This document shows, piece after piece, positions 1 through 64,000 of a stretch of 64,000 nt of DNA. The DNA lies in assembly GCF_011046735.1 (NCBI RefSeq), contig NZ_CP049258.1:4730001-4794000 (forward strand), in the 5' to 3' direction. This DNA comes from Nordella sp. HKS 07. Its GTDB lineage: Bacteria; Pseudomonadota; Alphaproteobacteria; Rhizobiales; Aestuariivirgaceae. Under the pieces are notes generated by a model. It was not told the DNA's origin and ran no database searches. It saw nothing but the letters and a program-made list of their open reading frames with translations. Position 1 is the stretch's first letter. The number at the start of each line of letters is the position of its first letter. Both the position numbers and the translations under genes were made by a program.

Positions 1-803
1 CCTCAGGCCGGGTCGCCGGCGGCGAGATTCATGTCGGCGGGCAGCGGATCGACCAACTCCCCGTGCGCGAGATGCAGAAACTACGCGGGCGCACCATCGG
101 CGCGATCTTCCAGGACCCGCTCACCTCCCTCAATCCGCTGCTGACGGTCGGCGATCAGCTCGTCGAGACCATCCGGGTGCATCTGCCCCTGTCGCGCGCG
201 CAAGCCGCGGAACGTGCGATCAAGCTGCTGCAGGAAGTCGGTATTCCCTCGCCTGAGCTCCGCATCGGCCAGTATCCGCATCAGTTCTCAGGCGGCATGC
301 GTCAGCGCGTGGTCATTGCGCTGGCTCTGTGCGCCGAGCCTGAGCTTGTAATCGCCGACGAGCCGACGACCGCCCTCGACGTCTCGATCCAGGCGCAGAT
401 CACCGCGCTTCTGAAGCGCGTCTGCCGCGAGCGCGGCACCGCCATGATGTTGATCACGCATGACATGGGCGTTATCGCCGAAACGGCCGATCGCGTCGCC
501 GTCATGTATGCCGGCCGCATCGTCGAGATCGGGCCGGTCGCCGCCATCATCCGCGCGCCGCGCCATCCCTACACCAAGGGCCTCATCGGCTCGATCCCGA
601 GCCTCACCGCGCGCTGCGAGCGCCTGGTCCAGATCGACGGCGCCATGCCGCGCCTGAATGCGATGCCGGCTGGCTGCGCCTTCAATCCGCGCTGCCGCCA
701 TGCGAGCGCGCAATGCCGCGCCGAGAGACCGCCCTTGCGGACGGCGGGCGCGAGTGAAGCCGCCTGCTGGCATTTCGACCTGGAGGTGAGCCATGTCGCC
801 TAG
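1..803 (+). CDS. Peptide-type ABC transporter ATP-binding protein (DppD/OppD-like), 5' end missing
   Basis: The gene enters from the left edge; its reading frame begins at base 3. It is one of two ATPases that power an oligopeptide/dipeptide/nickel-type importer (PepT family). The Walker A region lies outside the window. Visible are the Q-loop FQDPLTSLNP, the signature FSGGMRQR, the Walker B/D-loop LVIADEPTTALD and the H-loop ITHD. After these comes the family's C-terminal oligo-HPY segment (HPYTKGL) with the Cys-containing motif GCAFNPRCRHASAQC. It overlaps the next ATPase gene by 11 bases, so the two are translationally linked. The binding protein and permeases must lie upstream, outside the window. 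Substrate unknown; the racemase gene two genes on suggests an amino-acid-like or hydantoin-like compound, which is inference. Confidence 0.92.
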   Translation, partial: SGRVAGGEIHVGGQRIDQLPVREMQKLRGRTIGAIFQDPLTSLNPLLTVGDQLVETIRVHLPLSRAQAAERAIKLLQEVGIPSPELRIGQYPHQFSGGMRQRVVIALALCAEPELVIADEPTTALDVSIQAQITALLKRVCRERGTAMMLITHDMGVIAETADRVAVMYAGRIVEIGPVAAIIRAPRHPYTKGLIGSIPSLTARCERLVQIDGAMPRLNAMPAGCAFNPRCRHASAQCRAERPPLRTAGASEAACWHFDLEVSHVA

Positions 804-1773
804 TGAGCAGCCGGCACTCGCGGCCACCGACATCGCCTGCTGGTTCAACCTGCCGCATTCCTGGCTCGACCGCACCGTGCTCGGAAAGCCGGCGCGGATG
901 GTGAAGGCCGTCGACGGCATTTCCTTCAAGATTCCGCGCGGCACCACCTTCTCCATCGTGGGCGAATCCGGATGCGGCAAATCCACCGTCGCGCGCATGG
1001 TGGTGGGTCTGCAGCCGGCGACGCGCGGGACCTTCGATTTTGCCCCGGGACGCGGCCGCAAAGGCCGTCTGCGCACGCAGATGATCTTCCAGGATCCCTT
1101 TGCCAGCCTCAATCCGCGCTGGCGGGTCGGCGACATCGTCGCCGAGCCGATCCGCGAGCTCGGGCTGTGCGACGGCGCCAAGGCCACCGAGCGCCGCATG
1201 CACGGGCTGCTCGACACCGTGGGGCTCAGTAGCCGCGATGCCGGACGCTATCCGCATGAATTCTCTGGCGGCCAGCGCCAACGCATTTCGATCGCGCGCG
1301 CCCTTGCGGCCGAGCCGGAATTTCTCGTCTGCGACGAGCCGACCTCGGCGCTCGACGTATCGGTGCAGGCGCAGATCCTCAATCTGCTCGCCGACCTGCA
1401 GAGCGATCTCGGCCTGACTTATCTCTTCATCAGTCACAATCTGTCGGCGGTGCGCCACGTGTCCGACCGCGTGGCCGTCATGTATCTCGGCCGCATCGTT
1501 GAGGAGGCCTCGGCCGACGAGATCTTCGACCATCCCCGGCATCCCTACACGAAATTTCTGCTGGGATCGGTGCCGGATCTTCTGCATCCCAATCGCGACC
1601 GCGTCCCCGTCGCCGTCGATCTGCCGAGCCCGGTCAGCCCGCCGTCCGGCTGCACCTATCATCCGCGCTGTCCCTGGGCGTCCGACCAGTGCAAGACGAC
1701 GGCGCCGCAGCCGTCTCTGATCGGCACGACCGAGATTCGCTGCCATCGCGCCGCCGAAGCCCACCTTTCCTGA
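793..1773 (+). CDS. Peptide-type ABC transporter ATP-binding protein (DppF/OppF-like)
   Basis: 326-residue ATPase, partner of the preceding one in a peptide-type importer. It has the N-terminal extension typical of the F subunit (about 45 residues before the NBD core). Walker A GESGCGKST lies at residues 57-65, followed by the Q-loop FQDPFASLNP, signature FSGGQRQRI, Walker B FLVCDEPTSALD and H-loop ISHN. It ends with the oligo-HPY segment HPYTKFL and the Cys motif GCTYHPRCPWASDQC. A GGAGG ribosome-binding site inside the end of the upstream gene precedes the ATG at 793. The next gene, a racemase, starts 22 bases after its stop in the same direction. Confidence 0.93.
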   Translation: MSPSEQPALAATDIACWFNLPHSWLDRTVLGKPARMVKAVDGISFKIPRGTTFSIVGESGCGKSTVARMVVGLQPATRGTFDFAPGRGRKGRLRTQMIFQDPFASLNPRWRVGDIVAEPIRELGLCDGAKATERRMHGLLDTVGLSSRDAGRYPHEFSGGQRQRISIARALAAEPEFLVCDEPTSALDVSVQAQILNLLADLQSDLGLTYLFISHNLSAVRHVSDRVAVMYLGRIVEEASADEIFDHPRHPYTKFLLGSVPDLLHPNRDRVPVAVDLPSPVSPPSGCTYHPRCPWASDQCKTTAPQPSLIGTTEIRCHRAAEAHLS

Positions 1774-1795
1774 TCCGAATAGAACAGCCTCCAGC

Positions 1796-2569
1796 ATGCG
1801 CATCCATCTGATCAATCCGAACACGACCGAGACGATGACCAACACGATCGCCGAGGCGGCGCGCCTCGTCGCCGCGGCCGGGACGGAGATATCGGCCGCG
1901 ACATCGAAGTCGGGCGCCGCCTCGATCGAGGGTCATTATGACGAGGCGATGAGCGTCGTCGGTCTGATTGAGGCGATCCGCGAGGAGCCTGCTGCCGATG
2001 CCTATGTAATCGCCTGCTTCGGCGATCCGGGCCTACTGGCGGCGCGCGAATTCACCGCGGCGCCCGTGCTCGGCATCGCGGAAGCCGCGATGCACGCGGC
2101 GAGCTTCGTCGCCACCGGATTCTCTGTCGTTACAACTCTCGAGCGCACGCGCGTCATCGCCGAGCATCTGGTACGCAACTATGGGATGGCGCAGCATTGC
2201 CGCCGCGTGCGGGCGGTGGATATACCGGTCCTGGCACTCGATGATCCGTCCTCGATGGCGCGGGCGCGCATTCTGACAGAATGCGAGGCGGCGATCGCCG
2301 AAGACAAGTCGGGCGCGATTGTTCTGGGCTGCGCCGGAATGGCCGATCTCACCAAGTATATCGAGGACCGCTTGCAGATTCCGGTCATCGACGGTGTCGC
2401 CGCGGCGGTGAAATTCGCGGAGGCATTGGTGGGGCTGGGGCTCAAGACAAGCAAGCGCGGTGATCTCGCTTTCCCACTGCCCAAGATTTATCGCGGCATC
2501 ACTGCCGGCTATGCGCCCCAGGGTGAAGGTGATGGAGCCGTTCAGCTCAGCGCGTCGCGGATCCGATAG
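1796..2569 (+). CDS. Asp/Glu/hydantoin racemase family protein
   Basis: 257 residues. The N-terminal INPNTTETMT is the hallmark of hydantoin-racemase-like members of the Asp/Glu racemase superfamily. Two cysteine-centred motifs expected for the cofactor-independent two-base mechanism are present: ACFGDPGL around residue 76 and LGCAGMADL around residue 181. It would racemise an amino acid derivative such as a 5-substituted hydantoin or an allantoin-like compound; no hydantoinase gene is visible. Its position 22 bases after the ABC ATPase pair suggests that it acts on the imported substrate. Its 3' end overlaps the convergent puuB-like gene by 28 bases (2542-2569). Confidence 0.82.
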   Translation: MRIHLINPNTTETMTNTIAEAARLVAAAGTEISAATSKSGAASIEGHYDEAMSVVGLIEAIREEPAADAYVIACFGDPGLLAAREFTAAPVLGIAEAAMHAASFVATGFSVVTTLERTRVIAEHLVRNYGMAQHCRRVRAVDIPVLALDDPSSMARARILTECEAAIAEDKSGAIVLGCAGMADLTKYIEDRLQIPVIDGVAAAVKFAEALVGLGLKTSKRGDLAFPLPKIYRGITAGYAPQGEGDGAVQLSASRIR

Positions 2570-3819
2570 AACAGCATCGCGGCCACGAGGAGCGGCGTGC
2601 GGATCGGGCCGCCGGGGAAGGGCAGGTGCTTGACGCGCGCCAGAAGGTCGAAGCGGCCGGCCTGGCCCTTGATGGCTTCCGCCATCAGCTTTCCATACAT
2701 GCCGGCAAGCGCCACGCCCTGGCCGGAATAGCCATGCGCATAATAGATGTTGGCACCGAGGCGGCCGCAGTCGGGAATACGGTTCGAGGTGATGGCGATA
2801 TAGCCGCCCCAGGCATGATCGACCTTCACATCCTTGAGCTCGGGGAACACCGAGAGCATGCGCGGGCGCATATAGGCGCCGAGATTGGGCGGCTCCAATG
2901 TCGAATAGCTGGCGCGGCCGCCGAAGAGGAGGCGCGTGTCCTTGGTGAGACGGAAATAGTCGACGATGAAATTCGTGTTCGCCACCGCGTCATTGTCGCG
3001 GATGAGTGCGCGCGCCCGGTTTTCGCCCAGAGGCTCGGTGGCGATGATGTAGCTGGTGACCGGCATGATGCGGCCATAGAGCTCCGGCATCATGCGGCCG
3101 ATATAGGCGTTGCAGCCGAGGATCACGAATTTGGCGTTGACCGTACCATTGGCCGTGCGCACGGTGGCGGTCGTCCCCGGCTCGACATTGACGACGGCCG
3201 AATTCTCGAAGATCTGCGCCCCGGCGGCGATTGCGGCCTTGGCGAGCCCCAGACAGTAATTGAGCGGATGGAAATGACCGGCGCCGCCTTCGCGCAGCGC
3301 CCCGTGATAGATTTTGGTGGCGAGCCGCTCCTCGAGTTCGGCCTTGTCGAGGATCTGGGTGTCGGTGTAACCGAGCGTGTCCCATTCCTCTTTCCACTCT
3401 TTCAGCCCGTCGAACTGCGACGGCTTGGGAATGGCATGCAGATAGCCCCATTTCAGGTCGCAATCGATCTTGTACCTGGCGATGCGATCCACGATGAGCC
3501 GCTTGGCTTCCTCGGCGATATCGAAGCACTTGCGGGCGTCCGCCTTGCCAAGTTGCGCCTCGATGCGTTGCTGCCTGGGGGAGAATCCGGTGCAGATCTG
3601 CCCGCCATTGCGCCCGGATGCCCCATAGCCCACCTGGCGGGCCTCCAGGACCACAACCTTCAGGCCGGCCTCGGCCAGCTCCAGCGCGGCGGAAAGGCCC
3701 GTAAAACCGGCGCCGACGACGCAGATATCGGCCGTAACGTCACCGTTGAGGCGGGGTTTCGGGGGGAAAGGATGGGCGGAAGCCTGGTAATAAGATTGCG
3801 CGTCAAGGGAAGCCGGCAT
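2542..3819 (-). CDS. puuB: FAD-dependent oxidoreductase, gamma-glutamylputrescine oxidase-like
   Basis: 425 residues from the ATG at 3819, the usual length of PuuB; an in-frame extension to 4080 runs into the divergent puuA gene and is rejected. The DAO-family FAD-binding fold starts at about residue 30 with ICVVGAGFTGLSAAL, followed by ASGRNGGQ, typical of glycine/gamma-glutamylputrescine oxidases. The enzyme would oxidise gamma-glutamylputrescine to the aldehyde, giving ammonia and H2O2. It is divergent from the puuA-like gene with only 82 bases between them, which strongly supports a polyamine-catabolic pair; the later puuC and puuD functions are not seen here. Exact substrate is inferred from family and context. 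Confidence 0.83.
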   Translation of the reverse strand: MPASLDAQSYYQASAHPFPPKPRLNGDVTADICVVGAGFTGLSAALELAEAGLKVVVLEARQVGYGASGRNGGQICTGFSPRQQRIEAQLGKADARKCFDIAEEAKRLIVDRIARYKIDCDLKWGYLHAIPKPSQFDGLKEWKEEWDTLGYTDTQILDKAELEERLATKIYHGALREGGAGHFHPLNYCLGLAKAAIAAGAQIFENSAVVNVEPGTTATVRTANGTVNAKFVILGCNAYIGRMMPELYGRIMPVTSYIIATEPLGENRARALIRDNDAVANTNFIVDYFRLTKDTRLLFGGRASYSTLEPPNLGAYMRPRMLSVFPELKDVKVDHAWGGYIAITSNRIPDCGRLGANIYYAHGYSGQGVALAGMYGKLMAEAIKGQAGRFDLLARVKHLPFPGGPIRTPLLVAAMLFYRIRDALS

Positions 3820-3901
3820 GGTCACTGACCAATGCCAAGCCCTGTTTCCTCCGTCAAGGAGGCCGGGTAAGGTAGGCCCGTCATAACGATAACAGGGTAT
3901 C

Positions 3902-5251
3902 ATGTCGCAAGCGAAATTTGAGGAATGGATTACCGAACGCCGGATCAGTGAAGTGGAATGCCTGGTGGCCGATATGTCCGGAACGGCCCGGGGGAAAATT
4001 CTCCCCCCGTCGAAATTTCTGAAGGGCAACAAGTCACGCGGGCTGCGCATCCCGGAGGAAGTCTTCACCCTCACCATCAATGGCCGCTATGTCTGGGAAA
4101 CCTCGGCGGTGAGCGATGCGGCCATAGATATCTATCTGCAGCCGGATTATGACACCATCCGCCTGGTGCCCTGGTATAAGGAGCCGACCGCCCAGGTCAT
4201 CTGCGACGCCTTCCACCTCAATGACGATCCGGTTGATATCTCACCGCGCCATGTGCTGAAGCGCATACTCCAGCTCTACAAGGAGAAGGGCTGGCGGCCG
4301 GTCATTGCGCCTGAGCTCGAATTCTATCTCGTCAAGCGCAATATCGATCCCGATTATCCGCTCGAGGCGGCGGTCGGCCGCTCCGGCCGCAAGGAGGCTG
4401 GCGGCCAGGCCTATGGCATCGACGCCGCCAACGATTTCGATCCGATCGTCGAGGACATCTATGATTTCTGCGAAGCGCAAGAGCTCGATGTCGACACGCT
4501 GAGCCATGAAAGTGGCCCTGCCCAGCTCGAGATCAACTTCAACCATGGCGATCCGCTGGAGCTCGCCGACCAGGTCTTCCTGTTCAAGCGCACGGTGCGC
4601 CAGGCCGCGCTCAAGCATGACATGTTCGCGACCTTCATGGCGAAGCCGCATGAGAACGAGCCGGGCTCGTCGATGCATATCCATCAGTCGGTGATGGATG
4701 TGAGGACCGGCAAGAATGTCTTCGCCGGCAAGGACGGCACGCCGTCGAAGCTGTTCCTGAGCCATATTGCCGGGCTGCAGCGCTATCTCGCCGCCGCCCT
4801 TCCGCTCGCCGCGCCCAATGTCAATTCCTACCGGCGACTGGTGCCTGAATCGGATGCGCCGACCAATGTCCATTGGGCGATCGACAACCGCACCGTGTCG
4901 CTGCGCGTCCCGTCCTCCGATCCTGCCAATCTCCGGGTCGAGAACCGCGTGCCGGGAGCCGACGCCAATCCCTATCTCGCCTTCGCGGCGTCGCTCGCTT
5001 GCGGTTATCTCGGCATGATCGAGCGGCTCAAGCCGTCCGACCCGGTCGAGGGCTCGGCCTACCGCTATGCCCACACGCTGCCGATCAGCCTCGATGAGGC
5101 GCTCGACAAGCTGAATTACACCAAGTCGTTCAAGCAGGTGATGGGCGAGAAATTCGTCGAGGCATTCCAGGACGTCAAGCACGAGGAGATGCAGCATTAT
5201 CGCCGCGTCATCAGTTCGTGGGAGCGGGAATATCTCCTCCTGAATGTGTGA
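3902..5251 (+). CDS. puuA: Glutamine synthetase family protein, gamma-glutamylputrescine synthetase-like
   Basis: 449 residues with a short N-terminal beta-grasp domain (about residues 10-110) and a glutamine-synthetase catalytic domain. Recognisable blocks are APELEFYL, QLEINFNHGDPLELADQ, GSSMHIHQSV, NSYRRL and RVENRVPGADANPYLAFA. This is the pattern of GlnA-like polyamine gamma-glutamyl ligases rather than the housekeeping GlnA: it is shorter and lacks an obvious adenylylation loop. It would ligate glutamate to putrescine or another amine using ATP. It is divergent from the puuB-like oxidase. Identity as PuuA rests on family resemblance plus this pairing; another amine substrate, for example ethanolamine or spermidine, is possible. 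Confidence 0.83.
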   Translation: MSQAKFEEWITERRISEVECLVADMSGTARGKILPPSKFLKGNKSRGLRIPEEVFTLTINGRYVWETSAVSDAAIDIYLQPDYDTIRLVPWYKEPTAQVICDAFHLNDDPVDISPRHVLKRILQLYKEKGWRPVIAPELEFYLVKRNIDPDYPLEAAVGRSGRKEAGGQAYGIDAANDFDPIVEDIYDFCEAQELDVDTLSHESGPAQLEINFNHGDPLELADQVFLFKRTVRQAALKHDMFATFMAKPHENEPGSSMHIHQSVMDVRTGKNVFAGKDGTPSKLFLSHIAGLQRYLAAALPLAAPNVNSYRRLVPESDAPTNVHWAIDNRTVSLRVPSSDPANLRVENRVPGADANPYLAFAASLACGYLGMIERLKPSDPVEGSAYRYAHTLPISLDEALDKLNYTKSFKQVMGEKFVEAFQDVKHEEMQHYRRVISSWEREYLLLNV

Positions 5252-5256
5252 TTACT

Positions 5257-5370
5257 AGCGCGGGATGCGGAAAAGTGGATACCGGTTTTCGCAAAAATCC
5301 CGCGCTGACATATAAAAATCGATCACGTTTATGAGTTTGGATTGACTTCAATCCAAACTCATCGTGATCT
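5257..5370. repeat. Dispersed palindromic repeat R1, copy 1
   Basis: About 114 bases made of two palindromic parts. One is GCGCGGGATGCG...CCGGTTTTCGC...CCCGCGCT. The other is a long hairpin with arms TGAGTTTGGATTGA and TCAATCCAAACTCA. Related copies lie at 27813-27925 and 55636-55746 in the opposite orientation. Non-coding; resembles mosaic palindromic elements of rhizobial intergenic regions. Confidence 0.85.
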
Positions 5371-5484
5371 TGAGCAAATCCCGCCAAAGTTGAAGACTTT
5401 GGCGAAAAGGATTTGCTCCAAGTTATTGATCTGGCGCGAATCCTTTTCGGCGAAGTGATCCCACTTCGCCGGGATGCGCGCTAG
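5371..5484. repeat. Dispersed repeat R2, copy 1 (attached to R1)
   Basis: Starts TGAGCAAATCCCGCC and contains nested inverted repeats: CCAAAGT/ACTTTGG inside AGCAAATCC/GGATTTGCT, then GGCGAAGTG/CACTTCGCC. A diverged copy in the same orientation follows the R1 copy at 27926-28037. Together R1 and R2 fill almost all of the 5252-5538 gap. Confidence 0.7.
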
Positions 5485-5538
5485 AAGCGGCAAGATTGCC
5501 GAAGATGACGCGAGAGGATGAGGTCCGGAGGCCCGCTA

Positions 5539-7170
5539 ATGATCTTGCTGCGCCGTCATCTCGGCCTTCTGGCCGTCGTGCTGATGTTCGTCTGGGCGGC
5601 GCCGGCGCTCGCCGGCAAGGGCGACCGCGCGGCGGTACCGGCCTATGGCGACGTCACCTCGTCGATTGCCATTCTGCTCGACAGTCCGGACCGGCTCGAA
5701 TTGCCGCTCGAACGCATCAGGCCCGCGCTGAAGGCGCATTATGTCGACAATGCCGGCACCATCTACTGGATCGGCACCGGCCGCATGACGCCGTTCATCC
5801 AGCGGCTGCTCGATGCCGCCGATGACGGGCTCAATCCGGATGACTATCCGATCGACACGCTGATCGACCTGCGCGACACGATGGACGCGAATGACCCTAT
5901 GAGCGCGGCGCGGGCCGAGCTCTATTACTCGGCCTTCTTCGTCGCCTATGCGGCCGACCTCAAGACCGGGCGCGTAATTCCGCAGAAGGTCGATCCGCGG
6001 CTCTTCCGTAACCGCAAGACGGTCGATGTGCTGCGTATTTTGACCGACTTGAACAAATACCGCGAGCCGACGCGCTATCTCGACGTGTTCGAGCCGAAGA
6101 ACCCGCAATATCAGGCGCTGAAGAAGATGCTGCTGCAGTATCGGGCGTTGGCGGCTGATGGCGGCTGGGGCAGCGTCGAGCCGGGTGTCAGCTTGAAGCC
6201 CGGCATGACCGACCCGCGCCTTCCCGAGGTGCGCAAGCTGCTGGCCGCCACCGGCGACTATGAATGGCAGCCCGCCGGCGATCCCGCTTTTTATGACGAG
6301 CAGCTCGCCATCGCGGTGAAGCGCTTCCAGTCACGCCACGGCCTCGAGGCCAAGGGGCTGATCGGCAAGCAGACGATCATCGCCATGAATGTGCCGGTCG
6401 AGGAGCGCGTGCGCCAGATCATGCTCAATATGGAGCGTTGGCGCTGGATGCCGGAGGATCTGGGCGAATACCACTTTCTCGTCAATATCGCGTCCTTCGA
6501 GCTGCAGCGTATCCAGTCGAACACGATCATCGACCGCATGAACACGGTGGTGGGGGCGCCCGCCACCCAGACGCCGGAATTCTCCGACGAGCTCGAGTAT
6601 ATCGAGTTCAATCCGACCTGGACGGTGCCTTACAGCATCGCCACCAAGGAGATGCTGCCGCGCCTGCGCGCCAATCCTTACGCCTATGCGGGCGATTTCG
6701 AGGTCTTTGTCGGCGGCAAGCTTGCCTCTTGGGGAAGCATCAACTGGTATTCCTATGGGCCGGGCAATTTCCCCTTCACTTTCCGCCAGAAGCCGGGACC
6801 GAAGAATGCCTTGGGCAAGGTCAAGTTCATGATGCCCAACAAGCACAATATCTATCTGCATGACACGCCCGCGAAGGACAAGTTCCTGCAGACGGCGCGC
6901 GCCTTCAGTCACGGATGCATCAGACTATCCCGTCCGATCGATCTCGCTTATGCGCTGGTGCCCGATCTCAAGGACTGGTCGAAGGAGCGCATGGACGCCA
7001 CCTGGGCCGGCGGCAAGACGACGCGCGCGATGATCGTCGATCATATACCGGTGCATCTGATCTATGGCACCGCCTTCAGGGGTGATGCCGGCATGGTCGA
7101 GTTCCGGCCCGATGTCTATGGCCGCGACCTCAAGCTTTACAACGCGCTGTTCGGCAGGCCGACGTCGTGA
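5539..7170 (+). CDS. Murein L,D-transpeptidase (YcbB-like) with peptidoglycan-binding domain
   Basis: 543 residues from the ATG at 5539, chosen because GGAGG sits 7 bases upstream; an ATG at 5518 would add seven residues but lacks a well-placed site. A Sec signal peptide (about residues 1-25, ending PALA) sends it to the periplasm. A PG-binding_1-like segment lies at about residues 230-285 (AIAVKRFQSRHGLEAKGLIG), followed by an L,D-transpeptidase domain (about 295-480) with catalytic SHGCIRLS. The order matches the YcbB/LdtD class that makes 3-3 crosslinks in peptidoglycan, important in polar-growing Hyphomicrobiales. It is monocistronic, flanked by repeats on both sides. Confidence 0.88.
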   Translation: MILLRRHLGLLAVVLMFVWAAPALAGKGDRAAVPAYGDVTSSIAILLDSPDRLELPLERIRPALKAHYVDNAGTIYWIGTGRMTPFIQRLLDAADDGLNPDDYPIDTLIDLRDTMDANDPMSAARAELYYSAFFVAYAADLKTGRVIPQKVDPRLFRNRKTVDVLRILTDLNKYREPTRYLDVFEPKNPQYQALKKMLLQYRALAADGGWGSVEPGVSLKPGMTDPRLPEVRKLLAATGDYEWQPAGDPAFYDEQLAIAVKRFQSRHGLEAKGLIGKQTIIAMNVPVEERVRQIMLNMERWRWMPEDLGEYHFLVNIASFELQRIQSNTIIDRMNTVVGAPATQTPEFSDELEYIEFNPTWTVPYSIATKEMLPRLRANPYAYAGDFEVFVGGKLASWGSINWYSYGPGNFPFTFRQKPGPKNALGKVKFMMPNKHNIYLHDTPAKDKFLQTARAFSHGCIRLSRPIDLAYALVPDLKDWSKERMDATWAGGKTTRAMIVDHIPVHLIYGTAFRGDAGMVEFRPDVYGRDLKLYNALFGRPTS

Positions 7171-7178
7171 ATTTACCA

Positions 7179-7290
7179 CCCTCACCCTGAGGCGCCCGGC
7201 GAAGCTGGGCCTCGAAGGGTGTCTTGCAGCACTCTCACTCTATCCTGGTGGATGCTTCGAGGCTCGCTTCGCTCGCACCTCAGCATGAGG
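7179..7290. repeat. Dispersed palindromic repeat R3, copy 1
   Basis: Intergenic element bounded by CTCACCCTGAGG and CCTCAGCATGAGG, with inner GCCTCGAAGGGTG and GCTTCGAGG blocks, able to fold into nested hairpins. Other copies are at 31701-31793 and 58503-58626. It lies just after the L,D-transpeptidase stop codon. Similar Rhizobiales elements are common; no coding content. Confidence 0.85.
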
Positions 7291-7371
7291 ATACTTGAAC
7301 GCCGACTTCAATCAATTCACGCCGGGGCAGCGATGGCCCGGCCTTCGGTCGACTGGCGATGAGGGCGCGCT

Positions 7372-8808
7372 CTACTGCTTCATCCAGGTCTCGAGTCCGG
7401 CGATGGCGGTTTCGGCATCGGCGATGCCGGCGGTGCGCGCCTCGAGATAGTATTTGAGCGCCATGGCGGGATCAGCCTTGAGCCCTTGCACATTCTTCTC
7501 CCGGAAGACGAGGGGATCATAGGTCTGGCCGAGCCGCAACGACGCTTCACGATTGCCGAGCTCGCGCGCCTTGCTGAAGAACGCCCGCGCCGCGGTGAAG
7601 TCGCCGAGACCCAGAAGCTTGTCGCCATTGCGCATCAGCGAGTCGCTGTCGCCGCCCGCGGTGTTGCCGTTGTTCTCGAGCGGCTCCGGTATGGGCTGCG
7701 CGGCCGGGGTGTCGTGCTTCGTGGTCGAGGGCAGATTGAAATTCCGCCTCACATCGGTGGGAGGCGCCGAGGCCGGTTGCACGGCCGGCGGCGGCGACTG
7801 GGTCGCGGCTGGGGCCGGGGAAGAGGTGGGGGCGGGCGTGGCGAGCGCCACTTTCATTTCCTCCGCGGGTGCGGCGAGATCGCCGGTGCCAGGCTCGATC
7901 GCCTCGACGGCGATCAGGAGGGGCGCTGCCGGGACGCTCGGCACCATGAGCTTCACGCCATGTTCCTCACCCGGCTTCAGCATCCAGGCGTTGTCGGCAA
8001 GCTTGGTGCCGGCGCTGAGATAGGCATCCGCCGGAAGGCCGCTCAGACGGAAGGCGATGTCCTGGTTCGGCAGCGCCGGCTCGGCGCTGATATTGAGCGG
8101 GATCGGCGAGTTCACGTCGCCCTTGGCGTCGGACACGTCCAGTCTTGCCGTCGTCACCGACTTCTTGGAGGCTGCCACGGCATGCTGCTCTTCCACGACG
8201 CTCACGCCCGCTTTCCCGGCGTCGGCGATGACCTTGTCGCGGTCGCCGAAGCCGGTCATGAAGCCGCCGAGTGAATCGAACACCGCGGAGCTCAGCTCAC
8301 CATTATTGGCTCGGTCATAGACGACGGCGCCGGCAAGCGCGCCGATCGCTATGGAGGCGAGGCCGGCAAGGGCGGCATCGCGCATCCGAAAGCCCGGATG
8401 GGCCTGGCGCGGCCGGCGGGGCTGCGGCGCCTCGCCGTTCCATCCATGCTCATTCTCATTGCTGGCGGCATAGCGGCTCGTCGGAAAGCGCCTGGTGCGC
8501 ACCGGGGCCAGTGTTTCCTCTTCGTCGGAGACAGGCTGGCGCATCTTGGCATAGCGCATATAGGCTTCGAGCTGGCTCGGGCCGCGCTCGGTGGACTCCT
8601 GTTCCGGCTCGTCCACTGTCGCCGTCTTCTCCGGTTTCCTGGCGCCAGCTTCTTCCGTCTTCGCTTCGGCCGCAGGAACCTCTTTCTTGCCGTCCTTGGC
8701 GGGGTGAACCTTTATCTCCTTGCCGAGGAACCAGATCGGGCGTCCGGCCTCGGAATCCTGTTGCTCAGCTTTCTGCGCAGCGGTCTTGCGCTGCTGATTC
8801 GACTTCAT
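7372..8808 (-). CDS. Membrane-anchored Sel1/TPR-repeat protein of unknown function
   Basis: 478 residues from the ATG at 8808, which has AGGAG 7 bases upstream. A charged, Lys/Glu-rich cytoplasmic N-terminus (about 1-140) is followed by one membrane segment (about 144-165, ALAGLASIAIGALAGAVVY), a middle domain (about 200-310) and a Pro/Ala-rich linker. The C-terminus (about 395-478) holds Sel1/TPR-like helices (DFTAARAFFSKARELGNREASLRLGQ, split by a variable stretch, then MALKYYLEARTAGIADA). The C-terminal part is predicted periplasmic. It starts 4 bases after the TAXI-protein gene, so the two form an operon. Function not recognised. Confidence 0.75.
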   Translation of the reverse strand: MKSNQQRKTAAQKAEQQDSEAGRPIWFLGKEIKVHPAKDGKKEVPAAEAKTEEAGARKPEKTATVDEPEQESTERGPSQLEAYMRYAKMRQPVSDEEETLAPVRTRRFPTSRYAASNENEHGWNGEAPQPRRPRQAHPGFRMRDAALAGLASIAIGALAGAVVYDRANNGELSSAVFDSLGGFMTGFGDRDKVIADAGKAGVSVVEEQHAVAASKKSVTTARLDVSDAKGDVNSPIPLNISAEPALPNQDIAFRLSGLPADAYLSAGTKLADNAWMLKPGEEHGVKLMVPSVPAAPLLIAVEAIEPGTGDLAAPAEEMKVALATPAPTSSPAPAATQSPPPAVQPASAPPTDVRRNFNLPSTTKHDTPAAQPIPEPLENNGNTAGGDSDSLMRNGDKLLGLGDFTAARAFFSKARELGNREASLRLGQTYDPLVFREKNVQGLKADPAMALKYYLEARTAGIADAETAIAGLETWMKQ

Positions 8809-8812
8809 TGCG

Positions 8813-9916
8813 TCACTCCTCACCAGCGCGCTCTTCGAGCGCGCTCGATTTCAGTCTTGCCACGCCCGCGGGCGCGACGCCGAGCGTCGTGCGTTCCAGA
8901 TAGGACTGGAATTCGGCCTTGAGTGCGGCCTCTTCCTTGCTGTCGGCATCGGCCTGGCTGCGCTTGTGGTCGGCGAGCCACTCGTCGGCCGTGACGTAGC
9001 GTGTCCATCCGGGAAGGTCGGCGGAGAGATTAACATCGTTCCACGCGGCATGCCACTTTCCGGTCTGCAGATCACCGATCCCGGAATAGAGGACATCGGC
9101 GAATTTGCGAAGCTTGTAATAGCGGTCGGTGCCCTTCTTCCAGTTGAACACCGCGACCGCATAGCTGACGCTCAGAGTCTCGGTCATGCCTCCTTCGCGG
9201 GCAAGACCTTCATAGGTCTTGGCGTTGAGCATCGCCGGCGAATAGATTTCGTTGAGCTCGTCATTTCCGGTGACGTTGAGAAGCCGGTAGCCGCCGCTGC
9301 GGGCCAGATCTTCGGCGATTGCCGAGGGTTGCGGCGCCACGATGACGATCGCATCCGCCTTTCCGCTCTTGAGCAGGTTAGCCGCTTCGGCCTCCGAGCC
9401 CTCGATCGGATTGACCGTGATGCCAAGCGAATCGAAGAGCAGGTTTGACGTCACGAAACGCGGCTCGCTGGCGGTACCGATATTGACGTTCTTGCCGGCG
9501 AGATCGGCGAGGGAAGCGATGTCCGCGCGGGCAATGACATGGACCTGGGCCGAGCCCAGCCGCGCCACATAGGTAACCTTCTTGTCGATATCCTCGATCA
9601 GCTCCTGCTTGCGCATATAGGCGACCGTATCTGCGGGAATGATGCTGGCGTCGATGCCGCGCAGGTAGAGGAGGTCGCGCACCGCTTCGACCGGGCCGTG
9701 GCCCATGACCGGCAGGATGCGCAGGTCGCGCTCGGCTTCCATCAGCACGGCGAGATCGGCGGCATAGCGCGACGACTGGCTGTTGGCGCCGTCGGTGATA
9801 AGCGTGATGGCGCCAGCATTCATGCGGGCGATGTCTTTGCTGTCGTCAGCCAGGAGCGCGTCGGAGCCCGTAACAAGAGCCGCGAAAGCGCACACAACTC
9901 TCAAGGCGCTACTCAT
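8813..9916 (-). CDS. TAXI-family (TRAP-type) solute-binding protein
   Basis: 367 residues from the ATG at 9916, preceded by GGGGAGA; it begins MSSALRVVCAFAALVTG, a signal peptide cleaved near DALLA. The body matches TAXI-type TRAP binding proteins, which bind small organic acids or glutamate-like ligands. Typical features are an early ITLITDGANSQSSRYAADL block and the paired lobes around VHVIARADIASLADLAGKNV. Unlike usual TAXI systems, no DctM-type fused permease gene is adjacent; the next gene encodes a TPR membrane protein. It may therefore be a sensor or an orphan binding protein. Ligand unknown. Confidence 0.8.
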   Translation of the reverse strand: MSSALRVVCAFAALVTGSDALLADDSKDIARMNAGAITLITDGANSQSSRYAADLAVLMEAERDLRILPVMGHGPVEAVRDLLYLRGIDASIIPADTVAYMRKQELIEDIDKKVTYVARLGSAQVHVIARADIASLADLAGKNVNIGTASEPRFVTSNLLFDSLGITVNPIEGSEAEAANLLKSGKADAIVIVAPQPSAIAEDLARSGGYRLLNVTGNDELNEIYSPAMLNAKTYEGLAREGGMTETLSVSYAVAVFNWKKGTDRYYKLRKFADVLYSGIGDLQTGKWHAAWNDVNLSADLPGWTRYVTADEWLADHKRSQADADSKEEAALKAEFQSYLERTTLGVAPAGVARLKSSALEERAGEE

Positions 9917-10046
9917 GCCTTGTCTCCCCGTCTGCATGCCGTCCCATAGTAGGACCGGGCGATTGTGCCCACCTCTGGTCCGACCACCAGTCAAGCCCCA
10001 GATTGTGGCGGCGGTCCGGCAATAAGCGTTATTATTTACTTTTTGT

Positions 10047-11078
10047 TTAGGTAAGCAATGCTGACGTATGCTGGGCTATGATCAGCTCCTCGTTCGCTAG
10101 CACAATATGCATGGAGAAGGCTTTTATCCATGAAAGATGGTTAATCACCCGAGCGCGGACCGGCTCGGCATTCTCCCCGACGCCGCCCGTGAAGACCATG
10201 GCGTCAATTCCGCCCATGGCGGCAATGAGGGAGGCCGCCTGGCGGGCGGCCCAATAGCAGTAGGCCTCGATGGCGGCCCGGGCCTCGGGCATGGGGCTTT
10301 CGAGCAGGCTGCGCACATCGCTGGTGAGGCCGCTCAGGGCAAGGAGGCCGCTTTCCTTGTAAAGAACCTGCTCCATCTGCTCTGGGCTCAGCCGGTCGTC
10401 CTTCATGATCGCCAGGATGAGACCGGGATCGAGGGCTCCGGGCCTCGTCCCCATCACCAGCCCGTCAAGGGTCGAGTAGCCCATGCTGGTGGCGATGCTG
10501 CGGCCGTCCAGGACGGCGCACAGGCTGGCGCCATTGCCGAGATGGGCGATGAGGAGGCGGCGGGGAAGGGGCTGGCCGGTCTCCAGGGGCAGTGCCCGCA
10601 CCACATGCTCGTAATTGAGACCATGGAATCCATAGCGCCGGTAGCCACGCTCGAAATAGGAACGCGGCAGCGGGAAGCGCGTCGCGATCTCCGGCTGGGT
10701 CGCGTGGAAGGCGGTATCGAAGCAGGCGACTTGCGGGACGTTGGGGGCTCGCTCGCGCATGGCCCGCAGCGCGTCGAGGCCATAGGGCTGATGCAGCGGC
10801 GCCAGGGGGCGCAAAGCATTGAGCTTCGCCTCGATCGTGTCGTCGACGATCACCGGCTGCGAAAACTCGGTGCCGCCATGGACGATGCGGTGCCCGGCGC
10901 CGGTAAGCTGCCCGACTTCTATGCCTTTCTGGGCCAGGCGGACAAACAGGGCTTGGAGAGCGTCGTCGCCGGTCCCCTCGACCTGGTCCTTGAAGCGCAG
11001 CTTGAGGGCCCCCGCCGCCCGCTCGAAGGTCGCAAATTTGAGGGTCGACGACCCGGCATTGACGACGAGAATGGTCAT
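10047..11078 (-). CDS. ackA: Acetate kinase
   Basis: 343 residues, shorter than the roughly 400 of enterobacterial AckA but with all main motifs: VVNAGSSTLKFA at the N-terminus, HRIVHGG, VACFDTAFH, RRYGFHGL, LIAHLGNGASL, MGTRPGALDPG, FTGGVGENA and the C-terminal EELIIA. Loss appears to be mainly a stretch near residues 315-325. It interconverts acetyl phosphate plus ADP with acetate plus ATP. Its ATG overlaps the MFS gene stop by 4 bases (ATGA), and that gene follows xsc. AckA would thus consume the acetyl phosphate made by Xsc, in place of the phosphotransacetylase usually found beside xsc. Confidence 0.9.
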   Translation of the reverse strand: MTILVVNAGSSTLKFATFERAAGALKLRFKDQVEGTGDDALQALFVRLAQKGIEVGQLTGAGHRIVHGGTEFSQPVIVDDTIEAKLNALRPLAPLHQPYGLDALRAMRERAPNVPQVACFDTAFHATQPEIATRFPLPRSYFERGYRRYGFHGLNYEHVVRALPLETGQPLPRRLLIAHLGNGASLCAVLDGRSIATSMGYSTLDGLVMGTRPGALDPGLILAIMKDDRLSPEQMEQVLYKESGLLALSGLTSDVRSLLESPMPEARAAIEAYCYWAARQAASLIAAMGGIDAMVFTGGVGENAEPVRARVINHLSWIKAFSMHIVLANEELIIAQHTSALLT

Positions 11079-12559
11079 TCCGCAGCTCCAGCTTCTGGCC
11101 GAACATGAGTGCGCAGCGGCCTCTCCTCCATCACATAGAGGCTGGCGAACGACACCAGAATGCCGGCGGCCGCGGCGAGAAAAACCCAGCGGTATACCGA
11201 GCCGATATCGCGCCCGGCGGCGGCGAAGCTGCTGGCGAGCGTCTCTATGGTGACATGCGCCGCGAGGTCGGCCGGCAGGCTCCCGATCACGATCGCGCCG
11301 AAGGCGGCCACGATCAGCGCGCCGCCAAGCGAGCGGAAGAAGTTCAAGGTGCCAGTGGCGGTGCCCATCTGATGCGGCGGCACGGCGTTCTGAAGCGCCA
11401 CCAGGGTGAGCGGGAAGATCGTGCCGAGGCCGATGGATGCCACGGCGAGGATCAGCACCAATCCGGCAAGCGGCAGGCTTTGGGGATTGATGGCGACCAC
11501 GGCGAGGCCAATGGCGGCAACGATGAGTCCGATCAGCGTCGGGCGCTTGTAATGCGTGAAGCGCGCCATCACTTGGCCCGTGAATGAGGCGCCGATGACG
11601 GTGCCGAACATCAGCGGGATCAAGGTGAAACCGGATTGGCTGGCGGTCAGCCCATACATGCCTTCGAGGAAGATGGGCGTGTAGATGGTGAGGCCGATGA
11701 AGACGCCGACGCCGGAGCAGGCGGCGATGATCGCCATCGCCACCACCGGATTCGCCAGGATCTCGATAGGGATCAAGGGTTCGGGCGCTGTTTTGAGCCG
11801 GACCACGAAGGCGACGGCGAAGACGAGAAAGACGCCGATAAGCCCGAGGATCGTCAACGACGTCCAGGCATAGTGAGGACCGCCGAGGCTCAGCGCCAGG
11901 AGAAGGGCAGTTGTCGAGATGATCATCAGTCCGGCGCCGATGAAGTCCAACTGGTGCGGTTTCTCATGGCGCGGCAGCTTCTTGAGCAGCGCATTCGTCA
12001 TCCAGAACGCCAGGAGGCCGAGCGGCAGATTGATCCAGAAGATCGCCGACCAATGCAGCTTCTCGGCCATGAAGCCGCCCAGCGCTGGTCCGGCGATGCT
12101 CGATGTGGCGAAGACGCTGGCGATATAGCCTTGATAGCGCGGCCGTTCCTTGGGCGACACGATGTCGGCGATGATGGTCTGCGCCAGCGAGATCAGCCCG
12201 CCGCCGCCAAGACCCTGGAGCGCCCGCGCCAGGATGAGTGCCAGCATGGTGGGTGCCAGCGCGCACAGGATCGAGCCCAGCATGAAGATGCCGATCGCTG
12301 CCAGCAGCGTCACCCGCCGGCCGATGATGTCGGAGATCTTGCCGTAGAGCGGCGTCACCGCCGTCGAGGTCAGGAGATAGGTGGTGACGACCCAGGGCAG
12401 GTTCTCGAAATCGCCGAGCAGCCGGCCGATCGTCGGCATGGCGGTGGCGACGATGGTCTGGTCGAGCGCGGCCAGAAACATCGCCACCAGCACGCCGAAG
12501 ATGATCGAGCGCACCTCATGCGGAGTCAGTGCCGGGCTGGTCCTCTCCGATTGGGGCAT
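11075..12559 (-). CDS. MFS transporter, DHA2 (14-TMS, EmrB/QacA) family
   Basis: 494 residues with about 14 predicted transmembrane segments. The N-terminal DHA2 signature includes LAALDQTIVATAMPTIGRLLG, followed by YLLTSTAVTPLYGKISDIIGRR (two parts of motif A) and a central GLGGGGLISLAQT. Such proteins are usually proton-driven exporters of drugs or organic anions. It sits between xsc and ackA (23-base gap before it, 4-base overlap after it), so export of a pathway product such as sulfite, acetate or a sulfonate is conceivable, but the family alone does not show this. Start taken at ATG 12559; the ribosome-binding site is poor. Confidence 0.88.
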   Translation of the reverse strand: MPQSERTSPALTPHEVRSIIFGVLVAMFLAALDQTIVATAMPTIGRLLGDFENLPWVVTTYLLTSTAVTPLYGKISDIIGRRVTLLAAIGIFMLGSILCALAPTMLALILARALQGLGGGGLISLAQTIIADIVSPKERPRYQGYIASVFATSSIAGPALGGFMAEKLHWSAIFWINLPLGLLAFWMTNALLKKLPRHEKPHQLDFIGAGLMIISTTALLLALSLGGPHYAWTSLTILGLIGVFLVFAVAFVVRLKTAPEPLIPIEILANPVVAMAIIAACSGVGVFIGLTIYTPIFLEGMYGLTASQSGFTLIPLMFGTVIGASFTGQVMARFTHYKRPTLIGLIVAAIGLAVVAINPQSLPLAGLVLILAVASIGLGTIFPLTLVALQNAVPPHQMGTATGTLNFFRSLGGALIVAAFGAIVIGSLPADLAAHVTIETLASSFAAAGRDIGSVYRWVFLAAAAGILVSFASLYVMEERPLRTHVRPEAGAAE

Positions 12560-12582
12560 TCCTGCTGGCGGTTGCTGTGACC

Positions 12583-14343
12583 TCAGGCAGGAGCCTTTAC
12601 ATCCGTGTGCTTGTACTTGTCGAGCACACGCTTCGGATATTTGAGGGCGTCGCGGCGGAAGGGATCGCCGAGTTCCTGCGTGACCATTACCTCGACGACG
12701 GTGGTCTTACCCTTCTTCTGAGCATCGCAAGCCTTGTCCAGCGCCTCGCCGACATCGCCGAGCTTGTCGATCGTGACACCTTCGGCGCCGAGCGAGCGGG
12801 CGACTTCGGCCCAGCTCGGATTTTTCAGGTTAACGCCGAGGAAGCGGGTGTCATAGAAATCGACCTGGTTCTTCTTCTCGGCACCCCACTGCTTGTTGTG
12901 GAAGACGACGGCGGTCACCGGGATGTCTTCGCGCACGCAGGTGAGGATCTCGGCGAAGCTCATGCCCCAGGCGCCGTCGCCGACATAGGCGATGGCCGGC
13001 CGGTCGGAGGCCGCCACCTTGGCGCCGATGACGGCTGGCAGCGCATAGCCGCAATTGCCGAAGCTCATCGCCGCAAACATCGAGTTGGGCTGGTTGAAGC
13101 GCAAATATGAGTTGGAGACCGAGCAGATATTGCCGATGTCGGTCGATACCATGGCGTTGGCCGGCATCGCCTTTTCGAGCTCGCGCAGCATCTGGCGCGG
13201 ATGCATGTAGGGCGAGCCCTTGGCGATATCGAGCGACCAGCCGTCCTTCTCATGCGTCCAGCTGTCGAGCTCCTTCTCCCAGGCATCCTTCTCGGCCTTG
13301 ATCTTCTTCTTGCGCTCATCGGCATTAGCGGCGGCCGCGAGCTTGCGGTTGGCGAGCCGGTAGGCGAGCGCCTTCGCCGCTTCCTTGGCGTCGCCGACGA
13401 TGCCGACCGATATCTGCTTGACGAGGCCGAGCATACGATGATCGCTGTCGACCTGAATGATCTTGGCATTCTTCGGCCAGTAATCGAGCCCGTGCTGGGG
13501 CAGCGTGCCAAAGGGGCCAAGACGCGTGCCGAGCGCCAGCACCACATCGGCCTCGGCGATCAGCTTCATGCCGGCCTTCGAGCCCTGATAGCCGAGCGGG
13601 CCGCACCACAGCGGATGCTTTGCCGGGAAGCTGTCATTGTGGAGATAGGAATTGACGACGGGAGCGGAGAGCTGCTCGGCGAGCGCCACGCATTCCTTCA
13701 CGCCATCCGAGAAGATGACGCCGCCGCCCGACACGATGACCGGGAACTTCGCTTTCGCGAGAAGGTCGGCCGCTTCGTCGAGATCGGCATCGGCACCGGG
13801 CCCGCGCGCGATCTTGCGCGGCTTGGCAATCTCGTAGTCCGCCTCGCCGTAGAAATTATCGCGCGGAATGTTGAGCTGGGTGGGGCCGCGTTCCGACATC
13901 GCCATGTCGAAGCAGCGCGCCGTCAGTTCCGCCATGCGCGGATGCTTTGAGACATGCGCCTGGTATTTGGTGATCTTGGAGAAGATCGGCAGCTGCTCGG
14001 TCTCCTGGAAGCCGCCGAGGCCCATGGTGGCGGAGCCGGTCTCGGGGGTGACGACGACGACCGGCGAATGGGCCCAGTAGGCGGCCGCCGTCGAGGTCAC
14101 GAAGTTGGTGATGCCGGGGCCGTTCTGGGCGATGCACACGCCATGGCGGCCGGAGACGCGCGAATAGCCGTCGGCCATGTGGCCGGCCCCTTGCTCATGC
14201 GCCGTCGGGATGAAGCGGATGCCGGCGGTCGGGAACAGGTCGAGCGCGTCCATATAGGCGGAGCCGACGATCCCGAATACGTCCTTGACGCCATAGGCGA
14301 CGAGGGTTTCGACGAAGGCTTCGGAAGCGGACATTTTGGGCAT
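12583..14343 (-). CDS. xsc: Sulfoacetaldehyde acetyltransferase
   Basis: 586 residues, the normal Xsc length. It is a thiamine-diphosphate enzyme of the acetolactate synthase superfamily: the catalytic Glu lies in AHEQGAGHMADGYSR, and the TPP motif starts GDGAWGMS and ends near FHNKQWG. Xsc-typical blocks include VTPETGSATMGLGGFQETEQ (about residues 98-117) and LWCGPLGYQGSKAGMKL. It converts sulfoacetaldehyde plus phosphate to acetyl phosphate plus sulfite, the key step in taurine and other C2-sulfonate breakdown. The ATG at 14343 has AGGAG 6 bases upstream. It heads an apparent xsc-MFS-ackA operon; no tauD, tpa or pta is adjacent. Possible MocR/TauR operator boxes lie at 14391-14435. Confidence 0.93.
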   Translation of the reverse strand: MPKMSASEAFVETLVAYGVKDVFGIVGSAYMDALDLFPTAGIRFIPTAHEQGAGHMADGYSRVSGRHGVCIAQNGPGITNFVTSTAAAYWAHSPVVVVTPETGSATMGLGGFQETEQLPIFSKITKYQAHVSKHPRMAELTARCFDMAMSERGPTQLNIPRDNFYGEADYEIAKPRKIARGPGADADLDEAADLLAKAKFPVIVSGGGVIFSDGVKECVALAEQLSAPVVNSYLHNDSFPAKHPLWCGPLGYQGSKAGMKLIAEADVVLALGTRLGPFGTLPQHGLDYWPKNAKIIQVDSDHRMLGLVKQISVGIVGDAKEAAKALAYRLANRKLAAAANADERKKKIKAEKDAWEKELDSWTHEKDGWSLDIAKGSPYMHPRQMLRELEKAMPANAMVSTDIGNICSVSNSYLRFNQPNSMFAAMSFGNCGYALPAVIGAKVAASDRPAIAYVGDGAWGMSFAEILTCVREDIPVTAVVFHNKQWGAEKKNQVDFYDTRFLGVNLKNPSWAEVARSLGAEGVTIDKLGDVGEALDKACDAQKKGKTTVVEVMVTQELGDPFRRDALKYPKRVLDKYKHTDVKAPA

Positions 14344-14390
14344 GAGAGGCTCCTGGGCGGGGAAAGATCGTGCCTTTCCCTATTCCGGCG

Positions 14391-14435
14391 TCTGGACCCA
14401 TGAAAGCGCCAGTTCTGGGCTGCGCTCAGGTCCAG
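14391..14435. promoter_or_regulatory. Putative MocR/TauR-type operator upstream of xsc
   Basis: TCTGGACCCAT at 14391-14401 and an inverted half-site GGTCCAG at 14429-14435 lie 49-92 bases upstream of the xsc start. The same 11-base word occurs at 35990-36000 beside the MocR gene. On the xsc strand the distal site reads CTGGACCTGA, which resembles the TauR half-site as I recall it. The role is inferred. Confidence 0.55.
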
Positions 14436-14606
14436 AGGGCCCGCAACCCAAAGAAAGCTGTATCCTCGACCCGCCGTGCGATGCCTTGCATGGAAGAACT
14501 GCGCGGATCGCTGCAGAAGGTCACGCTCCAGATTACCCGGCCTTCGAGCACCTCTCCTATCCTGTGGACTGAAGAGGAGGAAAGGCCCCAGCGCTCCAAG
14601 CAGGAT

Positions 14607-15371
14607 TCACGACGCGAGGCTACGCTCAACATCCATGCGATAGCGGCGCATCCAGTCGAGGCTCGTCTCGTCGGAGAGCTTCGCCACACCGGGCTTCACC
14701 TTGTCGGCATCGGGCGCCGAAATGCCGAGTGCTGCGCAGATGCGTGTCAGTGTGGCGGCGGGATCGGCCGACAGGGTTTCATAGCCGATGCGCAGCGGCG
14801 TGATGTCCTGCTCCGCGAACCAGCTGTTCCAGGCCACATCATAATCTTCGAGCTCGGCGAGCTCCCGCCTGATCCGCTCGAAGTCATATTCGGGGTCTTT
14901 CGGCGGCGACAGCCTCTCGATCTCCGTGCCGTCAGGTGCGACATGCCAGAGGCCGGTCTGCTCCGCTTTGATCAGCGAAACAGCCTGGGCGAGCTTGTTC
15001 TCACGTGAGAGATGCAGATAGAGGATTTTGCCGAACGCCTTCTCGAGCCGCGCTCGGTCTGACGGCAGGCCGGGATGGATCTGATCCAGGATGGCCGAAA
15101 GCTCGCCCAGATTCTCCCACATCAGGCGAAGGCCGGAGATATCCGTGCCGCCCTTGCCGACTTTGATGGCTGCATTCAGATATACGAGATTGTAGTCGTG
15201 CTCACTCATCGTGTCCGGGCTCGGCAGATTCCATTCCCCGGCCCACCAGGCGAGGAACTTGCGCCCATAGAAGGAATCGGGATTGCCGGCCCGTTTTGTC
15301 GAGGCGAGAAGATCACACAGCAGCGTGCTGCCAGTGCGCGGCGTGCCGCAGATGATGTAGGCGTCGAACAT
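14607..15371 (-). CDS. Stf0-type sulfotransferase
   Basis: 254 residues from ATG 15371, one base after the cupin gene's stop; a longer reading to 15413 would overlap that gene. The N-terminal DAYIICGTPRTGSTLLCDLL is the PAPS 5'-phosphosulfate-binding loop. The following DSFYGRKF, KILYLHLSRENKLAQAVSL (3'-phosphate-binding Arg/Ser type) and WNSWF blocks match Stf0 (trehalose 2-sulfotransferase) family proteins. It would transfer sulfate from PAPS to a carbohydrate or small alcohol in the cytoplasm. It is the last gene of an apparent lrgA-lrgB-cupin-sulfotransferase operon. The acceptor cannot be read from the sequence. Confidence 0.82.
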   Translation of the reverse strand: MFDAYIICGTPRTGSTLLCDLLASTKRAGNPDSFYGRKFLAWWAGEWNLPSPDTMSEHDYNLVYLNAAIKVGKGGTDISGLRLMWENLGELSAILDQIHPGLPSDRARLEKAFGKILYLHLSRENKLAQAVSLIKAEQTGLWHVAPDGTEIERLSPPKDPEYDFERIRRELAELEDYDVAWNSWFAEQDITPLRIGYETLSADPAATLTRICAALGISAPDADKVKPGVAKLSDETSLDWMRRYRMDVERSLAS

Positions 15372-15372
15372 T

Positions 15373-15654
15373 CTATTTGAGCTCGATCTCGATGAAGGCA
15401 TATTCAGTGTCATTGGCGTTGATCACATCGTGCTCGACACCTTCGCTGCGGAAATAGGGCACGGCCTTCTTCATGTCGGCAAAGCTCTCGCCATCCTTGG
15501 TCAGGAGCTTCACTTTGCCGTCCATCAAGGGCACCACGACATAGTCATGGCCGTGGCGGTGCCAGCCGGTATTGGCGCCGGGCGCGAAGCGGTATTCGGT
15601 GACGATCACCTTGTCGTTCTCGATGTGCTTGATGGCTTTTGCGGTACCGGACAT
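15373..15654 (-). CDS. Small cupin-domain protein
   Basis: 93 residues forming one cupin beta-barrel. The first motif is PGANTGWHRHGHDYVVVPLMDG, seen here in two parts (GWHRHGHDYV gives the His ligands; G of MDG closes it); the second, weaker motif is VEHDVINA. A bound metal through the His residues is likely. Most one-domain cupins of this size are of unknown or accessory function. It starts 14 bases after lrgB and ends one base before the sulfotransferase gene. Confidence 0.8.
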   Translation of the reverse strand: MSGTAKAIKHIENDKVIVTEYRFAPGANTGWHRHGHDYVVVPLMDGKVKLLTKDGESFADMKKAVPYFRSEGVEHDVINANDTEYAFIEIELK

Positions 15655-15668
15655 GGATGTCTCCTTTT

Positions 15669-16388
15669 CTATTTCAAGAACCAGTAGAGGATGAGGGGTA
15701 ATATGAGCGCGGTCATGACCAAGTTGAGCGCCATGGCGATGCCGGCGAATGTGCCCGCCACTTCATCGACGACGAAGGCGCGCGCCGTGCCGATGCCATG
15801 GGCGGCGAGTCCGGCGGCGAAGCCGCGCGCCGCATAATCCTTGAGGCCGAGCACGTTCATGAGCGGCGTCACGATGATGGCGCCGAGGAGGCCGGTAGTG
15901 ACGACGAGCACGGCGGTGAGCGCCGGCTGCCCGCCAAATTGCTCCGATATGCCCATGGCGACGCCCGCTGTAACCGATTTGGGCGCGAGCGAGACAAGCA
16001 CCGGGTCGGGAACGCCGAAGAGTGCCGCGACGGCGAGCGCCGAAACCGCCGCCGTCACCGAGCCTGCGACGAGCGCTGCCGCCATCGGCAGGATATTCGC
16101 CTTCACCTTGTCGAGATTGCGATAGAGCGGCACGGCGATGGCGACGATGGCGGGCCCGAGCAGGAAATGGACGAACTGCGCACCCTGGAAATAGGTGGCG
16201 AATGATGTGCCGGTAATAATGAGGATGGCGCCCAGGGCGATTATAGAGATCAGCACCGGATTGACCGCCGGATGCCGGCCCGAGAGGCGCGCGATGCGGT
16301 CGGCGGCGATCCAGACGAGCAGCGTCACCGTCAGCCACAACAGTGGCGTCGAGGACAGATAGACCCAGAGATCGAAGGCCGGCGTCAT
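15669..16388 (-). CDS. lrgB: LrgB/CidB-family membrane protein
   Basis: 239 residues, about 6-7 transmembrane segments. LrgB-family features are FLLGPAIVAIAVPLYRN, LAPKSVTAGVAMGISEQFGG (about 20 residues, the family's best-conserved block) and AHGIGTARAF. It works with LrgA/CidA; the pair is known from control of murein hydrolase activity and overflow metabolism and from plastid glycolate/pyruvate-type transport. Its start overlaps the lrgA stop by 4 bases (ATGA). Confidence 0.92.
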   Translation of the reverse strand: MTPAFDLWVYLSSTPLLWLTVTLLVWIAADRIARLSGRHPAVNPVLISIIALGAILIITGTSFATYFQGAQFVHFLLGPAIVAIAVPLYRNLDKVKANILPMAAALVAGSVTAAVSALAVAALFGVPDPVLVSLAPKSVTAGVAMGISEQFGGQPALTAVLVVTTGLLGAIIVTPLMNVLGLKDYAARGFAAGLAAHGIGTARAFVVDEVAGTFAGIAMALNLVMTALILPLILYWFLK

Positions 16389-16768
16389 GATGCGGGCCGG
16401 GCCGATTGCCAGCGCTTCATCCAGGTGAAGACCAGGGCAGTGACGGCCAAAGACAGCGCCGTCGAGACGAGCAGCGCCAGGAAGAGGACGGGTCCATAGG
16501 AGTTGATGAGGCCCAGATGATTGATCACGCCGACGCCCGCCGGCACGAAGAGCAAGGAGAGATGCTGCAATAGTCCACCGGTTGCGCGACCAAGCGCCGT
16601 GTCGTTGATCGTGTGGGCGTCGAAGGCAGCGAATCTCTGCGCGATGAGAAGGCCGGCGAAGAGCAGCAGGAGCCCAACCACTGGTCCGGGCATAGGCAAG
16701 CCGAAGCCATGCGAGAGAATCTCACCGGCAAGCTGGCAGAGAAGAAGCAGAGCAAAGGCCTCGATCAT
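16385..16768 (-). CDS. lrgA: LrgA/CidA-family membrane protein
   Basis: 127 residues with four predicted transmembrane segments; the family motif GLPMPGPVVGLLLLF is followed by LSLLFVPAGVGVINH. It is a holin-like partner of LrgB and the first gene of a leftward operon with lrgB, a cupin gene and a sulfotransferase gene. No adjacent LytR/LysR regulator is present. The only oddity is the linkage to a sulfotransferase. Confidence 0.92.
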   Translation of the reverse strand: MIEAFALLLLCQLAGEILSHGFGLPMPGPVVGLLLLFAGLLIAQRFAAFDAHTINDTALGRATGGLLQHLSLLFVPAGVGVINHLGLINSYGPVLFLALLVSTALSLAVTALVFTWMKRWQSARPAS

Positions 16769-16858
16769 CAGGGCAAGCTACAGCATTGAACCTGAAAGTG
16801 CGAAGGGGTTTCGGGCAATTCGAGGCGCATAAGAGGGCTGCAATCTCCAGGTGCGACT

Positions 16859-17938
16859 TTACTTCGGTCGCGGATCCTTGAGTTCGACGTCGGGCTGCTT
16901 GAGCCGGCCCTTGCGGTGAAGCATTATCGCGTTGACGAGCGCCCGCGCCGCATTGCGCACTTCCTCTTGAAGGTCTCGATCGGCGTCGAGATCATCATGG
17001 CTTGTCGCGTAGTCGCGATAATAGCCTATATAACGATCGATGAGTGCTTTGTGGCCCGCCGGGATTAGCCCCATATCGGTGAGCCAGTCGGTCAGGATGC
17101 GCCGGAGATTTTCGGCGCCTGACGCATCGCCATGCACGACGATCGAGAAAAGACGGCCGGCAAGATGGCGCGGATAGGGCCAGCCCTTGAGCTCTAGCGC
17201 TTTCGCGGCTTGCGCATTCTTGCCGTGAGTCGAGGTCGGATCGGGATTTCCGCCATCGGCGCAGACGAGCCGGTCGATCATTGCCTTGAGCCCGGCCGGC
17301 GCCTGATACCAGTTCACCGGCGTCACGATCATGATCCCGTGGGCCTTGACCCACATCGGATAGATCTCGTTCATCCAGTCATTTACCTGGCCGAGCGCGT
17401 GATTGGGATAGCATGAACACGGCCAGTGACAGAGCGGCATTGCGGTCGAGACGCAAGCCTTGCACGGATGGATGACGCGGCCATATTCCGAGGCGAGGCG
17501 GCTGAGATCGAGCACGTCGACTTCGAAGCCGCGTTTCGCCATGACAGTCTTACGTGCCAGTTCCACCAGCCGCCAGCTCTTCGACATCTCACCAGGGCAG
17601 CTCTGGTCGCTGCGCATCGAGCCGTTGATGATCAGGATGCGCGATGGGCTCCGCTGATTGCGGTGTTCGCGCTCAGCGGTTCTTATGGCCTTGTGTGCCG
17701 CATACCAGTCGACCGAAAGATCGTAGGACGGATCGGCAAAACCCTTTCCGGCTTTCCGTGTGCGCGGACTCTTGTGATTGTCGTCATAGGAGATCCAGGC
17801 GGTTGAAAGCAGCTCGTCGATCTCTTTCTCATTCCCGGCAAAGATCGGATCGTAGAACCGCGCCTTGAAGCGCTCGGCGAATTGCGCCTTGCTCAAAGCC
17901 ACATTGGGCATGCCTTTGCGGACTTTGACCTTCCTCAT
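16859..17938 (-). CDS. NAD(P)H-dependent FMN reductase-like flavodoxin-fold protein
   Basis: 359 residues from ATG 17938, chosen for the GGGAGG 7 bases upstream; a longer frame to 18091 has no such site. The N-terminal 100 residues are basic and unlike the rest (KFxDP, WISYDDNHKSPRTRKAG). The flavodoxin-like domain (about 100-330) starts ILIINGSMRSDQSCPGEMSKS, an FMN-phosphate-loop region in two parts, and has a Cys-rich stretch HPCKACVSTAMPLCHWPCSC and the isoalloxazine-side MIVTPVNWYQAPAGLKAMID. It probably reduces quinones or other electrophiles. It is transcribed away from the adhesin gene. Confidence 0.72.
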   Translation of the reverse strand: MRKVKVRKGMPNVALSKAQFAERFKARFYDPIFAGNEKEIDELLSTAWISYDDNHKSPRTRKAGKGFADPSYDLSVDWYAAHKAIRTAEREHRNQRSPSRILIINGSMRSDQSCPGEMSKSWRLVELARKTVMAKRGFEVDVLDLSRLASEYGRVIHPCKACVSTAMPLCHWPCSCYPNHALGQVNDWMNEIYPMWVKAHGIMIVTPVNWYQAPAGLKAMIDRLVCADGGNPDPTSTHGKNAQAAKALELKGWPYPRHLAGRLFSIVVHGDASGAENLRRILTDWLTDMGLIPAGHKALIDRYIGYYRDYATSHDDLDADRDLQEEVRNAARALVNAIMLHRKGRLKQPDVELKDPRPK

Positions 17939-18330
17939 GGGCGTGCCTCCCTCGCAGGGCAACGCGCCGCGATGGAAGCTGTTCCCGGTGGGAATACTCG
18001 CTCGCGGGGGCTGATCTGACCAAGACAATGCACGCAAGGGTAGTCTTCGGTCGGATCGACTGACAACAGGCTGACGGAGGATATTCATCAAAATGGTTGC
18101 AGAAGTGGGTAAAAATTCAATTTAAGAATGTTTGTAACGCTCTTAGATTTTGCTTCCAGAAAAAGACAACCTATTATTGCAGTTGCGAATCATACCCTGG
18201 GTAATTTTATTTCTCGCCCTTAAGCAACTTAAGATTGTTGAGCCCGTCGGTATTGTTCACTGGTCTGTAGGCTTACTCCGCGTGGTTTCGAGCCTGACTA
18301 AGTGATCCCGGAAGACATCTCCAGGCGGAG
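17939..18330. other. AT-rich divergent intergenic region
   Basis: 392 bases without a gene between the leftward reductase gene and the rightward adhesin gene. The part 18090-18245 is clearly more AT-rich than its surroundings and probably holds the promoters. CTTAAG occurs twice (18219-18224, 18228-18233), forming a small TTAAG-caa-CTTAA inverted repeat that could bind a regulator. No clear -35/-10 pair can be named with confidence. Confidence 0.5.
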
Positions 18331-21300
18331 ATGCCCCGGACCGACAGGACATGGGACGGCATGACAAAAAAGCCGGGTGCAACGGACCGCCGTTGGCTGG
18401 CCGCGCGCCAGCTGGGTTCGTTTTCTATTTTGGCGACCATGCTGGCCTCGCTCGCCGCCGCGCTTCTATCATCGCCCGCCAGCGCCGCCAACACAGGCAG
18501 CAGCGGCTCGCCCGCGGCATGCAGCTCCCTCCCGGCCCCGGGGACCTTTCAAAGCATTCAAGGGACTTCCGACGACATATTCCTCTCGGGCTTCACCGCG
18601 GGGGCGACGGTGACGGTGGGCTATCGCAACAATGACGGCAGCAGCAGCTACACCGCCACCGTGACGAGAATTGCGGGACCGGCCATCACCCCGACCAGTG
18701 CCACCCAAGCATTGGGCAACAATGCGGCCGGCTCCACGACCTTTTCATATGTGAGCGGCACCGGCACCCTGCAGCTCCGGGTGGGCACGAGCAACGCGGT
18801 CAGCGGCCCGGTTCCGGAATATAGTGTCAGCTGCGCGCCCTCCCTGGCGGGACTGACTCTCAGTAAGACGACCCTGTCGGTGAATGAAGCCGACGCGACC
18901 AGCGATACCTTGACGGTGCGGCTGTCGTCGCAGCCGACCGCGAATGTGACCGTGGCGGTTTCCGCGAGCGATGCCACAGAAGGCGCGATCACCACCCCGA
19001 CATCGCTGACCTTCACCACCGTCAACTGGAACACGCCGCAGAATGTGACACTGCAGGCCGTCAATGACGACGTTGATGACGGCAATATCGCTTATAACGT
19101 CGTGCTCGATCCCGGAGGCTCGGACCCGGTCTACAATTTGATCGCGAACACAACCGCGAGCGCGACGACGGTCGATGACGACACGGCGGGACTGACGCTC
19201 AGCAAGACGACTTTGTCGGTGAATGAAACCGGCACGACCAGCGACACTTTGACGGTCAGGCTGTCGTCGCAACCCACCGCCGACGTCACCGTGACGGTTT
19301 CCGCGAGCGATGTCACGGAAGGCGCGATCACCACCCCGACGACCCTGACCTTCACCACCGCCAACTGGAATACCCCGCAGAATATCACGCTGCAGGCGGT
19401 CAATGACGATATCGATGACGGCAATATCACCTACAATGTCGTGCTCAATCCCGCGAGCTCGGACACGGTCTACAATGCGCTGGCGAATTCGACCGCGAGC
19501 GCCACGACGGTCGACGACGACACGGCGGGCCTGACCCTCAGCAAGACGTTCTTGTCGGTGAACGAAGCGGGCGCGACCAGCGATACCTTGACCGTGAGGC
19601 TGGCGTCGCAGCCGACCGCCAACATCACTGTGGCGCTTACCTCCAGCGACACCACGGAAGGCACGATCACCACCGCGACGCCGCTGACCTTCACCATCGC
19701 CAACTGGAGCACCCCGCAGAATGTCACACTGCAGGCGGTGAATGATGGTCTTGATGACGGCGACATCGCCTACAATGTCGTGCTCAATCCCGGTGGGGAC
19801 GGGGTCTATAATGCGCTCGCGAACACAAATGTGAGCGCCACGACGGTCGATGACGACACCGCGGGATTGACACTCAGCAAGTCGACCTTGTCCGTCAATG
19901 AGAGCGGCACGACCTCCGATACTTTGACCGTCCGATTGTCGTCACAGCCGACCGCCACTGTGACGGTCGCGGTGTCGTCTGGCGATACGACGGAAGGCAC
20001 GATCACCAGCGCGGCGTCCTTGACCTTCACCGCCGCCAATTGGAGCACCGCGCAGAATGTCACGCTGCGGGCCGTCAATGACAGCCTGGATGACGGCGAC
20101 ATTTCCTATTTTGTCGTGCTCAATCCCGCGAGCTCGGACGCCATTTACAGTGCTATGGCGAACACGAATGTGAGCGCGGCGACGATCGATGACGACACGG
20201 CGGGCCTGACGCTGAGCAAGTCGACCTTGTCCGTCAACGAAGCGGGCACGACCAGCGACACCTTGACCGTGAGGCTGTCGTCGCAGCCGACCGCCAGTGT
20301 GACGGTCGCGGTCACCTCCGGCGATACGACCGAGGGTACGATCACCAGCTCGGCGTCCCTGACCTTCACCACCGTCAACTGGAACACCGCGCAGAATGTC
20401 ACGCTGCGGGCCGTCAATGATAATCTTGATGACGGCGATATCTCCTATGCCGTCATGCTCGATTCCGCGAGCACGGATGCGATCTTTAGCGCCCTGGCGA
20501 ACACGAATGTAAGCGCCACCACGGTAGATGACGATACACGTGGCGTGACGGTGTCTCCCACCACGGTGTCGGCAACGGAAGGCGGCGCCACCGGCAGCTT
20601 CACGGTGGTGCTCACCTCGCAGCCAACCGCGAATGTGACGATATCGCTCACGTCCGACGCCCAGTGCACGATTTCGGCTGCCAGCCTGACCTTCACAACG
20701 GTGAACTGGAACTCGGTGCAAACGGTGACGGTGACGGCGGTCAACGACAACGTGGTCGAAGGCGCGCATATCTGCTCCGTGACGACGGACGATGCCGCTG
20801 GCGGTGATTATGCCGGTTTCGTCGTCGCCGACGTGACCGCCAATATCACCGACAATGATACGGCGACGGCGAGTATCACCAAGGCGACGGACGGCGACGG
20901 CGCCGAGCCTGGCGACGCGGGCGAGTTCACAGTGACGCTGTCGGCGCCGAGCGCGGCGAACACCGTAGTAAGTTATTCGGTAGGCGGCAGTGCGCAGGCC
21001 GGCAGCGACTACACGACACTCGCCGGATCGGTGACGGTTCTGGCCGGCAGCACGACGGCTGTCATTCCGGTGACTTTGCTCGACGATGGGCTGGTCGAAG
21101 GCACCGAGATGGTGAGCGTGAGCCTGACCGGCACCTCGAATCCGCTGATCTCGGCCTCGGGCTCGGCTTCCCTCAATATCGCCGACGATGACTCCGCGAC
21201 AGCAAGCATCGCCAAGTCGACGGGCGGCGATGGCGCCGAGCCTGGCGACGCCGGCGAGTTCACCGTGATGCTGTCTGCGCCGAGCTCGACCGACACGACG

Positions 21301-24300
21301 GTCAGCTACACGGTCGGTGGGACGGCGAGTGCCGGCAGCGATTACACGACGCTCGCCGGCTCGGTGACGGTTCCGGCTGGCAGCACGACGGCTGTCATCC
21401 CGGTAGAGGTGGCCGACGATGCGGTGGTCGAAGGAACGAAGACAGTAACCATTAATCTGACCGGAACATCCAATCCCGTTATCCAGGCCTTGGGCACGGC
21501 CACGCTCGATATTGCCGATGATGACAGGGCGACGGCGAGTATTGCCAAACCGACGGATGGCGATGGCGCCGAGCCCGATGATGATGGTGAGTTCACCGTG
21601 ACACTCTCGGCGCCAAGCGCGACTGACACCGTCGCGAGCTATTCTGTGACCGGCAGCGCGCAAGCCGGCAGTGATTACACGCCGCTCGCCGGATCGGTCA
21701 CGATTCCGGCTGGCAGCACGACAGCCGCCATTCCGGTGGCTGTGGTCGACGATGCGGTGGTCGAAGGCACCGAGACGGTGACCCTTGAACTGACTGGAAC
21801 GTCCAATCCGTCGATCCAGGCATCGGGCTCGGCCACGCTTGAAATTGCCGATGATGACACGGCGGCGGCGAGTATCACCAAGCCGGCGGGCGGTGACGGT
21901 GCCGAACCCGGCGATGATGGCGAGTTCACCCTCACGCTGTCGGCGCCGAGCTCGAGCGACACGACGGTCAGCTACTTGGTGAGCGGCACGGCAAACGCCG
22001 GCAGTGACTATACGGGGCTTGCAGGATCGGTGACGGTTCCGGCGGGCAGCACGACGGCTGTCATACCGCTGGATGTAATCGACGATGCGGTGGTCGAAGG
22101 CGTGGAAACGGTGACCATCGATCTGACTGGGACGTCGAATCCGTCCATCCAGGCCTCGGGCTCGGCCACGCTTGATATTGCCGATGATGACACGGCGGCG
22201 GCGAGTATCACAAAGCCGGCGGGCGGTGACGGTGCCGAACCCGGCGATGATGGCGAGTTCACTCTCACGCTGTCGGCGCCGAGCTCGAGCGACACGACGG
22301 TCAGCTACTTGGTGAGCGGCACGGCAAACGCCGGCAGCGATTATACGGGGCTCTCCGGATCCATGACTGTTCCGGCGGGCAGCACGACGGCTGTCATCCC
22401 GGTGGAAGTGATCGACGATGCGGTCGTCGAAGGCACCGAGACGGTGACTATCGATCTGACCGGAACGTCAAATCCTGTTATCCAGGCCTCGGGCTCGGCC
22501 GCACTCGATCTTGCCGATGACGACTCGGCGACCGCGAGCTTCACCAGAACGGCGGGCGACGATGGCGCCGAGCCTGGCGACGATGGAGAGATCACCGTGG
22601 TGCTGTCGGCGCCGAGCTCGACCGATACGACGATCACCTACTTGGTGGGCGGCACCGCGAGTGCCGGCGGCGATTATGCGGCGCTTGCCGGATCGGTAAC
22701 GGTGCCGGCGGGGAGCATGACGGCTATCGTGCCGGTCAATGTGGTCGACGATGTGATCGTCGAAGGCACGGAGACGGTGATAGTGAGCCTCACCGGAACC
22801 TCGAACCCGTCCATCCAGGCCTCGGGCTCGGCCACGCTTGATATTACCGATGACGACACGGCGACGGCGAGCATAGCCAAGTCGACGAATGGGGATGCGG
22901 CGGAACCCGGTGATGACGGCGAGTTTACTCTATTTCTGTCGGCGCCGAGCTCGACCGACACGACGGTCGACTATTCCGCGGGCGGCGCGGCGGCTGCCGG
23001 CAGCGATTACACGTCGCTTCCCGGATCGGTGGCCGTGCCGGCGGGCAGCACGACGGCTTCTATACAAGTCGCGGTACTGGACGATGTGACTGTCGAAGGC
23101 AGCGAGACGGTCGCTATCAGCTTAAACGGGACGTCGAATCCGTCCATCGGCGCCGCCGGTTCGGCCACTCTCGATATGCTTGATGACGACAATGCCGCAG
23201 TGACGGTGACAGAGAGCGGCGGTTCGACAAGCGTCGGCGAAGGCGGAATTATCGACAGCTTCACCATCGTCCTGGACGCGCAGCCGACGGCGGACGTGAC
23301 GATTTCGCTGAGCGCGGATGCGCAATGCACGCTCTCGACCGGAAGCGTGACTTTTACCCCAGTCAGCTGGAACGTAGCGCAGAGCGTGACCGTGACGGCC
23401 GTGGATGATCCGACGGTCGAGGGAGCGCATAGCTGCGCGATCACCACCGGCGATGCGGCGGGCGACGGCTATACAGGCGTGACGGTCGATGACGTGACCG
23501 CCAGCGTGACCGACAATGACATTGCGGGTGTGACGATCGCGGGATCGCCAGTTTCGATTACCGAAGGCGGGCCGAGCGGCAGCTTTACGGTGGTGTTGAC
23601 GGCGCAGCCGACGGCCGATGTGACGATCTCGCTGAGCCCGGATGCGCAATGTGCGCTCTCGGCCGGAAGCGTGACCTTTACCCCGATCAGCTGGAATGTG
23701 GGGCAGAGCGTCACCGTGACGGCGGTGGATGACCCGACGGTCGAGGGCGCCCATAGCTGCGCGATCACCACCGGCGATGCGGCGGGTGACGGCTATACGG
23801 GCGTGGCGGTCGATGACGTGACCGCAAATGTGGCCGACAATGACGTGGCGGGCGTGACGATCGCGGGATCGCCAGTGGCGATCGCGGAGGGGGGCGTCAC
23901 GGGTTCTTTCAACATGGTCCTCGACGCACAGCCAACGGCCGATGTGACGATCTCGCTGAACCCGGATGTGCAATGTACGCTCTCGGCCGGAAGCGTGACC
24001 TTTACCCCGGTCAGCTGGAACGTGACGCAAAGCGTGACCGTGACGGCAGTGGATGATCCGACGGTCGAGGGAGCGCACAGCTGTGCGATCACCACCGGCG
24101 ATGCGACGGGTGACGGTTATACGGGCGTGGCGGTCGATGACGTGACCGCAAATGTGGCCGATAATGACGTGGCGGGCGTGACGGTCGCGGGATCACCGGT
24201 CTCGATCACCGAAGGCGGGCCGGGCAGCAGCTTCACGGTCACGCTGACGGCGCAGCCGACGGCCGATGTGACGATCTCGCTGAGCCCGGATGCGCAATGT

Positions 24301-25128
24301 ACGCTCTCGGCCGGAAGCGTGACCTTTACCCCGGTCAGCTGGAACGTGACGCAAAGCGTGACCGTGACGGCAGTGGATGATCCGACCGTCGAGGGCGCCC
24401 ATAGCTGCGCGATCACCACCGGTGATGCCGCGGGCGATGGTTATACAGGCGTGGCGGTCGATGACGTGACCGCCAATGTGACAGACAATGATATTGCGGC
24501 CGTGACGGTCGCGGGATCGCCGGTCCCAATTACTGAAGGCGGATCGGGTGGCAACTTCACGCTCGCGCTGACGGCGCAGCCGACGGCGGATGTGACGATA
24601 TCGCTGAGCGCGGATGCGAAATGCACGCTCTCGGATAGTAGCTTGACCTTCACCCCGGCGAACTGGAGCGCGGCGCAGAGCGTCACCGTGACGGCGGTGG
24701 ATGATACCATAGCCGAGGGACCCCATAGCTGCGCGATTACCACCGGCGATGCGGCGGGCGATGGCTATACGGGCGTGGTGGTCGATGACGTGACCGCCAA
24801 TGTGACCGACAACGACACAGCGGGCGTGATTGTTGCGGGATCGCCCGTGGCAGTCACCGAGGGCGGGGCGAGCGGCAGCTTTGCGATCGCGTTGACGGCC
24901 CAGCCGACGGCGGACGTGACGATCTCGCTGAGCCCGGACAGTCAATGCACGCTCTCAGCCGGCAGCCTGACCTTTACGCCGTCCAATTGGAGTGCGGCGC
25001 AGAGCGTCACCGTGACCGCGGTGAATGACACGGTGGCAGAGGGAACGCATAGCTGCGCGATCACCACCGGGGACGCGGTGGGGAGGGCTTTACCGGCGTC
25101 ACGGTGGCCGATGTCACTGCCACGGTGA
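18331..25128 (+). CDS. Giant repeat adhesin / autotransporter, N-terminal part (frameshifted)
   Basis: 2265 residues before an early stop; with one added base near 25080 the frame joins the next reading frame into about 2735 residues. The start is 18331 or, more likely for signal-peptide length, 18361. A long signal peptide ends SSPASA. A domain of about 110 residues is followed by tandem Ig-like/Calx-beta-type repeats: five of about 113 residues from 18847, one of a third type at 20539, seven of 111 residues at 20863-23193, then the third type (108 residues) from 23194. Asp-rich DDD motifs at repeat borders suggest calcium binding. It would form a long secreted stalk anchored by the C-terminal barrel. 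Unlinked to neighbours; a large promoter region precedes it. Confidence 0.85.
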   Translation: MPRTDRTWDGMTKKPGATDRRWLAARQLGSFSILATMLASLAAALLSSPASAANTGSSGSPAACSSLPAPGTFQSIQGTSDDIFLSGFTAGATVTVGYRNNDGSSSYTATVTRIAGPAITPTSATQALGNNAAGSTTFSYVSGTGTLQLRVGTSNAVSGPVPEYSVSCAPSLAGLTLSKTTLSVNEADATSDTLTVRLSSQPTANVTVAVSASDATEGAITTPTSLTFTTVNWNTPQNVTLQAVNDDVDDGNIAYNVVLDPGGSDPVYNLIANTTASATTVDDDTAGLTLSKTTLSVNETGTTSDTLTVRLSSQPTADVTVTVSASDVTEGAITTPTTLTFTTANWNTPQNITLQAVNDDIDDGNITYNVVLNPASSDTVYNALANSTASATTVDDDTAGLTLSKTFLSVNEAGATSDTLTVRLASQPTANITVALTSSDTTEGTITTATPLTFTIANWSTPQNVTLQAVNDGLDDGDIAYNVVLNPGGDGVYNALANTNVSATTVDDDTAGLTLSKSTLSVNESGTTSDTLTVRLSSQPTATVTVAVSSGDTTEGTITSAASLTFTAANWSTAQNVTLRAVNDSLDDGDISYFVVLNPASSDAIYSAMANTNVSAATIDDDTAGLTLSKSTLSVNEAGTTSDTLTVRLSSQPTASVTVAVTSGDTTEGTITSSASLTFTTVNWNTAQNVTLRAVNDNLDDGDISYAVMLDSASTDAIFSALANTNVSATTVDDDTRGVTVSPTTVSATEGGATGSFTVVLTSQPTANVTISLTSDAQCTISAASLTFTTVNWNSVQTVTVTAVNDNVVEGAHICSVTTDDAAGGDYAGFVVADVTANITDNDTATASITKATDGDGAEPGDAGEFTVTLSAPSAANTVVSYSVGGSAQAGSDYTTLAGSVTVLAGSTTAVIPVTLLDDGLVEGTEMVSVSLTGTSNPLISASGSASLNIADDDSATASIAKSTGGDGAEPGDAGEFTVMLSAPSSTDTTVSYTVGGTASAGSDYTTLAGSVTVPAGSTTAVIPVEVADDAVVEGTKTVTINLTGTSNPVIQALGTATLDIADDDRATASIAKPTDGDGAEPDDDGEFTVTLSAPSATDTVASYSVTGSAQAGSDYTPLAGSVTIPAGSTTAAIPVAVVDDAVVEGTETVTLELTGTSNPSIQASGSATLEIADDDTAAASITKPAGGDGAEPGDDGEFTLTLSAPSSSDTTVSYLVSGTANAGSDYTGLAGSVTVPAGSTTAVIPLDVIDDAVVEGVETVTIDLTGTSNPSIQASGSATLDIADDDTAAASITKPAGGDGAEPGDDGEFTLTLSAPSSSDTTVSYLVSGTANAGSDYTGLSGSMTVPAGSTTAVIPVEVIDDAVVEGTETVTIDLTGTSNPVIQASGSAALDLADDDSATASFTRTAGDDGAEPGDDGEITVVLSAPSSTDTTITYLVGGTASAGGDYAALAGSVTVPAGSMTAIVPVNVVDDVIVEGTETVIVSLTGTSNPSIQASGSATLDITDDDTATASIAKSTNGDAAEPGDDGEFTLFLSAPSSTDTTVDYSAGGAAAAGSDYTSLPGSVAVPAGSTTASIQVAVLDDVTVEGSETVAISLNGTSNPSIGAAGSATLDMLDDDNAAVTVTESGGSTSVGEGGIIDSFTIVLDAQPTADVTISLSADAQCTLSTGSVTFTPVSWNVAQSVTVTAVDDPTVEGAHSCAITTGDAAGDGYTGVTVDDVTASVTDNDIAGVTIAGSPVSITEGGPSGSFTVVLTAQPTADVTISLSPDAQCALSAGSVTFTPISWNVGQSVTVTAVDDPTVEGAHSCAITTGDAAGDGYTGVAVDDVTANVADNDVAGVTIAGSPVAIAEGGVTGSFNMVLDAQPTADVTISLNPDVQCTLSAGSVTFTPVSWNVTQSVTVTAVDDPTVEGAHSCAITTGDATGDGYTGVAVDDVTANVADNDVAGVTVAGSPVSITEGGPGSSFTVTLTAQPTADVTISLSPDAQCTLSAGSVTFTPVSWNVTQSVTVTAVDDPTVEGAHSCAITTGDAAGDGYTGVAVDDVTANVTDNDIAAVTVAGSPVPITEGGSGGNFTLALTAQPTADVTISLSADAKCTLSDSSLTFTPANWSAAQSVTVTAVDDTIAEGPHSCAITTGDAAGDGYTGVVVDDVTANVTDNDTAGVIVAGSPVAVTEGGASGSFAIALTAQPTADVTISLSPDSQCTLSAGSLTFTPSNWSAAQSVTVTAVNDTVAEGTHSCAITTGDAVGRALPASRWPMSLPR
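18847..20538 (+). repeat. Adhesin repeat type A, five copies of 336-339 bases
   Basis: In-frame repeats starting near 18847, 19186, 19525, 19861 and 20200. Each begins AGLTLSKxTLSVNE and ends SATTVDDDT or a close variant. The unit is related to the type C unit (both carry a SLTFTxxNW core) but is slightly longer and lacks its Cys residues. Confidence 0.85.
20863..23193 (+). repeat. Adhesin repeat type B (Calx-beta-like), seven copies of exactly 333 bases
   Basis: Copies start at 20863, 21196, 21529, 21862, 22195, 22528 and 22861. The core reads GDGAEPGDxGEFTVTLSAPS, SDYTxLAGSVTVPAGSTTA and VVEGTETVTIxLTGTSNP. The fourth and fifth copies are almost identical in DNA over long stretches, indicating recent duplication. 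Confidence 0.9.
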
Positions 25129-25480
25129 CCGACGACGACACGGCGGGTGTGATGGTTGAAGGCTCGCCTGTGGCCGTCGCTGAAGGCGGGGCAACCGGAT
25201 CATTCACGATGGTCCTGATGGCGCAGCCGGCGGCGGCTGTGGCTATCCTGCTCGGTCCTGATGCTCAGTGCACGCTCTCGACCAGCGGTCTCAACTTCAC
25301 CGCCGCCAATTGGAGCACGCCGCAAAGCGTGACGGTGACGGCGGTCGACGACACGGCGGACGAAGGAGCGCATAGCTGCGCGATCACCACCGGCGCCGCG
25401 AGCTCGGCCGACCCCAATTTCGACGGGCTCGCGGTTGCCGACGTGACGGTCAGCGTGACGGACAATGACGGTGACACGGC
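23194..25480 (+). repeat. Adhesin repeat type C, seven copies of about 324 bases
   Basis: Units begin near 23194, 23524, 23848, 24172, 24496, 24820 and 25144, with core AGVTxAGSPVxITEGG, TADVTISLSPDAQCTLSAGS and HSCAITTGDAAGDGYTG. Each carries two Cys, unusual for an exported alphaproteobacterial adhesin. One more unit of this type stands alone at 20539. The frameshift falls in the sixth copy. Confidence 0.88.
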
Positions 25481-26537
25481 GCCGGACGAGGCCGTGGTCC
25501 GCAGGACCTTCGAAAGCCAAACTCGCGATTTCATGGCCGCTCGCATGCAGCTCCTCGCGCGCCTCGGCCCGCGCACGCACCGAATGGCGAATCGCGCCCA
25601 GGGGGCGTTCGAGACGGGCAGCAATGGCTTCAACATCCATGGCGAGAACGGAAATCTGGTGGGCGATTTCGCGCTCAACAGCGGCGCCATGCAGCGGATC
25701 ATCGCGGGCGACTTCCTGAACGTAACGCCGACATCGGACGTGGTCGAGGCGAGCGGCCCGGTCAATGCCTGGATGGAAGGCCAGTTCGCCTACTACAATT
25801 CCGGCGACGATGACGAGGGCAATCCCGAAGGCAACTATTTCGTCGGCTATGCGGGCGTCGACGTCAGGGTCCATGACGGCGTGGTCATTGGCATCATGGG
25901 CCAGCTCGATTGGCTTGGTGAAGGCAGCGATACGGGCAGGACCGACGGAGATGGATGGATGATCGGGCCGTATCTGTCGGCCGAACTCGCGCCGAACCTG
26001 TTTCTCGATCTGCGCGGCATGTACGGGCGAAGCATCAATAGCTCGACCCAGAACATAATGGACGTCGAATACAAGGGCGACTTTGACACCGAGCGGCTGC
26101 TCATGGAGATTGTGCTGTCCGGGCGTTTCGACTACGGAAGCACGGTCCTGACACCTGATCTGCAGTTCATCTATATCTGGGACGAGCAGCAGGACTATTC
26201 CGTGTCGGACGGCGTCGATGTGGTCGATGTGGACGGGCAACTCGTCAGGCTGGGGCAACTCTCATCCGGCCTCAAGGTGGCGCCGAAGATGGACGCCGAC
26301 GGAACGGAGATCTGGCCATATCTCCGAGGCCGACTGTTCTGGGACTTCGACAACCCGGGCACGCTGGAAATCGATGGCGGCACGGTATCTGCGGATGAGG
26401 TCCGCGCGGCCGTCTCGCTCGGCGTCGACGCCGGCACGCAAGACACGCAGATCAACATCGAAGTTACGTATGATGGGCTGTTCACCGACGACTACGAGTC
26501 GATCGGCGGCCGGCTGGCCATCGGACATCGCTTCTAA
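25104..26537 (+). CDS. Adhesin C-terminal part: last repeat and autotransporter beta-barrel
   Basis: The frame is the direct continuation of the upstream gene: codons from 25083 read EGFTGVTVADVT, the expected rest of the sixth type C repeat. It ends that repeat, holds a seventh (to about 25480), then a helical linker (TRDFMAARMQLLARLG). A C-terminal domain of about 310 residues follows, rich in alternating aromatic/hydrophobic strands and ending GRLAIGHRF with a terminal Phe, as outer-membrane autotransporter barrels do. Read alone it has no signal peptide and only a GTG start, so it is unlikely to be an independent gene. Either the gene is inactivated or the sequence has a one-base error in the G run at 25080-25083. 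Confidence 0.8.
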   Translation: MADVTATVTDDDTAGVMVEGSPVAVAEGGATGSFTMVLMAQPAAAVAILLGPDAQCTLSTSGLNFTAANWSTPQSVTVTAVDDTADEGAHSCAITTGAASSADPNFDGLAVADVTVSVTDNDGDTAPDEAVVRRTFESQTRDFMAARMQLLARLGPRTHRMANRAQGAFETGSNGFNIHGENGNLVGDFALNSGAMQRIIAGDFLNVTPTSDVVEASGPVNAWMEGQFAYYNSGDDDEGNPEGNYFVGYAGVDVRVHDGVVIGIMGQLDWLGEGSDTGRTDGDGWMIGPYLSAELAPNLFLDLRGMYGRSINSSTQNIMDVEYKGDFDTERLLMEIVLSGRFDYGSTVLTPDLQFIYIWDEQQDYSVSDGVDVVDVDGQLVRLGQLSSGLKVAPKMDADGTEIWPYLRGRLFWDFDNPGTLEIDGGTVSADEVRAAVSLGVDAGTQDTQINIEVTYDGLFTDDYESIGGRLAIGHRF

Positions 26538-26549
26538 ACCGGTCTCATG

Positions 26550-26584
26550 AAAAAAGGCGCCATTGCCCGGGGCAATGACGCCTT
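26550..26584 (-). terminator. Rho-independent terminator of ald
   Basis: Read leftward, the sequence after the ald stop forms a hairpin (AAGGCG-t-CATTGCC / GGCAATG-g-CGCC) followed directly by a run of six T. It lies between the convergent adhesin and ald genes. On the plus strand the hairpin has no T tract, so it mainly serves ald. Confidence 0.8.
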
Positions 26585-26605
26585 GGATGAATGGTAGGCT
26601 ATAGA

Positions 26606-27724
26606 TTAGGCTGCGAGTGCTTTCTCGGCCGGGACATATTCATAGCCGAGATCGTCGGCGACGGCTTTGTAGGTGACCTTGCCCTTGCAGACATTGAGGC
26701 CGGCGCGCAGATGGTGGTCTTCGAGCAACGCCTGCTTGTAGCCCTTGTTGGCGATGGCGAGGCCGAAGGGCAGGGTGACGTTGTTGAGCGCATAGGTCGA
26801 GGTGCGCGCGACGCCGCCCGGCATGTTGGCGACGCAATAATGGATGACACCGTCGACGACATAGGTCGGATCGGCATGCGTCGTCGGTTTCGAGGTCTCG
26901 GCGCAACCGCCCTGGTCGATGGCGACATCGACGAGAACCGAGCCGTTCTTCCAGTTCTTCAGCATCTTGCGGGTGACGAGCTTCGGCGCCGCCGCCCCCG
27001 GGATCAGCACGCCGCCGACGATGAGATCGGCGGTGGCGCATTCATCCTCGATCGCGCCTTGCGTCGAATAGAGCGTCTTGAGCTGCGTCCCGAAGCGGGC
27101 GACGAGCTCTTCCATGCGGTCGGTGCTCTTCTCGAGCACGGTGACATCGGCGCCGAGGCCCAGCGCCATCGCCGCGGCATTGGTGCCGACGACGCCGCCG
27201 CCGAGGATCACGACCTTGGCTGGCGCCACGCCCGGCACGCCGCCGAGCAGGATGCCCGAGCCGCCCTGCGCCTTTTCCAGGCAATGGGCGCCCGACTGGA
27301 TCGACATGCGACCGGCCACTTGCGACATCGGCGCAAGCAGCGGCAGGCCGCCGCGCGAATTGGTGACCGTCTCATAGGCGATGCACACGGCGCCCGAGGC
27401 GATGAGGTCTTTTGTCTGTTCCGGATCTGGAGCCAGATGCAGATAGGTGTAGAGAATCTGGCCATCGCGCAGCATCTTGCGTTCGCCAGCCTGCGGTTCC
27501 TTCACCTTCACGATCATCTCGGCCTTGGCAAAGATTTCTTCGGCGGTCGGGATGATCTGCGCGCCCGCCGCCTTGTAGTCCTCGTCCGACGCTCCGATGC
27601 CGAGGCCAGCACCGCTCTGGACCCACAGCTTGTGACCGTGGCGTACGGCCTCACGAACCGAGAGTGGCGTCATGCCTACCCGGTATTCGTGATTCTTGAT
27701 CTCTTTCGGAACGCCAATCAGCAT
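26606..27724 (-). CDS. ald: Alanine dehydrogenase
   Basis: 372 residues, full length. The N-terminus [20 protein letters not shown] is the family hallmark. Next come VKVKEPQ, a YLHLAPD block, IAYETV, and the NAD-binding Rossmann loop [19 protein letters not shown]. It reversibly deaminates L-alanine to pyruvate and ammonium with NAD+. In taurine or pyridoxamine catabolism via pyruvate-dependent transaminases it would recycle alanine to pyruvate; that link is plausible here because xsc and the pyridoxamine transaminase are in the window, but ald stands alone with its own terminator. Confidence 0.95.
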
Positions 27725-27812
27725 GATGGAAGAACTCCCAAGGGATGCGGTTCTTGATGCCGCGATCCAGATTAATGGTTGTCGGAATCAAACAATTCGC
27801 CAGTTGCCCCTT

Positions 27813-27925
27813 AGATCACGATGAGTTTGGATTGATTCAATCCAAACTCATAAACGTGATCGGTTCTCATATGTTAGCGCGGGATTTATGCGAAAAACCG
27901 GTATCCACTTTTCGCATCCCGCGCT
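27813..27925. repeat. Dispersed palindromic repeat R1, copy 2
   Basis: Begins AGATCACGATGAGTTTGG, contains the TTGGATTGATTCAATCCAA hairpin and ends CGCATCCCGCGCT. It is in inverse orientation to copy 1 at 5257-5370 and in the same orientation as copy 3 at 55636-55746. Confidence 0.85.
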
Positions 27926-28037
27926 TGAGCAAAACCGCCAGGGCCGGAGACCCGGCAACAAGGACGTGCTCAATCTTTTCATACTTGCGCGTATCCTGGT
28001 CGGCGGAGTCATTCCACGTCGCCGGGAGGCGCGCCAG
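27926..28037. repeat. Dispersed repeat R2, copy 2 (diverged)
   Basis: Begins TGAGCAAAACCGCCAGGG and ends CGCCGGGAGGCGCGCC; aligns base by base with 5371-5484 with many substitutions. Although the attached R1 is flipped relative to copy 1, R2 keeps the same orientation, so the two parts move or invert separately. Confidence 0.6.
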
Positions 28038-28183
28038 AACCAGTTCACCTGGCCGCTTCGGGCCAGTTCTGCGCCGGCCCTTATGCGCGCGCGCTTATAC
28101 TCCCGGAGATGACAGGCCGACAACCCCCGTTCCCTGGCCAGAAAAGCAGGTTTCCTGCGTAGATGGCGGCACTGTCGGCGAAA

Positions 28184-29143
28184 TCAGGCGTTCTGGCGCC
28201 GCTGGGCCGTAACCCGGTCGAGACGGCGGTCGGCCCATAGCATGAAGAGACCGGCCAGCAGGACGATGGCGCCGCCCCACAGAGTGCGCACCCCCGGTAT
28301 ATCGCCGAAGATAAAGAAGCCGAAGGCGGCCGCCCAGAACATGGCCGAATATTCGAAGGGCGCCACGAAGCTCGACTCCGCATTCTTATAGGCCATGGCG
28401 AACATGACCATAGCGATCGCCACAGTAGAGCCCAGCAGCACCATAGCGCCGAAGTCGATCGGCGCCGGCCAGTGCCACGGCCGGGCCAGAAAGACGAGGC
28501 TCTTATGGTGGACCGACCCCAGGTCGAGCTGGGTGAAGATGAGAGCCAGTATGAGCGCGAGCGTGAGATAGACGGCGTTGGTGTGGAAGGCCATCGCGGC
28601 TGGGGGGACCCGGCGCACGACGCGGCGCGCCAGCGTCTGGCTGACCGCATAGCCGAAGGCGGAATAGAGCGAGAGGAGGGCGGCCGGCTCGAAGACGCCG
28701 CTGCCCGGATTGATCATGATGATGACGCCGACGAGGCCGCCGATGATGGCGATCCAACGATGCAGCGCCACATGCTCGCCCAGCATCGGACCGGCGATGA
28801 CGGCGACGAACAGCGGCATGGCGAAATAGATGGCGACGGAGTCGGCCATCGGCATCGCGGCGATGGACAGGATGAAGGCGAGGTAGGCGGAACTCATGAT
28901 GAGGCCGCGCAACAGGCTCAATCCCATGCCGGGAGAAACGAGGCTCGCGAGCGATGCGTGCTTGTGAACAATGAGGCCGAGAATGGGTATGCCGATCAGG
29001 CAGCGCACGACGAGGATCTGATGCACCGCATAAATGTCGCTCAGCCATTTGACGACGGTGTCGCCCGCCGAGGAGATACCGACGGCGGCGCAGACATAGA
29101 GCACCGCAAGAAGTTTGTTGTCAGCCGAGGCGGGGGAGGTCAT
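28184..29143 (-). CDS. EamA/DMT-family permease
   Basis: About 319 residues with ten predicted transmembrane segments arranged as two EamA halves (first half about 10-140, second about 155-295). It is a drug/metabolite transporter superfamily member, probably an exporter of amino acids or metabolites (RhtA-like), substrate unknown. Start is uncertain: ATG 29143 has AGGAG too close, ATG 29155 has a weak site, and an in-frame GTG lies at 29203. The gene is divergent from the extensin-like gene, whose GTG start is at 29207. Confidence 0.85.
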   Translation of the reverse strand: MTSPASADNKLLAVLYVCAAVGISSAGDTVVKWLSDIYAVHQILVVRCLIGIPILGLIVHKHASLASLVSPGMGLSLLRGLIMSSAYLAFILSIAAMPMADSVAIYFAMPLFVAVIAGPMLGEHVALHRWIAIIGGLVGVIIMINPGSGVFEPAALLSLYSAFGYAVSQTLARRVVRRVPPAAMAFHTNAVYLTLALILALIFTQLDLGSVHHKSLVFLARPWHWPAPIDFGAMVLLGSTVAIAMVMFAMAYKNAESSFVAPFEYSAMFWAAAFGFFIFGDIPGVRTLWGGAIVLLAGLFMLWADRRLDRVTAQRRQNA

Positions 29144-29206
29144 GCTCCTGCCCATATCCCAGTTCGCGATCGATGGGAACTCGGGCGGCAGGAGGGGAGG
29201 CACGGC

Positions 29207-30085
29207 GTGAGACGCATAGCAATGCTTGGCCTGATGATTCCGCTTGCGCTCGCCGTGGCGCAGGCCGCCGAGAAGGTGAAGCCACCGTTGCCTAAGCCCA
29301 AGCCCGGTGAGACCGCCTCACCTCCCGCGCAAGAGATTCAACCGGACGCTCCGTCTGTTACAGGAAAGGCTGGTTCCGCGCCAGTTCTTCCCCGCGAAAA
29401 GCCCGTTCGGGGCCAACAACCCGCGACGGAGAATCCGTTTGAGCCGCAAACCGGGGCCAAGCCCGCGGAGGCCCCGCCCACGGAAGCCAAGCCGGAAGAG
29501 CCGGCCAAACCTGAGCCCGGCGCGGAGATGGCGGCCTGCCGTGAAGAGCTGGGCAGGCTCGGCGCCAAATTCACCGTGCCCGACATGCCGGCGGCCGAAG
29601 GGCAGTGCAAGGTCGTCAATCCGGTGCAGATCAGCGCGATTGCAACACCGGTCGGCACAGTGAGCTTTCCGGGCGCGCCAACCCTGAATTGCGTTTTCGC
29701 CAAGCAGTTCACGTCCTGGGTCGCCGATATCGCCGCACCCGTCGTTCAGGCGCATACGGGAGGAGCACTGGCGGCAATCTCGACCGGGCCCGGCTACGAA
29801 TGCCGCAACCGCAATGGCGATTCGACGGGCAAGATCAGCGAGCATGCTTTCGGCAATGCGGTCGACATCGCGTCCTTCAATCTGCCGGGCAAGAAGAATC
29901 TCGCCGTCTCCAATGTCACGAAGACGGGGAGCGCGGAAAGTCGCTGGCTGATGGCCTTGCGCATCTCGGCCTGTGGCTATTTCACGACGGTGCTCGGGCC
30001 GGGCTCGAACGAGGCGCATGCCGAGCATTATCATTTCGATCTCGGCCTGCACGGCAAGACCGGCAGCTACCGGATCTGCGAATAG
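29207..30085 (+). CDS. Extensin-like C-terminal domain protein
   Basis: 292 residues from a GTG at 29207, chosen because AGGAGGGGAGG lies 6 bases upstream; a much longer open frame runs upstream to 28472 but is antisense to the permease gene. A signal peptide (about 1-18, MIPLALAVAQA) precedes a Pro/Glu/Lys-rich linker (about 20-105) and the extensin-like C domain, which includes CREELGRLGAKF, a pair of Cys-containing blocks, SEHAFGNAVDIASF and AEHYHFDLGLHG. The His/Asp arrangement resembles D-Ala-D-Ala carboxypeptidase/VanY-like zinc peptidases, suggesting a periplasmic cell-wall role, which is inference. Confidence 0.85.
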   Translation: MRRIAMLGLMIPLALAVAQAAEKVKPPLPKPKPGETASPPAQEIQPDAPSVTGKAGSAPVLPREKPVRGQQPATENPFEPQTGAKPAEAPPTEAKPEEPAKPEPGAEMAACREELGRLGAKFTVPDMPAAEGQCKVVNPVQISAIATPVGTVSFPGAPTLNCVFAKQFTSWVADIAAPVVQAHTGGALAAISTGPGYECRNRNGDSTGKISEHAFGNAVDIASFNLPGKKNLAVSNVTKTGSAESRWLMALRISACGYFTTVLGPGSNEAHAEHYHFDLGLHGKTGSYRICE

Positions 30086-30260
30086 GGCGCGGGCGCGTTC
30101 TGCACTTCGCTCTGAGCGAAATGGAAATTGGCCTGAGCCGTACCCGCCGCTCTGATTGAAGGCAGGGACAATTTCAGGTAGCGTTTCCTGTACGGCGCTA
30201 CGGATGATCACATAGAGAATCCCCCGGGAACTGCTCAACCGATCACGGAAGGAGACGCCC

Positions 30261-31655
30261 ATGGCCAGCCTGATGAAGCCGGATCCCAGTTTCTATCCGT
30301 CGCCCCGCATGGCGATGAAGGCAGCACCCGAGAGCCTGGCCTATGTCGTCGCCTTCGATCCCAACCGCAAGGTGCCCGATGCGCTGGCGGTTGTCGATGT
30401 CGATCCGAAATCCAAAAGCTATTCGAAGATCGTCGGGTCGGTGGCGATGCCGAATGTGGGCGACGAGCTGCATCATTTCGGCTGGAATGCCTGCTCGTCC
30501 TGTCTCTGCCCCAATGCGCCCCATCCCCATAGTGAACGGCGCTATCTCGTGGTGCCGGGCCTGCGCTCATCGCGTATCCATATTCTCGACACCAAGCCCA
30601 ATCGCAAGAAGCCGAAGATCGTCAAGGTGATCGAGCCTGGGGAGGTCGCCGAACGCGCCGGCTATACGCGTCCCCATACGATCCATTGCGGTCCGGACGG
30701 CATCTATGTCGCCGCGCTCGGCAATGAGGAAGGCAAGGCACCCGGCGGCATCTTCCTCATGGATCACGAAACCTTCGCCATACGAGGACGCTGGGAAGTA
30801 GATCGCGGGCCGCAGCAATTGGCCTATGACGCATGGTGGCATCTCGGACACGACACGATGGTCACCAGCGAGTGGGGCACGCCCGACATGTTCGAGGACG
30901 GCCTGATCCCCGAAATCCTGCTCGGCGCGAAATATGGCCGGCGCTTGCATTTCTGGGATCTGCACAAGCGCAAGCATCTGCAGACCATCGATTTCGGCGA
31001 GGAGTACCAACTCGTCTTCGAATTGCGCCCGGCGCATGATCCGACCAAGGCCTATGGCTTCGTCAATTGCGTCGTCTCGCTCAAGGATCTCTCCTCGTCG
31101 ATCTGGGTCTGGCACCGCGACGGCGACAAATGGGCGGTCACCAAGGTGATCGACATTCCCGCCGAACCGGCCGATCCCGAGAAGTTGCCGCCGATGCTCA
31201 AGGGGTTCGGCGCCGTGCCGCCGCTGGTCACCGACATTGACCTGTCGATGGATGACCGCTTCCTTTATGTGTCCTGCTGGGGAACCGGTGATCTGCACCA
31301 ATATGACGTGTCGGATCCCTTCAAGCCCAAGCTCACCGGCAAGGTGCGCATCGGCGGCATTGTCGCGCGCGCCGGCCATCCCGCCCATAGCGGCCCCTTG
31401 AGCGGTGGCCCGCAAATGGTCGAGATCAGCCGGGACGGAAAGCGGGTCTATTTTACCAACTCGCTCTATGGCGCCATCGACCCGCAGTTCTATCCGGAGG
31501 GCATGGAGGGCTGGATGGTGAAGCTCGATGCGGTGCCTGAGGGCGGCATCGCCTTCGATCCGAAATTCTTCGTGCAATGGCCGGCTCCGCATCGGCCGCA
31601 TCAGGTCAGGCTCGAGGGCGGCGACTGCTCGTCGGATTCCTACTGCTATCCGTGA
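30261..31655 (+). CDS. Selenium-binding protein 56 / methanethiol oxidase family
   Basis: 464 residues, the usual length of the SBP56 family, a beta-propeller. Hallmarks are CSSCLC near residue 80, PGLRSSRIHILDT, TIHCGPDGIY, HFWDLHKRKHLQTIDFG and a late GGPQMVEISRDGKRVYFTNS (20 residues). Family members oxidise methanethiol to formaldehyde, H2S and H2O2, with copper. The bacterial enzyme first described, in Hyphomicrobium, is exported, as I recall; this one begins MASLMKPDPSFYP with no signal peptide, so it is predicted cytoplasmic like the eukaryotic form. GGAAGGAGA precedes the ATG. No scoI/mauG-type partner is adjacent; the next gene encodes a small membrane protein. Confidence 0.88.
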   Translation: MASLMKPDPSFYPSPRMAMKAAPESLAYVVAFDPNRKVPDALAVVDVDPKSKSYSKIVGSVAMPNVGDELHHFGWNACSSCLCPNAPHPHSERRYLVVPGLRSSRIHILDTKPNRKKPKIVKVIEPGEVAERAGYTRPHTIHCGPDGIYVAALGNEEGKAPGGIFLMDHETFAIRGRWEVDRGPQQLAYDAWWHLGHDTMVTSEWGTPDMFEDGLIPEILLGAKYGRRLHFWDLHKRKHLQTIDFGEEYQLVFELRPAHDPTKAYGFVNCVVSLKDLSSSIWVWHRDGDKWAVTKVIDIPAEPADPEKLPPMLKGFGAVPPLVTDIDLSMDDRFLYVSCWGTGDLHQYDVSDPFKPKLTGKVRIGGIVARAGHPAHSGPLSGGPQMVEISRDGKRVYFTNSLYGAIDPQFYPEGMEGWMVKLDAVPEGGIAFDPKFFVQWPAPHRPHQVRLEGGDCSSDSYCYP

Positions 31656-31700
31656 TGCTCTGGACCGCAATGGCTTTGGAAGAAATCGTCTGTCAATGTA

Positions 31701-31793
31701 CCCTTATGCTGAGGTGGCCGCGAAGCGGCCCTCGAAGCACACCCTTCGAGGCTCTCCCGGCGCAAGGCCGGGGTAGCGCCCCAGGGTGAGGGT
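31701..31793. repeat. Dispersed palindromic repeat R3, copy 2
   Basis: Runs from CCCTTATGCTGAGG to CCCAGGGTGAGGG with inner CGAAGCGGCCCTCGAAG and CCTTCGAGG blocks; inverse orientation to copy 1. It lies between the SBP56 gene and the membrane-protein gene. Confidence 0.8.
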
Positions 31794-31814
31794 AGTCGAA
31801 CACATTGTGCTCTG

Positions 31815-32441
31815 ATGAGTGAAGCCTGGCCGTGGCTGGTGCTCGCGGGTCTCGGCGCACTGCATGGACTGAACCCGGCTATGGGCTGGCTGTTTGCGGT
31901 GGCGCTAGGGATGCATCGCGGGAGTTTCGCCACCGTTCTCCTCTCGCTCATTCCGATCGCGGTGGGCCATACGCTCGCCGTCGCGATGGTGGCGTTCCTG
32001 ATGGCGGGGGCGGGCGTGCTGATCGATCCCCGCCTGGTGCGCATCGTCTGCAGCGCGCTTCTGATCGGCTGGGCGATCTATCACTGGCGCTTCGGCCATC
32101 GTCATCGGGCACGCATCGGCATGCAGGCGGGTTTCGCCGGCCTCGCTCTGTGGTCGTTCCTGATGGCGACGGCGCATGGCGCCGGCCTCATGCTGTGGCC
32201 GGCGCTGGGGCCGCTGTGTTTTCCGTCAGGGGAGGTCGGCACAGGTGTGCTTCAGCCATTCATGGCTGCACTCGCCGGCGTCTCGCTGCATACCCTGGCG
32301 ATGCTGACCGTTACCGCGATCATGGCGACCGTCGTCTATGGCTGGCTGGGTCTCGCCATCCTGCGCGACGCCTGGTTCAACATCGATGCGCTCTGGATCG
32401 TGGCCCTTCTCGTCACCGGCATCGTCCTGCTGGTGACATGA
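31815..32441 (+). CDS. Small polytopic membrane protein of unknown function
   Basis: 208 residues, about six transmembrane segments. Conserved-looking polar features inside membrane segments are LGALHGLNPAMGWLFA, IAVGHTLAVAM and MATAHGAGLML. The spaced His/Asn residues recall metal- or anion-transporting families such as HupE/NicO-like proteins, but I do not recognise a definite family. No clear ribosome-binding site. It follows the SBP56 gene with a repeat between. Confidence 0.65.
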   Translation: MSEAWPWLVLAGLGALHGLNPAMGWLFAVALGMHRGSFATVLLSLIPIAVGHTLAVAMVAFLMAGAGVLIDPRLVRIVCSALLIGWAIYHWRFGHRHRARIGMQAGFAGLALWSFLMATAHGAGLMLWPALGPLCFPSGEVGTGVLQPFMAALAGVSLHTLAMLTVTAIMATVVYGWLGLAILRDAWFNIDALWIVALLVTGIVLLVT

Positions 32442-32453
32442 GCGTTATTGCCT

Positions 32454-33470
32454 TCAGCCGTCACGTTGCTGGTCTCGCCATCTTGCCGGCGACAGGCCGA
32501 ACTCGCGTTTGAAGGCACGGCTGAAGGCCTCATCCGACTCATAGCCGGCCGCATGCGCGATCTGCGCGATGGTCCGACGTGTCTCGCGAAGCTGTTGCCG
32601 CGCCGTTCGAAGTCGCCAGATCGTAAGATACCGGATCGGCCCCATGCCCACCAGGGCGGAGAAGCGGTCGACAAATGCGCTCCGCGACAGCGCCAGTTCC
32701 TTTGCGAGAGATACGGCCGTCCACGGAGCATCACTGTTGTGGTGAATAAGGGACAAGGCGCGGCCGACATAGGGATCCTTCAGGCCTCTGAGCCAGCCGC
32801 TCTCCTGCTCAGGCAACTCTGATGAGAAAACCCGGACCGCCTCGACGAACAGAAGCTCCGAGAGGCGCGACATGACATCCGATGACGCGAACCGCCCAGC
32901 GGCAAGCTCGCTTGCCGCAAACCTCACGGAAGCCTCCACCCAGTCATGTGAAGTGCCCTGACGCATATCAAGCTTAAGCATCTTTGGCAGATTGGCGATC
33001 AGTGGATTGTAGAGTTCCTCGCTACCCAGGAACCCGCAGACCAGGTGCGTCAGCTCTCCACCCCCACCATGAACTACGCCGGCGAGCTTGCCTTCCGCGG
33101 ATGGCTGGATCAGATCATCCATGCTGACGGGCTGCAATCCCGGGCCGCTGGCAAGCATGTGACCGTCGTTGCGCGGAAGCAGCACAATCTCACCGGCGCG
33201 GATCTCCACGGGCGGCTCGTCATCGAGCGAGAGGAGTAGCCTGCCGGCGATGATGAAGTGATAGGCGATGACCTGGCGGGGTGTCGGGAGGTACGGCCGG
33301 CAGTCTTCCGCCGTGACCTTGGAGGTGATGCACCAGGGGGCGCTGAACCGGGCATCGAGAAATACGCCACCGGTCAGACGGACCGAGCGCAGGATCTCAG
33401 CGAGCGGGTCCGCCCTTTGGGGCGCAGCCCGATTTGGACGAAAAGTCATCTGATCCGGCGGCCTGATCAT
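32454..33470 (-). CDS. AraC-family transcriptional regulator with cupin sensor domain
   Basis: 338 residues (331 if the ATG at 33449 is used). A cupin-type ligand domain (about 20-200) has YHFIIAGRLLLSLDDEPP, EIVLLPRNDGHML and HLVCGFLG. The C-terminal AraC DNA-binding domain (about 230-335) has two helix-turn-helix motifs, in SLAKELALSRSAFVDRFSAL and in IAQIAHAAGYESDEAFSRAF. It ends FGLSPARWR. It is divergent from the alpha/beta hydrolase gene and probably controls it. Confidence 0.9.
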   Translation of the reverse strand: MIRPPDQMTFRPNRAAPQRADPLAEILRSVRLTGGVFLDARFSAPWCITSKVTAEDCRPYLPTPRQVIAYHFIIAGRLLLSLDDEPPVEIRAGEIVLLPRNDGHMLASGPGLQPVSMDDLIQPSAEGKLAGVVHGGGGELTHLVCGFLGSEELYNPLIANLPKMLKLDMRQGTSHDWVEASVRFAASELAAGRFASSDVMSRLSELLFVEAVRVFSSELPEQESGWLRGLKDPYVGRALSLIHHNSDAPWTAVSLAKELALSRSAFVDRFSALVGMGPIRYLTIWRLRTARQQLRETRRTIAQIAHAAGYESDEAFSRAFKREFGLSPARWRDQQRDG

Positions 33471-33633
33471 TTGCTCATCTGTCCGAGTGCACTAGTCAAT
33501 ATGCATGGCTGTGGCGCGTTCCGCGGCCCTGCCGGGGGGCAGGCTAGCATGAAGTGAAGGCGAAGTATGCCGGTCGCTATCGAGAGTGCGCGCATTTCTG
33601 CAGCGCCCGAGAACCACGGCATCGTACAGGGAG

Positions 33634-34464
33634 ATGACAAGCGTGAACGGATATCGCGAATATTTCGTCGATCTTGGCGATGGCAATGGACTGTCCTGCG
33701 CGGAGCGCGGCAGTCCCGATGGACCGCCCCTTATTCTCGTCCATGGCTATGGCGATTCATGGCGATCCTACCGGCCGGTCATCGAGGAGCTTCCGCCCAC
33801 CATCAGAGCCGTCGCAATTTCCCTGCGCGGTCATGGGGACTCGTCAAAGCCCGAGTCCCGCTATGACATGGCGGAGTTTACCGGCGACATTGTCGGCGCC
33901 ATGGACAGGCTCGCAATAGAACGGGCTGTGATCGTCGGCCATTCGATGGGCAGCCTCGTTGCTCAGTGTATTGCCATGGATCATCCCGAACGCGTCACCG
34001 GTCTCGTCCTTATCGGCAGCTTGCCCACCGTCGCGGATCATCCCGGCGTTGAAGAAATGTGGCGCGACTCCGTCGCCGGACTGGAGGATCCAGTCGATCC
34101 CGAGTTCGTTCGCAGCTTTCAGGAGAGCACCCTGGCGCAGCCAGTACCGGGTACTTTCTTCGATGGCATCCTGTTCGAAAGCGCCAAAGTGCCCGCCCGG
34201 GTCTGGCGGGGCGCTCTGCGCTCGATGCTCAGTGAGGATCGCAGCGACAGACTGCACCGCATCGTGGCGCCGACCCTGATCGTGTGGGGTGACCGGGACA
34301 ATATATGCAGCCGGGAACACCAGGATCTTCTACTGCGTGGTATCCCCCGGGCCCGCCTGTCAGTTTACGAAGGTGCCGGACACGGTCCGCATTGGGAGAA
34401 TCCCAAGCCGATCGCCGCTGAGATTATTGCCCTGCATGGCGACACCCTGCGCGAGACGGTCTGA
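33634..34464 (+). CDS. Alpha/beta-fold hydrolase
   Basis: About 276 residues. The oxyanion motif LVHGYGDSW is near residue 36; the nucleophile elbow VGHSMGS contains the Ser; the acid is in WGDRDNIC and the His in GAGHGPHWENP. It belongs to the large haloperoxidase/ester hydrolase group, so the substrate cannot be named. The start is uncertain: ATG 33634 has AGGGAG directly against it, GTG 33643 has the same site at good spacing, and ATG 33586 would add 16 residues. Divergent from an AraC regulator gene. Confidence 0.85.
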   Translation: MTSVNGYREYFVDLGDGNGLSCAERGSPDGPPLILVHGYGDSWRSYRPVIEELPPTIRAVAISLRGHGDSSKPESRYDMAEFTGDIVGAMDRLAIERAVIVGHSMGSLVAQCIAMDHPERVTGLVLIGSLPTVADHPGVEEMWRDSVAGLEDPVDPEFVRSFQESTLAQPVPGTFFDGILFESAKVPARVWRGALRSMLSEDRSDRLHRIVAPTLIVWGDRDNICSREHQDLLLRGIPRARLSVYEGAGHGPHWENPKPIAAEIIALHGDTLRETV

Positions 34465-34496
34465 GCACTGTCCATGAATCAAGCTGGCACAACCAT

Positions 34497-35981
34497 TCAG
34501 GCCTGGCGCGCCGCGTCGGCGATGGTGTCGGCGAGGAGCTTGATGCCTGGCTCGATCTTCTTTTCGTCGATGGATGAGAAGGCGAGCCGGAAGAAATTGT
34601 CGGGTGCGTTCTCGGCGCCGAAATGAATGCGTCCCGGCTCGATGACGAGGCTGCGCGCCGCTGCCTCGCGCGCCAGCAGCTCGCTGTCGAGCCCACGCGG
34701 ACCTTCGACCCAGAAGCTGGTCCCGCCGAAAGAGGGGATGCGAGCCGAATCCGGCAGATAGGTCTGCAGCGCCGCGCCCATGATTTCCCAGCGGTTGCGA
34801 TACGCTTTGTGCAGGCGGCGGATCAGTGTGTCGTGATGGCCGAGCGAGAGAAAAAGCGCGGCGGTGCGCTGGTTGTTGTTGGGCGCATGGCGCACCATCA
34901 GCCGGCGCAACGCACGCGCTTCCTCGACAAATTCCTTGGGCCCGACCAGGAATCCGAGACGCAGGCCCGGGAACAGCGTCTTCGACAGCGAGCCGACATA
35001 GATGACACGGCCTTCGTCATCGAGTGATTTGAGCGCGGGGCAGGGCTCGTTCACGTAATTCGTCTCGAATTCGTAATCGTCCTCAATGATCACGAAATTA
35101 TGCTTGGAGGCCAGTTTGAGGAGATCGAGCCGGCGGGTCAGCGGCATGGTCGCGGTGGTCGGGAACTGATGGCTGGGCGTCACGAAGACGAGATCTGAGG
35201 CGGCCACATCTTCGTTCAGCACGAGGCCGGCTTCATCGACCGGCACCAATGCCACCTTGCTGGTCTTGAGCCGGAAGATGTTGCGCATGTCGGGAAAGCC
35301 GGGCTCCTCCATGGCCACGCGGCTCTTCTCGTCGATGAGCAGGCTGGTGATGAGATAGAGCGCGTTCTGGGCCCCGAGCGTGATGAGGATCTCGTCGTCG
35401 CTCGCCATGATGCCGCGGCGCGGCAGGATGCGGCGGCGTATCTGTTCGACGAGGAGGGGGTCGTCGAAGGCCCAGGTGTCGTTGGTCCAGGTGCCGAGCC
35501 ACTTCTTGCCGAGCGCCTGGCGCGCGCAGTCTCGCCATTCGGCGAGCGGAAAGAGATTGTGGTCAACCTGCCCATAGATGAAGGGGTAGGTGTAGCTTTG
35601 CCAGTCGAGCGGCTTGAAGATGTTGGCCTGGGCGGCCGGATGCTTGAGAAGGCGCGCCTTCCATTGCGGGTCGGTGCCAGTCTCAGCCGGCGGACCCGGC
35701 GGCGCCTTGGCCGGGCGTATCGCGGTCTCGAGCGCCTTGTCGGCGACAAAGTAGCCAGACCTCTCGCGCGCGATCAGATAGCTGTCATCAAGCAGGCCCT
35801 GATAGGCAAGGACCACCGTGTTGCGCGAGACGCCGAGGCTCTTGGCCATCTTGCGGGTGGAGGGGATGGGTTCGTCGCGCGTGAGCTGTCCGTCAAGAAT
35901 GGCGGCGACAAGGGCCTCGCGAATCTGCGTCTGCAGACTCGAGTGGTTGTGGCGGCGGATATGCACAAGCCAATCGCGCAA
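34497..35981 (-). CDS. MocR-subfamily (GntR HTH + aminotransferase) transcriptional regulator, possibly TauR-like
   Basis: 494 residues. A GntR-type winged helix (about 15-80: EPIPSTRKMAKSLGVSRNTV) is joined by a linker to a class I aminotransferase-like domain (about 125-490) with LGAQNALYL, FVTPSHQFPT, IIEDDYEFE and the PLP Lys in SLSKTLFPGLRLGFLVGP. MocR proteins use PLP as effector sensor; members include GabR, PdxR and the taurine regulator TauR. It is divergent from the soeABC-like genes, and CTGGACC-type boxes lie between them and also upstream of xsc. Control of sulfonate/sulfite genes is therefore inferred. A PdxR-like B6 role is the main alternative. Confidence 0.88.
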   Translation of the reverse strand: MRDWLVHIRRHNHSSLQTQIREALVAAILDGQLTRDEPIPSTRKMAKSLGVSRNTVVLAYQGLLDDSYLIARERSGYFVADKALETAIRPAKAPPGPPAETGTDPQWKARLLKHPAAQANIFKPLDWQSYTYPFIYGQVDHNLFPLAEWRDCARQALGKKWLGTWTNDTWAFDDPLLVEQIRRRILPRRGIMASDDEILITLGAQNALYLITSLLIDEKSRVAMEEPGFPDMRNIFRLKTSKVALVPVDEAGLVLNEDVAASDLVFVTPSHQFPTTATMPLTRRLDLLKLASKHNFVIIEDDYEFETNYVNEPCPALKSLDDEGRVIYVGSLSKTLFPGLRLGFLVGPKEFVEEARALRRLMVRHAPNNNQRTAALFLSLGHHDTLIRRLHKAYRNRWEIMGAALQTYLPDSARIPSFGGTSFWVEGPRGLDSELLAREAAARSLVIEPGRIHFGAENAPDNFFRLAFSSIDEKKIEPGIKLLADTIADAARQA

Positions 35982-35989
35982 CGGGCACC

Positions 35990-36110
35990 TCTGGACCCAT
36001 CATAGGGCCAAAAATCCCAACAACAATGTCAATGATTTATGGCGATGCAGGCGGGCTGGTTCCTATTGTCACAGGTGTCTGTCCCTATGGTCCAGGCTGG
36101 TCCCATCATG
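35990..36110. promoter_or_regulatory. Putative MocR operator region between regulator and soeA
   Basis: CTGGACCCATCAT at 35991-36003 and CTGGTCCCATCAT at 36097-36109 form a direct repeat with one mismatch in 13. CTATGGTCCAGG at 36085-36096 is an inverted half-site directly abutting the second. The first site is 10 bases from the MocR start, the last about 26 bases from the soeA start. The 11-base word TCTGGACCCAT is shared with the xsc upstream region. Confidence 0.6.
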
Positions 36111-36135
36111 TAGGTTGGCGGGCCAATTTGATGCC

Positions 36136-38970
36136 ATGCCCTCCATGACCCAACCCAAGATCGATACCTCGCCCAAGACCTGGGACGAGATCAAGACGAC
36201 CACATGCTACATGTGCGCCTGCCGCTGCGGCATCAAGGTGTATCTCAAGGATGGCACGGTCAAATATATCGAAGGCAACCGCGACCACCCGGTGAACAAG
36301 GGAGTGATCTGCGGCAAGGGCGCGTCCGGCATCATGCAGCATTACTCGCCGGCGAGGCTCTCGAAGCCGATGCTGAGGGTCGGCGAGCGGGGCTCGGGTG
36401 AGTTCCGCGAGATCGAATGGGAGGAGGCGCTGAGCCTCGCCACCTCCTGGCTATCCAAGGTGCGGGCCGAGGATCCGAAGCGTCTCGCCTTCTTCACCGG
36501 CCGTGACCAGTCGCAGGGCTTGACCGGCTGGTGGGCGACGCAGTTCGGCACGCCCAATTATGCCGCTCACGGCGGCTTCTGCTCGGTGAATATGGCGGCC
36601 GCCGGCCTCTATACGTTCGGCGGCTCCTTCTGGGAGTTCGGCGAGCCCGACTGGAAGCACACGAAGTATTTCCTGCTCTTCGGCGTCGCCGAGGACCACG
36701 CCTCCAATCCGATCAAGATCGGCCTCGGCAAGCTGAAGGCGCGCGGCGTCAAGATCGTCTCGATCAATCCGGTGCGCACCGGCTATTCGGCCATCGCCGA
36801 CGAGTGGATCGGCATTCGTCCGGGCACGGACGGTCTTTTCGCCGGCGCCCTCATCCACGAATTGCTGCACAATCAGAAGATCGATCTTGATTACCTGGCG
36901 CGTTACACGAATGCCGCCTGGCTCGTCATCCGCAATCCGGGCGGCGCCGATGACGGCACCTTCGCGCGCAACGCCAATGGCGAGCCCTTGATCTATGACG
37001 CGGTGATCGGGCGGACCCTATCGGCCCATCGCGCCGATACGTCTCCGAAGCTTGTCGGCGAGGTCACCCTGGTCGACGGCCGCCGCGCCGTTCCGTCCTT
37101 CATGCTCGTGGCCGAGCGTTTCCTATCGGACGAGTATTCGCCGGCCAGGGTTGCCGAAGCCTGTGGCATTTCGGCGGACACGATCCGTCGCATCGCCGCG
37201 GAGCTGGCGCGGACCGCGTTCGATGAGGAGATCTGCCTCAATATCGGCTGGCGCGACTGGGCCGGGCGCATCCACGACAAGATGATCGGCCGTCCGGTCT
37301 CCATGTATGCCATGCGCGGCATCTCCGCCCATTCGAACGGTTTCCAGACCTGCCGCACGCTGCATCTCCTGCAGATCATTCTTGGCACGATCGATGTGCC
37401 GGGCGGCTTCCGCTATCGCCCGCCTTTCCCCAAGCCGGCGCCCCCCGGCATCAAGCCCGCCGGCAAGCCGGGCCAGGTGAAGCCCAATACCGCTTTGCCC
37501 GGACCGCCGCTCGGTTTTGTCACCGCCCCTGAGGATCTCCTCATCGACGACGAGGGCACCCCGCAGCGCATCGACAAGGCCTATTCCTGGGAGGCGCCGT
37601 TCGCCGCCCATGGCCTCATGCACACGGTGATCGCCAATGCGGCCAAGCGCGATCCGTACGGAATCGACGTGCTCTTTCTTTATATGGCGAATATGAGCTG
37701 GAACTCGGCGATGAATGTCGCCGAGACGACCGGACATCTCACCGCCAAAGACGAGAAGACCGGCGACTATATCATCCCGCATATCATCTATTCCGACGCC
37801 TATGCGTCGGAGATGGTGCATTACGCCGATCTGATCCTGCCGGACACGACTTATCTCGAGCGCTTTGACTGCATCTCGCTCCTCGACCGGCCGATCTCGG
37901 AAGCCGATGGCCCGGCCGACGCCATCCGCCAGCCGATCACCGAGCCCGACCGCGATGTCAGGCCCTTCCAGACTGTGCTGCTCGATCTCGGCGCCAGATT
38001 AGGCCTCACCGGCATGACCAATGAGGATGGCACGCCGCGTTATCCGGGCGGCTATGCCGACTACATGGTCAATCACGAGAGAAGTCCCGGCATCGGCCCA
38101 CTCGCCGGCTGGCGTGGCAAGGAAGGCGTCTTCCACGGGCGCGGCGAGCCCAATCCGAAGCAGCTCGAACGTTATATCGAGAATGGCTGCCACTGGTTCT
38201 ACGAGCTGCCGGATCATGTGAAGTACTATCGCCACGCCAATCGCGACTATCTCGAATGGGCGACGTCTTTCGGTTTCATCGGCAAGCCGGATCCGATTGT
38301 CTTCCAGCTCTATCTTGAGCCCTTGCAGAAATTCCGTCTTGCTGCCCTAGGTCACGGCGCGGTCACGCCGCCGGAAGCGCATCGCGGCCGCATCCTGCGG
38401 TATTTCGATCCCTTGCCTGGCTGGTATGAGCCGATCGAGGAGAGCCTGCGCGACAAAGGCGAATATCCGCTGCATGCCATCACCCAGCGGCCGATGGCGA
38501 TGTACCACTCCTGGGGCTCGCAGAATGCCTGGCTGCGCCAGATCCTCGGCCGCAACTGGCTTTATCTCGCCCGTTCGCGCGGCGAGGAAATGGGTCTAGA
38601 GGACGGCGACTGGGTGCAGGTGATCTCGGCGACGAGCCGCATCAAGGTGCAAGTGAAGCTGATGGATGGCGTCAATCCGCACACGGTGTGGACCTGGAAC
38701 GCGATCGGCAAGCGCTCCGGCGCCTGGGCTCTGGCGCCCGATGCGCCGGAAGCGAAGAAGGGCTTCCTGCTCAATCATCTGATCGCCGAGTTGTTGCCCC
38801 AGCGCGACGGCGGCTATCGCTATTCCAATTCCGATCCGGTCACCGGCCAGGCCGCCTGGTATGACCTGAAAGTGCGCATAGAGAAGGCCGAGGACGAAAC
38901 CGAAATGAGCGCGCCGCAATTCCCCGTGCTGAAGGGATTCAAGGGTATCGCTGGACGGAGGCGCGCATGA
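36136..38970 (+). CDS. soeA: Molybdopterin oxidoreductase, SoeA-like sulfite dehydrogenase catalytic subunit
   Basis: 944 residues from ATG 36136 (or 941 from 36145); the upstream extension to 35818 is antisense to the MocR gene. The N-terminal [4Fe-4S] ligands are CYMCACRC followed by ICGKG, i.e. C-x2-C-x3-C with the fourth Cys about 27 residues later. A Cys in HGGFCSVNM is the likely Mo ligand. The middle and C-terminal molybdopterin-dinucleotide domains end with the NSDPVTGQAAWYDLKVRIEK tail. No Tat signal, so it is cytoplasmic. With a DmsB-type and a DmsC-type subunit this fits SoeABC, which oxidises sulfite to sulfate at the inner face of the membrane. Thiosulfate, polysulfide or formate enzymes of the same superfamily remain alternatives. 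Confidence 0.78.
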   Translation: MPSMTQPKIDTSPKTWDEIKTTTCYMCACRCGIKVYLKDGTVKYIEGNRDHPVNKGVICGKGASGIMQHYSPARLSKPMLRVGERGSGEFREIEWEEALSLATSWLSKVRAEDPKRLAFFTGRDQSQGLTGWWATQFGTPNYAAHGGFCSVNMAAAGLYTFGGSFWEFGEPDWKHTKYFLLFGVAEDHASNPIKIGLGKLKARGVKIVSINPVRTGYSAIADEWIGIRPGTDGLFAGALIHELLHNQKIDLDYLARYTNAAWLVIRNPGGADDGTFARNANGEPLIYDAVIGRTLSAHRADTSPKLVGEVTLVDGRRAVPSFMLVAERFLSDEYSPARVAEACGISADTIRRIAAELARTAFDEEICLNIGWRDWAGRIHDKMIGRPVSMYAMRGISAHSNGFQTCRTLHLLQIILGTIDVPGGFRYRPPFPKPAPPGIKPAGKPGQVKPNTALPGPPLGFVTAPEDLLIDDEGTPQRIDKAYSWEAPFAAHGLMHTVIANAAKRDPYGIDVLFLYMANMSWNSAMNVAETTGHLTAKDEKTGDYIIPHIIYSDAYASEMVHYADLILPDTTYLERFDCISLLDRPISEADGPADAIRQPITEPDRDVRPFQTVLLDLGARLGLTGMTNEDGTPRYPGGYADYMVNHERSPGIGPLAGWRGKEGVFHGRGEPNPKQLERYIENGCHWFYELPDHVKYYRHANRDYLEWATSFGFIGKPDPIVFQLYLEPLQKFRLAALGHGAVTPPEAHRGRILRYFDPLPGWYEPIEESLRDKGEYPLHAITQRPMAMYHSWGSQNAWLRQILGRNWLYLARSRGEEMGLEDGDWVQVISATSRIKVQVKLMDGVNPHTVWTWNAIGKRSGAWALAPDAPEAKKGFLLNHLIAELLPQRDGGYRYSNSDPVTGQAAWYDLKVRIEKAEDETEMSAPQFPVLKGFKGIAGRRRA

Positions 38971-39725
38971 CTTCGCTTCCGGCACAAGTGTCCGGCCAGA
39001 AGAAGCTCGGCCTCGTCATCGATCTCGATATCTGCGTCGGCTGCCAGGCCTGCGCCACGTCGTGCAAGGAATGGAACACGCAAGGCTATTCGGCGCCGCT
39101 CAACGACAGAGACGCCTATGGTACTTCGCCTGAAGGCACATGGCTCAACCGCATCCATGGCTATGAGGTGAAGGGGGCGGAGGACGAGCAGTCGCGCATC
39201 GTGCATTTCCCGCGTTCCTGTCTCCATTGCGAGGAACCGGCCTGCGTGACCGTGTGCCCCACCGGCGCTTCCTACAAGCGCGCCGAGGACGGCATCGTGC
39301 TGGTCAATCCCGAAACCTGCATCGGCTGCAAGCTCTGCTCCTGGGCCTGTCCCTATGGCGCGCGCGAATATGACTATGACCATGGCGTGATGAAGAAATG
39401 CACGCTCTGCGTCGACCGCATTTATAATGAGAACTTCGCCGAGGAAGACCGCGTTCCCGCTTGTGTGAAGGCCTGCCCGACGGGCGCGCGTCATTTCGGC
39501 GATCTGGGCGACGCCGAAAGCAAGGTCTCGCGTCTTGTCGCCGAGCGTCAGGGTTATGATCTTCTCCCTGAGATGGGCTATAAGCCGGTCAACAAATATC
39601 TGCCGCCGCGCCCACGCAGCAGCGAGAAGTTTACGGTCGCGCCAACTCCATCAGAGACGAAGAGCGACGGCAAATCGCGCATCGAGGATTTCTTCCGCTG
39701 GGCCGACCGCCTCCTGAGCCGATAG
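38967..39725 (+). CDS. soeB: Four-cluster ferredoxin, SoeB-like electron-transfer subunit
   Basis: 252 residues, overlapping soeA by ATGA. Four Cys clusters for [4Fe-4S] centres are visible: CVGCQACATSCKEW, CLHCEEPACVTVCPTGA, CIGCKLCSWACPYGA and CTLCVDR with a later CVKACPTGA. The stretch between the first two clusters, with NTQGYSAPLNDRDAYG and GTWLNRIHGYEV, is what I recognise from SoeB proteins. It would pass electrons from the molybdenum subunit to the membrane subunit. The C-terminal 40 residues are polar and variable. Confidence 0.8.
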   Translation: MTSLPAQVSGQKKLGLVIDLDICVGCQACATSCKEWNTQGYSAPLNDRDAYGTSPEGTWLNRIHGYEVKGAEDEQSRIVHFPRSCLHCEEPACVTVCPTGASYKRAEDGIVLVNPETCIGCKLCSWACPYGAREYDYDHGVMKKCTLCVDRIYNENFAEEDRVPACVKACPTGARHFGDLGDAESKVSRLVAERQGYDLLPEMGYKPVNKYLPPRPRSSEKFTVAPTPSETKSDGKSRIEDFFRWADRLLSR

Positions 39726-39728
39726 TTC

Positions 39729-40679
39729 ATGCATCCCGCTTATTCCGTCATTCTGTTCACCACCGCTTCGGGCGCCGGCTATGGGCTTCTGGCACTGCTC
39801 GGGCTCGTCGGCTTCAACCATGGACCGGCCTCGAGCCTGTGGTTCGGGCTGGCGGCGCTGGTCATCGCCCTTTGCCTCATCTCGCTCGGACTTCTGTCAT
39901 CGACATTCCATCTGGGCCGGCCTGAGCGCGCCTGGCGCGCCTTCTCGCAATGGCGCTCCTCGTGGCTGTCGCGCGAGGGCATCGCCTCGGTCATAACCTT
40001 CGCGCCGGCGCTGCTCTTCGGCGCCTTATGGCTGGGTTTCATCGACGGGCCGCAATGGATCGGCCTCGCCGGGCTGGTCACGGCGGCGATGTGCGCAGTG
40101 ACCGTCTTCTGCACCGCCAAGATCTATTCGACGCTCACCACCATCCGGCAATGGCACCAGAAGCTGACCGTGCCGGTCTATCTCGCTTTCGCGCTCTCCA
40201 CCGGCGCCGTCCTTTTGATGGCGATTGCTTCGGTCTTCGGGCGCTATCAGACCTTCCAGGCGGGCCTCGCCATGGTCACGCTTCTCCTCACGCTGGTGCT
40301 CAAATATCTCTATTGGCGCCAGATCGACGCTGAGCCGCGCGACCGCACCATCGAGGCGGCGACAGGACTGGCGCGGACAGGGGAGAAGGTGCGGCAGTGG
40401 GAAGTGCCGCACACCGCCGAAAATTTCATCATGAAGGAGATGGGCTATGTGGTGGCGCGCAAGCATGCGGAGAAGTTGCGCCGCATCGTTATGATCCTCC
40501 TCCTCGCCGCAGCGCTGGCGACTGTTTTGACTGTCCTCGTATCAGCTCTCGTGGTCCCGCTGTCGCTGGTCGCTTTCCTGCTCGCCGCCGCCGCCGCCGC
40601 CGTTGAGCGCTGGCTCTTTTTGCCGAAGCCCAGCATGTCGTCTCGCTCTACTACGGCGCCGAACGGGCTTAATTCATGA
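39729..40679 (+). CDS. soeC: DmsC-family membrane anchor, SoeC-like
   Basis: 316 residues with about eight transmembrane segments. The start HPAYSVILFTTASGAGYGLL and the LSSTFHLGRPERAWRAFSQW block (20 residues) are typical of DmsC anchors. It would anchor the SoeAB dimer to the inner membrane and deliver electrons to quinone. It starts 3 bases after soeB and overlaps the next gene by ATGA, so all four genes are one operon. Confidence 0.82.
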   Translation: MHPAYSVILFTTASGAGYGLLALLGLVGFNHGPASSLWFGLAALVIALCLISLGLLSSTFHLGRPERAWRAFSQWRSSWLSREGIASVITFAPALLFGALWLGFIDGPQWIGLAGLVTAAMCAVTVFCTAKIYSTLTTIRQWHQKLTVPVYLAFALSTGAVLLMAIASVFGRYQTFQAGLAMVTLLLTLVLKYLYWRQIDAEPRDRTIEAATGLARTGEKVRQWEVPHTAENFIMKEMGYVVARKHAEKLRRIVMILLLAAALATVLTVLVSALVVPLSLVAFLLAAAAAAVERWLFLPKPSMSSRSTTAPNGLNS

Positions 40680-41503
40680 CCAAACCGAATATCCGTTGGT
40701 TCGACGACTGGTATGTCGTCGACGAAATCGCTCCCGGCCTCTATGGGATCGGCGAGCCCAAATATTATCAGATCAACTGGAATTATCTCATCGTCGGCGA
40801 CGAGCGGGCTCTGGTTTTCGATACGGGGCCGGGCGTGCGCGATATCACACCCGTGGTCCAGAGCCTCACCGACCGGCCGGTCACGGCGCTCCTGTCGCAT
40901 CTTCATTTCGACCATACCGGCAATTTTCACCGCTTCGCCGACACGGCGCTCGCCGATCTGCCGATCCTGCGCGACTCGATGCGGGATGGCCTGTTTCATG
41001 CGCCGGAAGAGATGTTCCTGGGCGCGCGCGATGGCGTGAGTTGGACGCCGATGGCGATCGGCCAATGGTGGTCGATCGGCCAGCGCGTCGATCTCGGCGG
41101 AAAGGAGCTTGAGATCGTCGCCACTCCCGGTCATTCGCCTGAATCGATCTCCCTGTTCGATCGCGAGCAGGGCATCCTTCTGGCCGCCGATTTCCTCTAT
41201 CTCGGCAATCTCTATGGTCAGATACCGGGCGCCAGCCTGCCCGACTACTTAGCTGCGGCCGAGGCCCTCGATTCCCTCCTTCCCGACGATGCCTTGATTC
41301 TGGGCGCCCACGGCAAGCCGCTTCCGGACGGCACCCATGTGGCGCCGAGGCTCGCTCGCCGCGATCTTGAGGATCTGATGACGGGGCTTAACGCCATTCG
41401 CGACGGAGAATTGCCGCCCTTGAGCCAGAATCCCGACCGCTATCGCATTAATGACCGTATTGCCCTGCTGGCAGGCCCGGCATCATATGATATGTGGCGC
41501 TGA
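40676..41503 (+). CDS. Metallo-beta-lactamase-fold hydrolase in the soe operon
   Basis: 275 residues. The metal-binding motif SHLHFDHTGNF (HxHxDH) is at about residue 77, followed by ATPGHSPESISLF (His) and LLAADFLYLG (Asp), then LGAHGKPLP near the C-terminus. These are the ligands of a two-metal site. Its 4-base overlap with soeC means co-translation, so a role in sulfur metabolism (thioester, persulfide or thiolactone chemistry) is possible; however it lacks the extra features that would mark it as an ETHE1-type persulfide dioxygenase with confidence. Substrate unknown. Confidence 0.82.
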   Translation: MTKPNIRWFDDWYVVDEIAPGLYGIGEPKYYQINWNYLIVGDERALVFDTGPGVRDITPVVQSLTDRPVTALLSHLHFDHTGNFHRFADTALADLPILRDSMRDGLFHAPEEMFLGARDGVSWTPMAIGQWWSIGQRVDLGGKELEIVATPGHSPESISLFDREQGILLAADFLYLGNLYGQIPGASLPDYLAAAEALDSLLPDDALILGAHGKPLPDGTHVAPRLARRDLEDLMTGLNAIRDGELPPLSQNPDRYRINDRIALLAGPASYDMWR

Positions 41504-41523
41504 CCGCGAGGGCGGTTGAAATT

Positions 41524-41545
41524 CATATAAAGATATGTTTATATG
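41524..41545. promoter_or_regulatory. Perfect palindrome upstream of the homocysteine methyltransferase gene
   Basis: CATATAAA at 41524-41531 and TTTATATG at 41538-41545 are perfect inverted repeats separated by GATATG. The site is 26 bases before the ATG at 41572 in an otherwise GC-rich region. Form and gene suggest an ArsR/SahR-type operator for S-adenosylhomocysteine-responsive control; this is inference. Confidence 0.6.
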
Positions 41546-41571
41546 ATCATATACTTCTGGGAACCCATTCG

Positions 41572-42591
41572 ATGACGCGTCCGACTTTCGTTGAAGCTCT
41601 GAATTCCAGGCCCTGGCTGCTCGCCGACGGTGCCACCGGCACCAATTATTTCCAGATGGGCCTGGTGTCGGGCGATGCCCCCGAGATCTGGAATTTCGAG
41701 TTCCCGGACCGGGTCCGCTCGCTGCACCGCCGTTTCATCGAGGCGGGCGCCGACATCATCCTCACCAACACATTCGGCGGTAATCGCCATCGCCTGAAGC
41801 TCCACAATGCGCAAGACCAGGTGCGCGAAATCAATATCGCCGCCGCGAAGAATGCCCGCGCCGAGGCTGACGCCGTCACGCGGCCTGTCTATGTCGCTGG
41901 CTCGATCGGACCGACGGGCGAGATCTTCGAGCCGATCGGCTCGCTGTCGCATGCCGAAGGTGTGGCGGCCTTCGCCGAGCAGGCCAAGGCTCTGAAGGAA
42001 GGCGGCGTCGACGTGCTCTGGATCGAGACCATGTCGTCGGAAGAGGAATTGCGCGCCGCCGTCGAAGGCGCGGCGCAAGCCGGTCTGCCCATCGTCACCA
42101 CCATGAGCTTCGACACCAATGGCCGCACCATGATGGGCATCACGCCGCAGGCTTTCGGCGCGCTCGCTGCGAGCCTCAGCACCCAGCCCGTGGCGATCGG
42201 CGCCAATTGCGGCGTCGGCGCCTCCGAGCTGGTCGCGACGGTTCTCGGGATCACTGCGGCGAGGCCCGACGCGCATGTCGTCGCCAAGGGCAATTGCGGC
42301 ATCCCGCAATATGTCGACGGCCATATCCATTATACCGGCACCCCTGAATTGATGGCGGACTACGCCCGGATCGCTCTCGATTCCGGTGCCCGCATCATCG
42401 GCGGCTGCTGTGGCACCAGTCCGGATCATCTGGCGTCGATGCGCAAGTCGCTGGAGAGCTATACCAAAGGCGCGCGTCCCTCGATCGAGACGGTTGAGCA
42501 ACGCCTCGGCCCCGTATCCGAGCTCGCCAAAGGCTTCGACACTGCCGCCGCGGGAGCGGCGCGGCGCGAACGCCGCCGCGGCCGCGACTAA
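41572..42591 (+). CDS. Homocysteine S-methyltransferase family protein (BHMT/MetH N-domain-like)
   Basis: 339 residues from ATG 41572; a longer frame to 41494 would overlap the previous gene and cross the palindromic operator. It is a TIM barrel with LLADGATGTNYFQMG, ILTNTFGGNRHRL, VAGSIGPTG, the zinc Cys in IGANCGVG and the Cys pair in IGGCCGTSPDHL. It would transfer a methyl group from a small donor such as betaine, dimethylglycine or S-methylmethionine to homocysteine, giving methionine. The C-terminal tail is Arg/Ala-rich. The corrinoid and DUF1638 genes at 54926-56417 belong to the same kind of one-carbon chemistry. Confidence 0.88.
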   Translation: MTRPTFVEALNSRPWLLADGATGTNYFQMGLVSGDAPEIWNFEFPDRVRSLHRRFIEAGADIILTNTFGGNRHRLKLHNAQDQVREINIAAAKNARAEADAVTRPVYVAGSIGPTGEIFEPIGSLSHAEGVAAFAEQAKALKEGGVDVLWIETMSSEEELRAAVEGAAQAGLPIVTTMSFDTNGRTMMGITPQAFGALAASLSTQPVAIGANCGVGASELVATVLGITAARPDAHVVAKGNCGIPQYVDGHIHYTGTPELMADYARIALDSGARIIGGCCGTSPDHLASMRKSLESYTKGARPSIETVEQRLGPVSELAKGFDTAAAGAARRERRRGRD

Positions 42592-42652
42592 AGCATCGGC
42601 CTGTAAAGATGCGCGCGGATATCGAATAAGGCGACGCAATAAAGAGAGGCCC

Positions 42653-43579
42653 GTGCCCACCGCCATCTGCCTCACGCCCGACCGGCGTTTTTTCGGACCG
42701 GCACTCTGTGTCGCCGCGCAGATCATCGCCTGCGGGCTGCCGCCGGATGCGGATATCTTTCTTGTCTGCGAGGAGGGCGATGTGTGGCCGCGCGTCGACA
42801 TGATCGATGAGCCGCTGAAGAGCCGGCTGCAGCTTCTGGTGACCTCCTTTCACGACGTGACGCGCGACCTGCCGACCAACAGCAATGGCGAGCATGCGAT
42901 CACCAGGCGGCTGTTTCTCGATCGCGTATTGCCTGAGCGTTATGACCGCATCATTCCGGTCGATTCCGACATAATGGTCGTCAATGAGGGGCTGGCGCCG
43001 CTCATCGGCCTCGATCTCGGCGGTAAGGTCATGGCGGCAGCCACCGATATGATCTCCTACATGGATTGGGGCGGCCATCTGGTCGATGAGTTCAAGGCCT
43101 ATCGCTCAGGCCTCGGCATGGCGGCTGACACGCTCTATTTCAACAACGGCCTCACCGTGATCGACCGCGCCGCCTGGCGGGACGCCGAGCTCGGCGAGCG
43201 CACCTTGCGTTTCATTTCCGACAATCCGCTTCTGTGTCTGCGCTTCGAGCAGAGCGCGCTCAATGCGCTGTTGAAGGGCGATGTTGCCAGGCTGTCGCCG
43301 CGCTTTAATTTCATGGGCGATTTTCTGCGCCTCGATCTCGAAAGCGAGATCCGGCCCAATGTCTATCACTTCGTCAACCGGCCGAAGCCCTGGCAGGGTG
43401 GCTGGACCGGGAATCCTCGCTTCGCGCGCGCGTACAAGGAATGGTTCGCGGCATCGCCCTGGCCGGATTTCCCCGATGTCCGGCCTGCGGATCATCACAC
43501 GCCGGTCAATCACGATTTCAGAGAGCGGCTGCTTGCATTTCTGCGGACGCAGACATTCGCGGATGGTTGGTCTGCGTGA
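42653..43579 (+). CDS. Glycosyltransferase family 8-like protein
   Basis: 308 residues from GTG 42653 (AGAGAGG just upstream); a longer open frame to 42386 overlaps the preceding gene and is not used. The nucleotide-sugar/metal DxD motif is in RIIPVDSDIMVVN at about residue 102, followed by YFNNGLTVIDR and an HFVNRPKPWQGG block near the C-terminus, the pattern of GT8 lipopolysaccharide galactosyl/glucosyltransferases. It probably acts on a surface polysaccharide. Its 3' end overlaps the convergent ATP-grasp gene by 62 bases, and that gene may act on the same glycan. Confidence 0.8.
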   Translation: MPTAICLTPDRRFFGPALCVAAQIIACGLPPDADIFLVCEEGDVWPRVDMIDEPLKSRLQLLVTSFHDVTRDLPTNSNGEHAITRRLFLDRVLPERYDRIIPVDSDIMVVNEGLAPLIGLDLGGKVMAAATDMISYMDWGGHLVDEFKAYRSGLGMAADTLYFNNGLTVIDRAAWRDAELGERTLRFISDNPLLCLRFEQSALNALLKGDVARLSPRFNFMGDFLRLDLESEIRPNVYHFVNRPKPWQGGWTGNPRFARAYKEWFAASPWPDFPDVRPADHHTPVNHDFRERLLAFLRTQTFADGWSA

Positions 43580-44891
43580 TCTCGCGCATCAAGTGATGCG
43601 CCAGAAGCTTACCGAAGCGGCCATTGCCCCAGGGACCATTGAGCCGTTGCTCGATCTCCACATCGGGTGATTTGTTGGCCTCGAGAATGATGGGCCCGCG
43701 CGCGGTGACCGCGATGTCCCAGCCGACGTTTATGGGCGAGCCCAATTGCGCATGCGTGGAGAGCGCCAGCGCCAAGGCCTCGGGCCAGAAGGGGACCTTG
43801 CGGTCGGTGATCCGGGCGCCGGTCACGGGATGATGATCGAGCCAGCGCGCGATAGGCGATGAATTCGACGCGGGGCCGAGCACACCGGTAACCGGATCGA
43901 CCGCGGCGGCGATGCCGTCCTGCGTTTCGACGACGCGCCGGCGAAATTGCGACATGCGGAACATCGTGAACAGATGCTCGACTTTGCCCGCCTCGTTCAG
44001 CATCGTATGCAGTCGGAAGGTGCACAGGGCGCCGGCCGACAGGTCGCCTATTTCCGGATGATTGGCGAGGCACTCATAGACGAGATAGGCCTGCTTCTGT
44101 GAGAGCTTGGCTAGTCTCTCCGTCAGCTGCTTCGCATCGAGCACGCTGCTGTGGCCGTGCCGGTGATAGCGTCCGTCAGCATGCGCCCATCGTTCGGCGC
44201 CGCTGCCGCCATTCTCCTTGCGCGGTTTGAGGAAGAGATCGATCTTGGGCAGCGTGGTCTGCCCCGGATCCGTCCAGGCGAAGGCGCCGTTCGATATGAC
44301 GGCGAAAAGATGCGCCGTCGGCAGATCGCGGGCGGCGCAGAACTGATGGAAGGAAAGCTTGTCGTTGAGGATCCTGGCGCTTTCGCGCCGCACCGGGTCG
44401 TCACGATAGAGGCGCTTATAGAGCTGGCAGCCGCCTTTGATGTGACCCCGCAGGACATATTCCTGCGCGCGCGACCAGTTCTGCCGGTCGTGCAGTTCGT
44501 AGGTGTAGAAGAAATTGACTGGGATGCCTTGCGTGAAGGCAAGCCGCATCTGATCGGCGAATTGCCCGATCATGCCGCGCCCGAAGCGGCGTGCGACATA
44601 GGCGCCATTGGCAAGGGTAAGGCCCAGCCCCCATAGCACCATGGCCGGCGGCCAGACGAAAACGACGAGCTTGCGCTTGAAGAAAGACATGTCCTTGAGG
44701 CGGGCGAGGATCTCCTCGCGATAGATATCGTGCAGCAGGGCCGACGTGCTCCCGGCAGGCGCACAGCCAGATCGGCAATAGAGCAACGGAAATGCGTGTA
44801 GCGCGGTCAGTGCCTGCGCTTCCATTACGCTCAGAACGGTGCCGCGCTTTGATCGGTGGGTCTGATTTGTCGGCAGCGATCTGGCCACCAT
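43518..44891 (-). CDS. ATP-grasp protein of the sugar-transfer-associated type
   Basis: 457 residues from ATG 44891 with GGAGGAG 4 bases upstream. A hydrophobic segment lies near residues 75-95 (FVWPPAMVLWGLGLTLANGA, 20 residues). The ATP-grasp core follows: ILNDKLSFHQFC, DLFLKPRKENGGSGAERW (ATP-binding Lys and glycine loop), YLVYECLANHPEI, TFRLHTML, NVGWDIAVTARGPIILEANK with the metal-binding Glu and Asn. It resembles the sugar-transfer-associated ATP-grasp family known from capsule/EPS loci. It would ligate a carboxylate to an amine or hydroxyl, perhaps decorating a glycan. Confidence 0.78.
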   Translation of the reverse strand: MVARSLPTNQTHRSKRGTVLSVMEAQALTALHAFPLLYCRSGCAPAGSTSALLHDIYREEILARLKDMSFFKRKLVVFVWPPAMVLWGLGLTLANGAYVARRFGRGMIGQFADQMRLAFTQGIPVNFFYTYELHDRQNWSRAQEYVLRGHIKGGCQLYKRLYRDDPVRRESARILNDKLSFHQFCAARDLPTAHLFAVISNGAFAWTDPGQTTLPKIDLFLKPRKENGGSGAERWAHADGRYHRHGHSSVLDAKQLTERLAKLSQKQAYLVYECLANHPEIGDLSAGALCTFRLHTMLNEAGKVEHLFTMFRMSQFRRRVVETQDGIAAAVDPVTGVLGPASNSSPIARWLDHHPVTGARITDRKVPFWPEALALALSTHAQLGSPINVGWDIAVTARGPIILEANKSPDVEIEQRLNGPWGNGRFGKLLAHHLMREITQTNHPRMSASAEMQAAAL

Positions 44892-45285
44892 CGAGCTCCT
44901 CCATGTGACAGGAGCGGGATGATGCGGTGGTCGGGCGGCGCCGCGGTGGCGCTGGATATACGGATTTGTAAATCCGTCGTAGCAAATGAGCAGCGCTCAC
45001 CGCACCTTCCGGCTTCCGTGCCACGGCGCATCGGCAAGTTTTCTGACACCTCGTAACAGGAATACTCACTACCGGATTTCCTCGATTGCTGGTCTTTCCT
45101 GGCGACGACAGGCTGTCGGGCCGGTCAGCGATCATGAGCTTGCTAAGATCGAGTCGTCTACCTTGTTCGATCGGCGCCATTGGCTCGACCGGCTGGCGCA
45201 TTCGCAATCGACGATGCCGGAGATCGAGAACGGCGGGGTCCGGGCATGCTTTCGGATAAAGATTGCCGAGTTGCTCTGATCCCCC
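44892..45285. other. Gene-free region upstream of the ATP-grasp gene
   Basis: 394 bases between the ATP-grasp start and the ROK-gene stop. Apart from the palindrome at 44960-44977 I see no gene, repeat or terminator; small open frames here lack ribosome-binding sites and recognisable products. Confidence 0.5.
44960..44977. promoter_or_regulatory. Perfect 18-base palindrome, candidate operator
   Basis: ACGGATTTGTAAATCCGT has 8-base arms and a 2-base centre, 68 bases upstream of the ATP-grasp start. Its symmetry and location suggest a binding site for a TetR- or MarR-type dimer; the regulator is not in view. Confidence 0.55.
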
Positions 45286-46485
45286 TCACACATACGGATT
45301 GAGCTCGCGGTAGAGCGGATTGAGCGTGGCGAGAAGCGGCAGAACCGCCGCGCCACGCGCCACCGCATCGGCGCCAAGCTCGCTCTTCATGAGACGCGGT
45401 AACGTGCGCTCGACGCGCCCGACCGATGGCAGCAACGGTTCGACCCGCTCCATGAAGGTGTCGATCAGCCAGTCCGGTGCATTGCCGCCGATCATGATCG
45501 ATTGCGGATCGAAGAGATTCTCGACCGCGTTGAGGCCGTTGCGCAAAGGCTCGACGCCTTGCGTGATCCAGTCCGCGATGACGGGATCGGCCGGGCCGAC
45601 GTGTTCGGCGAATTCCGCCATCGTCTGGACCTCGATGCCCCGGGTAGAGAGATGCCGCATGGCGCTGTCGACCGACACATAGGTTTCGAGGCAGCCGCTC
45701 TTGCCGCAGATGCAGTCATGCCCGCCCGGCACGACGGTGAGATGGCCAAGTTCACCGGCATTGCCGCTGGCACCGCCGAAGGCCGCGCTGTGCACCATGA
45801 CGCCGCTGCCGACGCCGATGCCGAAATAGACATAGACGAAATTGGTGAGCCGTCGAGCCGAAGCCCCGAAGCGCCATTCGGCGATGATGGCGCACTGGCC
45901 GTCATTGGCAAGCGACACATTGTAGCCGGTGGCCTCGCGCAACAGATCACGCAGAGCGATGCCGTCCCAGCCGGGCAGGCGTGGCGGGCTCAGGCCCTTG
46001 ACAGCGAAGGGGCCGGGCGTCGCCAGGCCGATGCCGAGGAAGCGCTCATCGGGGATCCGTGCCGAAGCGAGCAGCCGCCTGGCCGCCAGCTCGAGCTGAA
46101 TGACGGCGTGATGCGGCTCGAGATCGTTGAGCGCGTGATCCTCGCGATGGAGAACATCGCCCGCGAGATTGACGGCGATGGCCGACATCTGCCCGACATC
46201 GACATGGAAGCCGAGCGAGAAGGCACCGTCGGGATCGATGGCGAGTGGGGTCGGGGGCTTGCCGACGCGCCGCCCCGACGGCTTTGTTTCACGGACGAAC
46301 TGCATGGCGATGAGCTCATCGACGAGATCCGAGCTTGCCTGTTTGGAAAGCCCCGTCTCATCTGCGATGCCGGACCGCGAGATGCCCCCATTCATGCGGA
46401 TCGCGTCGAACACCACCCAGAGATTGATGAGCTTGGCCTTCACGGCATTGGTGGCGCTGAGAAGCATAAAATCTTTCCTGAACAA
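45286..46485 (-). CDS. ROK-family transcriptional regulator
   Basis: 399 residues (393 if ATG 46467 is used). An N-terminal winged helix-turn-helix (about 20-75: SRSGIADETGLSKQASSDLV, 20 residues) precedes an ROK sugar-kinase-like domain (about 85-390). The domain shows GIGLATPGPF, VSLANDGQCAIIAEW, the zinc motif with GHDCICGKSGCLETY and GNAGELGHL. It is divergent from a carbohydrate ABC transporter operon with 115 bases between, and a 27-base imperfect palindrome lies there, so it probably represses that operon until a sugar or sugar phosphate binds. Confidence 0.92.
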   Translation of the reverse strand: MFRKDFMLLSATNAVKAKLINLWVVFDAIRMNGGISRSGIADETGLSKQASSDLVDELIAMQFVRETKPSGRRVGKPPTPLAIDPDGAFSLGFHVDVGQMSAIAVNLAGDVLHREDHALNDLEPHHAVIQLELAARRLLASARIPDERFLGIGLATPGPFAVKGLSPPRLPGWDGIALRDLLREATGYNVSLANDGQCAIIAEWRFGASARRLTNFVYVYFGIGVGSGVMVHSAAFGGASGNAGELGHLTVVPGGHDCICGKSGCLETYVSVDSAMRHLSTRGIEVQTMAEFAEHVGPADPVIADWITQGVEPLRNGLNAVENLFDPQSIMIGGNAPDWLIDTFMERVEPLLPSVGRVERTLPRLMKSELGADAVARGAAVLPLLATLNPLYRELNPYV

Positions 46486-46494
46486 TCATTTGGT

Positions 46495-46521
46495 ATTAAT
46501 AAGTCAGAATGACTGAATAAT
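46495..46521. promoter_or_regulatory. Imperfect palindrome between ROK regulator and ABC operon
   Basis: ATTAATAAGTCA / GAA / TGACTGAATAAT match in 10 of 12 arm positions. It is AT-rich, 10 bases from the ROK start and about 80 bases before the binding-protein gene. TTGACA at 46524-46529 just downstream could be a -35 box. Likely the ROK operator. Confidence 0.6.
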
Positions 46522-46600
46522 TATTGACAGCCATTCTGTCTAGCATCAATCTCTACCGCACGCTCCCAAAGAGCGAAAAAAGAAGAGGGAGGATTGAAAC

Positions 46601-47887
46601 ATGTTCCACAGTTTTAGCCGCCGCAATTTCCTTAAAACCGGCGCCGCTGCCGGCGCCGTCACCGCGCTACCGGACTTCCTGAGCCGGACTGCCGGGGCGC
46701 AAGAGGCGGCGCTCAGTGTGTTTTCTCCGTTGCCACCGGATCCGGCTCCCCCGGGTGCCGCCAAATTCTCCGAAGACGCCTTCGCCAAATGGCAGGCCGA
46801 TAATGGTGCCAAGGTCGCCTATGAGATGCTGGCCTGGCCGCAGCTCCATGACCGCATGGCGACCGCTTTCGCCTCCGGCGCCGCCCCGTGGGACATCACC
46901 TATAATTGCGGCTGGGTGCCGGAATTCGAATCCTTCCTGACGCCCTATGCCGACAACCTGCCGAAGGCGCTGGTCGATGACCTGCCGGCCACGAGCTTCG
47001 CCACCACCACCGTCGGAGGCAAGCGCTATGGCACCGTCTTCACCTTGGCGCTCCTCACTCTGTTCTACAACAAGGAGCTCATGGAGCAGGCAGGCTTCAA
47101 GGAAGCGCCCAAGACCTGGGACGAGATGAAAGCCTGCGCCAAGGAAATGACCCGCGACGGGCGCTTCGGCTTCGTCCTGAATTACGGCGATCCCGCCGGC
47201 ATCGGTGGCACGGCAAGCTATTGGATGGTGTTCCTCCAGCAGGCCGGCGGCAAGGTCTATGGCGAGGACGGCATGCCCGCCTTCAAGACCGATGAAGGTG
47301 TTGCCGCCCTTCAGATGATGGTCGACCTCATGCCCTCGACCGATCCGGGCTCCATTTCCTATGCCGGCATCAACGACGCGACCAATGTGCTGCTCGCCGG
47401 CCGCGCCGGCATGATGATGAACTGGCCCTTCATGTGGAACGCCGGCAACGATCCCAAGCAGTCGCAGATTGTTGGCAAGATGACGAGCGCGGTGCTGCCG
47501 GCCGGACCCAAGGGCAGCGCGTCCATTGACGGCACCGATGCCTGGACCATCGTCAAGTCGAGCAAGAACCAGGAAAAGGCGCAGAAGCTCATCGAATTCT
47601 ATCTCGATGCCGAGGTGCAGAAGCGCCAGGTTCTCGACACCGGCTGGCTGCCGATCCGCTTGTCGGTGCTCGCCGATCCGGAAGTCCAGGCCAAGGCCCC
47701 CAATGCCGCCGTGGTACTGGAGCAGGCGAAGCATCCCTATGACAGCTTCGTCACCGCCGACTACAACCAGGTGACGGTCGCCGTCGGCACCGAGGTGCAG
47801 CAGGCCTTGCAGGGAACCAAGACCGCCGCACAGGCGATCTCCGACGCCCAAGACGCGGTGACCGCCATCGTCAAGCGGCGCGGCTGA
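46601..47887 (+). CDS. Carbohydrate ABC transporter substrate-binding protein (Tat-exported)
   Basis: 428 residues. A twin-arginine signal peptide, SRRNFLKTGAAAGAVTAL, ends near TAGAQ. The family 1 extracellular solute-binding fold follows, with MATAFASGAAPWDITYNCG, YNKELMEQAGFKEAPKTWDE (20 residues) and the late WTIVKSSKNQEKAQKLIEFY. It binds a sugar, sugar phosphate or amino sugar in the periplasm for the two permeases and ATPase downstream. A GGGAGG lies upstream of the ATG. The R4 palindrome just after its stop may keep its mRNA level above that of the permeases. Confidence 0.9.
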   Translation: MFHSFSRRNFLKTGAAAGAVTALPDFLSRTAGAQEAALSVFSPLPPDPAPPGAAKFSEDAFAKWQADNGAKVAYEMLAWPQLHDRMATAFASGAAPWDITYNCGWVPEFESFLTPYADNLPKALVDDLPATSFATTTVGGKRYGTVFTLALLTLFYNKELMEQAGFKEAPKTWDEMKACAKEMTRDGRFGFVLNYGDPAGIGGTASYWMVFLQQAGGKVYGEDGMPAFKTDEGVAALQMMVDLMPSTDPGSISYAGINDATNVLLAGRAGMMMNWPFMWNAGNDPKQSQIVGKMTSAVLPAGPKGSASIDGTDAWTIVKSSKNQEKAQKLIEFYLDAEVQKRQVLDTGWLPIRLSVLADPEVQAKAPNAAVVLEQAKHPYDSFVTADYNQVTVAVGTEVQQALQGTKTAAQAISDAQDAVTAIVKRRG

Positions 47888-47891
47888 GAAG

Positions 47892-47938
47892 AGCATCGGA
47901 CCGAAAAGTGCGTAGCGGTTTTCGGATCAATCCGATGC
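47892..47938 (+). repeat. Dispersed palindromic repeat R4, copy 1
   Basis: A nested hairpin: outer arms GCATCGGA/TCCGATGC and inner arms CCGAAAA/TTTTCGG. It lies 5 bases after the binding-protein stop. A near-identical copy (59530-59574, opposite strand) lies right after an ABC permease stop, in the same orientation relative to transcription. Confidence 0.85.
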
Positions 47939-47972
47939 GCGGATCAATAAACACAGCGCGACGGGGCACGCG

Positions 47973-48875
47973 ATGGTGAGCACTTTCGAGCAGAGGCGGC
48001 GAAGGACAGGTCTGTTCTTCGTCGCTCCGGCGCTGGTCGTGCTGGCCGCGATCCTCCTCTATCCGATCGTCGATTCGATCCTGCTGGCGTTGCAGCGCGT
48101 GCAATTGGCGGGCGGCGCGGTGACGCAGGAATGGATCGGCTTGAGCAATTTCGAGCGCCTATTCGCCGATCCCGTCTTCTGGAAAGCGGCCCGCAACACC
48201 GCCTATTTCTCCGTCATGGAAGTCGTGCTGGTGACATTCATCAGCCTCGGCGTGGCATTGCTACTCAACCATCCTAAGGGGCGATCGGGCTTCTTCCGCA
48301 TTCTTCTGATCGTGCCCTGGGCGATCGCGCCCGTCGCCAATGCGGTCCTGTGGAAATGGATCCTCCATGCCAATTACGGCGTGCTGAACGGCATCCTCAA
48401 GGTGCTGGGCGTGATCGACAGCAACCAAGTCTGGCTCGGGACCCCATTCTCGGCGATGAATTTCCTGCTCATCGTCGATGTCTGGAAATCGGTACCCTTT
48501 GTGGCGCTCCTGATGCTGGCGGGCCTCCAGCGCGTGCCACAATCGCTCTACCGCGCCGCCTATGTGGATGGCGCCGGCCCGTGGAGCAGCTTCCTGCATG
48601 TGACGCTGCCGACCATGCGCGGCGTCATCGCCATTGCCATCGTATTACAGACCATCTGGTCCTTGCGCGTCTTCGATCTCGTCTTCGTGCTGACACGCGG
48701 CGGGCCGGCGGACGCGACTGTGCTGCTCAACTTCCTCGCCTATCGCGTCACTTTCAATTTCCTCGATCTGGGCTATGGCGCGGCCATCGCCAATGTGATC
48801 TTCGCGCTGACCTTCCTGCTCGCCGCCGCCTATGTATGGCTTTTGTGGCCGCGCGAACCCAAAGGTGCCAGATGA
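47973..48875 (+). CDS. Carbohydrate ABC transporter permease (MalF/UgpA type)
   Basis: 300 residues with six transmembrane segments. The EAA coupling loop is AAYVDGAGPWSSFLHVTLP. Preceded by IVDVWKSVPFVALLMLAGLQ. It forms the inner-membrane channel with the next gene product, whose ATG overlaps its stop. Confidence 0.92.
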   Translation: MVSTFEQRRRRTGLFFVAPALVVLAAILLYPIVDSILLALQRVQLAGGAVTQEWIGLSNFERLFADPVFWKAARNTAYFSVMEVVLVTFISLGVALLLNHPKGRSGFFRILLIVPWAIAPVANAVLWKWILHANYGVLNGILKVLGVIDSNQVWLGTPFSAMNFLLIVDVWKSVPFVALLMLAGLQRVPQSLYRAAYVDGAGPWSSFLHVTLPTMRGVIAIAIVLQTIWSLRVFDLVFVLTRGGPADATVLLNFLAYRVTFNFLDLGYGAAIANVIFALTFLLAAAYVWLLWPREPKGAR

Positions 48876-49720
48876 GTTTCGCCAGGCATCAGGCGGGTGG
48901 CCCGGCGCGGCAGGCGATCGTCGTGCTCGGACTGCTTCTCTTCACCACGTGGTCGGTGGGTCCGATCCTGTGGTTGATCCTGTCGAGCCTGCTCGAGCAG
49001 AAGGCGCTGATAGCCCAGCCGCCCGATCTGTCGCCCGGGAGTTTCACCTTCGAGAATTTTTCGACCGTTCTCGCCGCGGCGGCCTCTCTCGGGCGCGGCA
49101 TCCTCAATTCGCTGATCGTCTCGCTCTTCTCGACCGCTTTGGCCCTGATCCTCGGCGCGCCGGCCGCCTATGCGCTGGCACGATTGCCGGTGCCACGCGC
49201 CAACGGATTAGCCTTTCTCATCCTCGCCACCCAGATGCTGCCCGGCATCGCCATCGCCATCCCGCTTTTTATCGTGATCAGCAAATTGGGCCTCATCGAC
49301 AATGTCCTGTCGCTCGGTATCGTCTATCTCTCCTTCAACCTGCCGATCGTGATCTGGATCCTGCGCGGCTTCTTCCTCGGCATCCCTGCCGGTATCGAGA
49401 AGGCGGCGGCGATCGACGGCGCCGGCACCTTCGCTACTTTCTGGTACGTCGTGCTGCCGATCTCGCTGCCGCCCTTGAGTGCTGCCGCTGTCTTCGCCTT
49501 TGTCGAGGCCTGGAACGAATTCTTCTTCGCGCTGATCCTGACGCGCCAGCAGGCCCAGACTGTGCCTCTGGTGATCGCGCAATTCGCCGGACAGTATCAG
49601 ACCGTCTTCGGGCAGATGATGGCCGCCGCCGTCATCAGCGTGGCGCCGGTCATCCTGCTGGCCATCCTGTTCCGCAACCAGATCATCCGCGGCTTCGCGG
49701 ACGGCATGATGAAAGGGTGA
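48872..49720 (+). CDS. Carbohydrate ABC transporter permease (MalG/UgpE type)
   Basis: 282 residues from ATG 48872, overlapping the preceding permease gene by ATGA; the open frame runs further upstream but that part lies inside the other permease gene. Six transmembrane segments, MalG-type EAA loop EKAAAIDGAGTFATFWYVVL (20 residues). Pairs with the upstream permease and the downstream ATPase. Confidence 0.92.
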   Translation: MSFARHQAGGPARQAIVVLGLLLFTTWSVGPILWLILSSLLEQKALIAQPPDLSPGSFTFENFSTVLAAAASLGRGILNSLIVSLFSTALALILGAPAAYALARLPVPRANGLAFLILATQMLPGIAIAIPLFIVISKLGLIDNVLSLGIVYLSFNLPIVIWILRGFFLGIPAGIEKAAAIDGAGTFATFWYVVLPISLPPLSAAAVFAFVEAWNEFFFALILTRQQAQTVPLVIAQFAGQYQTVFGQMMAAAVISVAPVILLAILFRNQIIRGFADGMMKG

Positions 49721-49727
49721 GATCCGA

Positions 49728-50786
49728 ATGGCCGCCATTGAACTGCGGAATGTCTCTAAGGTCTTCGGCGCCTACACCGCCTGCCGGGATGTCAACCTCT
49801 CCATCAGGGAGGGCGAATTCGTGACACTGCTCGGTGCTTCGGGTTGCGGCAAGACGACGACGCTGAACATGGTTGCGGGGCTCGATGATGCGAGCTCGGG
49901 CGACATCCTGATGAACGGCCGGCGTGTCAATGATCTATCGCCGGTCGAGCGTGACGTCGCCATGGTGTTCCAGAACTACGCGCTCTATCCGCATATGACG
50001 GTCGCCCGCAATATCGGCTTCACCTTGAAGATGCGCGGACTTCCGCCGGCCGAGATAAAGGCGCGCGTGGAGAAAGTCGCCTCGGCACTCGAGCTGTCCA
50101 CCATGCTCGACCGCCTGCCGGCGCAATTGTCGGGCGGCCAGCAGCAGCGTGTCGCCATCGGCCGGGCGCTGGTGCGCGAGCCCAGATACTTCCTGTTCGA
50201 TGAGCCATTCTCCAATCTCGACGCCAATTTGCGCCTGAAGATGCGCGCCGAGGTGAAGGAGCTGCATCAGCGCCTCGGCGTGACCTCGATCTTCGTCACC
50301 CACGACCAGGAGGAGGCGATGTCGATCTCGGACCGTATCGCGGTGATGAATGGCGGGCGCATCGAGCAGCTTGGCACGCCGGAGGAGATCTATGCGCGCC
50401 CCGCGACGCGTTATGTGGCGACATTCATCGGCAGTCCCCGCCTCGAACTGGCGGCGGGAGAGACCGGTGCGGACGGCACCATCAGGGTCGGATCGGCCGC
50501 CATTCCGCTCGCGGCGGGAGGCAAGCTGGGGCCGGGCTTACCCGTCGACTTCGGCGTGCGGCCCGAACATGTGAGGCTGGGCGAGGAGGGCATTCCCGCC
50601 ACCGTGCGGCTGGTGCAGCCGGTTGGTCCCACTACCCATGTGACGCTCGACTGGGAAGGGGGAACGCTGCTCGCGAGCCTTCCGGGATTCGTGCGGCTCA
50701 GTCCCGGCATGCCGGTCAAGGCCCTGATCGACAGCCGCCATCTTCTCGTTTTCGACCGCCAGAGCGGCGAGCGTCTCTCGCAGTAG
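49728..50786 (+). CDS. Carbohydrate ABC transporter ATP-binding protein (MalK/UgpC type)
   Basis: 352 residues. Walker A GASGCGKTTT (about residue 36), Q-loop FQNYALYPHMTV, signature LSGGQQQRVAIGRAL, Walker B YFLFDEPFSNLD and H-loop VTHDQEEAM. The C-terminal 115 residues form the OB-type regulatory domain of CUT1 ATPases (FGVRPEHVRLGEEG). Energises the two permeases directly upstream. Confidence 0.94.
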   Translation: MAAIELRNVSKVFGAYTACRDVNLSIREGEFVTLLGASGCGKTTTLNMVAGLDDASSGDILMNGRRVNDLSPVERDVAMVFQNYALYPHMTVARNIGFTLKMRGLPPAEIKARVEKVASALELSTMLDRLPAQLSGGQQQRVAIGRALVREPRYFLFDEPFSNLDANLRLKMRAEVKELHQRLGVTSIFVTHDQEEAMSISDRIAVMNGGRIEQLGTPEEIYARPATRYVATFIGSPRLELAAGETGADGTIRVGSAAIPLAAGGKLGPGLPVDFGVRPEHVRLGEEGIPATVRLVQPVGPTTHVTLDWEGGTLLASLPGFVRLSPGMPVKALIDSRHLLVFDRQSGERLSQ

Positions 50787-50808
50787 ATTTCAAGGAAAGG
50801 CAAAAGCC

Positions 50809-52191
50809 ATGACCCAGCATTTCAAGCCCAACTCCGTCGCCGGGCGCGATGTCGCCACCCATCTTCATTCGCAGACCAACCCCAAGCGCTTCGAGGAGCA
50901 GGGTCCGCTGATCGTGACGCGCGGCGAGGGCATTCATGTCTTCGACGATGCCGGCAAGTCCTATATCGACGCCATGGCGGGCCTGTGGTGCGCCTCTCTC
51001 GGCTTCAACAATGCGCGCCTCGCGGCGGCGGCCAACCGGCAATATGCCGAGCTCGGCTTCTATCACACCTTCTTCAACCGCACCCACGAGCCGGCGACCA
51101 ATCTCGCCGAGACGCTGGTCGCTCTCACCGGCATGAAGGGCGGCAAGGCCTATTTCGCGACCTCGGGCTCGGAGGCCAATGAGACCATGGTGAAGCTCGC
51201 CTGGGTCTATCACACGGTGCGCGGCAAGCCGACCAAACGCAAGGTGATCGCCCGTGATCGCGCCTTCCATGGCTCTACCATCGCGGCGGCCTCGATGTGC
51301 GGGCTCACTTTCATGCATCGCGAGTTCGGGCTGCCTATTCCGGGCTTTCTGCATACGCTCTGTCCCGATCCCTATCGTGGCATGCTGGCGGGCGAGAACG
51401 AGGAGCAGTTCGCCGACCGGCTGGCGCTCGAGCTCGAGAGACTGATCTTGCGCGAAGGCCCCGACACGGTCGCCGCCTTCATCGCCGAGCCGATCAATGC
51501 CGGTGGCGGCATCATCGTGCCGCCTTCATCCTATTTCGCCAAGGTCCAGGCGGTGCTCGACAAATACGGCGTCCTCTGCCTCGACGACGAGATCGTCTGC
51601 GGCTTCGGCCGCACCGGTAACTGGTTCGGCAAGGAGACGGTCGGCATGCGTCCGCACATGATGGCGCTCGCCAAGGGGCTGTCGTCCTCCTATTTCCCGA
51701 TCTCGGCCGTCGTGCTCGCGCCCGAGATCTATGATGCGGTCAACAGCTTCAACAAACAGGGCGGCTCCTTCGGCCATGGCTTCACCAATTCTGGCCATCC
51801 GGTCGGCGTCGCCGTGGCGCTCGAGACGATCAAGATCTATGAGGAGATGAATGTCGTCGAGCATGTGCGCAAGATGGGCGCGCGACTGAAAGGCCATTTC
51901 GAAGCGATGGCGCAGCGCTACGCGATGATCGGCGATGTCCGCGGCTCTGGCCTCATGCTCGGCATCGAGCTCGTCGCCGATCGTGCGACGCGCACACCAT
52001 TCGATCCCGCGCTGCAGGTGGGCCTCACCTTCGACCAGATCGCCTATGAGCATGGACTGATCGGCCGCTGCATGGGCGACACGCTCGGCTTCTCGCCGCC
52101 TTTGATCGTCACCGAGAAGGATGTCGATCAGATCGCCGAGCGCTGCGAGACGAGTCTCAAGGTGCTCGAAGGCAGGCTCACGCGGAAATAG
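50809..52191 (+). CDS. Class III aminotransferase (omega-amino acid/polyamine:pyruvate type)
   Basis: 460 residues, fold-type I PLP enzyme. TSGSEANETMVKLAWVYH is the cofactor phosphate region; FHGSTIAAASMCG follows; CLDDEIVCGFGRTGNWFG holds the PLP-ring Asp; Lys289 in ALAKGLSSSY is the Schiff-base residue. This group moves amino groups from terminal amines (putrescine, beta-alanine, GABA, taurine) to pyruvate. It is 22 bases after the ABC ATPase gene, so the imported compound probably carries an amino group or is aminated later. Taurine:pyruvate aminotransferase activity would complete the Xsc pathway but nothing specific in the sequence shows it. Confidence 0.87.
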   Translation: MTQHFKPNSVAGRDVATHLHSQTNPKRFEEQGPLIVTRGEGIHVFDDAGKSYIDAMAGLWCASLGFNNARLAAAANRQYAELGFYHTFFNRTHEPATNLAETLVALTGMKGGKAYFATSGSEANETMVKLAWVYHTVRGKPTKRKVIARDRAFHGSTIAAASMCGLTFMHREFGLPIPGFLHTLCPDPYRGMLAGENEEQFADRLALELERLILREGPDTVAAFIAEPINAGGGIIVPPSSYFAKVQAVLDKYGVLCLDDEIVCGFGRTGNWFGKETVGMRPHMMALAKGLSSSYFPISAVVLAPEIYDAVNSFNKQGGSFGHGFTNSGHPVGVAVALETIKIYEEMNVVEHVRKMGARLKGHFEAMAQRYAMIGDVRGSGLMLGIELVADRATRTPFDPALQVGLTFDQIAYEHGLIGRCMGDTLGFSPPLIVTEKDVDQIAERCETSLKVLEGRLTRK

Positions 52192-52268
52192 ACTCACAGT
52201 TCGGTGAGTTGGGAACTTCTGCCGCGTCTCATATCTTTTCGAAAAGCGAATCTTGCGGAGAGATGGGA

Positions 52269-53399
52269 ATGCGTCTTGTCGTTGCGTTAATATTGGGCTT
52301 GCTGAGTGCCGGACCTGCCGTCGCGGCGACATTCGGCACAGAGAAGGGCGATATTGCCGTCGATGTCATTGCCGACAGGCTGGTTCGGCCCTGGGCCATC
52401 GACTTCCTGCCCGACGGGCGGATGATCATTACCGAGCGTGGCGGCCGCATGCGGCTCGTCACGGCCGATGGCAAAAAGAGCGGCGCGATCAAGGGCGTTC
52501 CCGGCGTCGATGTCGGCGGGCAGGGGGGCCTGCTCGATGTCGCAGTGCATCCGGACTTCGCGCGGAACAGGCTCATCTATTGGAGCTTCTCTGAAGCCGG
52601 CAAGAGTGGCAATTCGACCGCCGTGGCGCGCGGCAGATTGAACGCGGACGGGACGGCGCTCGATGGCGTGAAGGTGATCTTCTCGCAGCAGCCGAAAGTG
52701 CGCAGCAATCTTCATTTCGGCAGCCGTCTCGTCTTCGACGGCAAGGGCCATCTTTTCGTGACGCTGGGCGATCGGTCGGCCGAGAAATTCCGCGGCCAGG
52801 CGCAGGATCTGGGCTCGCATGTGGGCAAGATCGTCCGCCTGATGGAAGACGGCTCGGTGCCGAAGGACAATCCCTTCGTCGGCAAGGAAGGGGCACTGCC
52901 CGAGATCTGGTCCTATGGCCATCGCAATGCGCAGGCCGCCGCCATCAATCCGGCGACCGGTGCTTTGTGGGAGATCGAGCATGGACCCCGTGGCGGCGAT
53001 GAGATCAACGTGCCCGAGCCGGCCAGGAACTACGGCTGGCCGATCGTCTCCTATGGCGTGAATTATTCCGGCAAGCCGGTCGGCGGCGGCAAGCGCGAGA
53101 TGCCCGGCATGGAGAACCCCATCTATCAATGGACGCCGGTCATCGCGCCCTCGGGCATGACCTTCTACACGGGCGACCTCTTTCCCGCCTGGAAAGGCAA
53201 TCTGTTCGTCGGGGGCCTCAGGGCGCGGGCCCTGGTCAGGCTCGAGCTCGATGGTGCCAAGGTCACGCATGAGGAGCGGCTTCTGCGCGAGGTGGGGTTG
53301 CGCATCCGCGATGTGGCGCAAGGGCCCGACGGCGCGCTTTATGTCGTGACCGACGAGAACGACGGCCAGATCCTCAGGCTTTCTCCTGCGGAACCTTGA
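52269..53399 (+). CDS. PQQ-dependent soluble aldose sugar dehydrogenase-like protein
   Basis: 376 residues from ATG 52269, which has GGAGAG at good spacing; the ATG at 52263 is nearly on top of it. A signal peptide (LVVALILGLLSAGPAVAA) leads to the periplasm. A six-bladed propeller of the YliI/GDH-B class follows: RPWAIDFLPDGRMIITERGG (20 residues), GGQGGLLDVAVHPDF, LHFGSRLVFDGKGHLFVTLG, SYGHRNAQ, EHGPRGGDEINV and NYGWPIVSYG. These contain the catalytic His and PQQ/Ca ligands of the family. It would oxidise an aldose and pass electrons on. It trails the sugar ABC operon by 77 bases, in keeping with a sugar role. Confidence 0.87.
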   Translation: MRLVVALILGLLSAGPAVAATFGTEKGDIAVDVIADRLVRPWAIDFLPDGRMIITERGGRMRLVTADGKKSGAIKGVPGVDVGGQGGLLDVAVHPDFARNRLIYWSFSEAGKSGNSTAVARGRLNADGTALDGVKVIFSQQPKVRSNLHFGSRLVFDGKGHLFVTLGDRSAEKFRGQAQDLGSHVGKIVRLMEDGSVPKDNPFVGKEGALPEIWSYGHRNAQAAAINPATGALWEIEHGPRGGDEINVPEPARNYGWPIVSYGVNYSGKPVGGGKREMPGMENPIYQWTPVIAPSGMTFYTGDLFPAWKGNLFVGGLRARALVRLELDGAKVTHEERLLREVGLRIRDVAQGPDGALYVVTDENDGQILRLSPAEP

Positions 53400-53418
53400 T
53401 CATCGGCACGCCCGACTT

Positions 53419-54693
53419 TCAGCCCTTGATTTGATCGAGCGCGGCGATGAAGCCGTCCACTTCCGCCACCGTGTTGTAATGGGCGAGTCCGACACGCAGC
53501 ACGCCGCCCTTGTCCATGAGGCCCATGCGGGTGACGGGCTCGACGGCGTAATTGTGACCCGACCAGACAAAGATATTGCGGGCGGCGAAAGCCTTGGCGA
53601 GCGACTGCGGCGTATGGCCTTCGAGGGTGAAGGAGACCGTCGGCACGCGGCGATGCACGGCATTGGGAGAGGTGATGCCGCGGATCTCGAGGCCTTTGAC
53701 CCGTGAAATTCCGGCGATGAGCCGGTTGCACAATTGATGCTCCCAGTCGGTGAAGACGTCGAAGGCGCGGTGGATGGCGGCACCCCGCTCCGACATATGG
53801 GCATAGGTCTTGCCTGAGGCACCGGGGCTGCCGCCATGGCTCGCGAGATATTCGATGGAGCCGAACGTGCCGGCCATGCCTTCATGGCTGAGCGTGCCGG
53901 TCTCGAATTTATGCGGCAGGTCGTTGCCGGCCGGGCGGACCTTGTAGCTGAAGGTCTCATCCAGCAGTGCCTCGCGGCCCCACAGGATGCCCTGATGCGG
54001 GCCGAAGAATTTGTAGGCCGAGGAGACCAGGAAGTCGCAGCCGAGATCGCGCACGTCGATGCCGCAATGGGGGGCCAGCTGCACCGCATCGACATAGAAA
54101 AGGGCGCCCGCCTCGCGCGCCTGCTTGGCGAAGTGCTTCACATCGTTGATCGTGCCGGTGCAGTTCGACGCGAACCCCATGGCGACGAGTTTTGTTTTTG
54201 GACTCAGCACCTTGGTGAGGGCGTCGTCGGCGAATTCGTAGGTTTCGGGATCGAAATCCATCCAGCGCACGGTGAGGCCGCGGTCCTCGGCCAGCAGCAG
54301 CCATGGCGCCACATTGGCGTCGTGGTCCATGCGTGACAGGACGATTTCGTCACCGGTGCTGAAACGCTTGCCCAGGCAGCGCGACATATGCAGCGTCAAT
54401 GTCGTCATATTCTGGCCGAAGACGATCTCGCGCGCCGAATTGGCGTGGTAAAAATCGGCCATGGCCTGATGAGCCTCGTTCACCAATTCGTCGGCAGCGA
54501 CCGTGGTGGTGAAATAGCCGCCGAGATTGGCGTTTTTGTTCACCATCGCCTCGAGCGTGCGGTCGATCACCTGCTGCGGCACCTGGGTGCCGGCGGGATT
54601 GTCGAAATAGACGCGTGGCTTGTCGCCATCCGTGAGCGACAGGGAAGGAAACTGCGCGCGCAGCGTGTCGAGGGAGAAGGCAGGTGTGGTCAT
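53419..54693 (-). CDS. Cysteine desulfurase-like class V PLP enzyme
   Basis: 424 residues from ATG 54693; the frame extends to 54795 but the first 34 codons look untranslated. It matches the cysteine desulfurase-like group (TIGR01976 type): VYFDNPAGTQVPQQVID, FGQNMTTLTLHMSR, RMDHDANVAPW, DAVQLAPHCGIDV, the PLP Lys in SSAYKFFGPHQG and HNYAVEPV near the end. It may act as a C-S lyase or selenocysteine/cysteine sulfinate type enzyme; no Fe-S assembly genes are adjacent. Convergent with the sugar dehydrogenase gene, divergent from the corrinoid gene. Confidence 0.85.
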   Translation of the reverse strand: MTTPAFSLDTLRAQFPSLSLTDGDKPRVYFDNPAGTQVPQQVIDRTLEAMVNKNANLGGYFTTTVAADELVNEAHQAMADFYHANSAREIVFGQNMTTLTLHMSRCLGKRFSTGDEIVLSRMDHDANVAPWLLLAEDRGLTVRWMDFDPETYEFADDALTKVLSPKTKLVAMGFASNCTGTINDVKHFAKQAREAGALFYVDAVQLAPHCGIDVRDLGCDFLVSSAYKFFGPHQGILWGREALLDETFSYKVRPAGNDLPHKFETGTLSHEGMAGTFGSIEYLASHGGSPGASGKTYAHMSERGAAIHRAFDVFTDWEHQLCNRLIAGISRVKGLEIRGITSPNAVHRRVPTVSFTLEGHTPQSLAKAFAARNIFVWSGHNYAVEPVTRMGLMDKGGVLRVGLAHYNTVAEVDGFIAALDQIKG

Positions 54694-54849
54694 GGTGAGG
54701 GCCTGGGCTGGGAGGGGCCCCTCGCATAGCACCGCCCGGCGGCTTGTTCCATAGATCACGGAGAGTGGTCGGTTTCCGTCCTCCTCCCGTCGCACCTGAC
54801 GGGGAATAACCCTTGCGCCGCGCTAATTTAGCCGTCAGAAGAGCGGCTG

Positions 54850-54897
54850 GAGCGCTTCCGGTCAAAGTTGCTCGACTTTGGCGGCAGGCAAGCGCTT
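54850..54897. repeat. Small imperfect palindrome before the corrinoid gene
   Basis: GAGCGCTTCC...GCAAGCGCTTC outer arms enclose GTCAAAGT/ACTTTGGC inner arms. It resembles part of the R2 element (shared CAAAGT...ACTTTGGCG core) and lies in the divergent 54694-54925 region. Confidence 0.5.
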
Positions 54898-54925
54898 CAG
54901 GTACGTCCTTGCCGGGAGATTGAGA

Positions 54926-55630
54926 ATGAGCGACGAAGGCGAACTTGACCTCAGATCCTTGAATGACGAGGAACTGACCCAACAGATCCATGACGACCTC
55001 TATGACGGCCTTAAGGAAGAGGTCGAAGAGGGCGTGAATATCCTGCTGGAGCGCGGCTGGACCCCGTACAAGGTCCTGACCGAGGCCCTGGTCGAGGGCA
55101 TGCGCATTGTCGGCATCGATTTCCGCGACGGAATTCTGTTCGTTCCGGAAGTGCTTCTCGCCGCCAATTCGATGAAGGCTGGCATGTTCATCCTGCGCCC
55201 GCTGCTCGCCGAGACCGGCGCACCGCGGCTCGGCAAGATGGTGATCGGCACCGTCAAGGGCGACATCCACGACATCGGCAAGAACCTCGTCGCCATGATG
55301 ATGGAAGGCGCGGGTTTCGAGGTGATCAATATCGGCATCAACAACCCGGTCGAGAAATATCTCGATGCGATCGCCGAGCATCAGCCCGATATCCTCGGCA
55401 TGTCGGCGCTGCTCACCACCACCATGCCCTATATGAAGGTGGTCATCGACACGCTGAAGGAAAAAGGCATGCGCGACGACTATATCGTGCTTGTCGGGGG
55501 GGCGCCCCTGAACGAGGAGTTCGCCAAGGCCGTCGGCGCCGATGCCTATTGCCGCGACGCAGCGGTGGCGGTGGAGACGGCGAAGGAATTCATGAAGCGC
55601 AAGCACAATGTGGTAGCGGCGTCGGCGTGA
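54926..55630 (+). CDS. Corrinoid protein (MttC/MtbC-like methyl carrier)
   Basis: 234 residues from ATG 54926 (GGGAG upstream). A helical methionine-synthase-like cap (about 15-95) precedes a B12-binding Rossmann domain (about 103-225) with the cobalt-ligand motif GDIHDIGKN (His115), GMSALLTTT and VGGAPLNEEFAKAVGADAY. It carries a methyl group on cobalt from a substrate-specific methyltransferase (for methylamines, glycine betaine and the like) to an acceptor. No MttB/MtgB-type methyltransferase or activator gene is next to it; only a DUF1638 gene follows after an R1 repeat. Confidence 0.92.
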   Translation: MSDEGELDLRSLNDEELTQQIHDDLYDGLKEEVEEGVNILLERGWTPYKVLTEALVEGMRIVGIDFRDGILFVPEVLLAANSMKAGMFILRPLLAETGAPRLGKMVIGTVKGDIHDIGKNLVAMMMEGAGFEVINIGINNPVEKYLDAIAEHQPDILGMSALLTTTMPYMKVVIDTLKEKGMRDDYIVLVGGAPLNEEFAKAVGADAYCRDAAVAVETAKEFMKRKHNVVAASA

Positions 55631-55635
55631 TCGCT

Positions 55636-55746
55636 AGATCACGATGAGTTTGAATTGTAACAATCCAAACTCATAAACGTGACCGCTCTATAGTTAGCGC
55701 GGGATTCTTGCGAAAAACCGGTGCCCACTTTTTCGCATCCCGCGCT
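55636..55746. repeat. Dispersed palindromic repeat R1, copy 3
   Basis: AGATCACGATGAGTTTG...CAATCCAAACTCATAAACGTGA, then GCGCGGGATTCTTGCG...CGCATCCCGCGCT. Same orientation as 27813-27925. It lies 5 bases after the corrinoid gene stop, inside a likely two-gene operon. Confidence 0.85.
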
Positions 55747-55781
55747 GGATGCTCCGGGGAGGCCGGGGCAAGGATCTGTCC

Positions 55782-56417
55782 ATGACACTCGTCAATGTCA
55801 AACCTTCCGAGGAGTTCGAGTTCCTGAACGGTCAGGGCCATGTGCTTCTGATCGCCTGCGGGGCTTTGGCGCGCGAGATCGTCGACCTGATCGAGGTCAA
55901 TCGCTGGAAGGCCTTCGACGTCGCCTGCCTGCCGGCCAAGTGGCACAATACACCGCAATTCATCGTGCCGGGCGTCCGGGAGAAGATCCAGGCGAGCAAG
56001 GAGCACTACAAGTCCATTTTCGTCCTCTATGGCGACTGCGGCACCGGCGGCATGCTCGACAAGATGCTGGCGGAGGAGGGCGTCGAACGCATTCCGGGAC
56101 CGCATTGCTATGCCTTCTTTTCCGGCAACGAAGCCTTCAAGGCGAAAGAGGATGAGGACATCACCTCCTTCTTCCTCACTGATTATCTGGCGCGCCATTT
56201 CGACAAGCTGATCTGGAGCGGCATGGGCCTCGACCGGCATCCAGAACTGCTGCCCATGTATTTCGGCAACTACAAGAAGATCGTCTATATCGCCCAGACG
56301 CGCGACGAGGACCTGGCGCGCCGCGCCATGGCGGCCGCCAAGCGCCTCGGTCTCGACTACGAATATCGCTATGTCGGCTATGGCGAACTGGCCGATGAGA
56401 TGAAGCAGCGGGCGTAG
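55782..56417 (+). CDS. DUF1638 family protein
   Basis: 211 residues from ATG 55782. The family pattern is visible: LLIACGALAREI, LPAKWHNTP, ILYGDCGTGG-type YGDCGTGGMLD, CYAFFSGNEAF and FFLTDYLARHFDKLIW (Cys-containing motifs near residues 25, 81 and 96). Function is unproven; the family is typically encoded beside corrinoid proteins and B12-dependent methyltransferases, as here, so a role in corrinoid methyl transfer or cofactor reactivation is a fair inference. GCAAGGA precedes the ATG. Confidence 0.88.
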   Translation: MTLVNVKPSEEFEFLNGQGHVLLIACGALAREIVDLIEVNRWKAFDVACLPAKWHNTPQFIVPGVREKIQASKEHYKSIFVLYGDCGTGGMLDKMLAEEGVERIPGPHCYAFFSGNEAFKAKEDEDITSFFLTDYLARHFDKLIWSGMGLDRHPELLPMYFGNYKKIVYIAQTRDEDLARRAMAAAKRLGLDYEYRYVGYGELADEMKQRA

Positions 56418-56466
56418 GTCATATCCCTAACCGTTCAAGCGAAGTGCAAGACTGTGAGCGAAGCCT

Positions 56467-56490
56467 CCTTCTCCCGCAAGCGGGAGAAGG
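56467..56490. terminator. Palindrome between convergent genes, possible bidirectional terminator
   Basis: CCTTCTCCCGC-AA-GCGGGAGAAGG has perfect 11-base arms between the stops at 56417 and 56512. It is a widespread Rhizobiales intergenic palindrome. It has no T run on the plus strand, so true termination is uncertain. Confidence 0.6.
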
Positions 56491-56511
56491 GGAAAATTCG
56501 TATGAGCTCCC

Positions 56512-58445
<1,934 letters not shown>

Positions 58446-58502
58446 GGTTGTTTCCTCTGAGCTGAGCGCTAGTGCGCAACGGGGGGCAACTTGATCCCAA
58501 AC

Positions 58503-58626
58503 TCTCACCCTGAGGTGCGACCCCGGCCTTGAGCCGGGGGAGCCTCGAAGGGTGTGCTTCAACCTCGTCGCTCTTTCCTCATTGATGCTTCGAGGCCCGG
58601 CTGCGCCGGGCACCTCAGCATGAGGA
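58503..58626. repeat. Dispersed palindromic repeat R3, copy 3
   Basis: Begins CTCACCCTGAGGTGCGACC and ends GGCACCTCAGCATGAGG; same orientation as copy 1 at 7179-7290. It occupies most of the 207-base gap between the lactonase stop and the transaminase start. Confidence 0.85.
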
Positions 58627-58652
58627 TGTTGGGAGAAGTGCTTCATTGCCAT

Positions 58653-59519
<867 letters not shown>

Positions 59520-59529
59520 TCATTTCTCC

Positions 59530-59574
59530 GCATCGGATCATCCGAAAACCGCTTCGCACTTTTCGGTCCGATGC
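59530..59574 (-). repeat. Dispersed palindromic repeat R4, copy 2
   Basis: Directly abuts the permease stop codon at 59575. Same nested hairpin as 47892-47938. It separates the transporter genes from the catabolic genes and could stabilise the 3' end of the transporter message. Confidence 0.85.
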
Positions 59575-60510
59575 TCACCGCGCGCCCCGCACATAGGGAA
59601 TGCCGAGCGCCGCCGGCAGATGGGCGTTGCGGCCGAAGATGATGAGCACCGCCATCACCGCTGCGAAGGGGATCATCTGGATGACATCGGTCGGCACATT
59701 GACGCCCGCGACCTGAAGTGCGGTGGTGAGCGACAGACAGGCGCCGAAGATCGCCGCTCCGCCGAGCACCCAGAAGGGCCGCCCGCGCGCCAGCATGGCG
59801 AGCACGATGCTGATGAAGCCGGCGCCATTGGTCATGAAAGGCACGAACAGACCGGCGCCCACCTGGGCGAGGAAGGCGCCGCCGAGCCCCGCCAGCGCGC
59901 CCGCCGTCAGGACCGCGGCGGTGCGAATGCGCGTGACGTCGACGCCGGTGACGTCGAGCGCCGCGGGCTTGTCGCCGGCCGCTTGCAGATAGAGCCCGAG
60001 ATTGGTGCGGCGATAGGCGAAGCTCATCACCAGCACCAGCAGAACGGCCAGATAGACGATGACCGGCCGGTCGAAGAAGGCGGGACCGATGACAGGAATG
60101 TCAGCAAGGCCCGGAATGCGCAATGTCTCGACTGCCGGCAGGCGCGGATATGTGCGGCCGAAGAGATTGTAGTGGAGAAGCGCCGTGATGCCCTCGAAGC
60201 CGAGGGTCAGGCCGATGCCGATGACGATCTGATTGAGGCCAAGCCGCACGCAAAGAAGCGCCATAAGCAGCGCGACGCCGAGGCCGCCGAGTGCGCCCGC
60301 GACGAAACCCCAGGCGATCGACTCGCTTGCATAGGCCACGAAGAAGCCGGTAAAGGCGCCGGTGAGCATCATGCCTTCGATGCCGACATTGAGGACGCCG
60401 GCCTTTTCCGACATCTGCTCGCCGAGCCCGGCGAGGAGCAGGGGGATGCCGGCGGTGACCGCCCCGCTGATGAGCGCGGTGAGGAAGGCAGTGGTGAGGA
60501 GGGCGTCCAT
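59575..60510 (-). CDS. BMP/CUT2-type ABC transporter permease (second subunit)
   Basis: 311 residues from ATG 60510; the reading frame continues upstream to 61650, but that part is the shadow of the other permease gene. About eight transmembrane segments, with the BPD_transp_2 family features LLAGLGEQMSEKAGVLNVGI (20 residues), EGMMLTGAF and an LRAAGDKP-like YLQAAGDKPAALDVTGVDV loop. Its ATG overlaps the stop of the preceding permease gene (TGATG). Confidence 0.92.
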   Translation of the reverse strand: MDALLTTAFLTALISGAVTAGIPLLLAGLGEQMSEKAGVLNVGIEGMMLTGAFTGFFVAYASESIAWGFVAGALGGLGVALLMALLCVRLGLNQIVIGIGLTLGFEGITALLHYNLFGRTYPRLPAVETLRIPGLADIPVIGPAFFDRPVIVYLAVLLVLVMSFAYRRTNLGLYLQAAGDKPAALDVTGVDVTRIRTAAVLTAGALAGLGGAFLAQVGAGLFVPFMTNGAGFISIVLAMLARGRPFWVLGGAAIFGACLSLTTALQVAGVNVPTDVIQMIPFAAVMAVLIIFGRNAHLPAALGIPYVRGAR

Positions 60511-61598
60511 CAGCTTTTCTCCCGGGCGCGCCGCCGCTGGTCGAGCCATTCGGCGAGCGCCAGCAGGATGAACATCGTGGCGACGAGGATCAGCGTGAAA
60601 TGCTGCGGCACGCCGATGCGCCGTGCCGCGCTCTCGCCGCCGATCTCGAGCACGGCGTAGAAGAACACAAAGGCGATGGCCGCGTAGCCGTTGAAGCGGG
60701 CGAGGAACACGAGCGGCACGACGGCCAGCGCATAGGCTGGATTCCAGTCGGCGCGCACATTGCCGAAGACGCCGACAATGTCGACCGCGCCGCCGAGCCC
60801 GGCCAGCGCCCCCGAGAGGCAGAACACGGCGACGGTCAGCAGCGGCACCGGCAGGCCGGCATGCAGTGCCGCCTTGGGATTGGCACCCACCACGCGCAGC
60901 CTGAGGCCAAAAGCGGTGCGCGTCATGACGACATGAACTGCGATCACCGCCGCAAGGCCGATGAGAAGGCCGCTCGTGATCGTGGTGCCAGAGATCCAGG
61001 GCAGGCGGTCTTCGACGGGCAAGGTGCGCGTCTGCGGCACAGTGGTGGCGGGATCGAGGAAAGCGAGCTTGACCAGGACATTGGCGAGCGAGGTGCCGAG
61101 GAAAGTCATCATCAAGGTCGTGATGATCTCGTTGACGCCCTGATAGGCGCGCAGCAGGGCCGGGACGAGCGCCCACAAGGCGCCCACCAGCATGGCGAGC
61201 ACCATGCAGGCGATGAGCGTGACCCAGTCGGGCATTACGGTGATGAGCGCCGGCGCCAGCGCCGCGGCCATCACGGCGCCGAGCAGGAATTGCCCGTCGC
61301 CGCCCAGATTCCAGATGCCGGCCCTGAAGGCGATGATGAGGCTCGCGGCATGGAGCAGGAGCGGCGCCATGCGCGTGAGCGTCTGCTGCAGGCCCTGGGC
61401 GGAGAACACACCGCGCTCGGCGACATAGAGATAATAGGCCAGGGGATCGTGGCCGGCGATGAGGAGGGCCAGAGCGCAGAGGAGGAAGGCGGCGAGGATC
61501 GGGCCGAGCGTGACCACCGCAAGGCTGGTCCAGGCGTCGAGGCCGAAGCGCGGTTTCGCAAGTCGTGTGGTGCGCAGTGCCTGCATGTCGTCGGTCAT
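60510..61598 (-). CDS. BMP/CUT2-type ABC transporter permease (first subunit)
   Basis: 362 residues, about nine transmembrane segments; AFRAGIWNLGGDGQFLLGA and GVNEIITTLMM are typical of this permease family (YufP/nucleoside-importer class). RLRVVGANPKAALHAGL is the coupling loop. It overlaps the ATPase gene by ATGA and the next permease gene by one base. Confidence 0.92.
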   Translation of the reverse strand: MTDDMQALRTTRLAKPRFGLDAWTSLAVVTLGPILAAFLLCALALLIAGHDPLAYYLYVAERGVFSAQGLQQTLTRMAPLLLHAASLIIAFRAGIWNLGGDGQFLLGAVMAAALAPALITVMPDWVTLIACMVLAMLVGALWALVPALLRAYQGVNEIITTLMMTFLGTSLANVLVKLAFLDPATTVPQTRTLPVEDRLPWISGTTITSGLLIGLAAVIAVHVVMTRTAFGLRLRVVGANPKAALHAGLPVPLLTVAVFCLSGALAGLGGAVDIVGVFGNVRADWNPAYALAVVPLVFLARFNGYAAIAFVFFYAVLEIGGESAARRIGVPQHFTLILVATMFILLALAEWLDQRRRAREKS

Positions 61599-63184
61599 AC
61601 CGCCTTGCCCACCATGAGATTGCCGATCTCCCAGCGCGCCTCCGGGCCATTCGTGACGATGCCGGCGATCCGCCCCTGCGTCATCACGGCGATGCGGTCA
61701 CAGAGTTCGAGCAACTCGTCGAGTTCGGTCGAGATCAGAAGCACGGCAAGCCCCTTGGCCGCGGTCTCGCGGATGCGCGCGCGCGACAGCGCGATGTTCT
61801 GGAAATCGAGGCCGTAGGTCGGCTTGTTGAAGATCATGACCCGCGCCTCGCCGGCGAGCTCGCGCGCCAGCAGCGCTTTCTGGATGTTGCCGCCCGACAA
61901 TTTGCCGATCGGCGTCTGGATGCTGGGGGTGCGGATGTCGTAGCGTTCCACTTGTTCTTCGGCATAGGCGGCGATCGTGTCGGGCTGCTCGACGCCGCGT
62001 CGCCAGAAGGGCTCCTGGCCGATGGTCTTGAGCAGCAGATTGAGGCTCAGCGGGAAGGACGCGACGGTCGCTTCCGACAGTCGGTCGTCGGTGAGGTAAC
62101 GCAAACCCAGGCGATGGCGCGCGCCTGCCGGCAGATGACCGACGGGGTCGCCCGCGAGCCGGATGGAGCCGCCAGCGATCGGGCGCTGGCCGGCGATCGC
62201 TTCTGCCAGTTGCTTCTGGCCATTGCCGTCGATGCCGGCGATGCCCAGGATCTCGCCCGCACGGATGGCGAGATCGATGTCGTGGAGGCCCGGCAGGCCC
62301 GCTTCGGGATCGATGGCCAGGCCTTGCACCTCGAGCAGGGTCTCGGCGCCGACCGCGGCGCGCGGTGCCGGGGCCGGTCTGTCGGTCTTCTCGCCCTGGT
62401 TGGCGAACATGGCCGCAATGATCTCTTGCCGTGCCTGTGCCCGGTCGAGGACCGCGAGTCGCTCTGGCGCGAGACTGGCGATCTTGCGGCCGCGCCGCAG
62501 GATCGAGATGCGGTCGCCGAAGCGCAGCGCCTCGTCCAGCTTGTGGGTGATGAAGACGATCGCCAGTCCCGAGGCGACGAGCTTGCGCATCAAGGCGCCG
62601 AGAAGTTCGATGCCGTCGGGTGTCATCATCGAGGTCGCTTCGTCGAGGATGAGGACCCGGCTCTTGTGCAGGAGGGCGCGGGCGATCTCGACCTGCTGCT
62701 GCTCGCCCAGCGAAAGGTCGCCGGCGCGCGCATCGAGCGCCACGTCGAGGCCGAAATCCGCCTTGAGATCGGCGAGCTGCCGGGCAAGACCCGCCAGCCC
62801 GGGTTTCTTCCACCAGGCGCCGCCGAGCAGCAGGTTTTCACCGACCGTGAGGCTCGGCACCAGCATATTGTGCTGGAACACCGTGCCGATACCGAGGCCG
62901 AGGGCGGCGCGCGGCGAGGTGATCTGGCGGCGCTCGCCGGCGATCAGGATATGGCCGTCATCCGGCTGCTGCAGGCCCGACAGGATGGCGATGAGCGTCG
63001 ATTTGCCGGCGCCGTTCTCGCCCAGGAGCACATGCACCTCACCTGGCCACAGCGCCAGATTGACATTGTCATTGGCGACGACGCCGGGAAAACGCTTCGA
63101 AATTCCGACGAGTTCGACGACGGGCTTCTCCGCCGCGGGATCTTTGGCCGCGGGAAGGGACGTCGATATGGTGTTTACCGTCAC
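61595..63184 (-). CDS. Double ABC ATPase of the BMP/CUT2 transporter
   Basis: 529 residues with two nucleotide-binding domains. Domain 1 (about 22-255): Walker A GENGAGKST, signature LSLGEQQQVEIARAL, Walker B VLILDEATSMM, H-loop ITHK. Domain 2 (about 275-525): degenerate Walker A GIDGNGQKQ, signature LSGGNIQKALLAREL and altered Walker B VMIFNKPTYGLD, as is usual for the second half of this class. It energises the two permeases. No other ATPase gene is nearby. Confidence 0.93.
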   Translation of the reverse strand: MTVNTISTSLPAAKDPAAEKPVVELVGISKRFPGVVANDNVNLALWPGEVHVLLGENGAGKSTLIAILSGLQQPDDGHILIAGERRQITSPRAALGLGIGTVFQHNMLVPSLTVGENLLLGGAWWKKPGLAGLARQLADLKADFGLDVALDARAGDLSLGEQQQVEIARALLHKSRVLILDEATSMMTPDGIELLGALMRKLVASGLAIVFITHKLDEALRFGDRISILRRGRKIASLAPERLAVLDRAQARQEIIAAMFANQGEKTDRPAPAPRAAVGAETLLEVQGLAIDPEAGLPGLHDIDLAIRAGEILGIAGIDGNGQKQLAEAIAGQRPIAGGSIRLAGDPVGHLPAGARHRLGLRYLTDDRLSEATVASFPLSLNLLLKTIGQEPFWRRGVEQPDTIAAYAEEQVERYDIRTPSIQTPIGKLSGGNIQKALLARELAGEARVMIFNKPTYGLDFQNIALSRARIRETAAKGLAVLLISTELDELLELCDRIAVMTQGRIAGIVTNGPEARWEIGNLMVGKAV

Positions 63185-63195
63185 GATGATGAAGG

Positions 63196-63223
63196 GCGCC
63201 GGCCTGTGAGTGCAGGCCGGCGC
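63196..63223. other. Strong intercistronic hairpin
   Basis: GCGCCGGCCTG-tgagtg-CAGGCCGGCGC has perfect 11-base arms and a 6-base loop. It lies in the 46-base gap between the binding-protein stop and the ATPase start, with no T run. Such hairpins commonly protect the highly expressed binding-protein message; that role is inferred. Confidence 0.8.
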
Positions 63224-63230
63224 GCATGGC

Positions 63231-64000
63231 TTACTGAACGGCGGTCACGAGTTCGCGGAGCTTCGTCGCATCCCAGACCGGCTCGACCTTGATCTTGCCG
63301 GCCACGATGTCGCCGCGCACCGCTTCGATCTCGCCCCACACCTGGTCGGAGATATCAGGAGTCCTGAGCAGCTTCACCGAATTGTCGGCGAGCCCGATCG
63401 AATAGTTCTTCGTGCCGAATTTGTCGGCCTTGAGATCGGCGATCATCGCCTCATAGACAGGCTCGAGATTCCACAGCACCGACGACAGGAGGAAGCCCTT
63501 GTTGATCGGTGTCTTGTCGCCGATCACGTCGATGAAATAGACCTTGCCGCCATCGCCGGCCTTCGTAGTTTCGACCGCCTGCAGCATGCCGAAGCTCGAG
63601 CCGTTGCCCTGGCCGAAGATGATGTCGGCGCCGGCCGCGATCACGGTTTCGGTCACCCGTTTGCCGCCGGCGGCATCGCCATAGGCGGCAGGTCCGATCA
63701 CCGCATAGAGGATCTTGATGCCCTCCTTCTCGGCCTTCGCCCCTTGTGCGAAAGCTGCCGTTTGCGCGTTCCAGGCCGGCGGCTCGCCCGAGACGACGAT
63801 GCCGAGGGTGCCGCTGCGGCTCATCTTGGCGGCGAGACGGCCGGCGAGATAGGCGCCTTCATGGCCGCTCAACGTGTAGTCGGCAACCTTGCCCGCTTTC
63901 ATCGCATCGGGCATGTCGACGATCGCCACCGGCACATTGAGCTCGGTGCCGATCTCGGGAGCGGCGGTGTTATAGCCGCTCGCATGGGCGATCAGCAGAT
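63231..64000 (-). CDS. BMP-family ABC transporter substrate-binding protein, 5' end missing
   Basis: The C-terminal 256 codons are in the window; the gene runs off the right edge. Lipoprotein/Med-type BMP fold: LSGHEGAYLAGRLAAKMS, GTLGIVVSGEPP, FAQGAKAEKEG, AAGADIIFGQGNGSS and GKVYFIDVIGDK. Known BMP relatives bind nucleosides or related ring compounds. Because the downstream genes degrade pyridoxamine and pyridoxal, this protein probably binds a B6 vitamer or a related pyridine; not shown experimentally here. Confidence 0.9.
   Translation of the reverse strand, partial: LLIAHASGYNTAAPEIGTELNVPVAIVDMPDAMKAGKVADYTLSGHEGAYLAGRLAAKMSRSGTLGIVVSGEPPAWNAQTAAFAQGAKAEKEGIKILYAVIGPAAYGDAAGGKRVTETVIAAGADIIFGQGNGSSFGMLQAVETTKAGDGGKVYFIDVIGDKTPINKGFLLSSVLWNLEPVYEAMIADLKADKFGTKNYSIGLADNSVKLLRTPDISDQVWGEIEAVRGDIVAGKIKVEPVWDATKLRELVTAVQ

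Follow-up and report, generated by a model that had tools for sequence, protein, structure and literature searches.

Genes of the Two Loci

The analyzed window is a stretch of 64,000 nucleotides from contig NZ_CP049258.1 of Nordella sp. HKS 07, a soil bacterium. Two loci in the window are considered here, and their genes and predicted regulatory elements are listed in Table 1. The first is a tight run of xsc, an MFS transporter gene and ackA, in which ackA, the third gene, overlaps the MFS gene by 4 bp, as judged from ORF spacing. The second consists of mocR and the divergent soeABC operon, and the xsc site is 21.6 kb away from it. Subunits of the molybdopterin, iron-sulfur and DmsC/NrfD-type anchor classes are encoded together in one operon, in agreement with the SoeABC architecture. 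The name SoeABC, and with it the predicted function in sulfite oxidation, is based on this architecture and on the context with xsc. The ald gene often adjoins mocR and xsc in relatives; its promoter in this genome was searched for the operator with a position weight matrix (PWM), and none was found.

Table 1. Genes and predicted regulatory elements of the two loci (window coordinates).
Feature	Position	Strand	Evidence or remark
ackA, acetate kinase family	10047–11078	−	PF00871, E 1.3e-88; TIGR00016, 296.4 bits (cut-off 293.4)
DHA2/EmrB-like MFS transporter, second in the xsc run	11075–12559	−	TIGR00711, E 5.2e-63, under cut-off
xsc, sulfoacetaldehyde acetyltransferase	12583–14343	−	TIGR03457, 940.6 bits (cut-off 676.4)
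Putative −10-like hexamer TAGGGA	14377–14382	−	9 nt after the xsc dyad
Predicted xsc operator dyad, ACTGGCGCTTTCATGGGTCCAGA	14391–14413	−	PWM 23.1 bits, second best in the window; contains the 11-mer
Direct half-site CTGGACC upstream of the xsc dyad	14429–14435	−	23 bp before the first box of the dyad
ald, alanine dehydrogenase	26606–27724	−	PF01262/PF05222
mocR, regulator with GntR and aminotransferase-fold domains, TTG start	34497–35981	−	PF00392 and PF00155
Predicted mocR/soeA operator dyad, TTTGGCCCTATGATGGGTCCAGA	35990–36012	−	PWM 30.1 bits, best in the window; contains the 11-mer
Candidate soeA operator	36056–36095	+	CTGGTTC (36056–36062), 23 bp, then CTGTCCCTATGGTCCAG (36079–36095, shortened dyad)
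Weak half-site, CTGGTCCCATCAT	36097–36109	+	better read as spacer and −10-like CATCAT (36104–36109)
soeA, molybdopterin catalytic subunit, SoeABC-type sulfite dehydrogenase	36145–38970	+	PhsA/DmsA-type matches, all under family cut-offs; orthologues
soeB, iron-sulfur subunit	38967–39725	+	PF13247
soeC, DmsC-type membrane anchor	39729–40679	+	PF04976, E 1.2e-18

Shared Word and Predicted Operator Dyads

The initial annotation linked the two loci through an 11-base word, TCTGGACCCAT, and the word is present at both proposed places, 14391–14401 and 35990–36000. Its distance to xsc had been given as 42 bases, and the measured distance is 47 bases because the start of xsc is at 14343. With up to one mismatch, the word occurs 4 times in the window against 1.23 copies expected, and 5 of 100 shuffled sequences reach 4; since such copies are not rare in shuffles, the word by itself carries little weight. 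Genome-wide (7.18 Mb) there are 4 exact copies, and the remaining two are inside long reading frames resembling ccoN and an AEC-type transporter (names given by eye). The heptamer CTGGACC is found 16 times in the window, where 7.9 are expected; this excess was set aside.

At both places the 11-mer is one half of an imperfect dyad of 21–23 bp, and it was therefore rejected as the recognition unit. The predicted operator is a dyad of about 22 bp with an upstream box. The extended pattern CTGGNNCYWTNRTRGKNCCA has two mismatch-free matches genome-wide, corresponding to the xsc site and the mocR/soeA site, and a single further match, elsewhere, when one mismatch is allowed. The extended sites go well beyond what chance would produce. 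A motif was learned by EM, randomly started, from 25 mocR promoters belonging to other genera; in the 64 kb its best and second-best matches are the two dyads, and the next score is 8.8 bits. The dyad at 35990–36012 (E 0.0016 genome-wide with model R2) contains the TATGAT −10-like element of mocR at 35999–36004. The near-copy of the word at 27616, about which the annotation had cautioned, is indeed within the ald coding region; being coding and outside the 20 best PWM matches, it was rejected as an operator.

Inverted CTGGACC half-sites had also been described near both genes, and these are present at 14429–14435 (−) and 36089–36095 (−). The former shares bases with the final codons of a truncated ORF upstream (..LRALWT*), so that its conservation within the genus is confounded by coding sequence. 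A hexamer starting with TA is seen 8–10 nt after the dyad in relatives as well (by eye). The array proximal to soeA lacks 4 bp relative to the canonical dyad. It is rated as the weaker candidate because it is absent from the 20 best PWM matches and two of the five genus genomes have a changed last box. The direct copy at 36097–36109 does share 12 of 13 bases with 35991–36003, as had been noted, but as a half-site it is doubtful (4.9 bits). It is clearly changed in genomes G001 and G003, with at most one change in each of G002 and G004, and is weak as a conserved half-site; the copy may be due to chance.

Conservation among Relatives

The scan for the motif upstream of xsc and soeA orthologues supports an operator function at both genes. 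Among 29 genomes with xsc upstream DNA, the own genome included, the site was found at xsc in 15. It was found at soeA in 10 of 29, with mocR divergently adjacent in all ten. No dyad was found in the other 14 xsc upstream regions, including those of two 77%-identical xsc genes (G037 and G051), nor in 19 of the 29 soeA upstream regions. In 13 of these 15 genomes with a site at xsc, across two xsc types, 64–72 bases separate the 5′ edge of the site from the start codon, and this position is kept even where xsc is only ~47% identical. In other relatives the site lies between mocR and soeA, or between mocR and tpa. Five genomes of the same genus were scanned with a model trained without any sequence of the genus, which found 10 places, each at mocR/soeA or xsc. 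The xsc dyad was found in all five.

An orthologue of mocR is present in 28 of 36 sampled genomes of the family, own included. The site is present in 28 of the 33 genomes that have the orthologue and in 2 of the 27 that lack it (Fisher p 1.4e-9, sites with E up to 0.5), a tally in which some genomes had supplied training sites and the two weak matches of G010 are not at mocR. In 80 named loci, which had been chosen for mocR, 63 of 69 sites are upstream of mocR, tpa, soeA, ald or xsc. A half-site 22–23 bp upstream of the dyad often gives a -> -> <- array; this box was seen at 12 of 17 xsc or soeA promoters and in 5 of 10 clusters, while control offset pairs gave 0–2 of 10. In four relatives (G008, G019, G027 and G030), a single dyad starts 66–68 bp from soeA, and both its upstream box and its spacing to a −10-like element are as at xsc.

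A site in G042, which lacks a mocR orthologue, was set aside as probable chance (E 0.02); two ORFs of 150 aa or longer are present there. More matches away from mocR, xsc and ald were recognized in G040, G010 (twice) and G024 (once), with E 0.42–0.45.

Identity of the Regulator

The MocR protein has the GntR-type HTH and aminotransferase-like domains seen in TauR regulators, and is 46% identical to Sinorhizobium meliloti TauR. In a tree built without Rhodobacter capsulatus TauR, the S. meliloti TauR clade (100/99) excludes the MocR of the window, which is in a 35-row fork of weak support (86/83). Direct repeats of the TauR type (CTGGACYTAA) are represented at xsc by CTGGACC and CTGGCGC, 23 bp apart, and the second box departs from the TauR consensus at one or more bases. 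Arrangements typical of taurine dissimilation, mocR-ald-xsc and tpa-mocR, are observed in named relatives. No tpa was found at the locus. The best Tpa homologue in the genome is 49% identical, and no operator was found at the best 6 of 20 Tpa-homologue loci, this one included. Neither of the two sites found genome-wide is at tpa or taurine uptake genes.

Proposed Regulation and Alternatives

The sites at xsc and mocR/soeA are probably operators of one TauR-type MocR (34497–35981), which would activate xsc-mfs-ackA and soeABC and repress its own gene. The sites, their conservation, spacing and genome-wide uniqueness are read from the DNA itself; the binding of MocR, the inducer, and activation versus repression are inferred. 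The regulon of xsc, ackA and soeABC proposed by the initial annotation is supported by the sites at xsc and soeA, the co-occurrence with the MocR orthologue, and ackA being third in the xsc run.

Each operator would be an inverted pair of CTGGNCC-type boxes spanning 21–23 bp, with a further direct box 22–23 bp upstream at xsc, and probably at soeA (-> -> <-). The xsc array would lie just upstream of the −10-like hexamer and overlap the −35 zone, where a MocR dimer could activate xsc-mfs-ackA. At mocR the dyad covers the TATGAT element, and binding would repress mocR. The soeABC operon is on the other side of the same intergenic region, with the second, shortened array near soeA. A C2 sulfonate signal could thus switch on sulfite release by Xsc, acetyl phosphate use by AckA and sulfite oxidation by SoeABC together.

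The strongest alternative, itself unlikely, is that MocR regulates the xsc site but not soeABC. The dyad at 35990 would then control mocR alone, and soeA would answer sulfite by another route, as do SorT and SorAB, which are switched on by sulfite via ECF sigma factors (PMC6527743, excerpt). The distance of about 150 bp between the 21 bp dyad and soeA, and the 19 of 29 soeA genes where the dyad was not found, fit this reading. The dyads 66–68 bp from soeA in the four relatives, with their xsc-like box and −10-like spacing, argue against it, as does the second array here, which ends ~50 bp from soeA.

It is improbable that the sites are operators of another regulator, such as a MocR paralogue. 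The genome has 13 further matches to MocR, three of them near full length (L004–L006), but the loci of these three show weak sites alone, at most 11.2 bits. The sites adjoin mocR in many relatives and follow the orthologue in the tally above. There is very little likelihood that the regulator acts on vitamin B6 genes with the xsc site being incidental: MocR does score 356 bits with the NCBIfam PdxR model NF052282 (cut-off 320), but its orthologues neighbour tpa, ald, xsc and soeA, and the genome-wide scan found sites at mocR/soeA and xsc only, besides the one-mismatch match elsewhere. Chance or coding constraint on the shared word is the least tenable explanation and is already refuted for the dyad: one-mismatch 11-mers are not rare and the upstream box of xsc overlaps an ORF end, but the 21 bp xsc dyad is outside the ORF, is identical in four of the five genus genomes with two changes in the fifth, recurs before the ~47% identical xsc type, and is one of just two exact matches to the pattern in 7.18 Mb.

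Under the preferred reading of one MocR at both sites, a single regulator and a single conserved DNA switch appear to turn on two enzymes of this soil bacterium, the one that frees sulfite, a toxic product, from a sulfonate and the one that oxidizes it. If this is true, placing a sulfite dehydrogenase under the regulator of the sulfite-releasing pathway is a feed-forward design. More tentatively, MocR may represent a sister group of TauR whose signal is a C2 sulfonate other than taurine, and may drive a feed-forward regulon for protection against sulfite from a single two-way operator. The divergent partner of this operator would have been exchanged between lineages, some having tpa and others soeABC, and the sulfite oxidase would thus be induced before sulfite builds up and not as a reply to it. 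The predicted operator is known precisely enough to be tested directly by gel shift.

Comparison with Known Systems

TauR binds CTGGACYTAA direct repeats (Wiethaus 2008, as quoted in PMC5320631). TauR regulons with xsc, ackA and bisC/hybA/dmsC were predicted in 2016 by Suvorova and Rodionov (PMC5320631), and the system described here therefore extends known taurine control. According to the excerpts of that paper, bisC/hybA/dmsC belong to the TauR regulons of some Rhodobacterales and were proposed as electron acceptors for taurine dehydrogenase. These genes probably correspond to soeABC, which is a simpler reading than that of electron acceptors. In the literature excerpts searched, soeABC was not found named as a target of a MocR regulator.

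The present system shares with the alphaproteobacterial TauR regulons, as excerpted, the MocR architecture, a CTGGACYTA-type box, direct boxes 22–23 bp apart, and the targets xsc and ackA, along with bisC/hybA/dmsC in some Rhodobacterales. It differs from them in that the third box is inverted and completes a dyad, mocR is divergent from soeABC and 21.6 kb from xsc, neither tpa nor tauABC was found among the genes under the operator, and MocR is outside the S. meliloti TauR clade. In the TauR promoters of S. meliloti, C. sphaeroides and Paracoccus, CTGGA boxes are 22 bp apart (counted by eye).

The cluster SPO3557–3562 of Ruegeria pomeroyi (soeC, soeB, soeA, pta and tauR; PMC4334477, excerpt) likewise unites soeABC with tauR in a sulfonate cluster; it contains pta and its genes are adjacent, whereas here ackA is present and the genes are split over 21.6 kb. 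In S. meliloti, TauR at PtauA (PMC4254191, excerpt) is likewise a MocR protein, there an activator of a sulfonate pathway with boxes 22 bp apart, and unlike mocR here, tauR has tauABC, the genes of taurine dehydrogenase, xsc and pta as neighbours. For the alphaproteobacterial sulfite oxidases that have been studied, SorT and SorAB, the inducer is sulfite itself, and S. meliloti SorT is under sulfite-responsive ECF sigma factors (PMC6527743, excerpt), unlike the control by the regulator of the sulfite-releasing pathway proposed here.

Probable operator shared by xsc and the mocR/soeA region

The word TCTGGACCCAT was found at both places reported in the initial annotation, 14391-14401 and 35990-36000, together with the half-sites described there; its spacing to xsc is 47 bases instead of the claimed 42. 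Taken by itself, the word is unconvincing as evidence, because its four copies in the window at up to one mismatch (1.23 expected) are equalled in 5 of 100 shuffles. The genome (7.18 Mb, a single contig) contains four exact copies, two of them within long reading frames.

A MocR orthologue was found in 28 of 36 sampled family genomes, the genome under study included; Taklimakanibacter lacteus is among the named relatives. From the upstream DNA of 30 MocR loci, four loci of the same genus and one locus lacking upstream sequence (genome G016) were left out, and a 21-bp motif was learned by EM with random starts from the remaining 25 upstream regions. The consensus, TCTGGCCCTATCATGGGTCCA, is an imperfect dyad. 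In the window, the motif scores highest at the two dyads listed in the table, on both strands at each, and the next score is 8.8 bits. Without mismatches, the pattern CTGGNNCYWTNRTRGKNCCA matches the genome twice, at the mocR/soeA and xsc sites, and one mismatch adds one place; its backward control has eight matches at up to one mismatch. A model derived from 24 exact sites in other genera and searched against five genomes of the genus (E ≤ 10) returned 14 rows, which collapse to 10 places; every one of these is at mocR/soeA or xsc. This search scored 150 first-look candidates per genome, and weak sites may escape it. The word is part of this longer imperfect dyad, which is a useful correction of the operator.

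Features in the window
Feature	Position	Description
xsc dyad	14391-14413	23.1 bits
mocR/soeA dyad	35990-36012	30.1 bits
soeA-side array	36056-36095	CTGGTTC + 23 bp + CTGTCCCTATGGTCCAG; dyad 4 bp shorter than others
mocR	34497-35981	Called PdxR by NCBIfam, above cut-off
Upstream ORF	14426-14560	Truncated tail ending in ARRVEDTAFFGLRALWT and a stop; candidate 2OG-Fe(II) oxygenase (by eye); full copy in T. lacteus (locus L137, 18059-18865)
MFS exporter-like gene	11075-12559	Flanked by xsc and ackA; the three genes form a tight run
Stf0-like sulfotransferase gene	14607-15413	Adjoins xsc run; under family cut-off; matching DNA in T. lacteus
Insert	18331-26537	2265-aa ORF and autotransporter-domain ORF between FMN reductase-like gene and ald; no such insert in T. 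lacteus
SBP56 family gene	30261-31655	Close to soeABC; methanethiol oxidase-like
Betaine-homocysteine methyltransferase-like gene	41494-42591	
~91-bp repeat	27812-27902 (ald promoter); 5278-5370	Dispersed; inverted symmetry inside; at least 40 genomic locations (40 scored out of 157 candidates)

Conservation of the proposed operator

The conservation upstream of xsc and soeA orthologues, suggested as a check in the initial annotation, was observed. Among 30 xsc loci including that of the genome under study, 29 have upstream DNA, and the site is present in 15 of them, with a score reached by none of 200 Markov-resampled sequences; it is absent from 14, including both 77%-identical xsc genes (genomes G037 and G051). 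Among 30 soeA loci, 29 with upstream DNA, the site is present in 10, every one with a divergent adjacent mocR, and absent from 19. Thirteen of the 15 xsc sites, five of them from the same genus, start 67-74 bases ahead of the protein-match start, which corresponds to 64-72 bases ahead of the start codon because the match of the ~47% type starts just after the ATG. These 13 cover xsc genes 93-97% identical to the xsc of the window and genes 46-49% identical, so that the operator goes with function rather than with a particular gene copy. The two xsc types, ~47% identical (loci L046-L053 and L054-L075), swap among relatives, and the operator, if present, is mostly at the same position.

The 80 named loci (1.157 Mb) yielded 69 sites scoring 14 bits or more, 63 of them within 350 bp of a mocR (54), tpa (22), soeA (16), ald (5) or xsc (4) start, sites shared between genes being entered once for each gene. 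These loci were picked by mocR and are hence a biased test; the genome-wide searches are unbiased. In Rhodospirillales and others, the gene divergent to mocR is often of tpa type, a name based on its class III aminotransferase fold and gene context, and ald and xsc follow mocR downstream.

Promoter architecture

Of 17 xsc/soeA promoters whose sense strand carries a site close to the start, 12 have a YTGG box 22 or 23 bp upstream of that site (5 of 10 when counted by cluster; 0-2 for control offset pairs). By eye, a TA-starting hexamer follows 8-10 nt past the dyad in these promoters. At mocR, TATGAT is inside the dyad. Within the soeA-side array, CCTATGGT is unchanged in five genomes of the genus, and G002 and G004 carry changes in the last box. 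The further half-site at 36097-36109 is present in sequence as annotated and is clearly altered in G001 and G003. The upstream box of xsc, CTGGACC TGA, doubles as the end of the upstream ORF, which is full-length in T. lacteus and truncated in the window; therefore coding may account for the conservation of this box within the genus. By eye, G009, G007 and the soeA promoters carry the upstream box without that ORF end.

Proposed regulation

It is most likely that MocR with PLP sits on the dyads. A sulfonate signal would lead MocR to activate xsc-mfs-ackA and soeABC, and MocR would lie over the -10 region of its own gene and so repress it. Taurine is at most a candidate for the inducing signal: the best Tpa homologue (49%) has no operator in its vicinity, and in the window the promoter of ald holds the dispersed ~91-bp repeat, where two relatives of the genus have CTGG boxes. 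As a guess, the MFS exporter-like gene could be a sulfite or sulfonate transporter. Much of the 21.6 kb between xsc and the mocR/soeABC locus is due to the insert between the FMN reductase-like gene and ald.

Comparison with TauR and other known systems

According to PMC5320631, TauR binds CTGGACYTAA direct repeats, its regulons include xsc and ackA or pta, plus bisC, dmsC and hybA in some Rhodobacterales, and -> -> <- is the most frequent MocR motif structure. In the TauR promoters of S. meliloti, C. sphaeroides and Paracoccus, inspected by eye, CTGGA boxes are 22 bp apart and no third inverted box is obvious. In the tree, the clade of S. meliloti and C. sphaeroides TauR (100/99) excludes the MocR of the window, which falls within a larger, weakly supported group (86/83). 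This MocR is 46% identical to S. meliloti TauR; even the TauR proteins of S. meliloti and R. capsulatus share just 49% identity (PMC4254191). Judged from the sequences, this MocR probably works like TauR, a likeness in mode of working, descent apart. The operator and the context speak against the PdxR label, and labels of this kind may conceal TauR-like proteins.

The inference of a shared regulon in the initial annotation is right in substance, and what is added is the corrected operator and a proposed feed-forward connection with sulfite oxidation that can be tested. The predicted xsc/soeABC regulon belongs to an already known type. In R. pomeroyi, SPO3557-3562 includes soeC, soeB, soeA, pta and tauR (PMC4334477).
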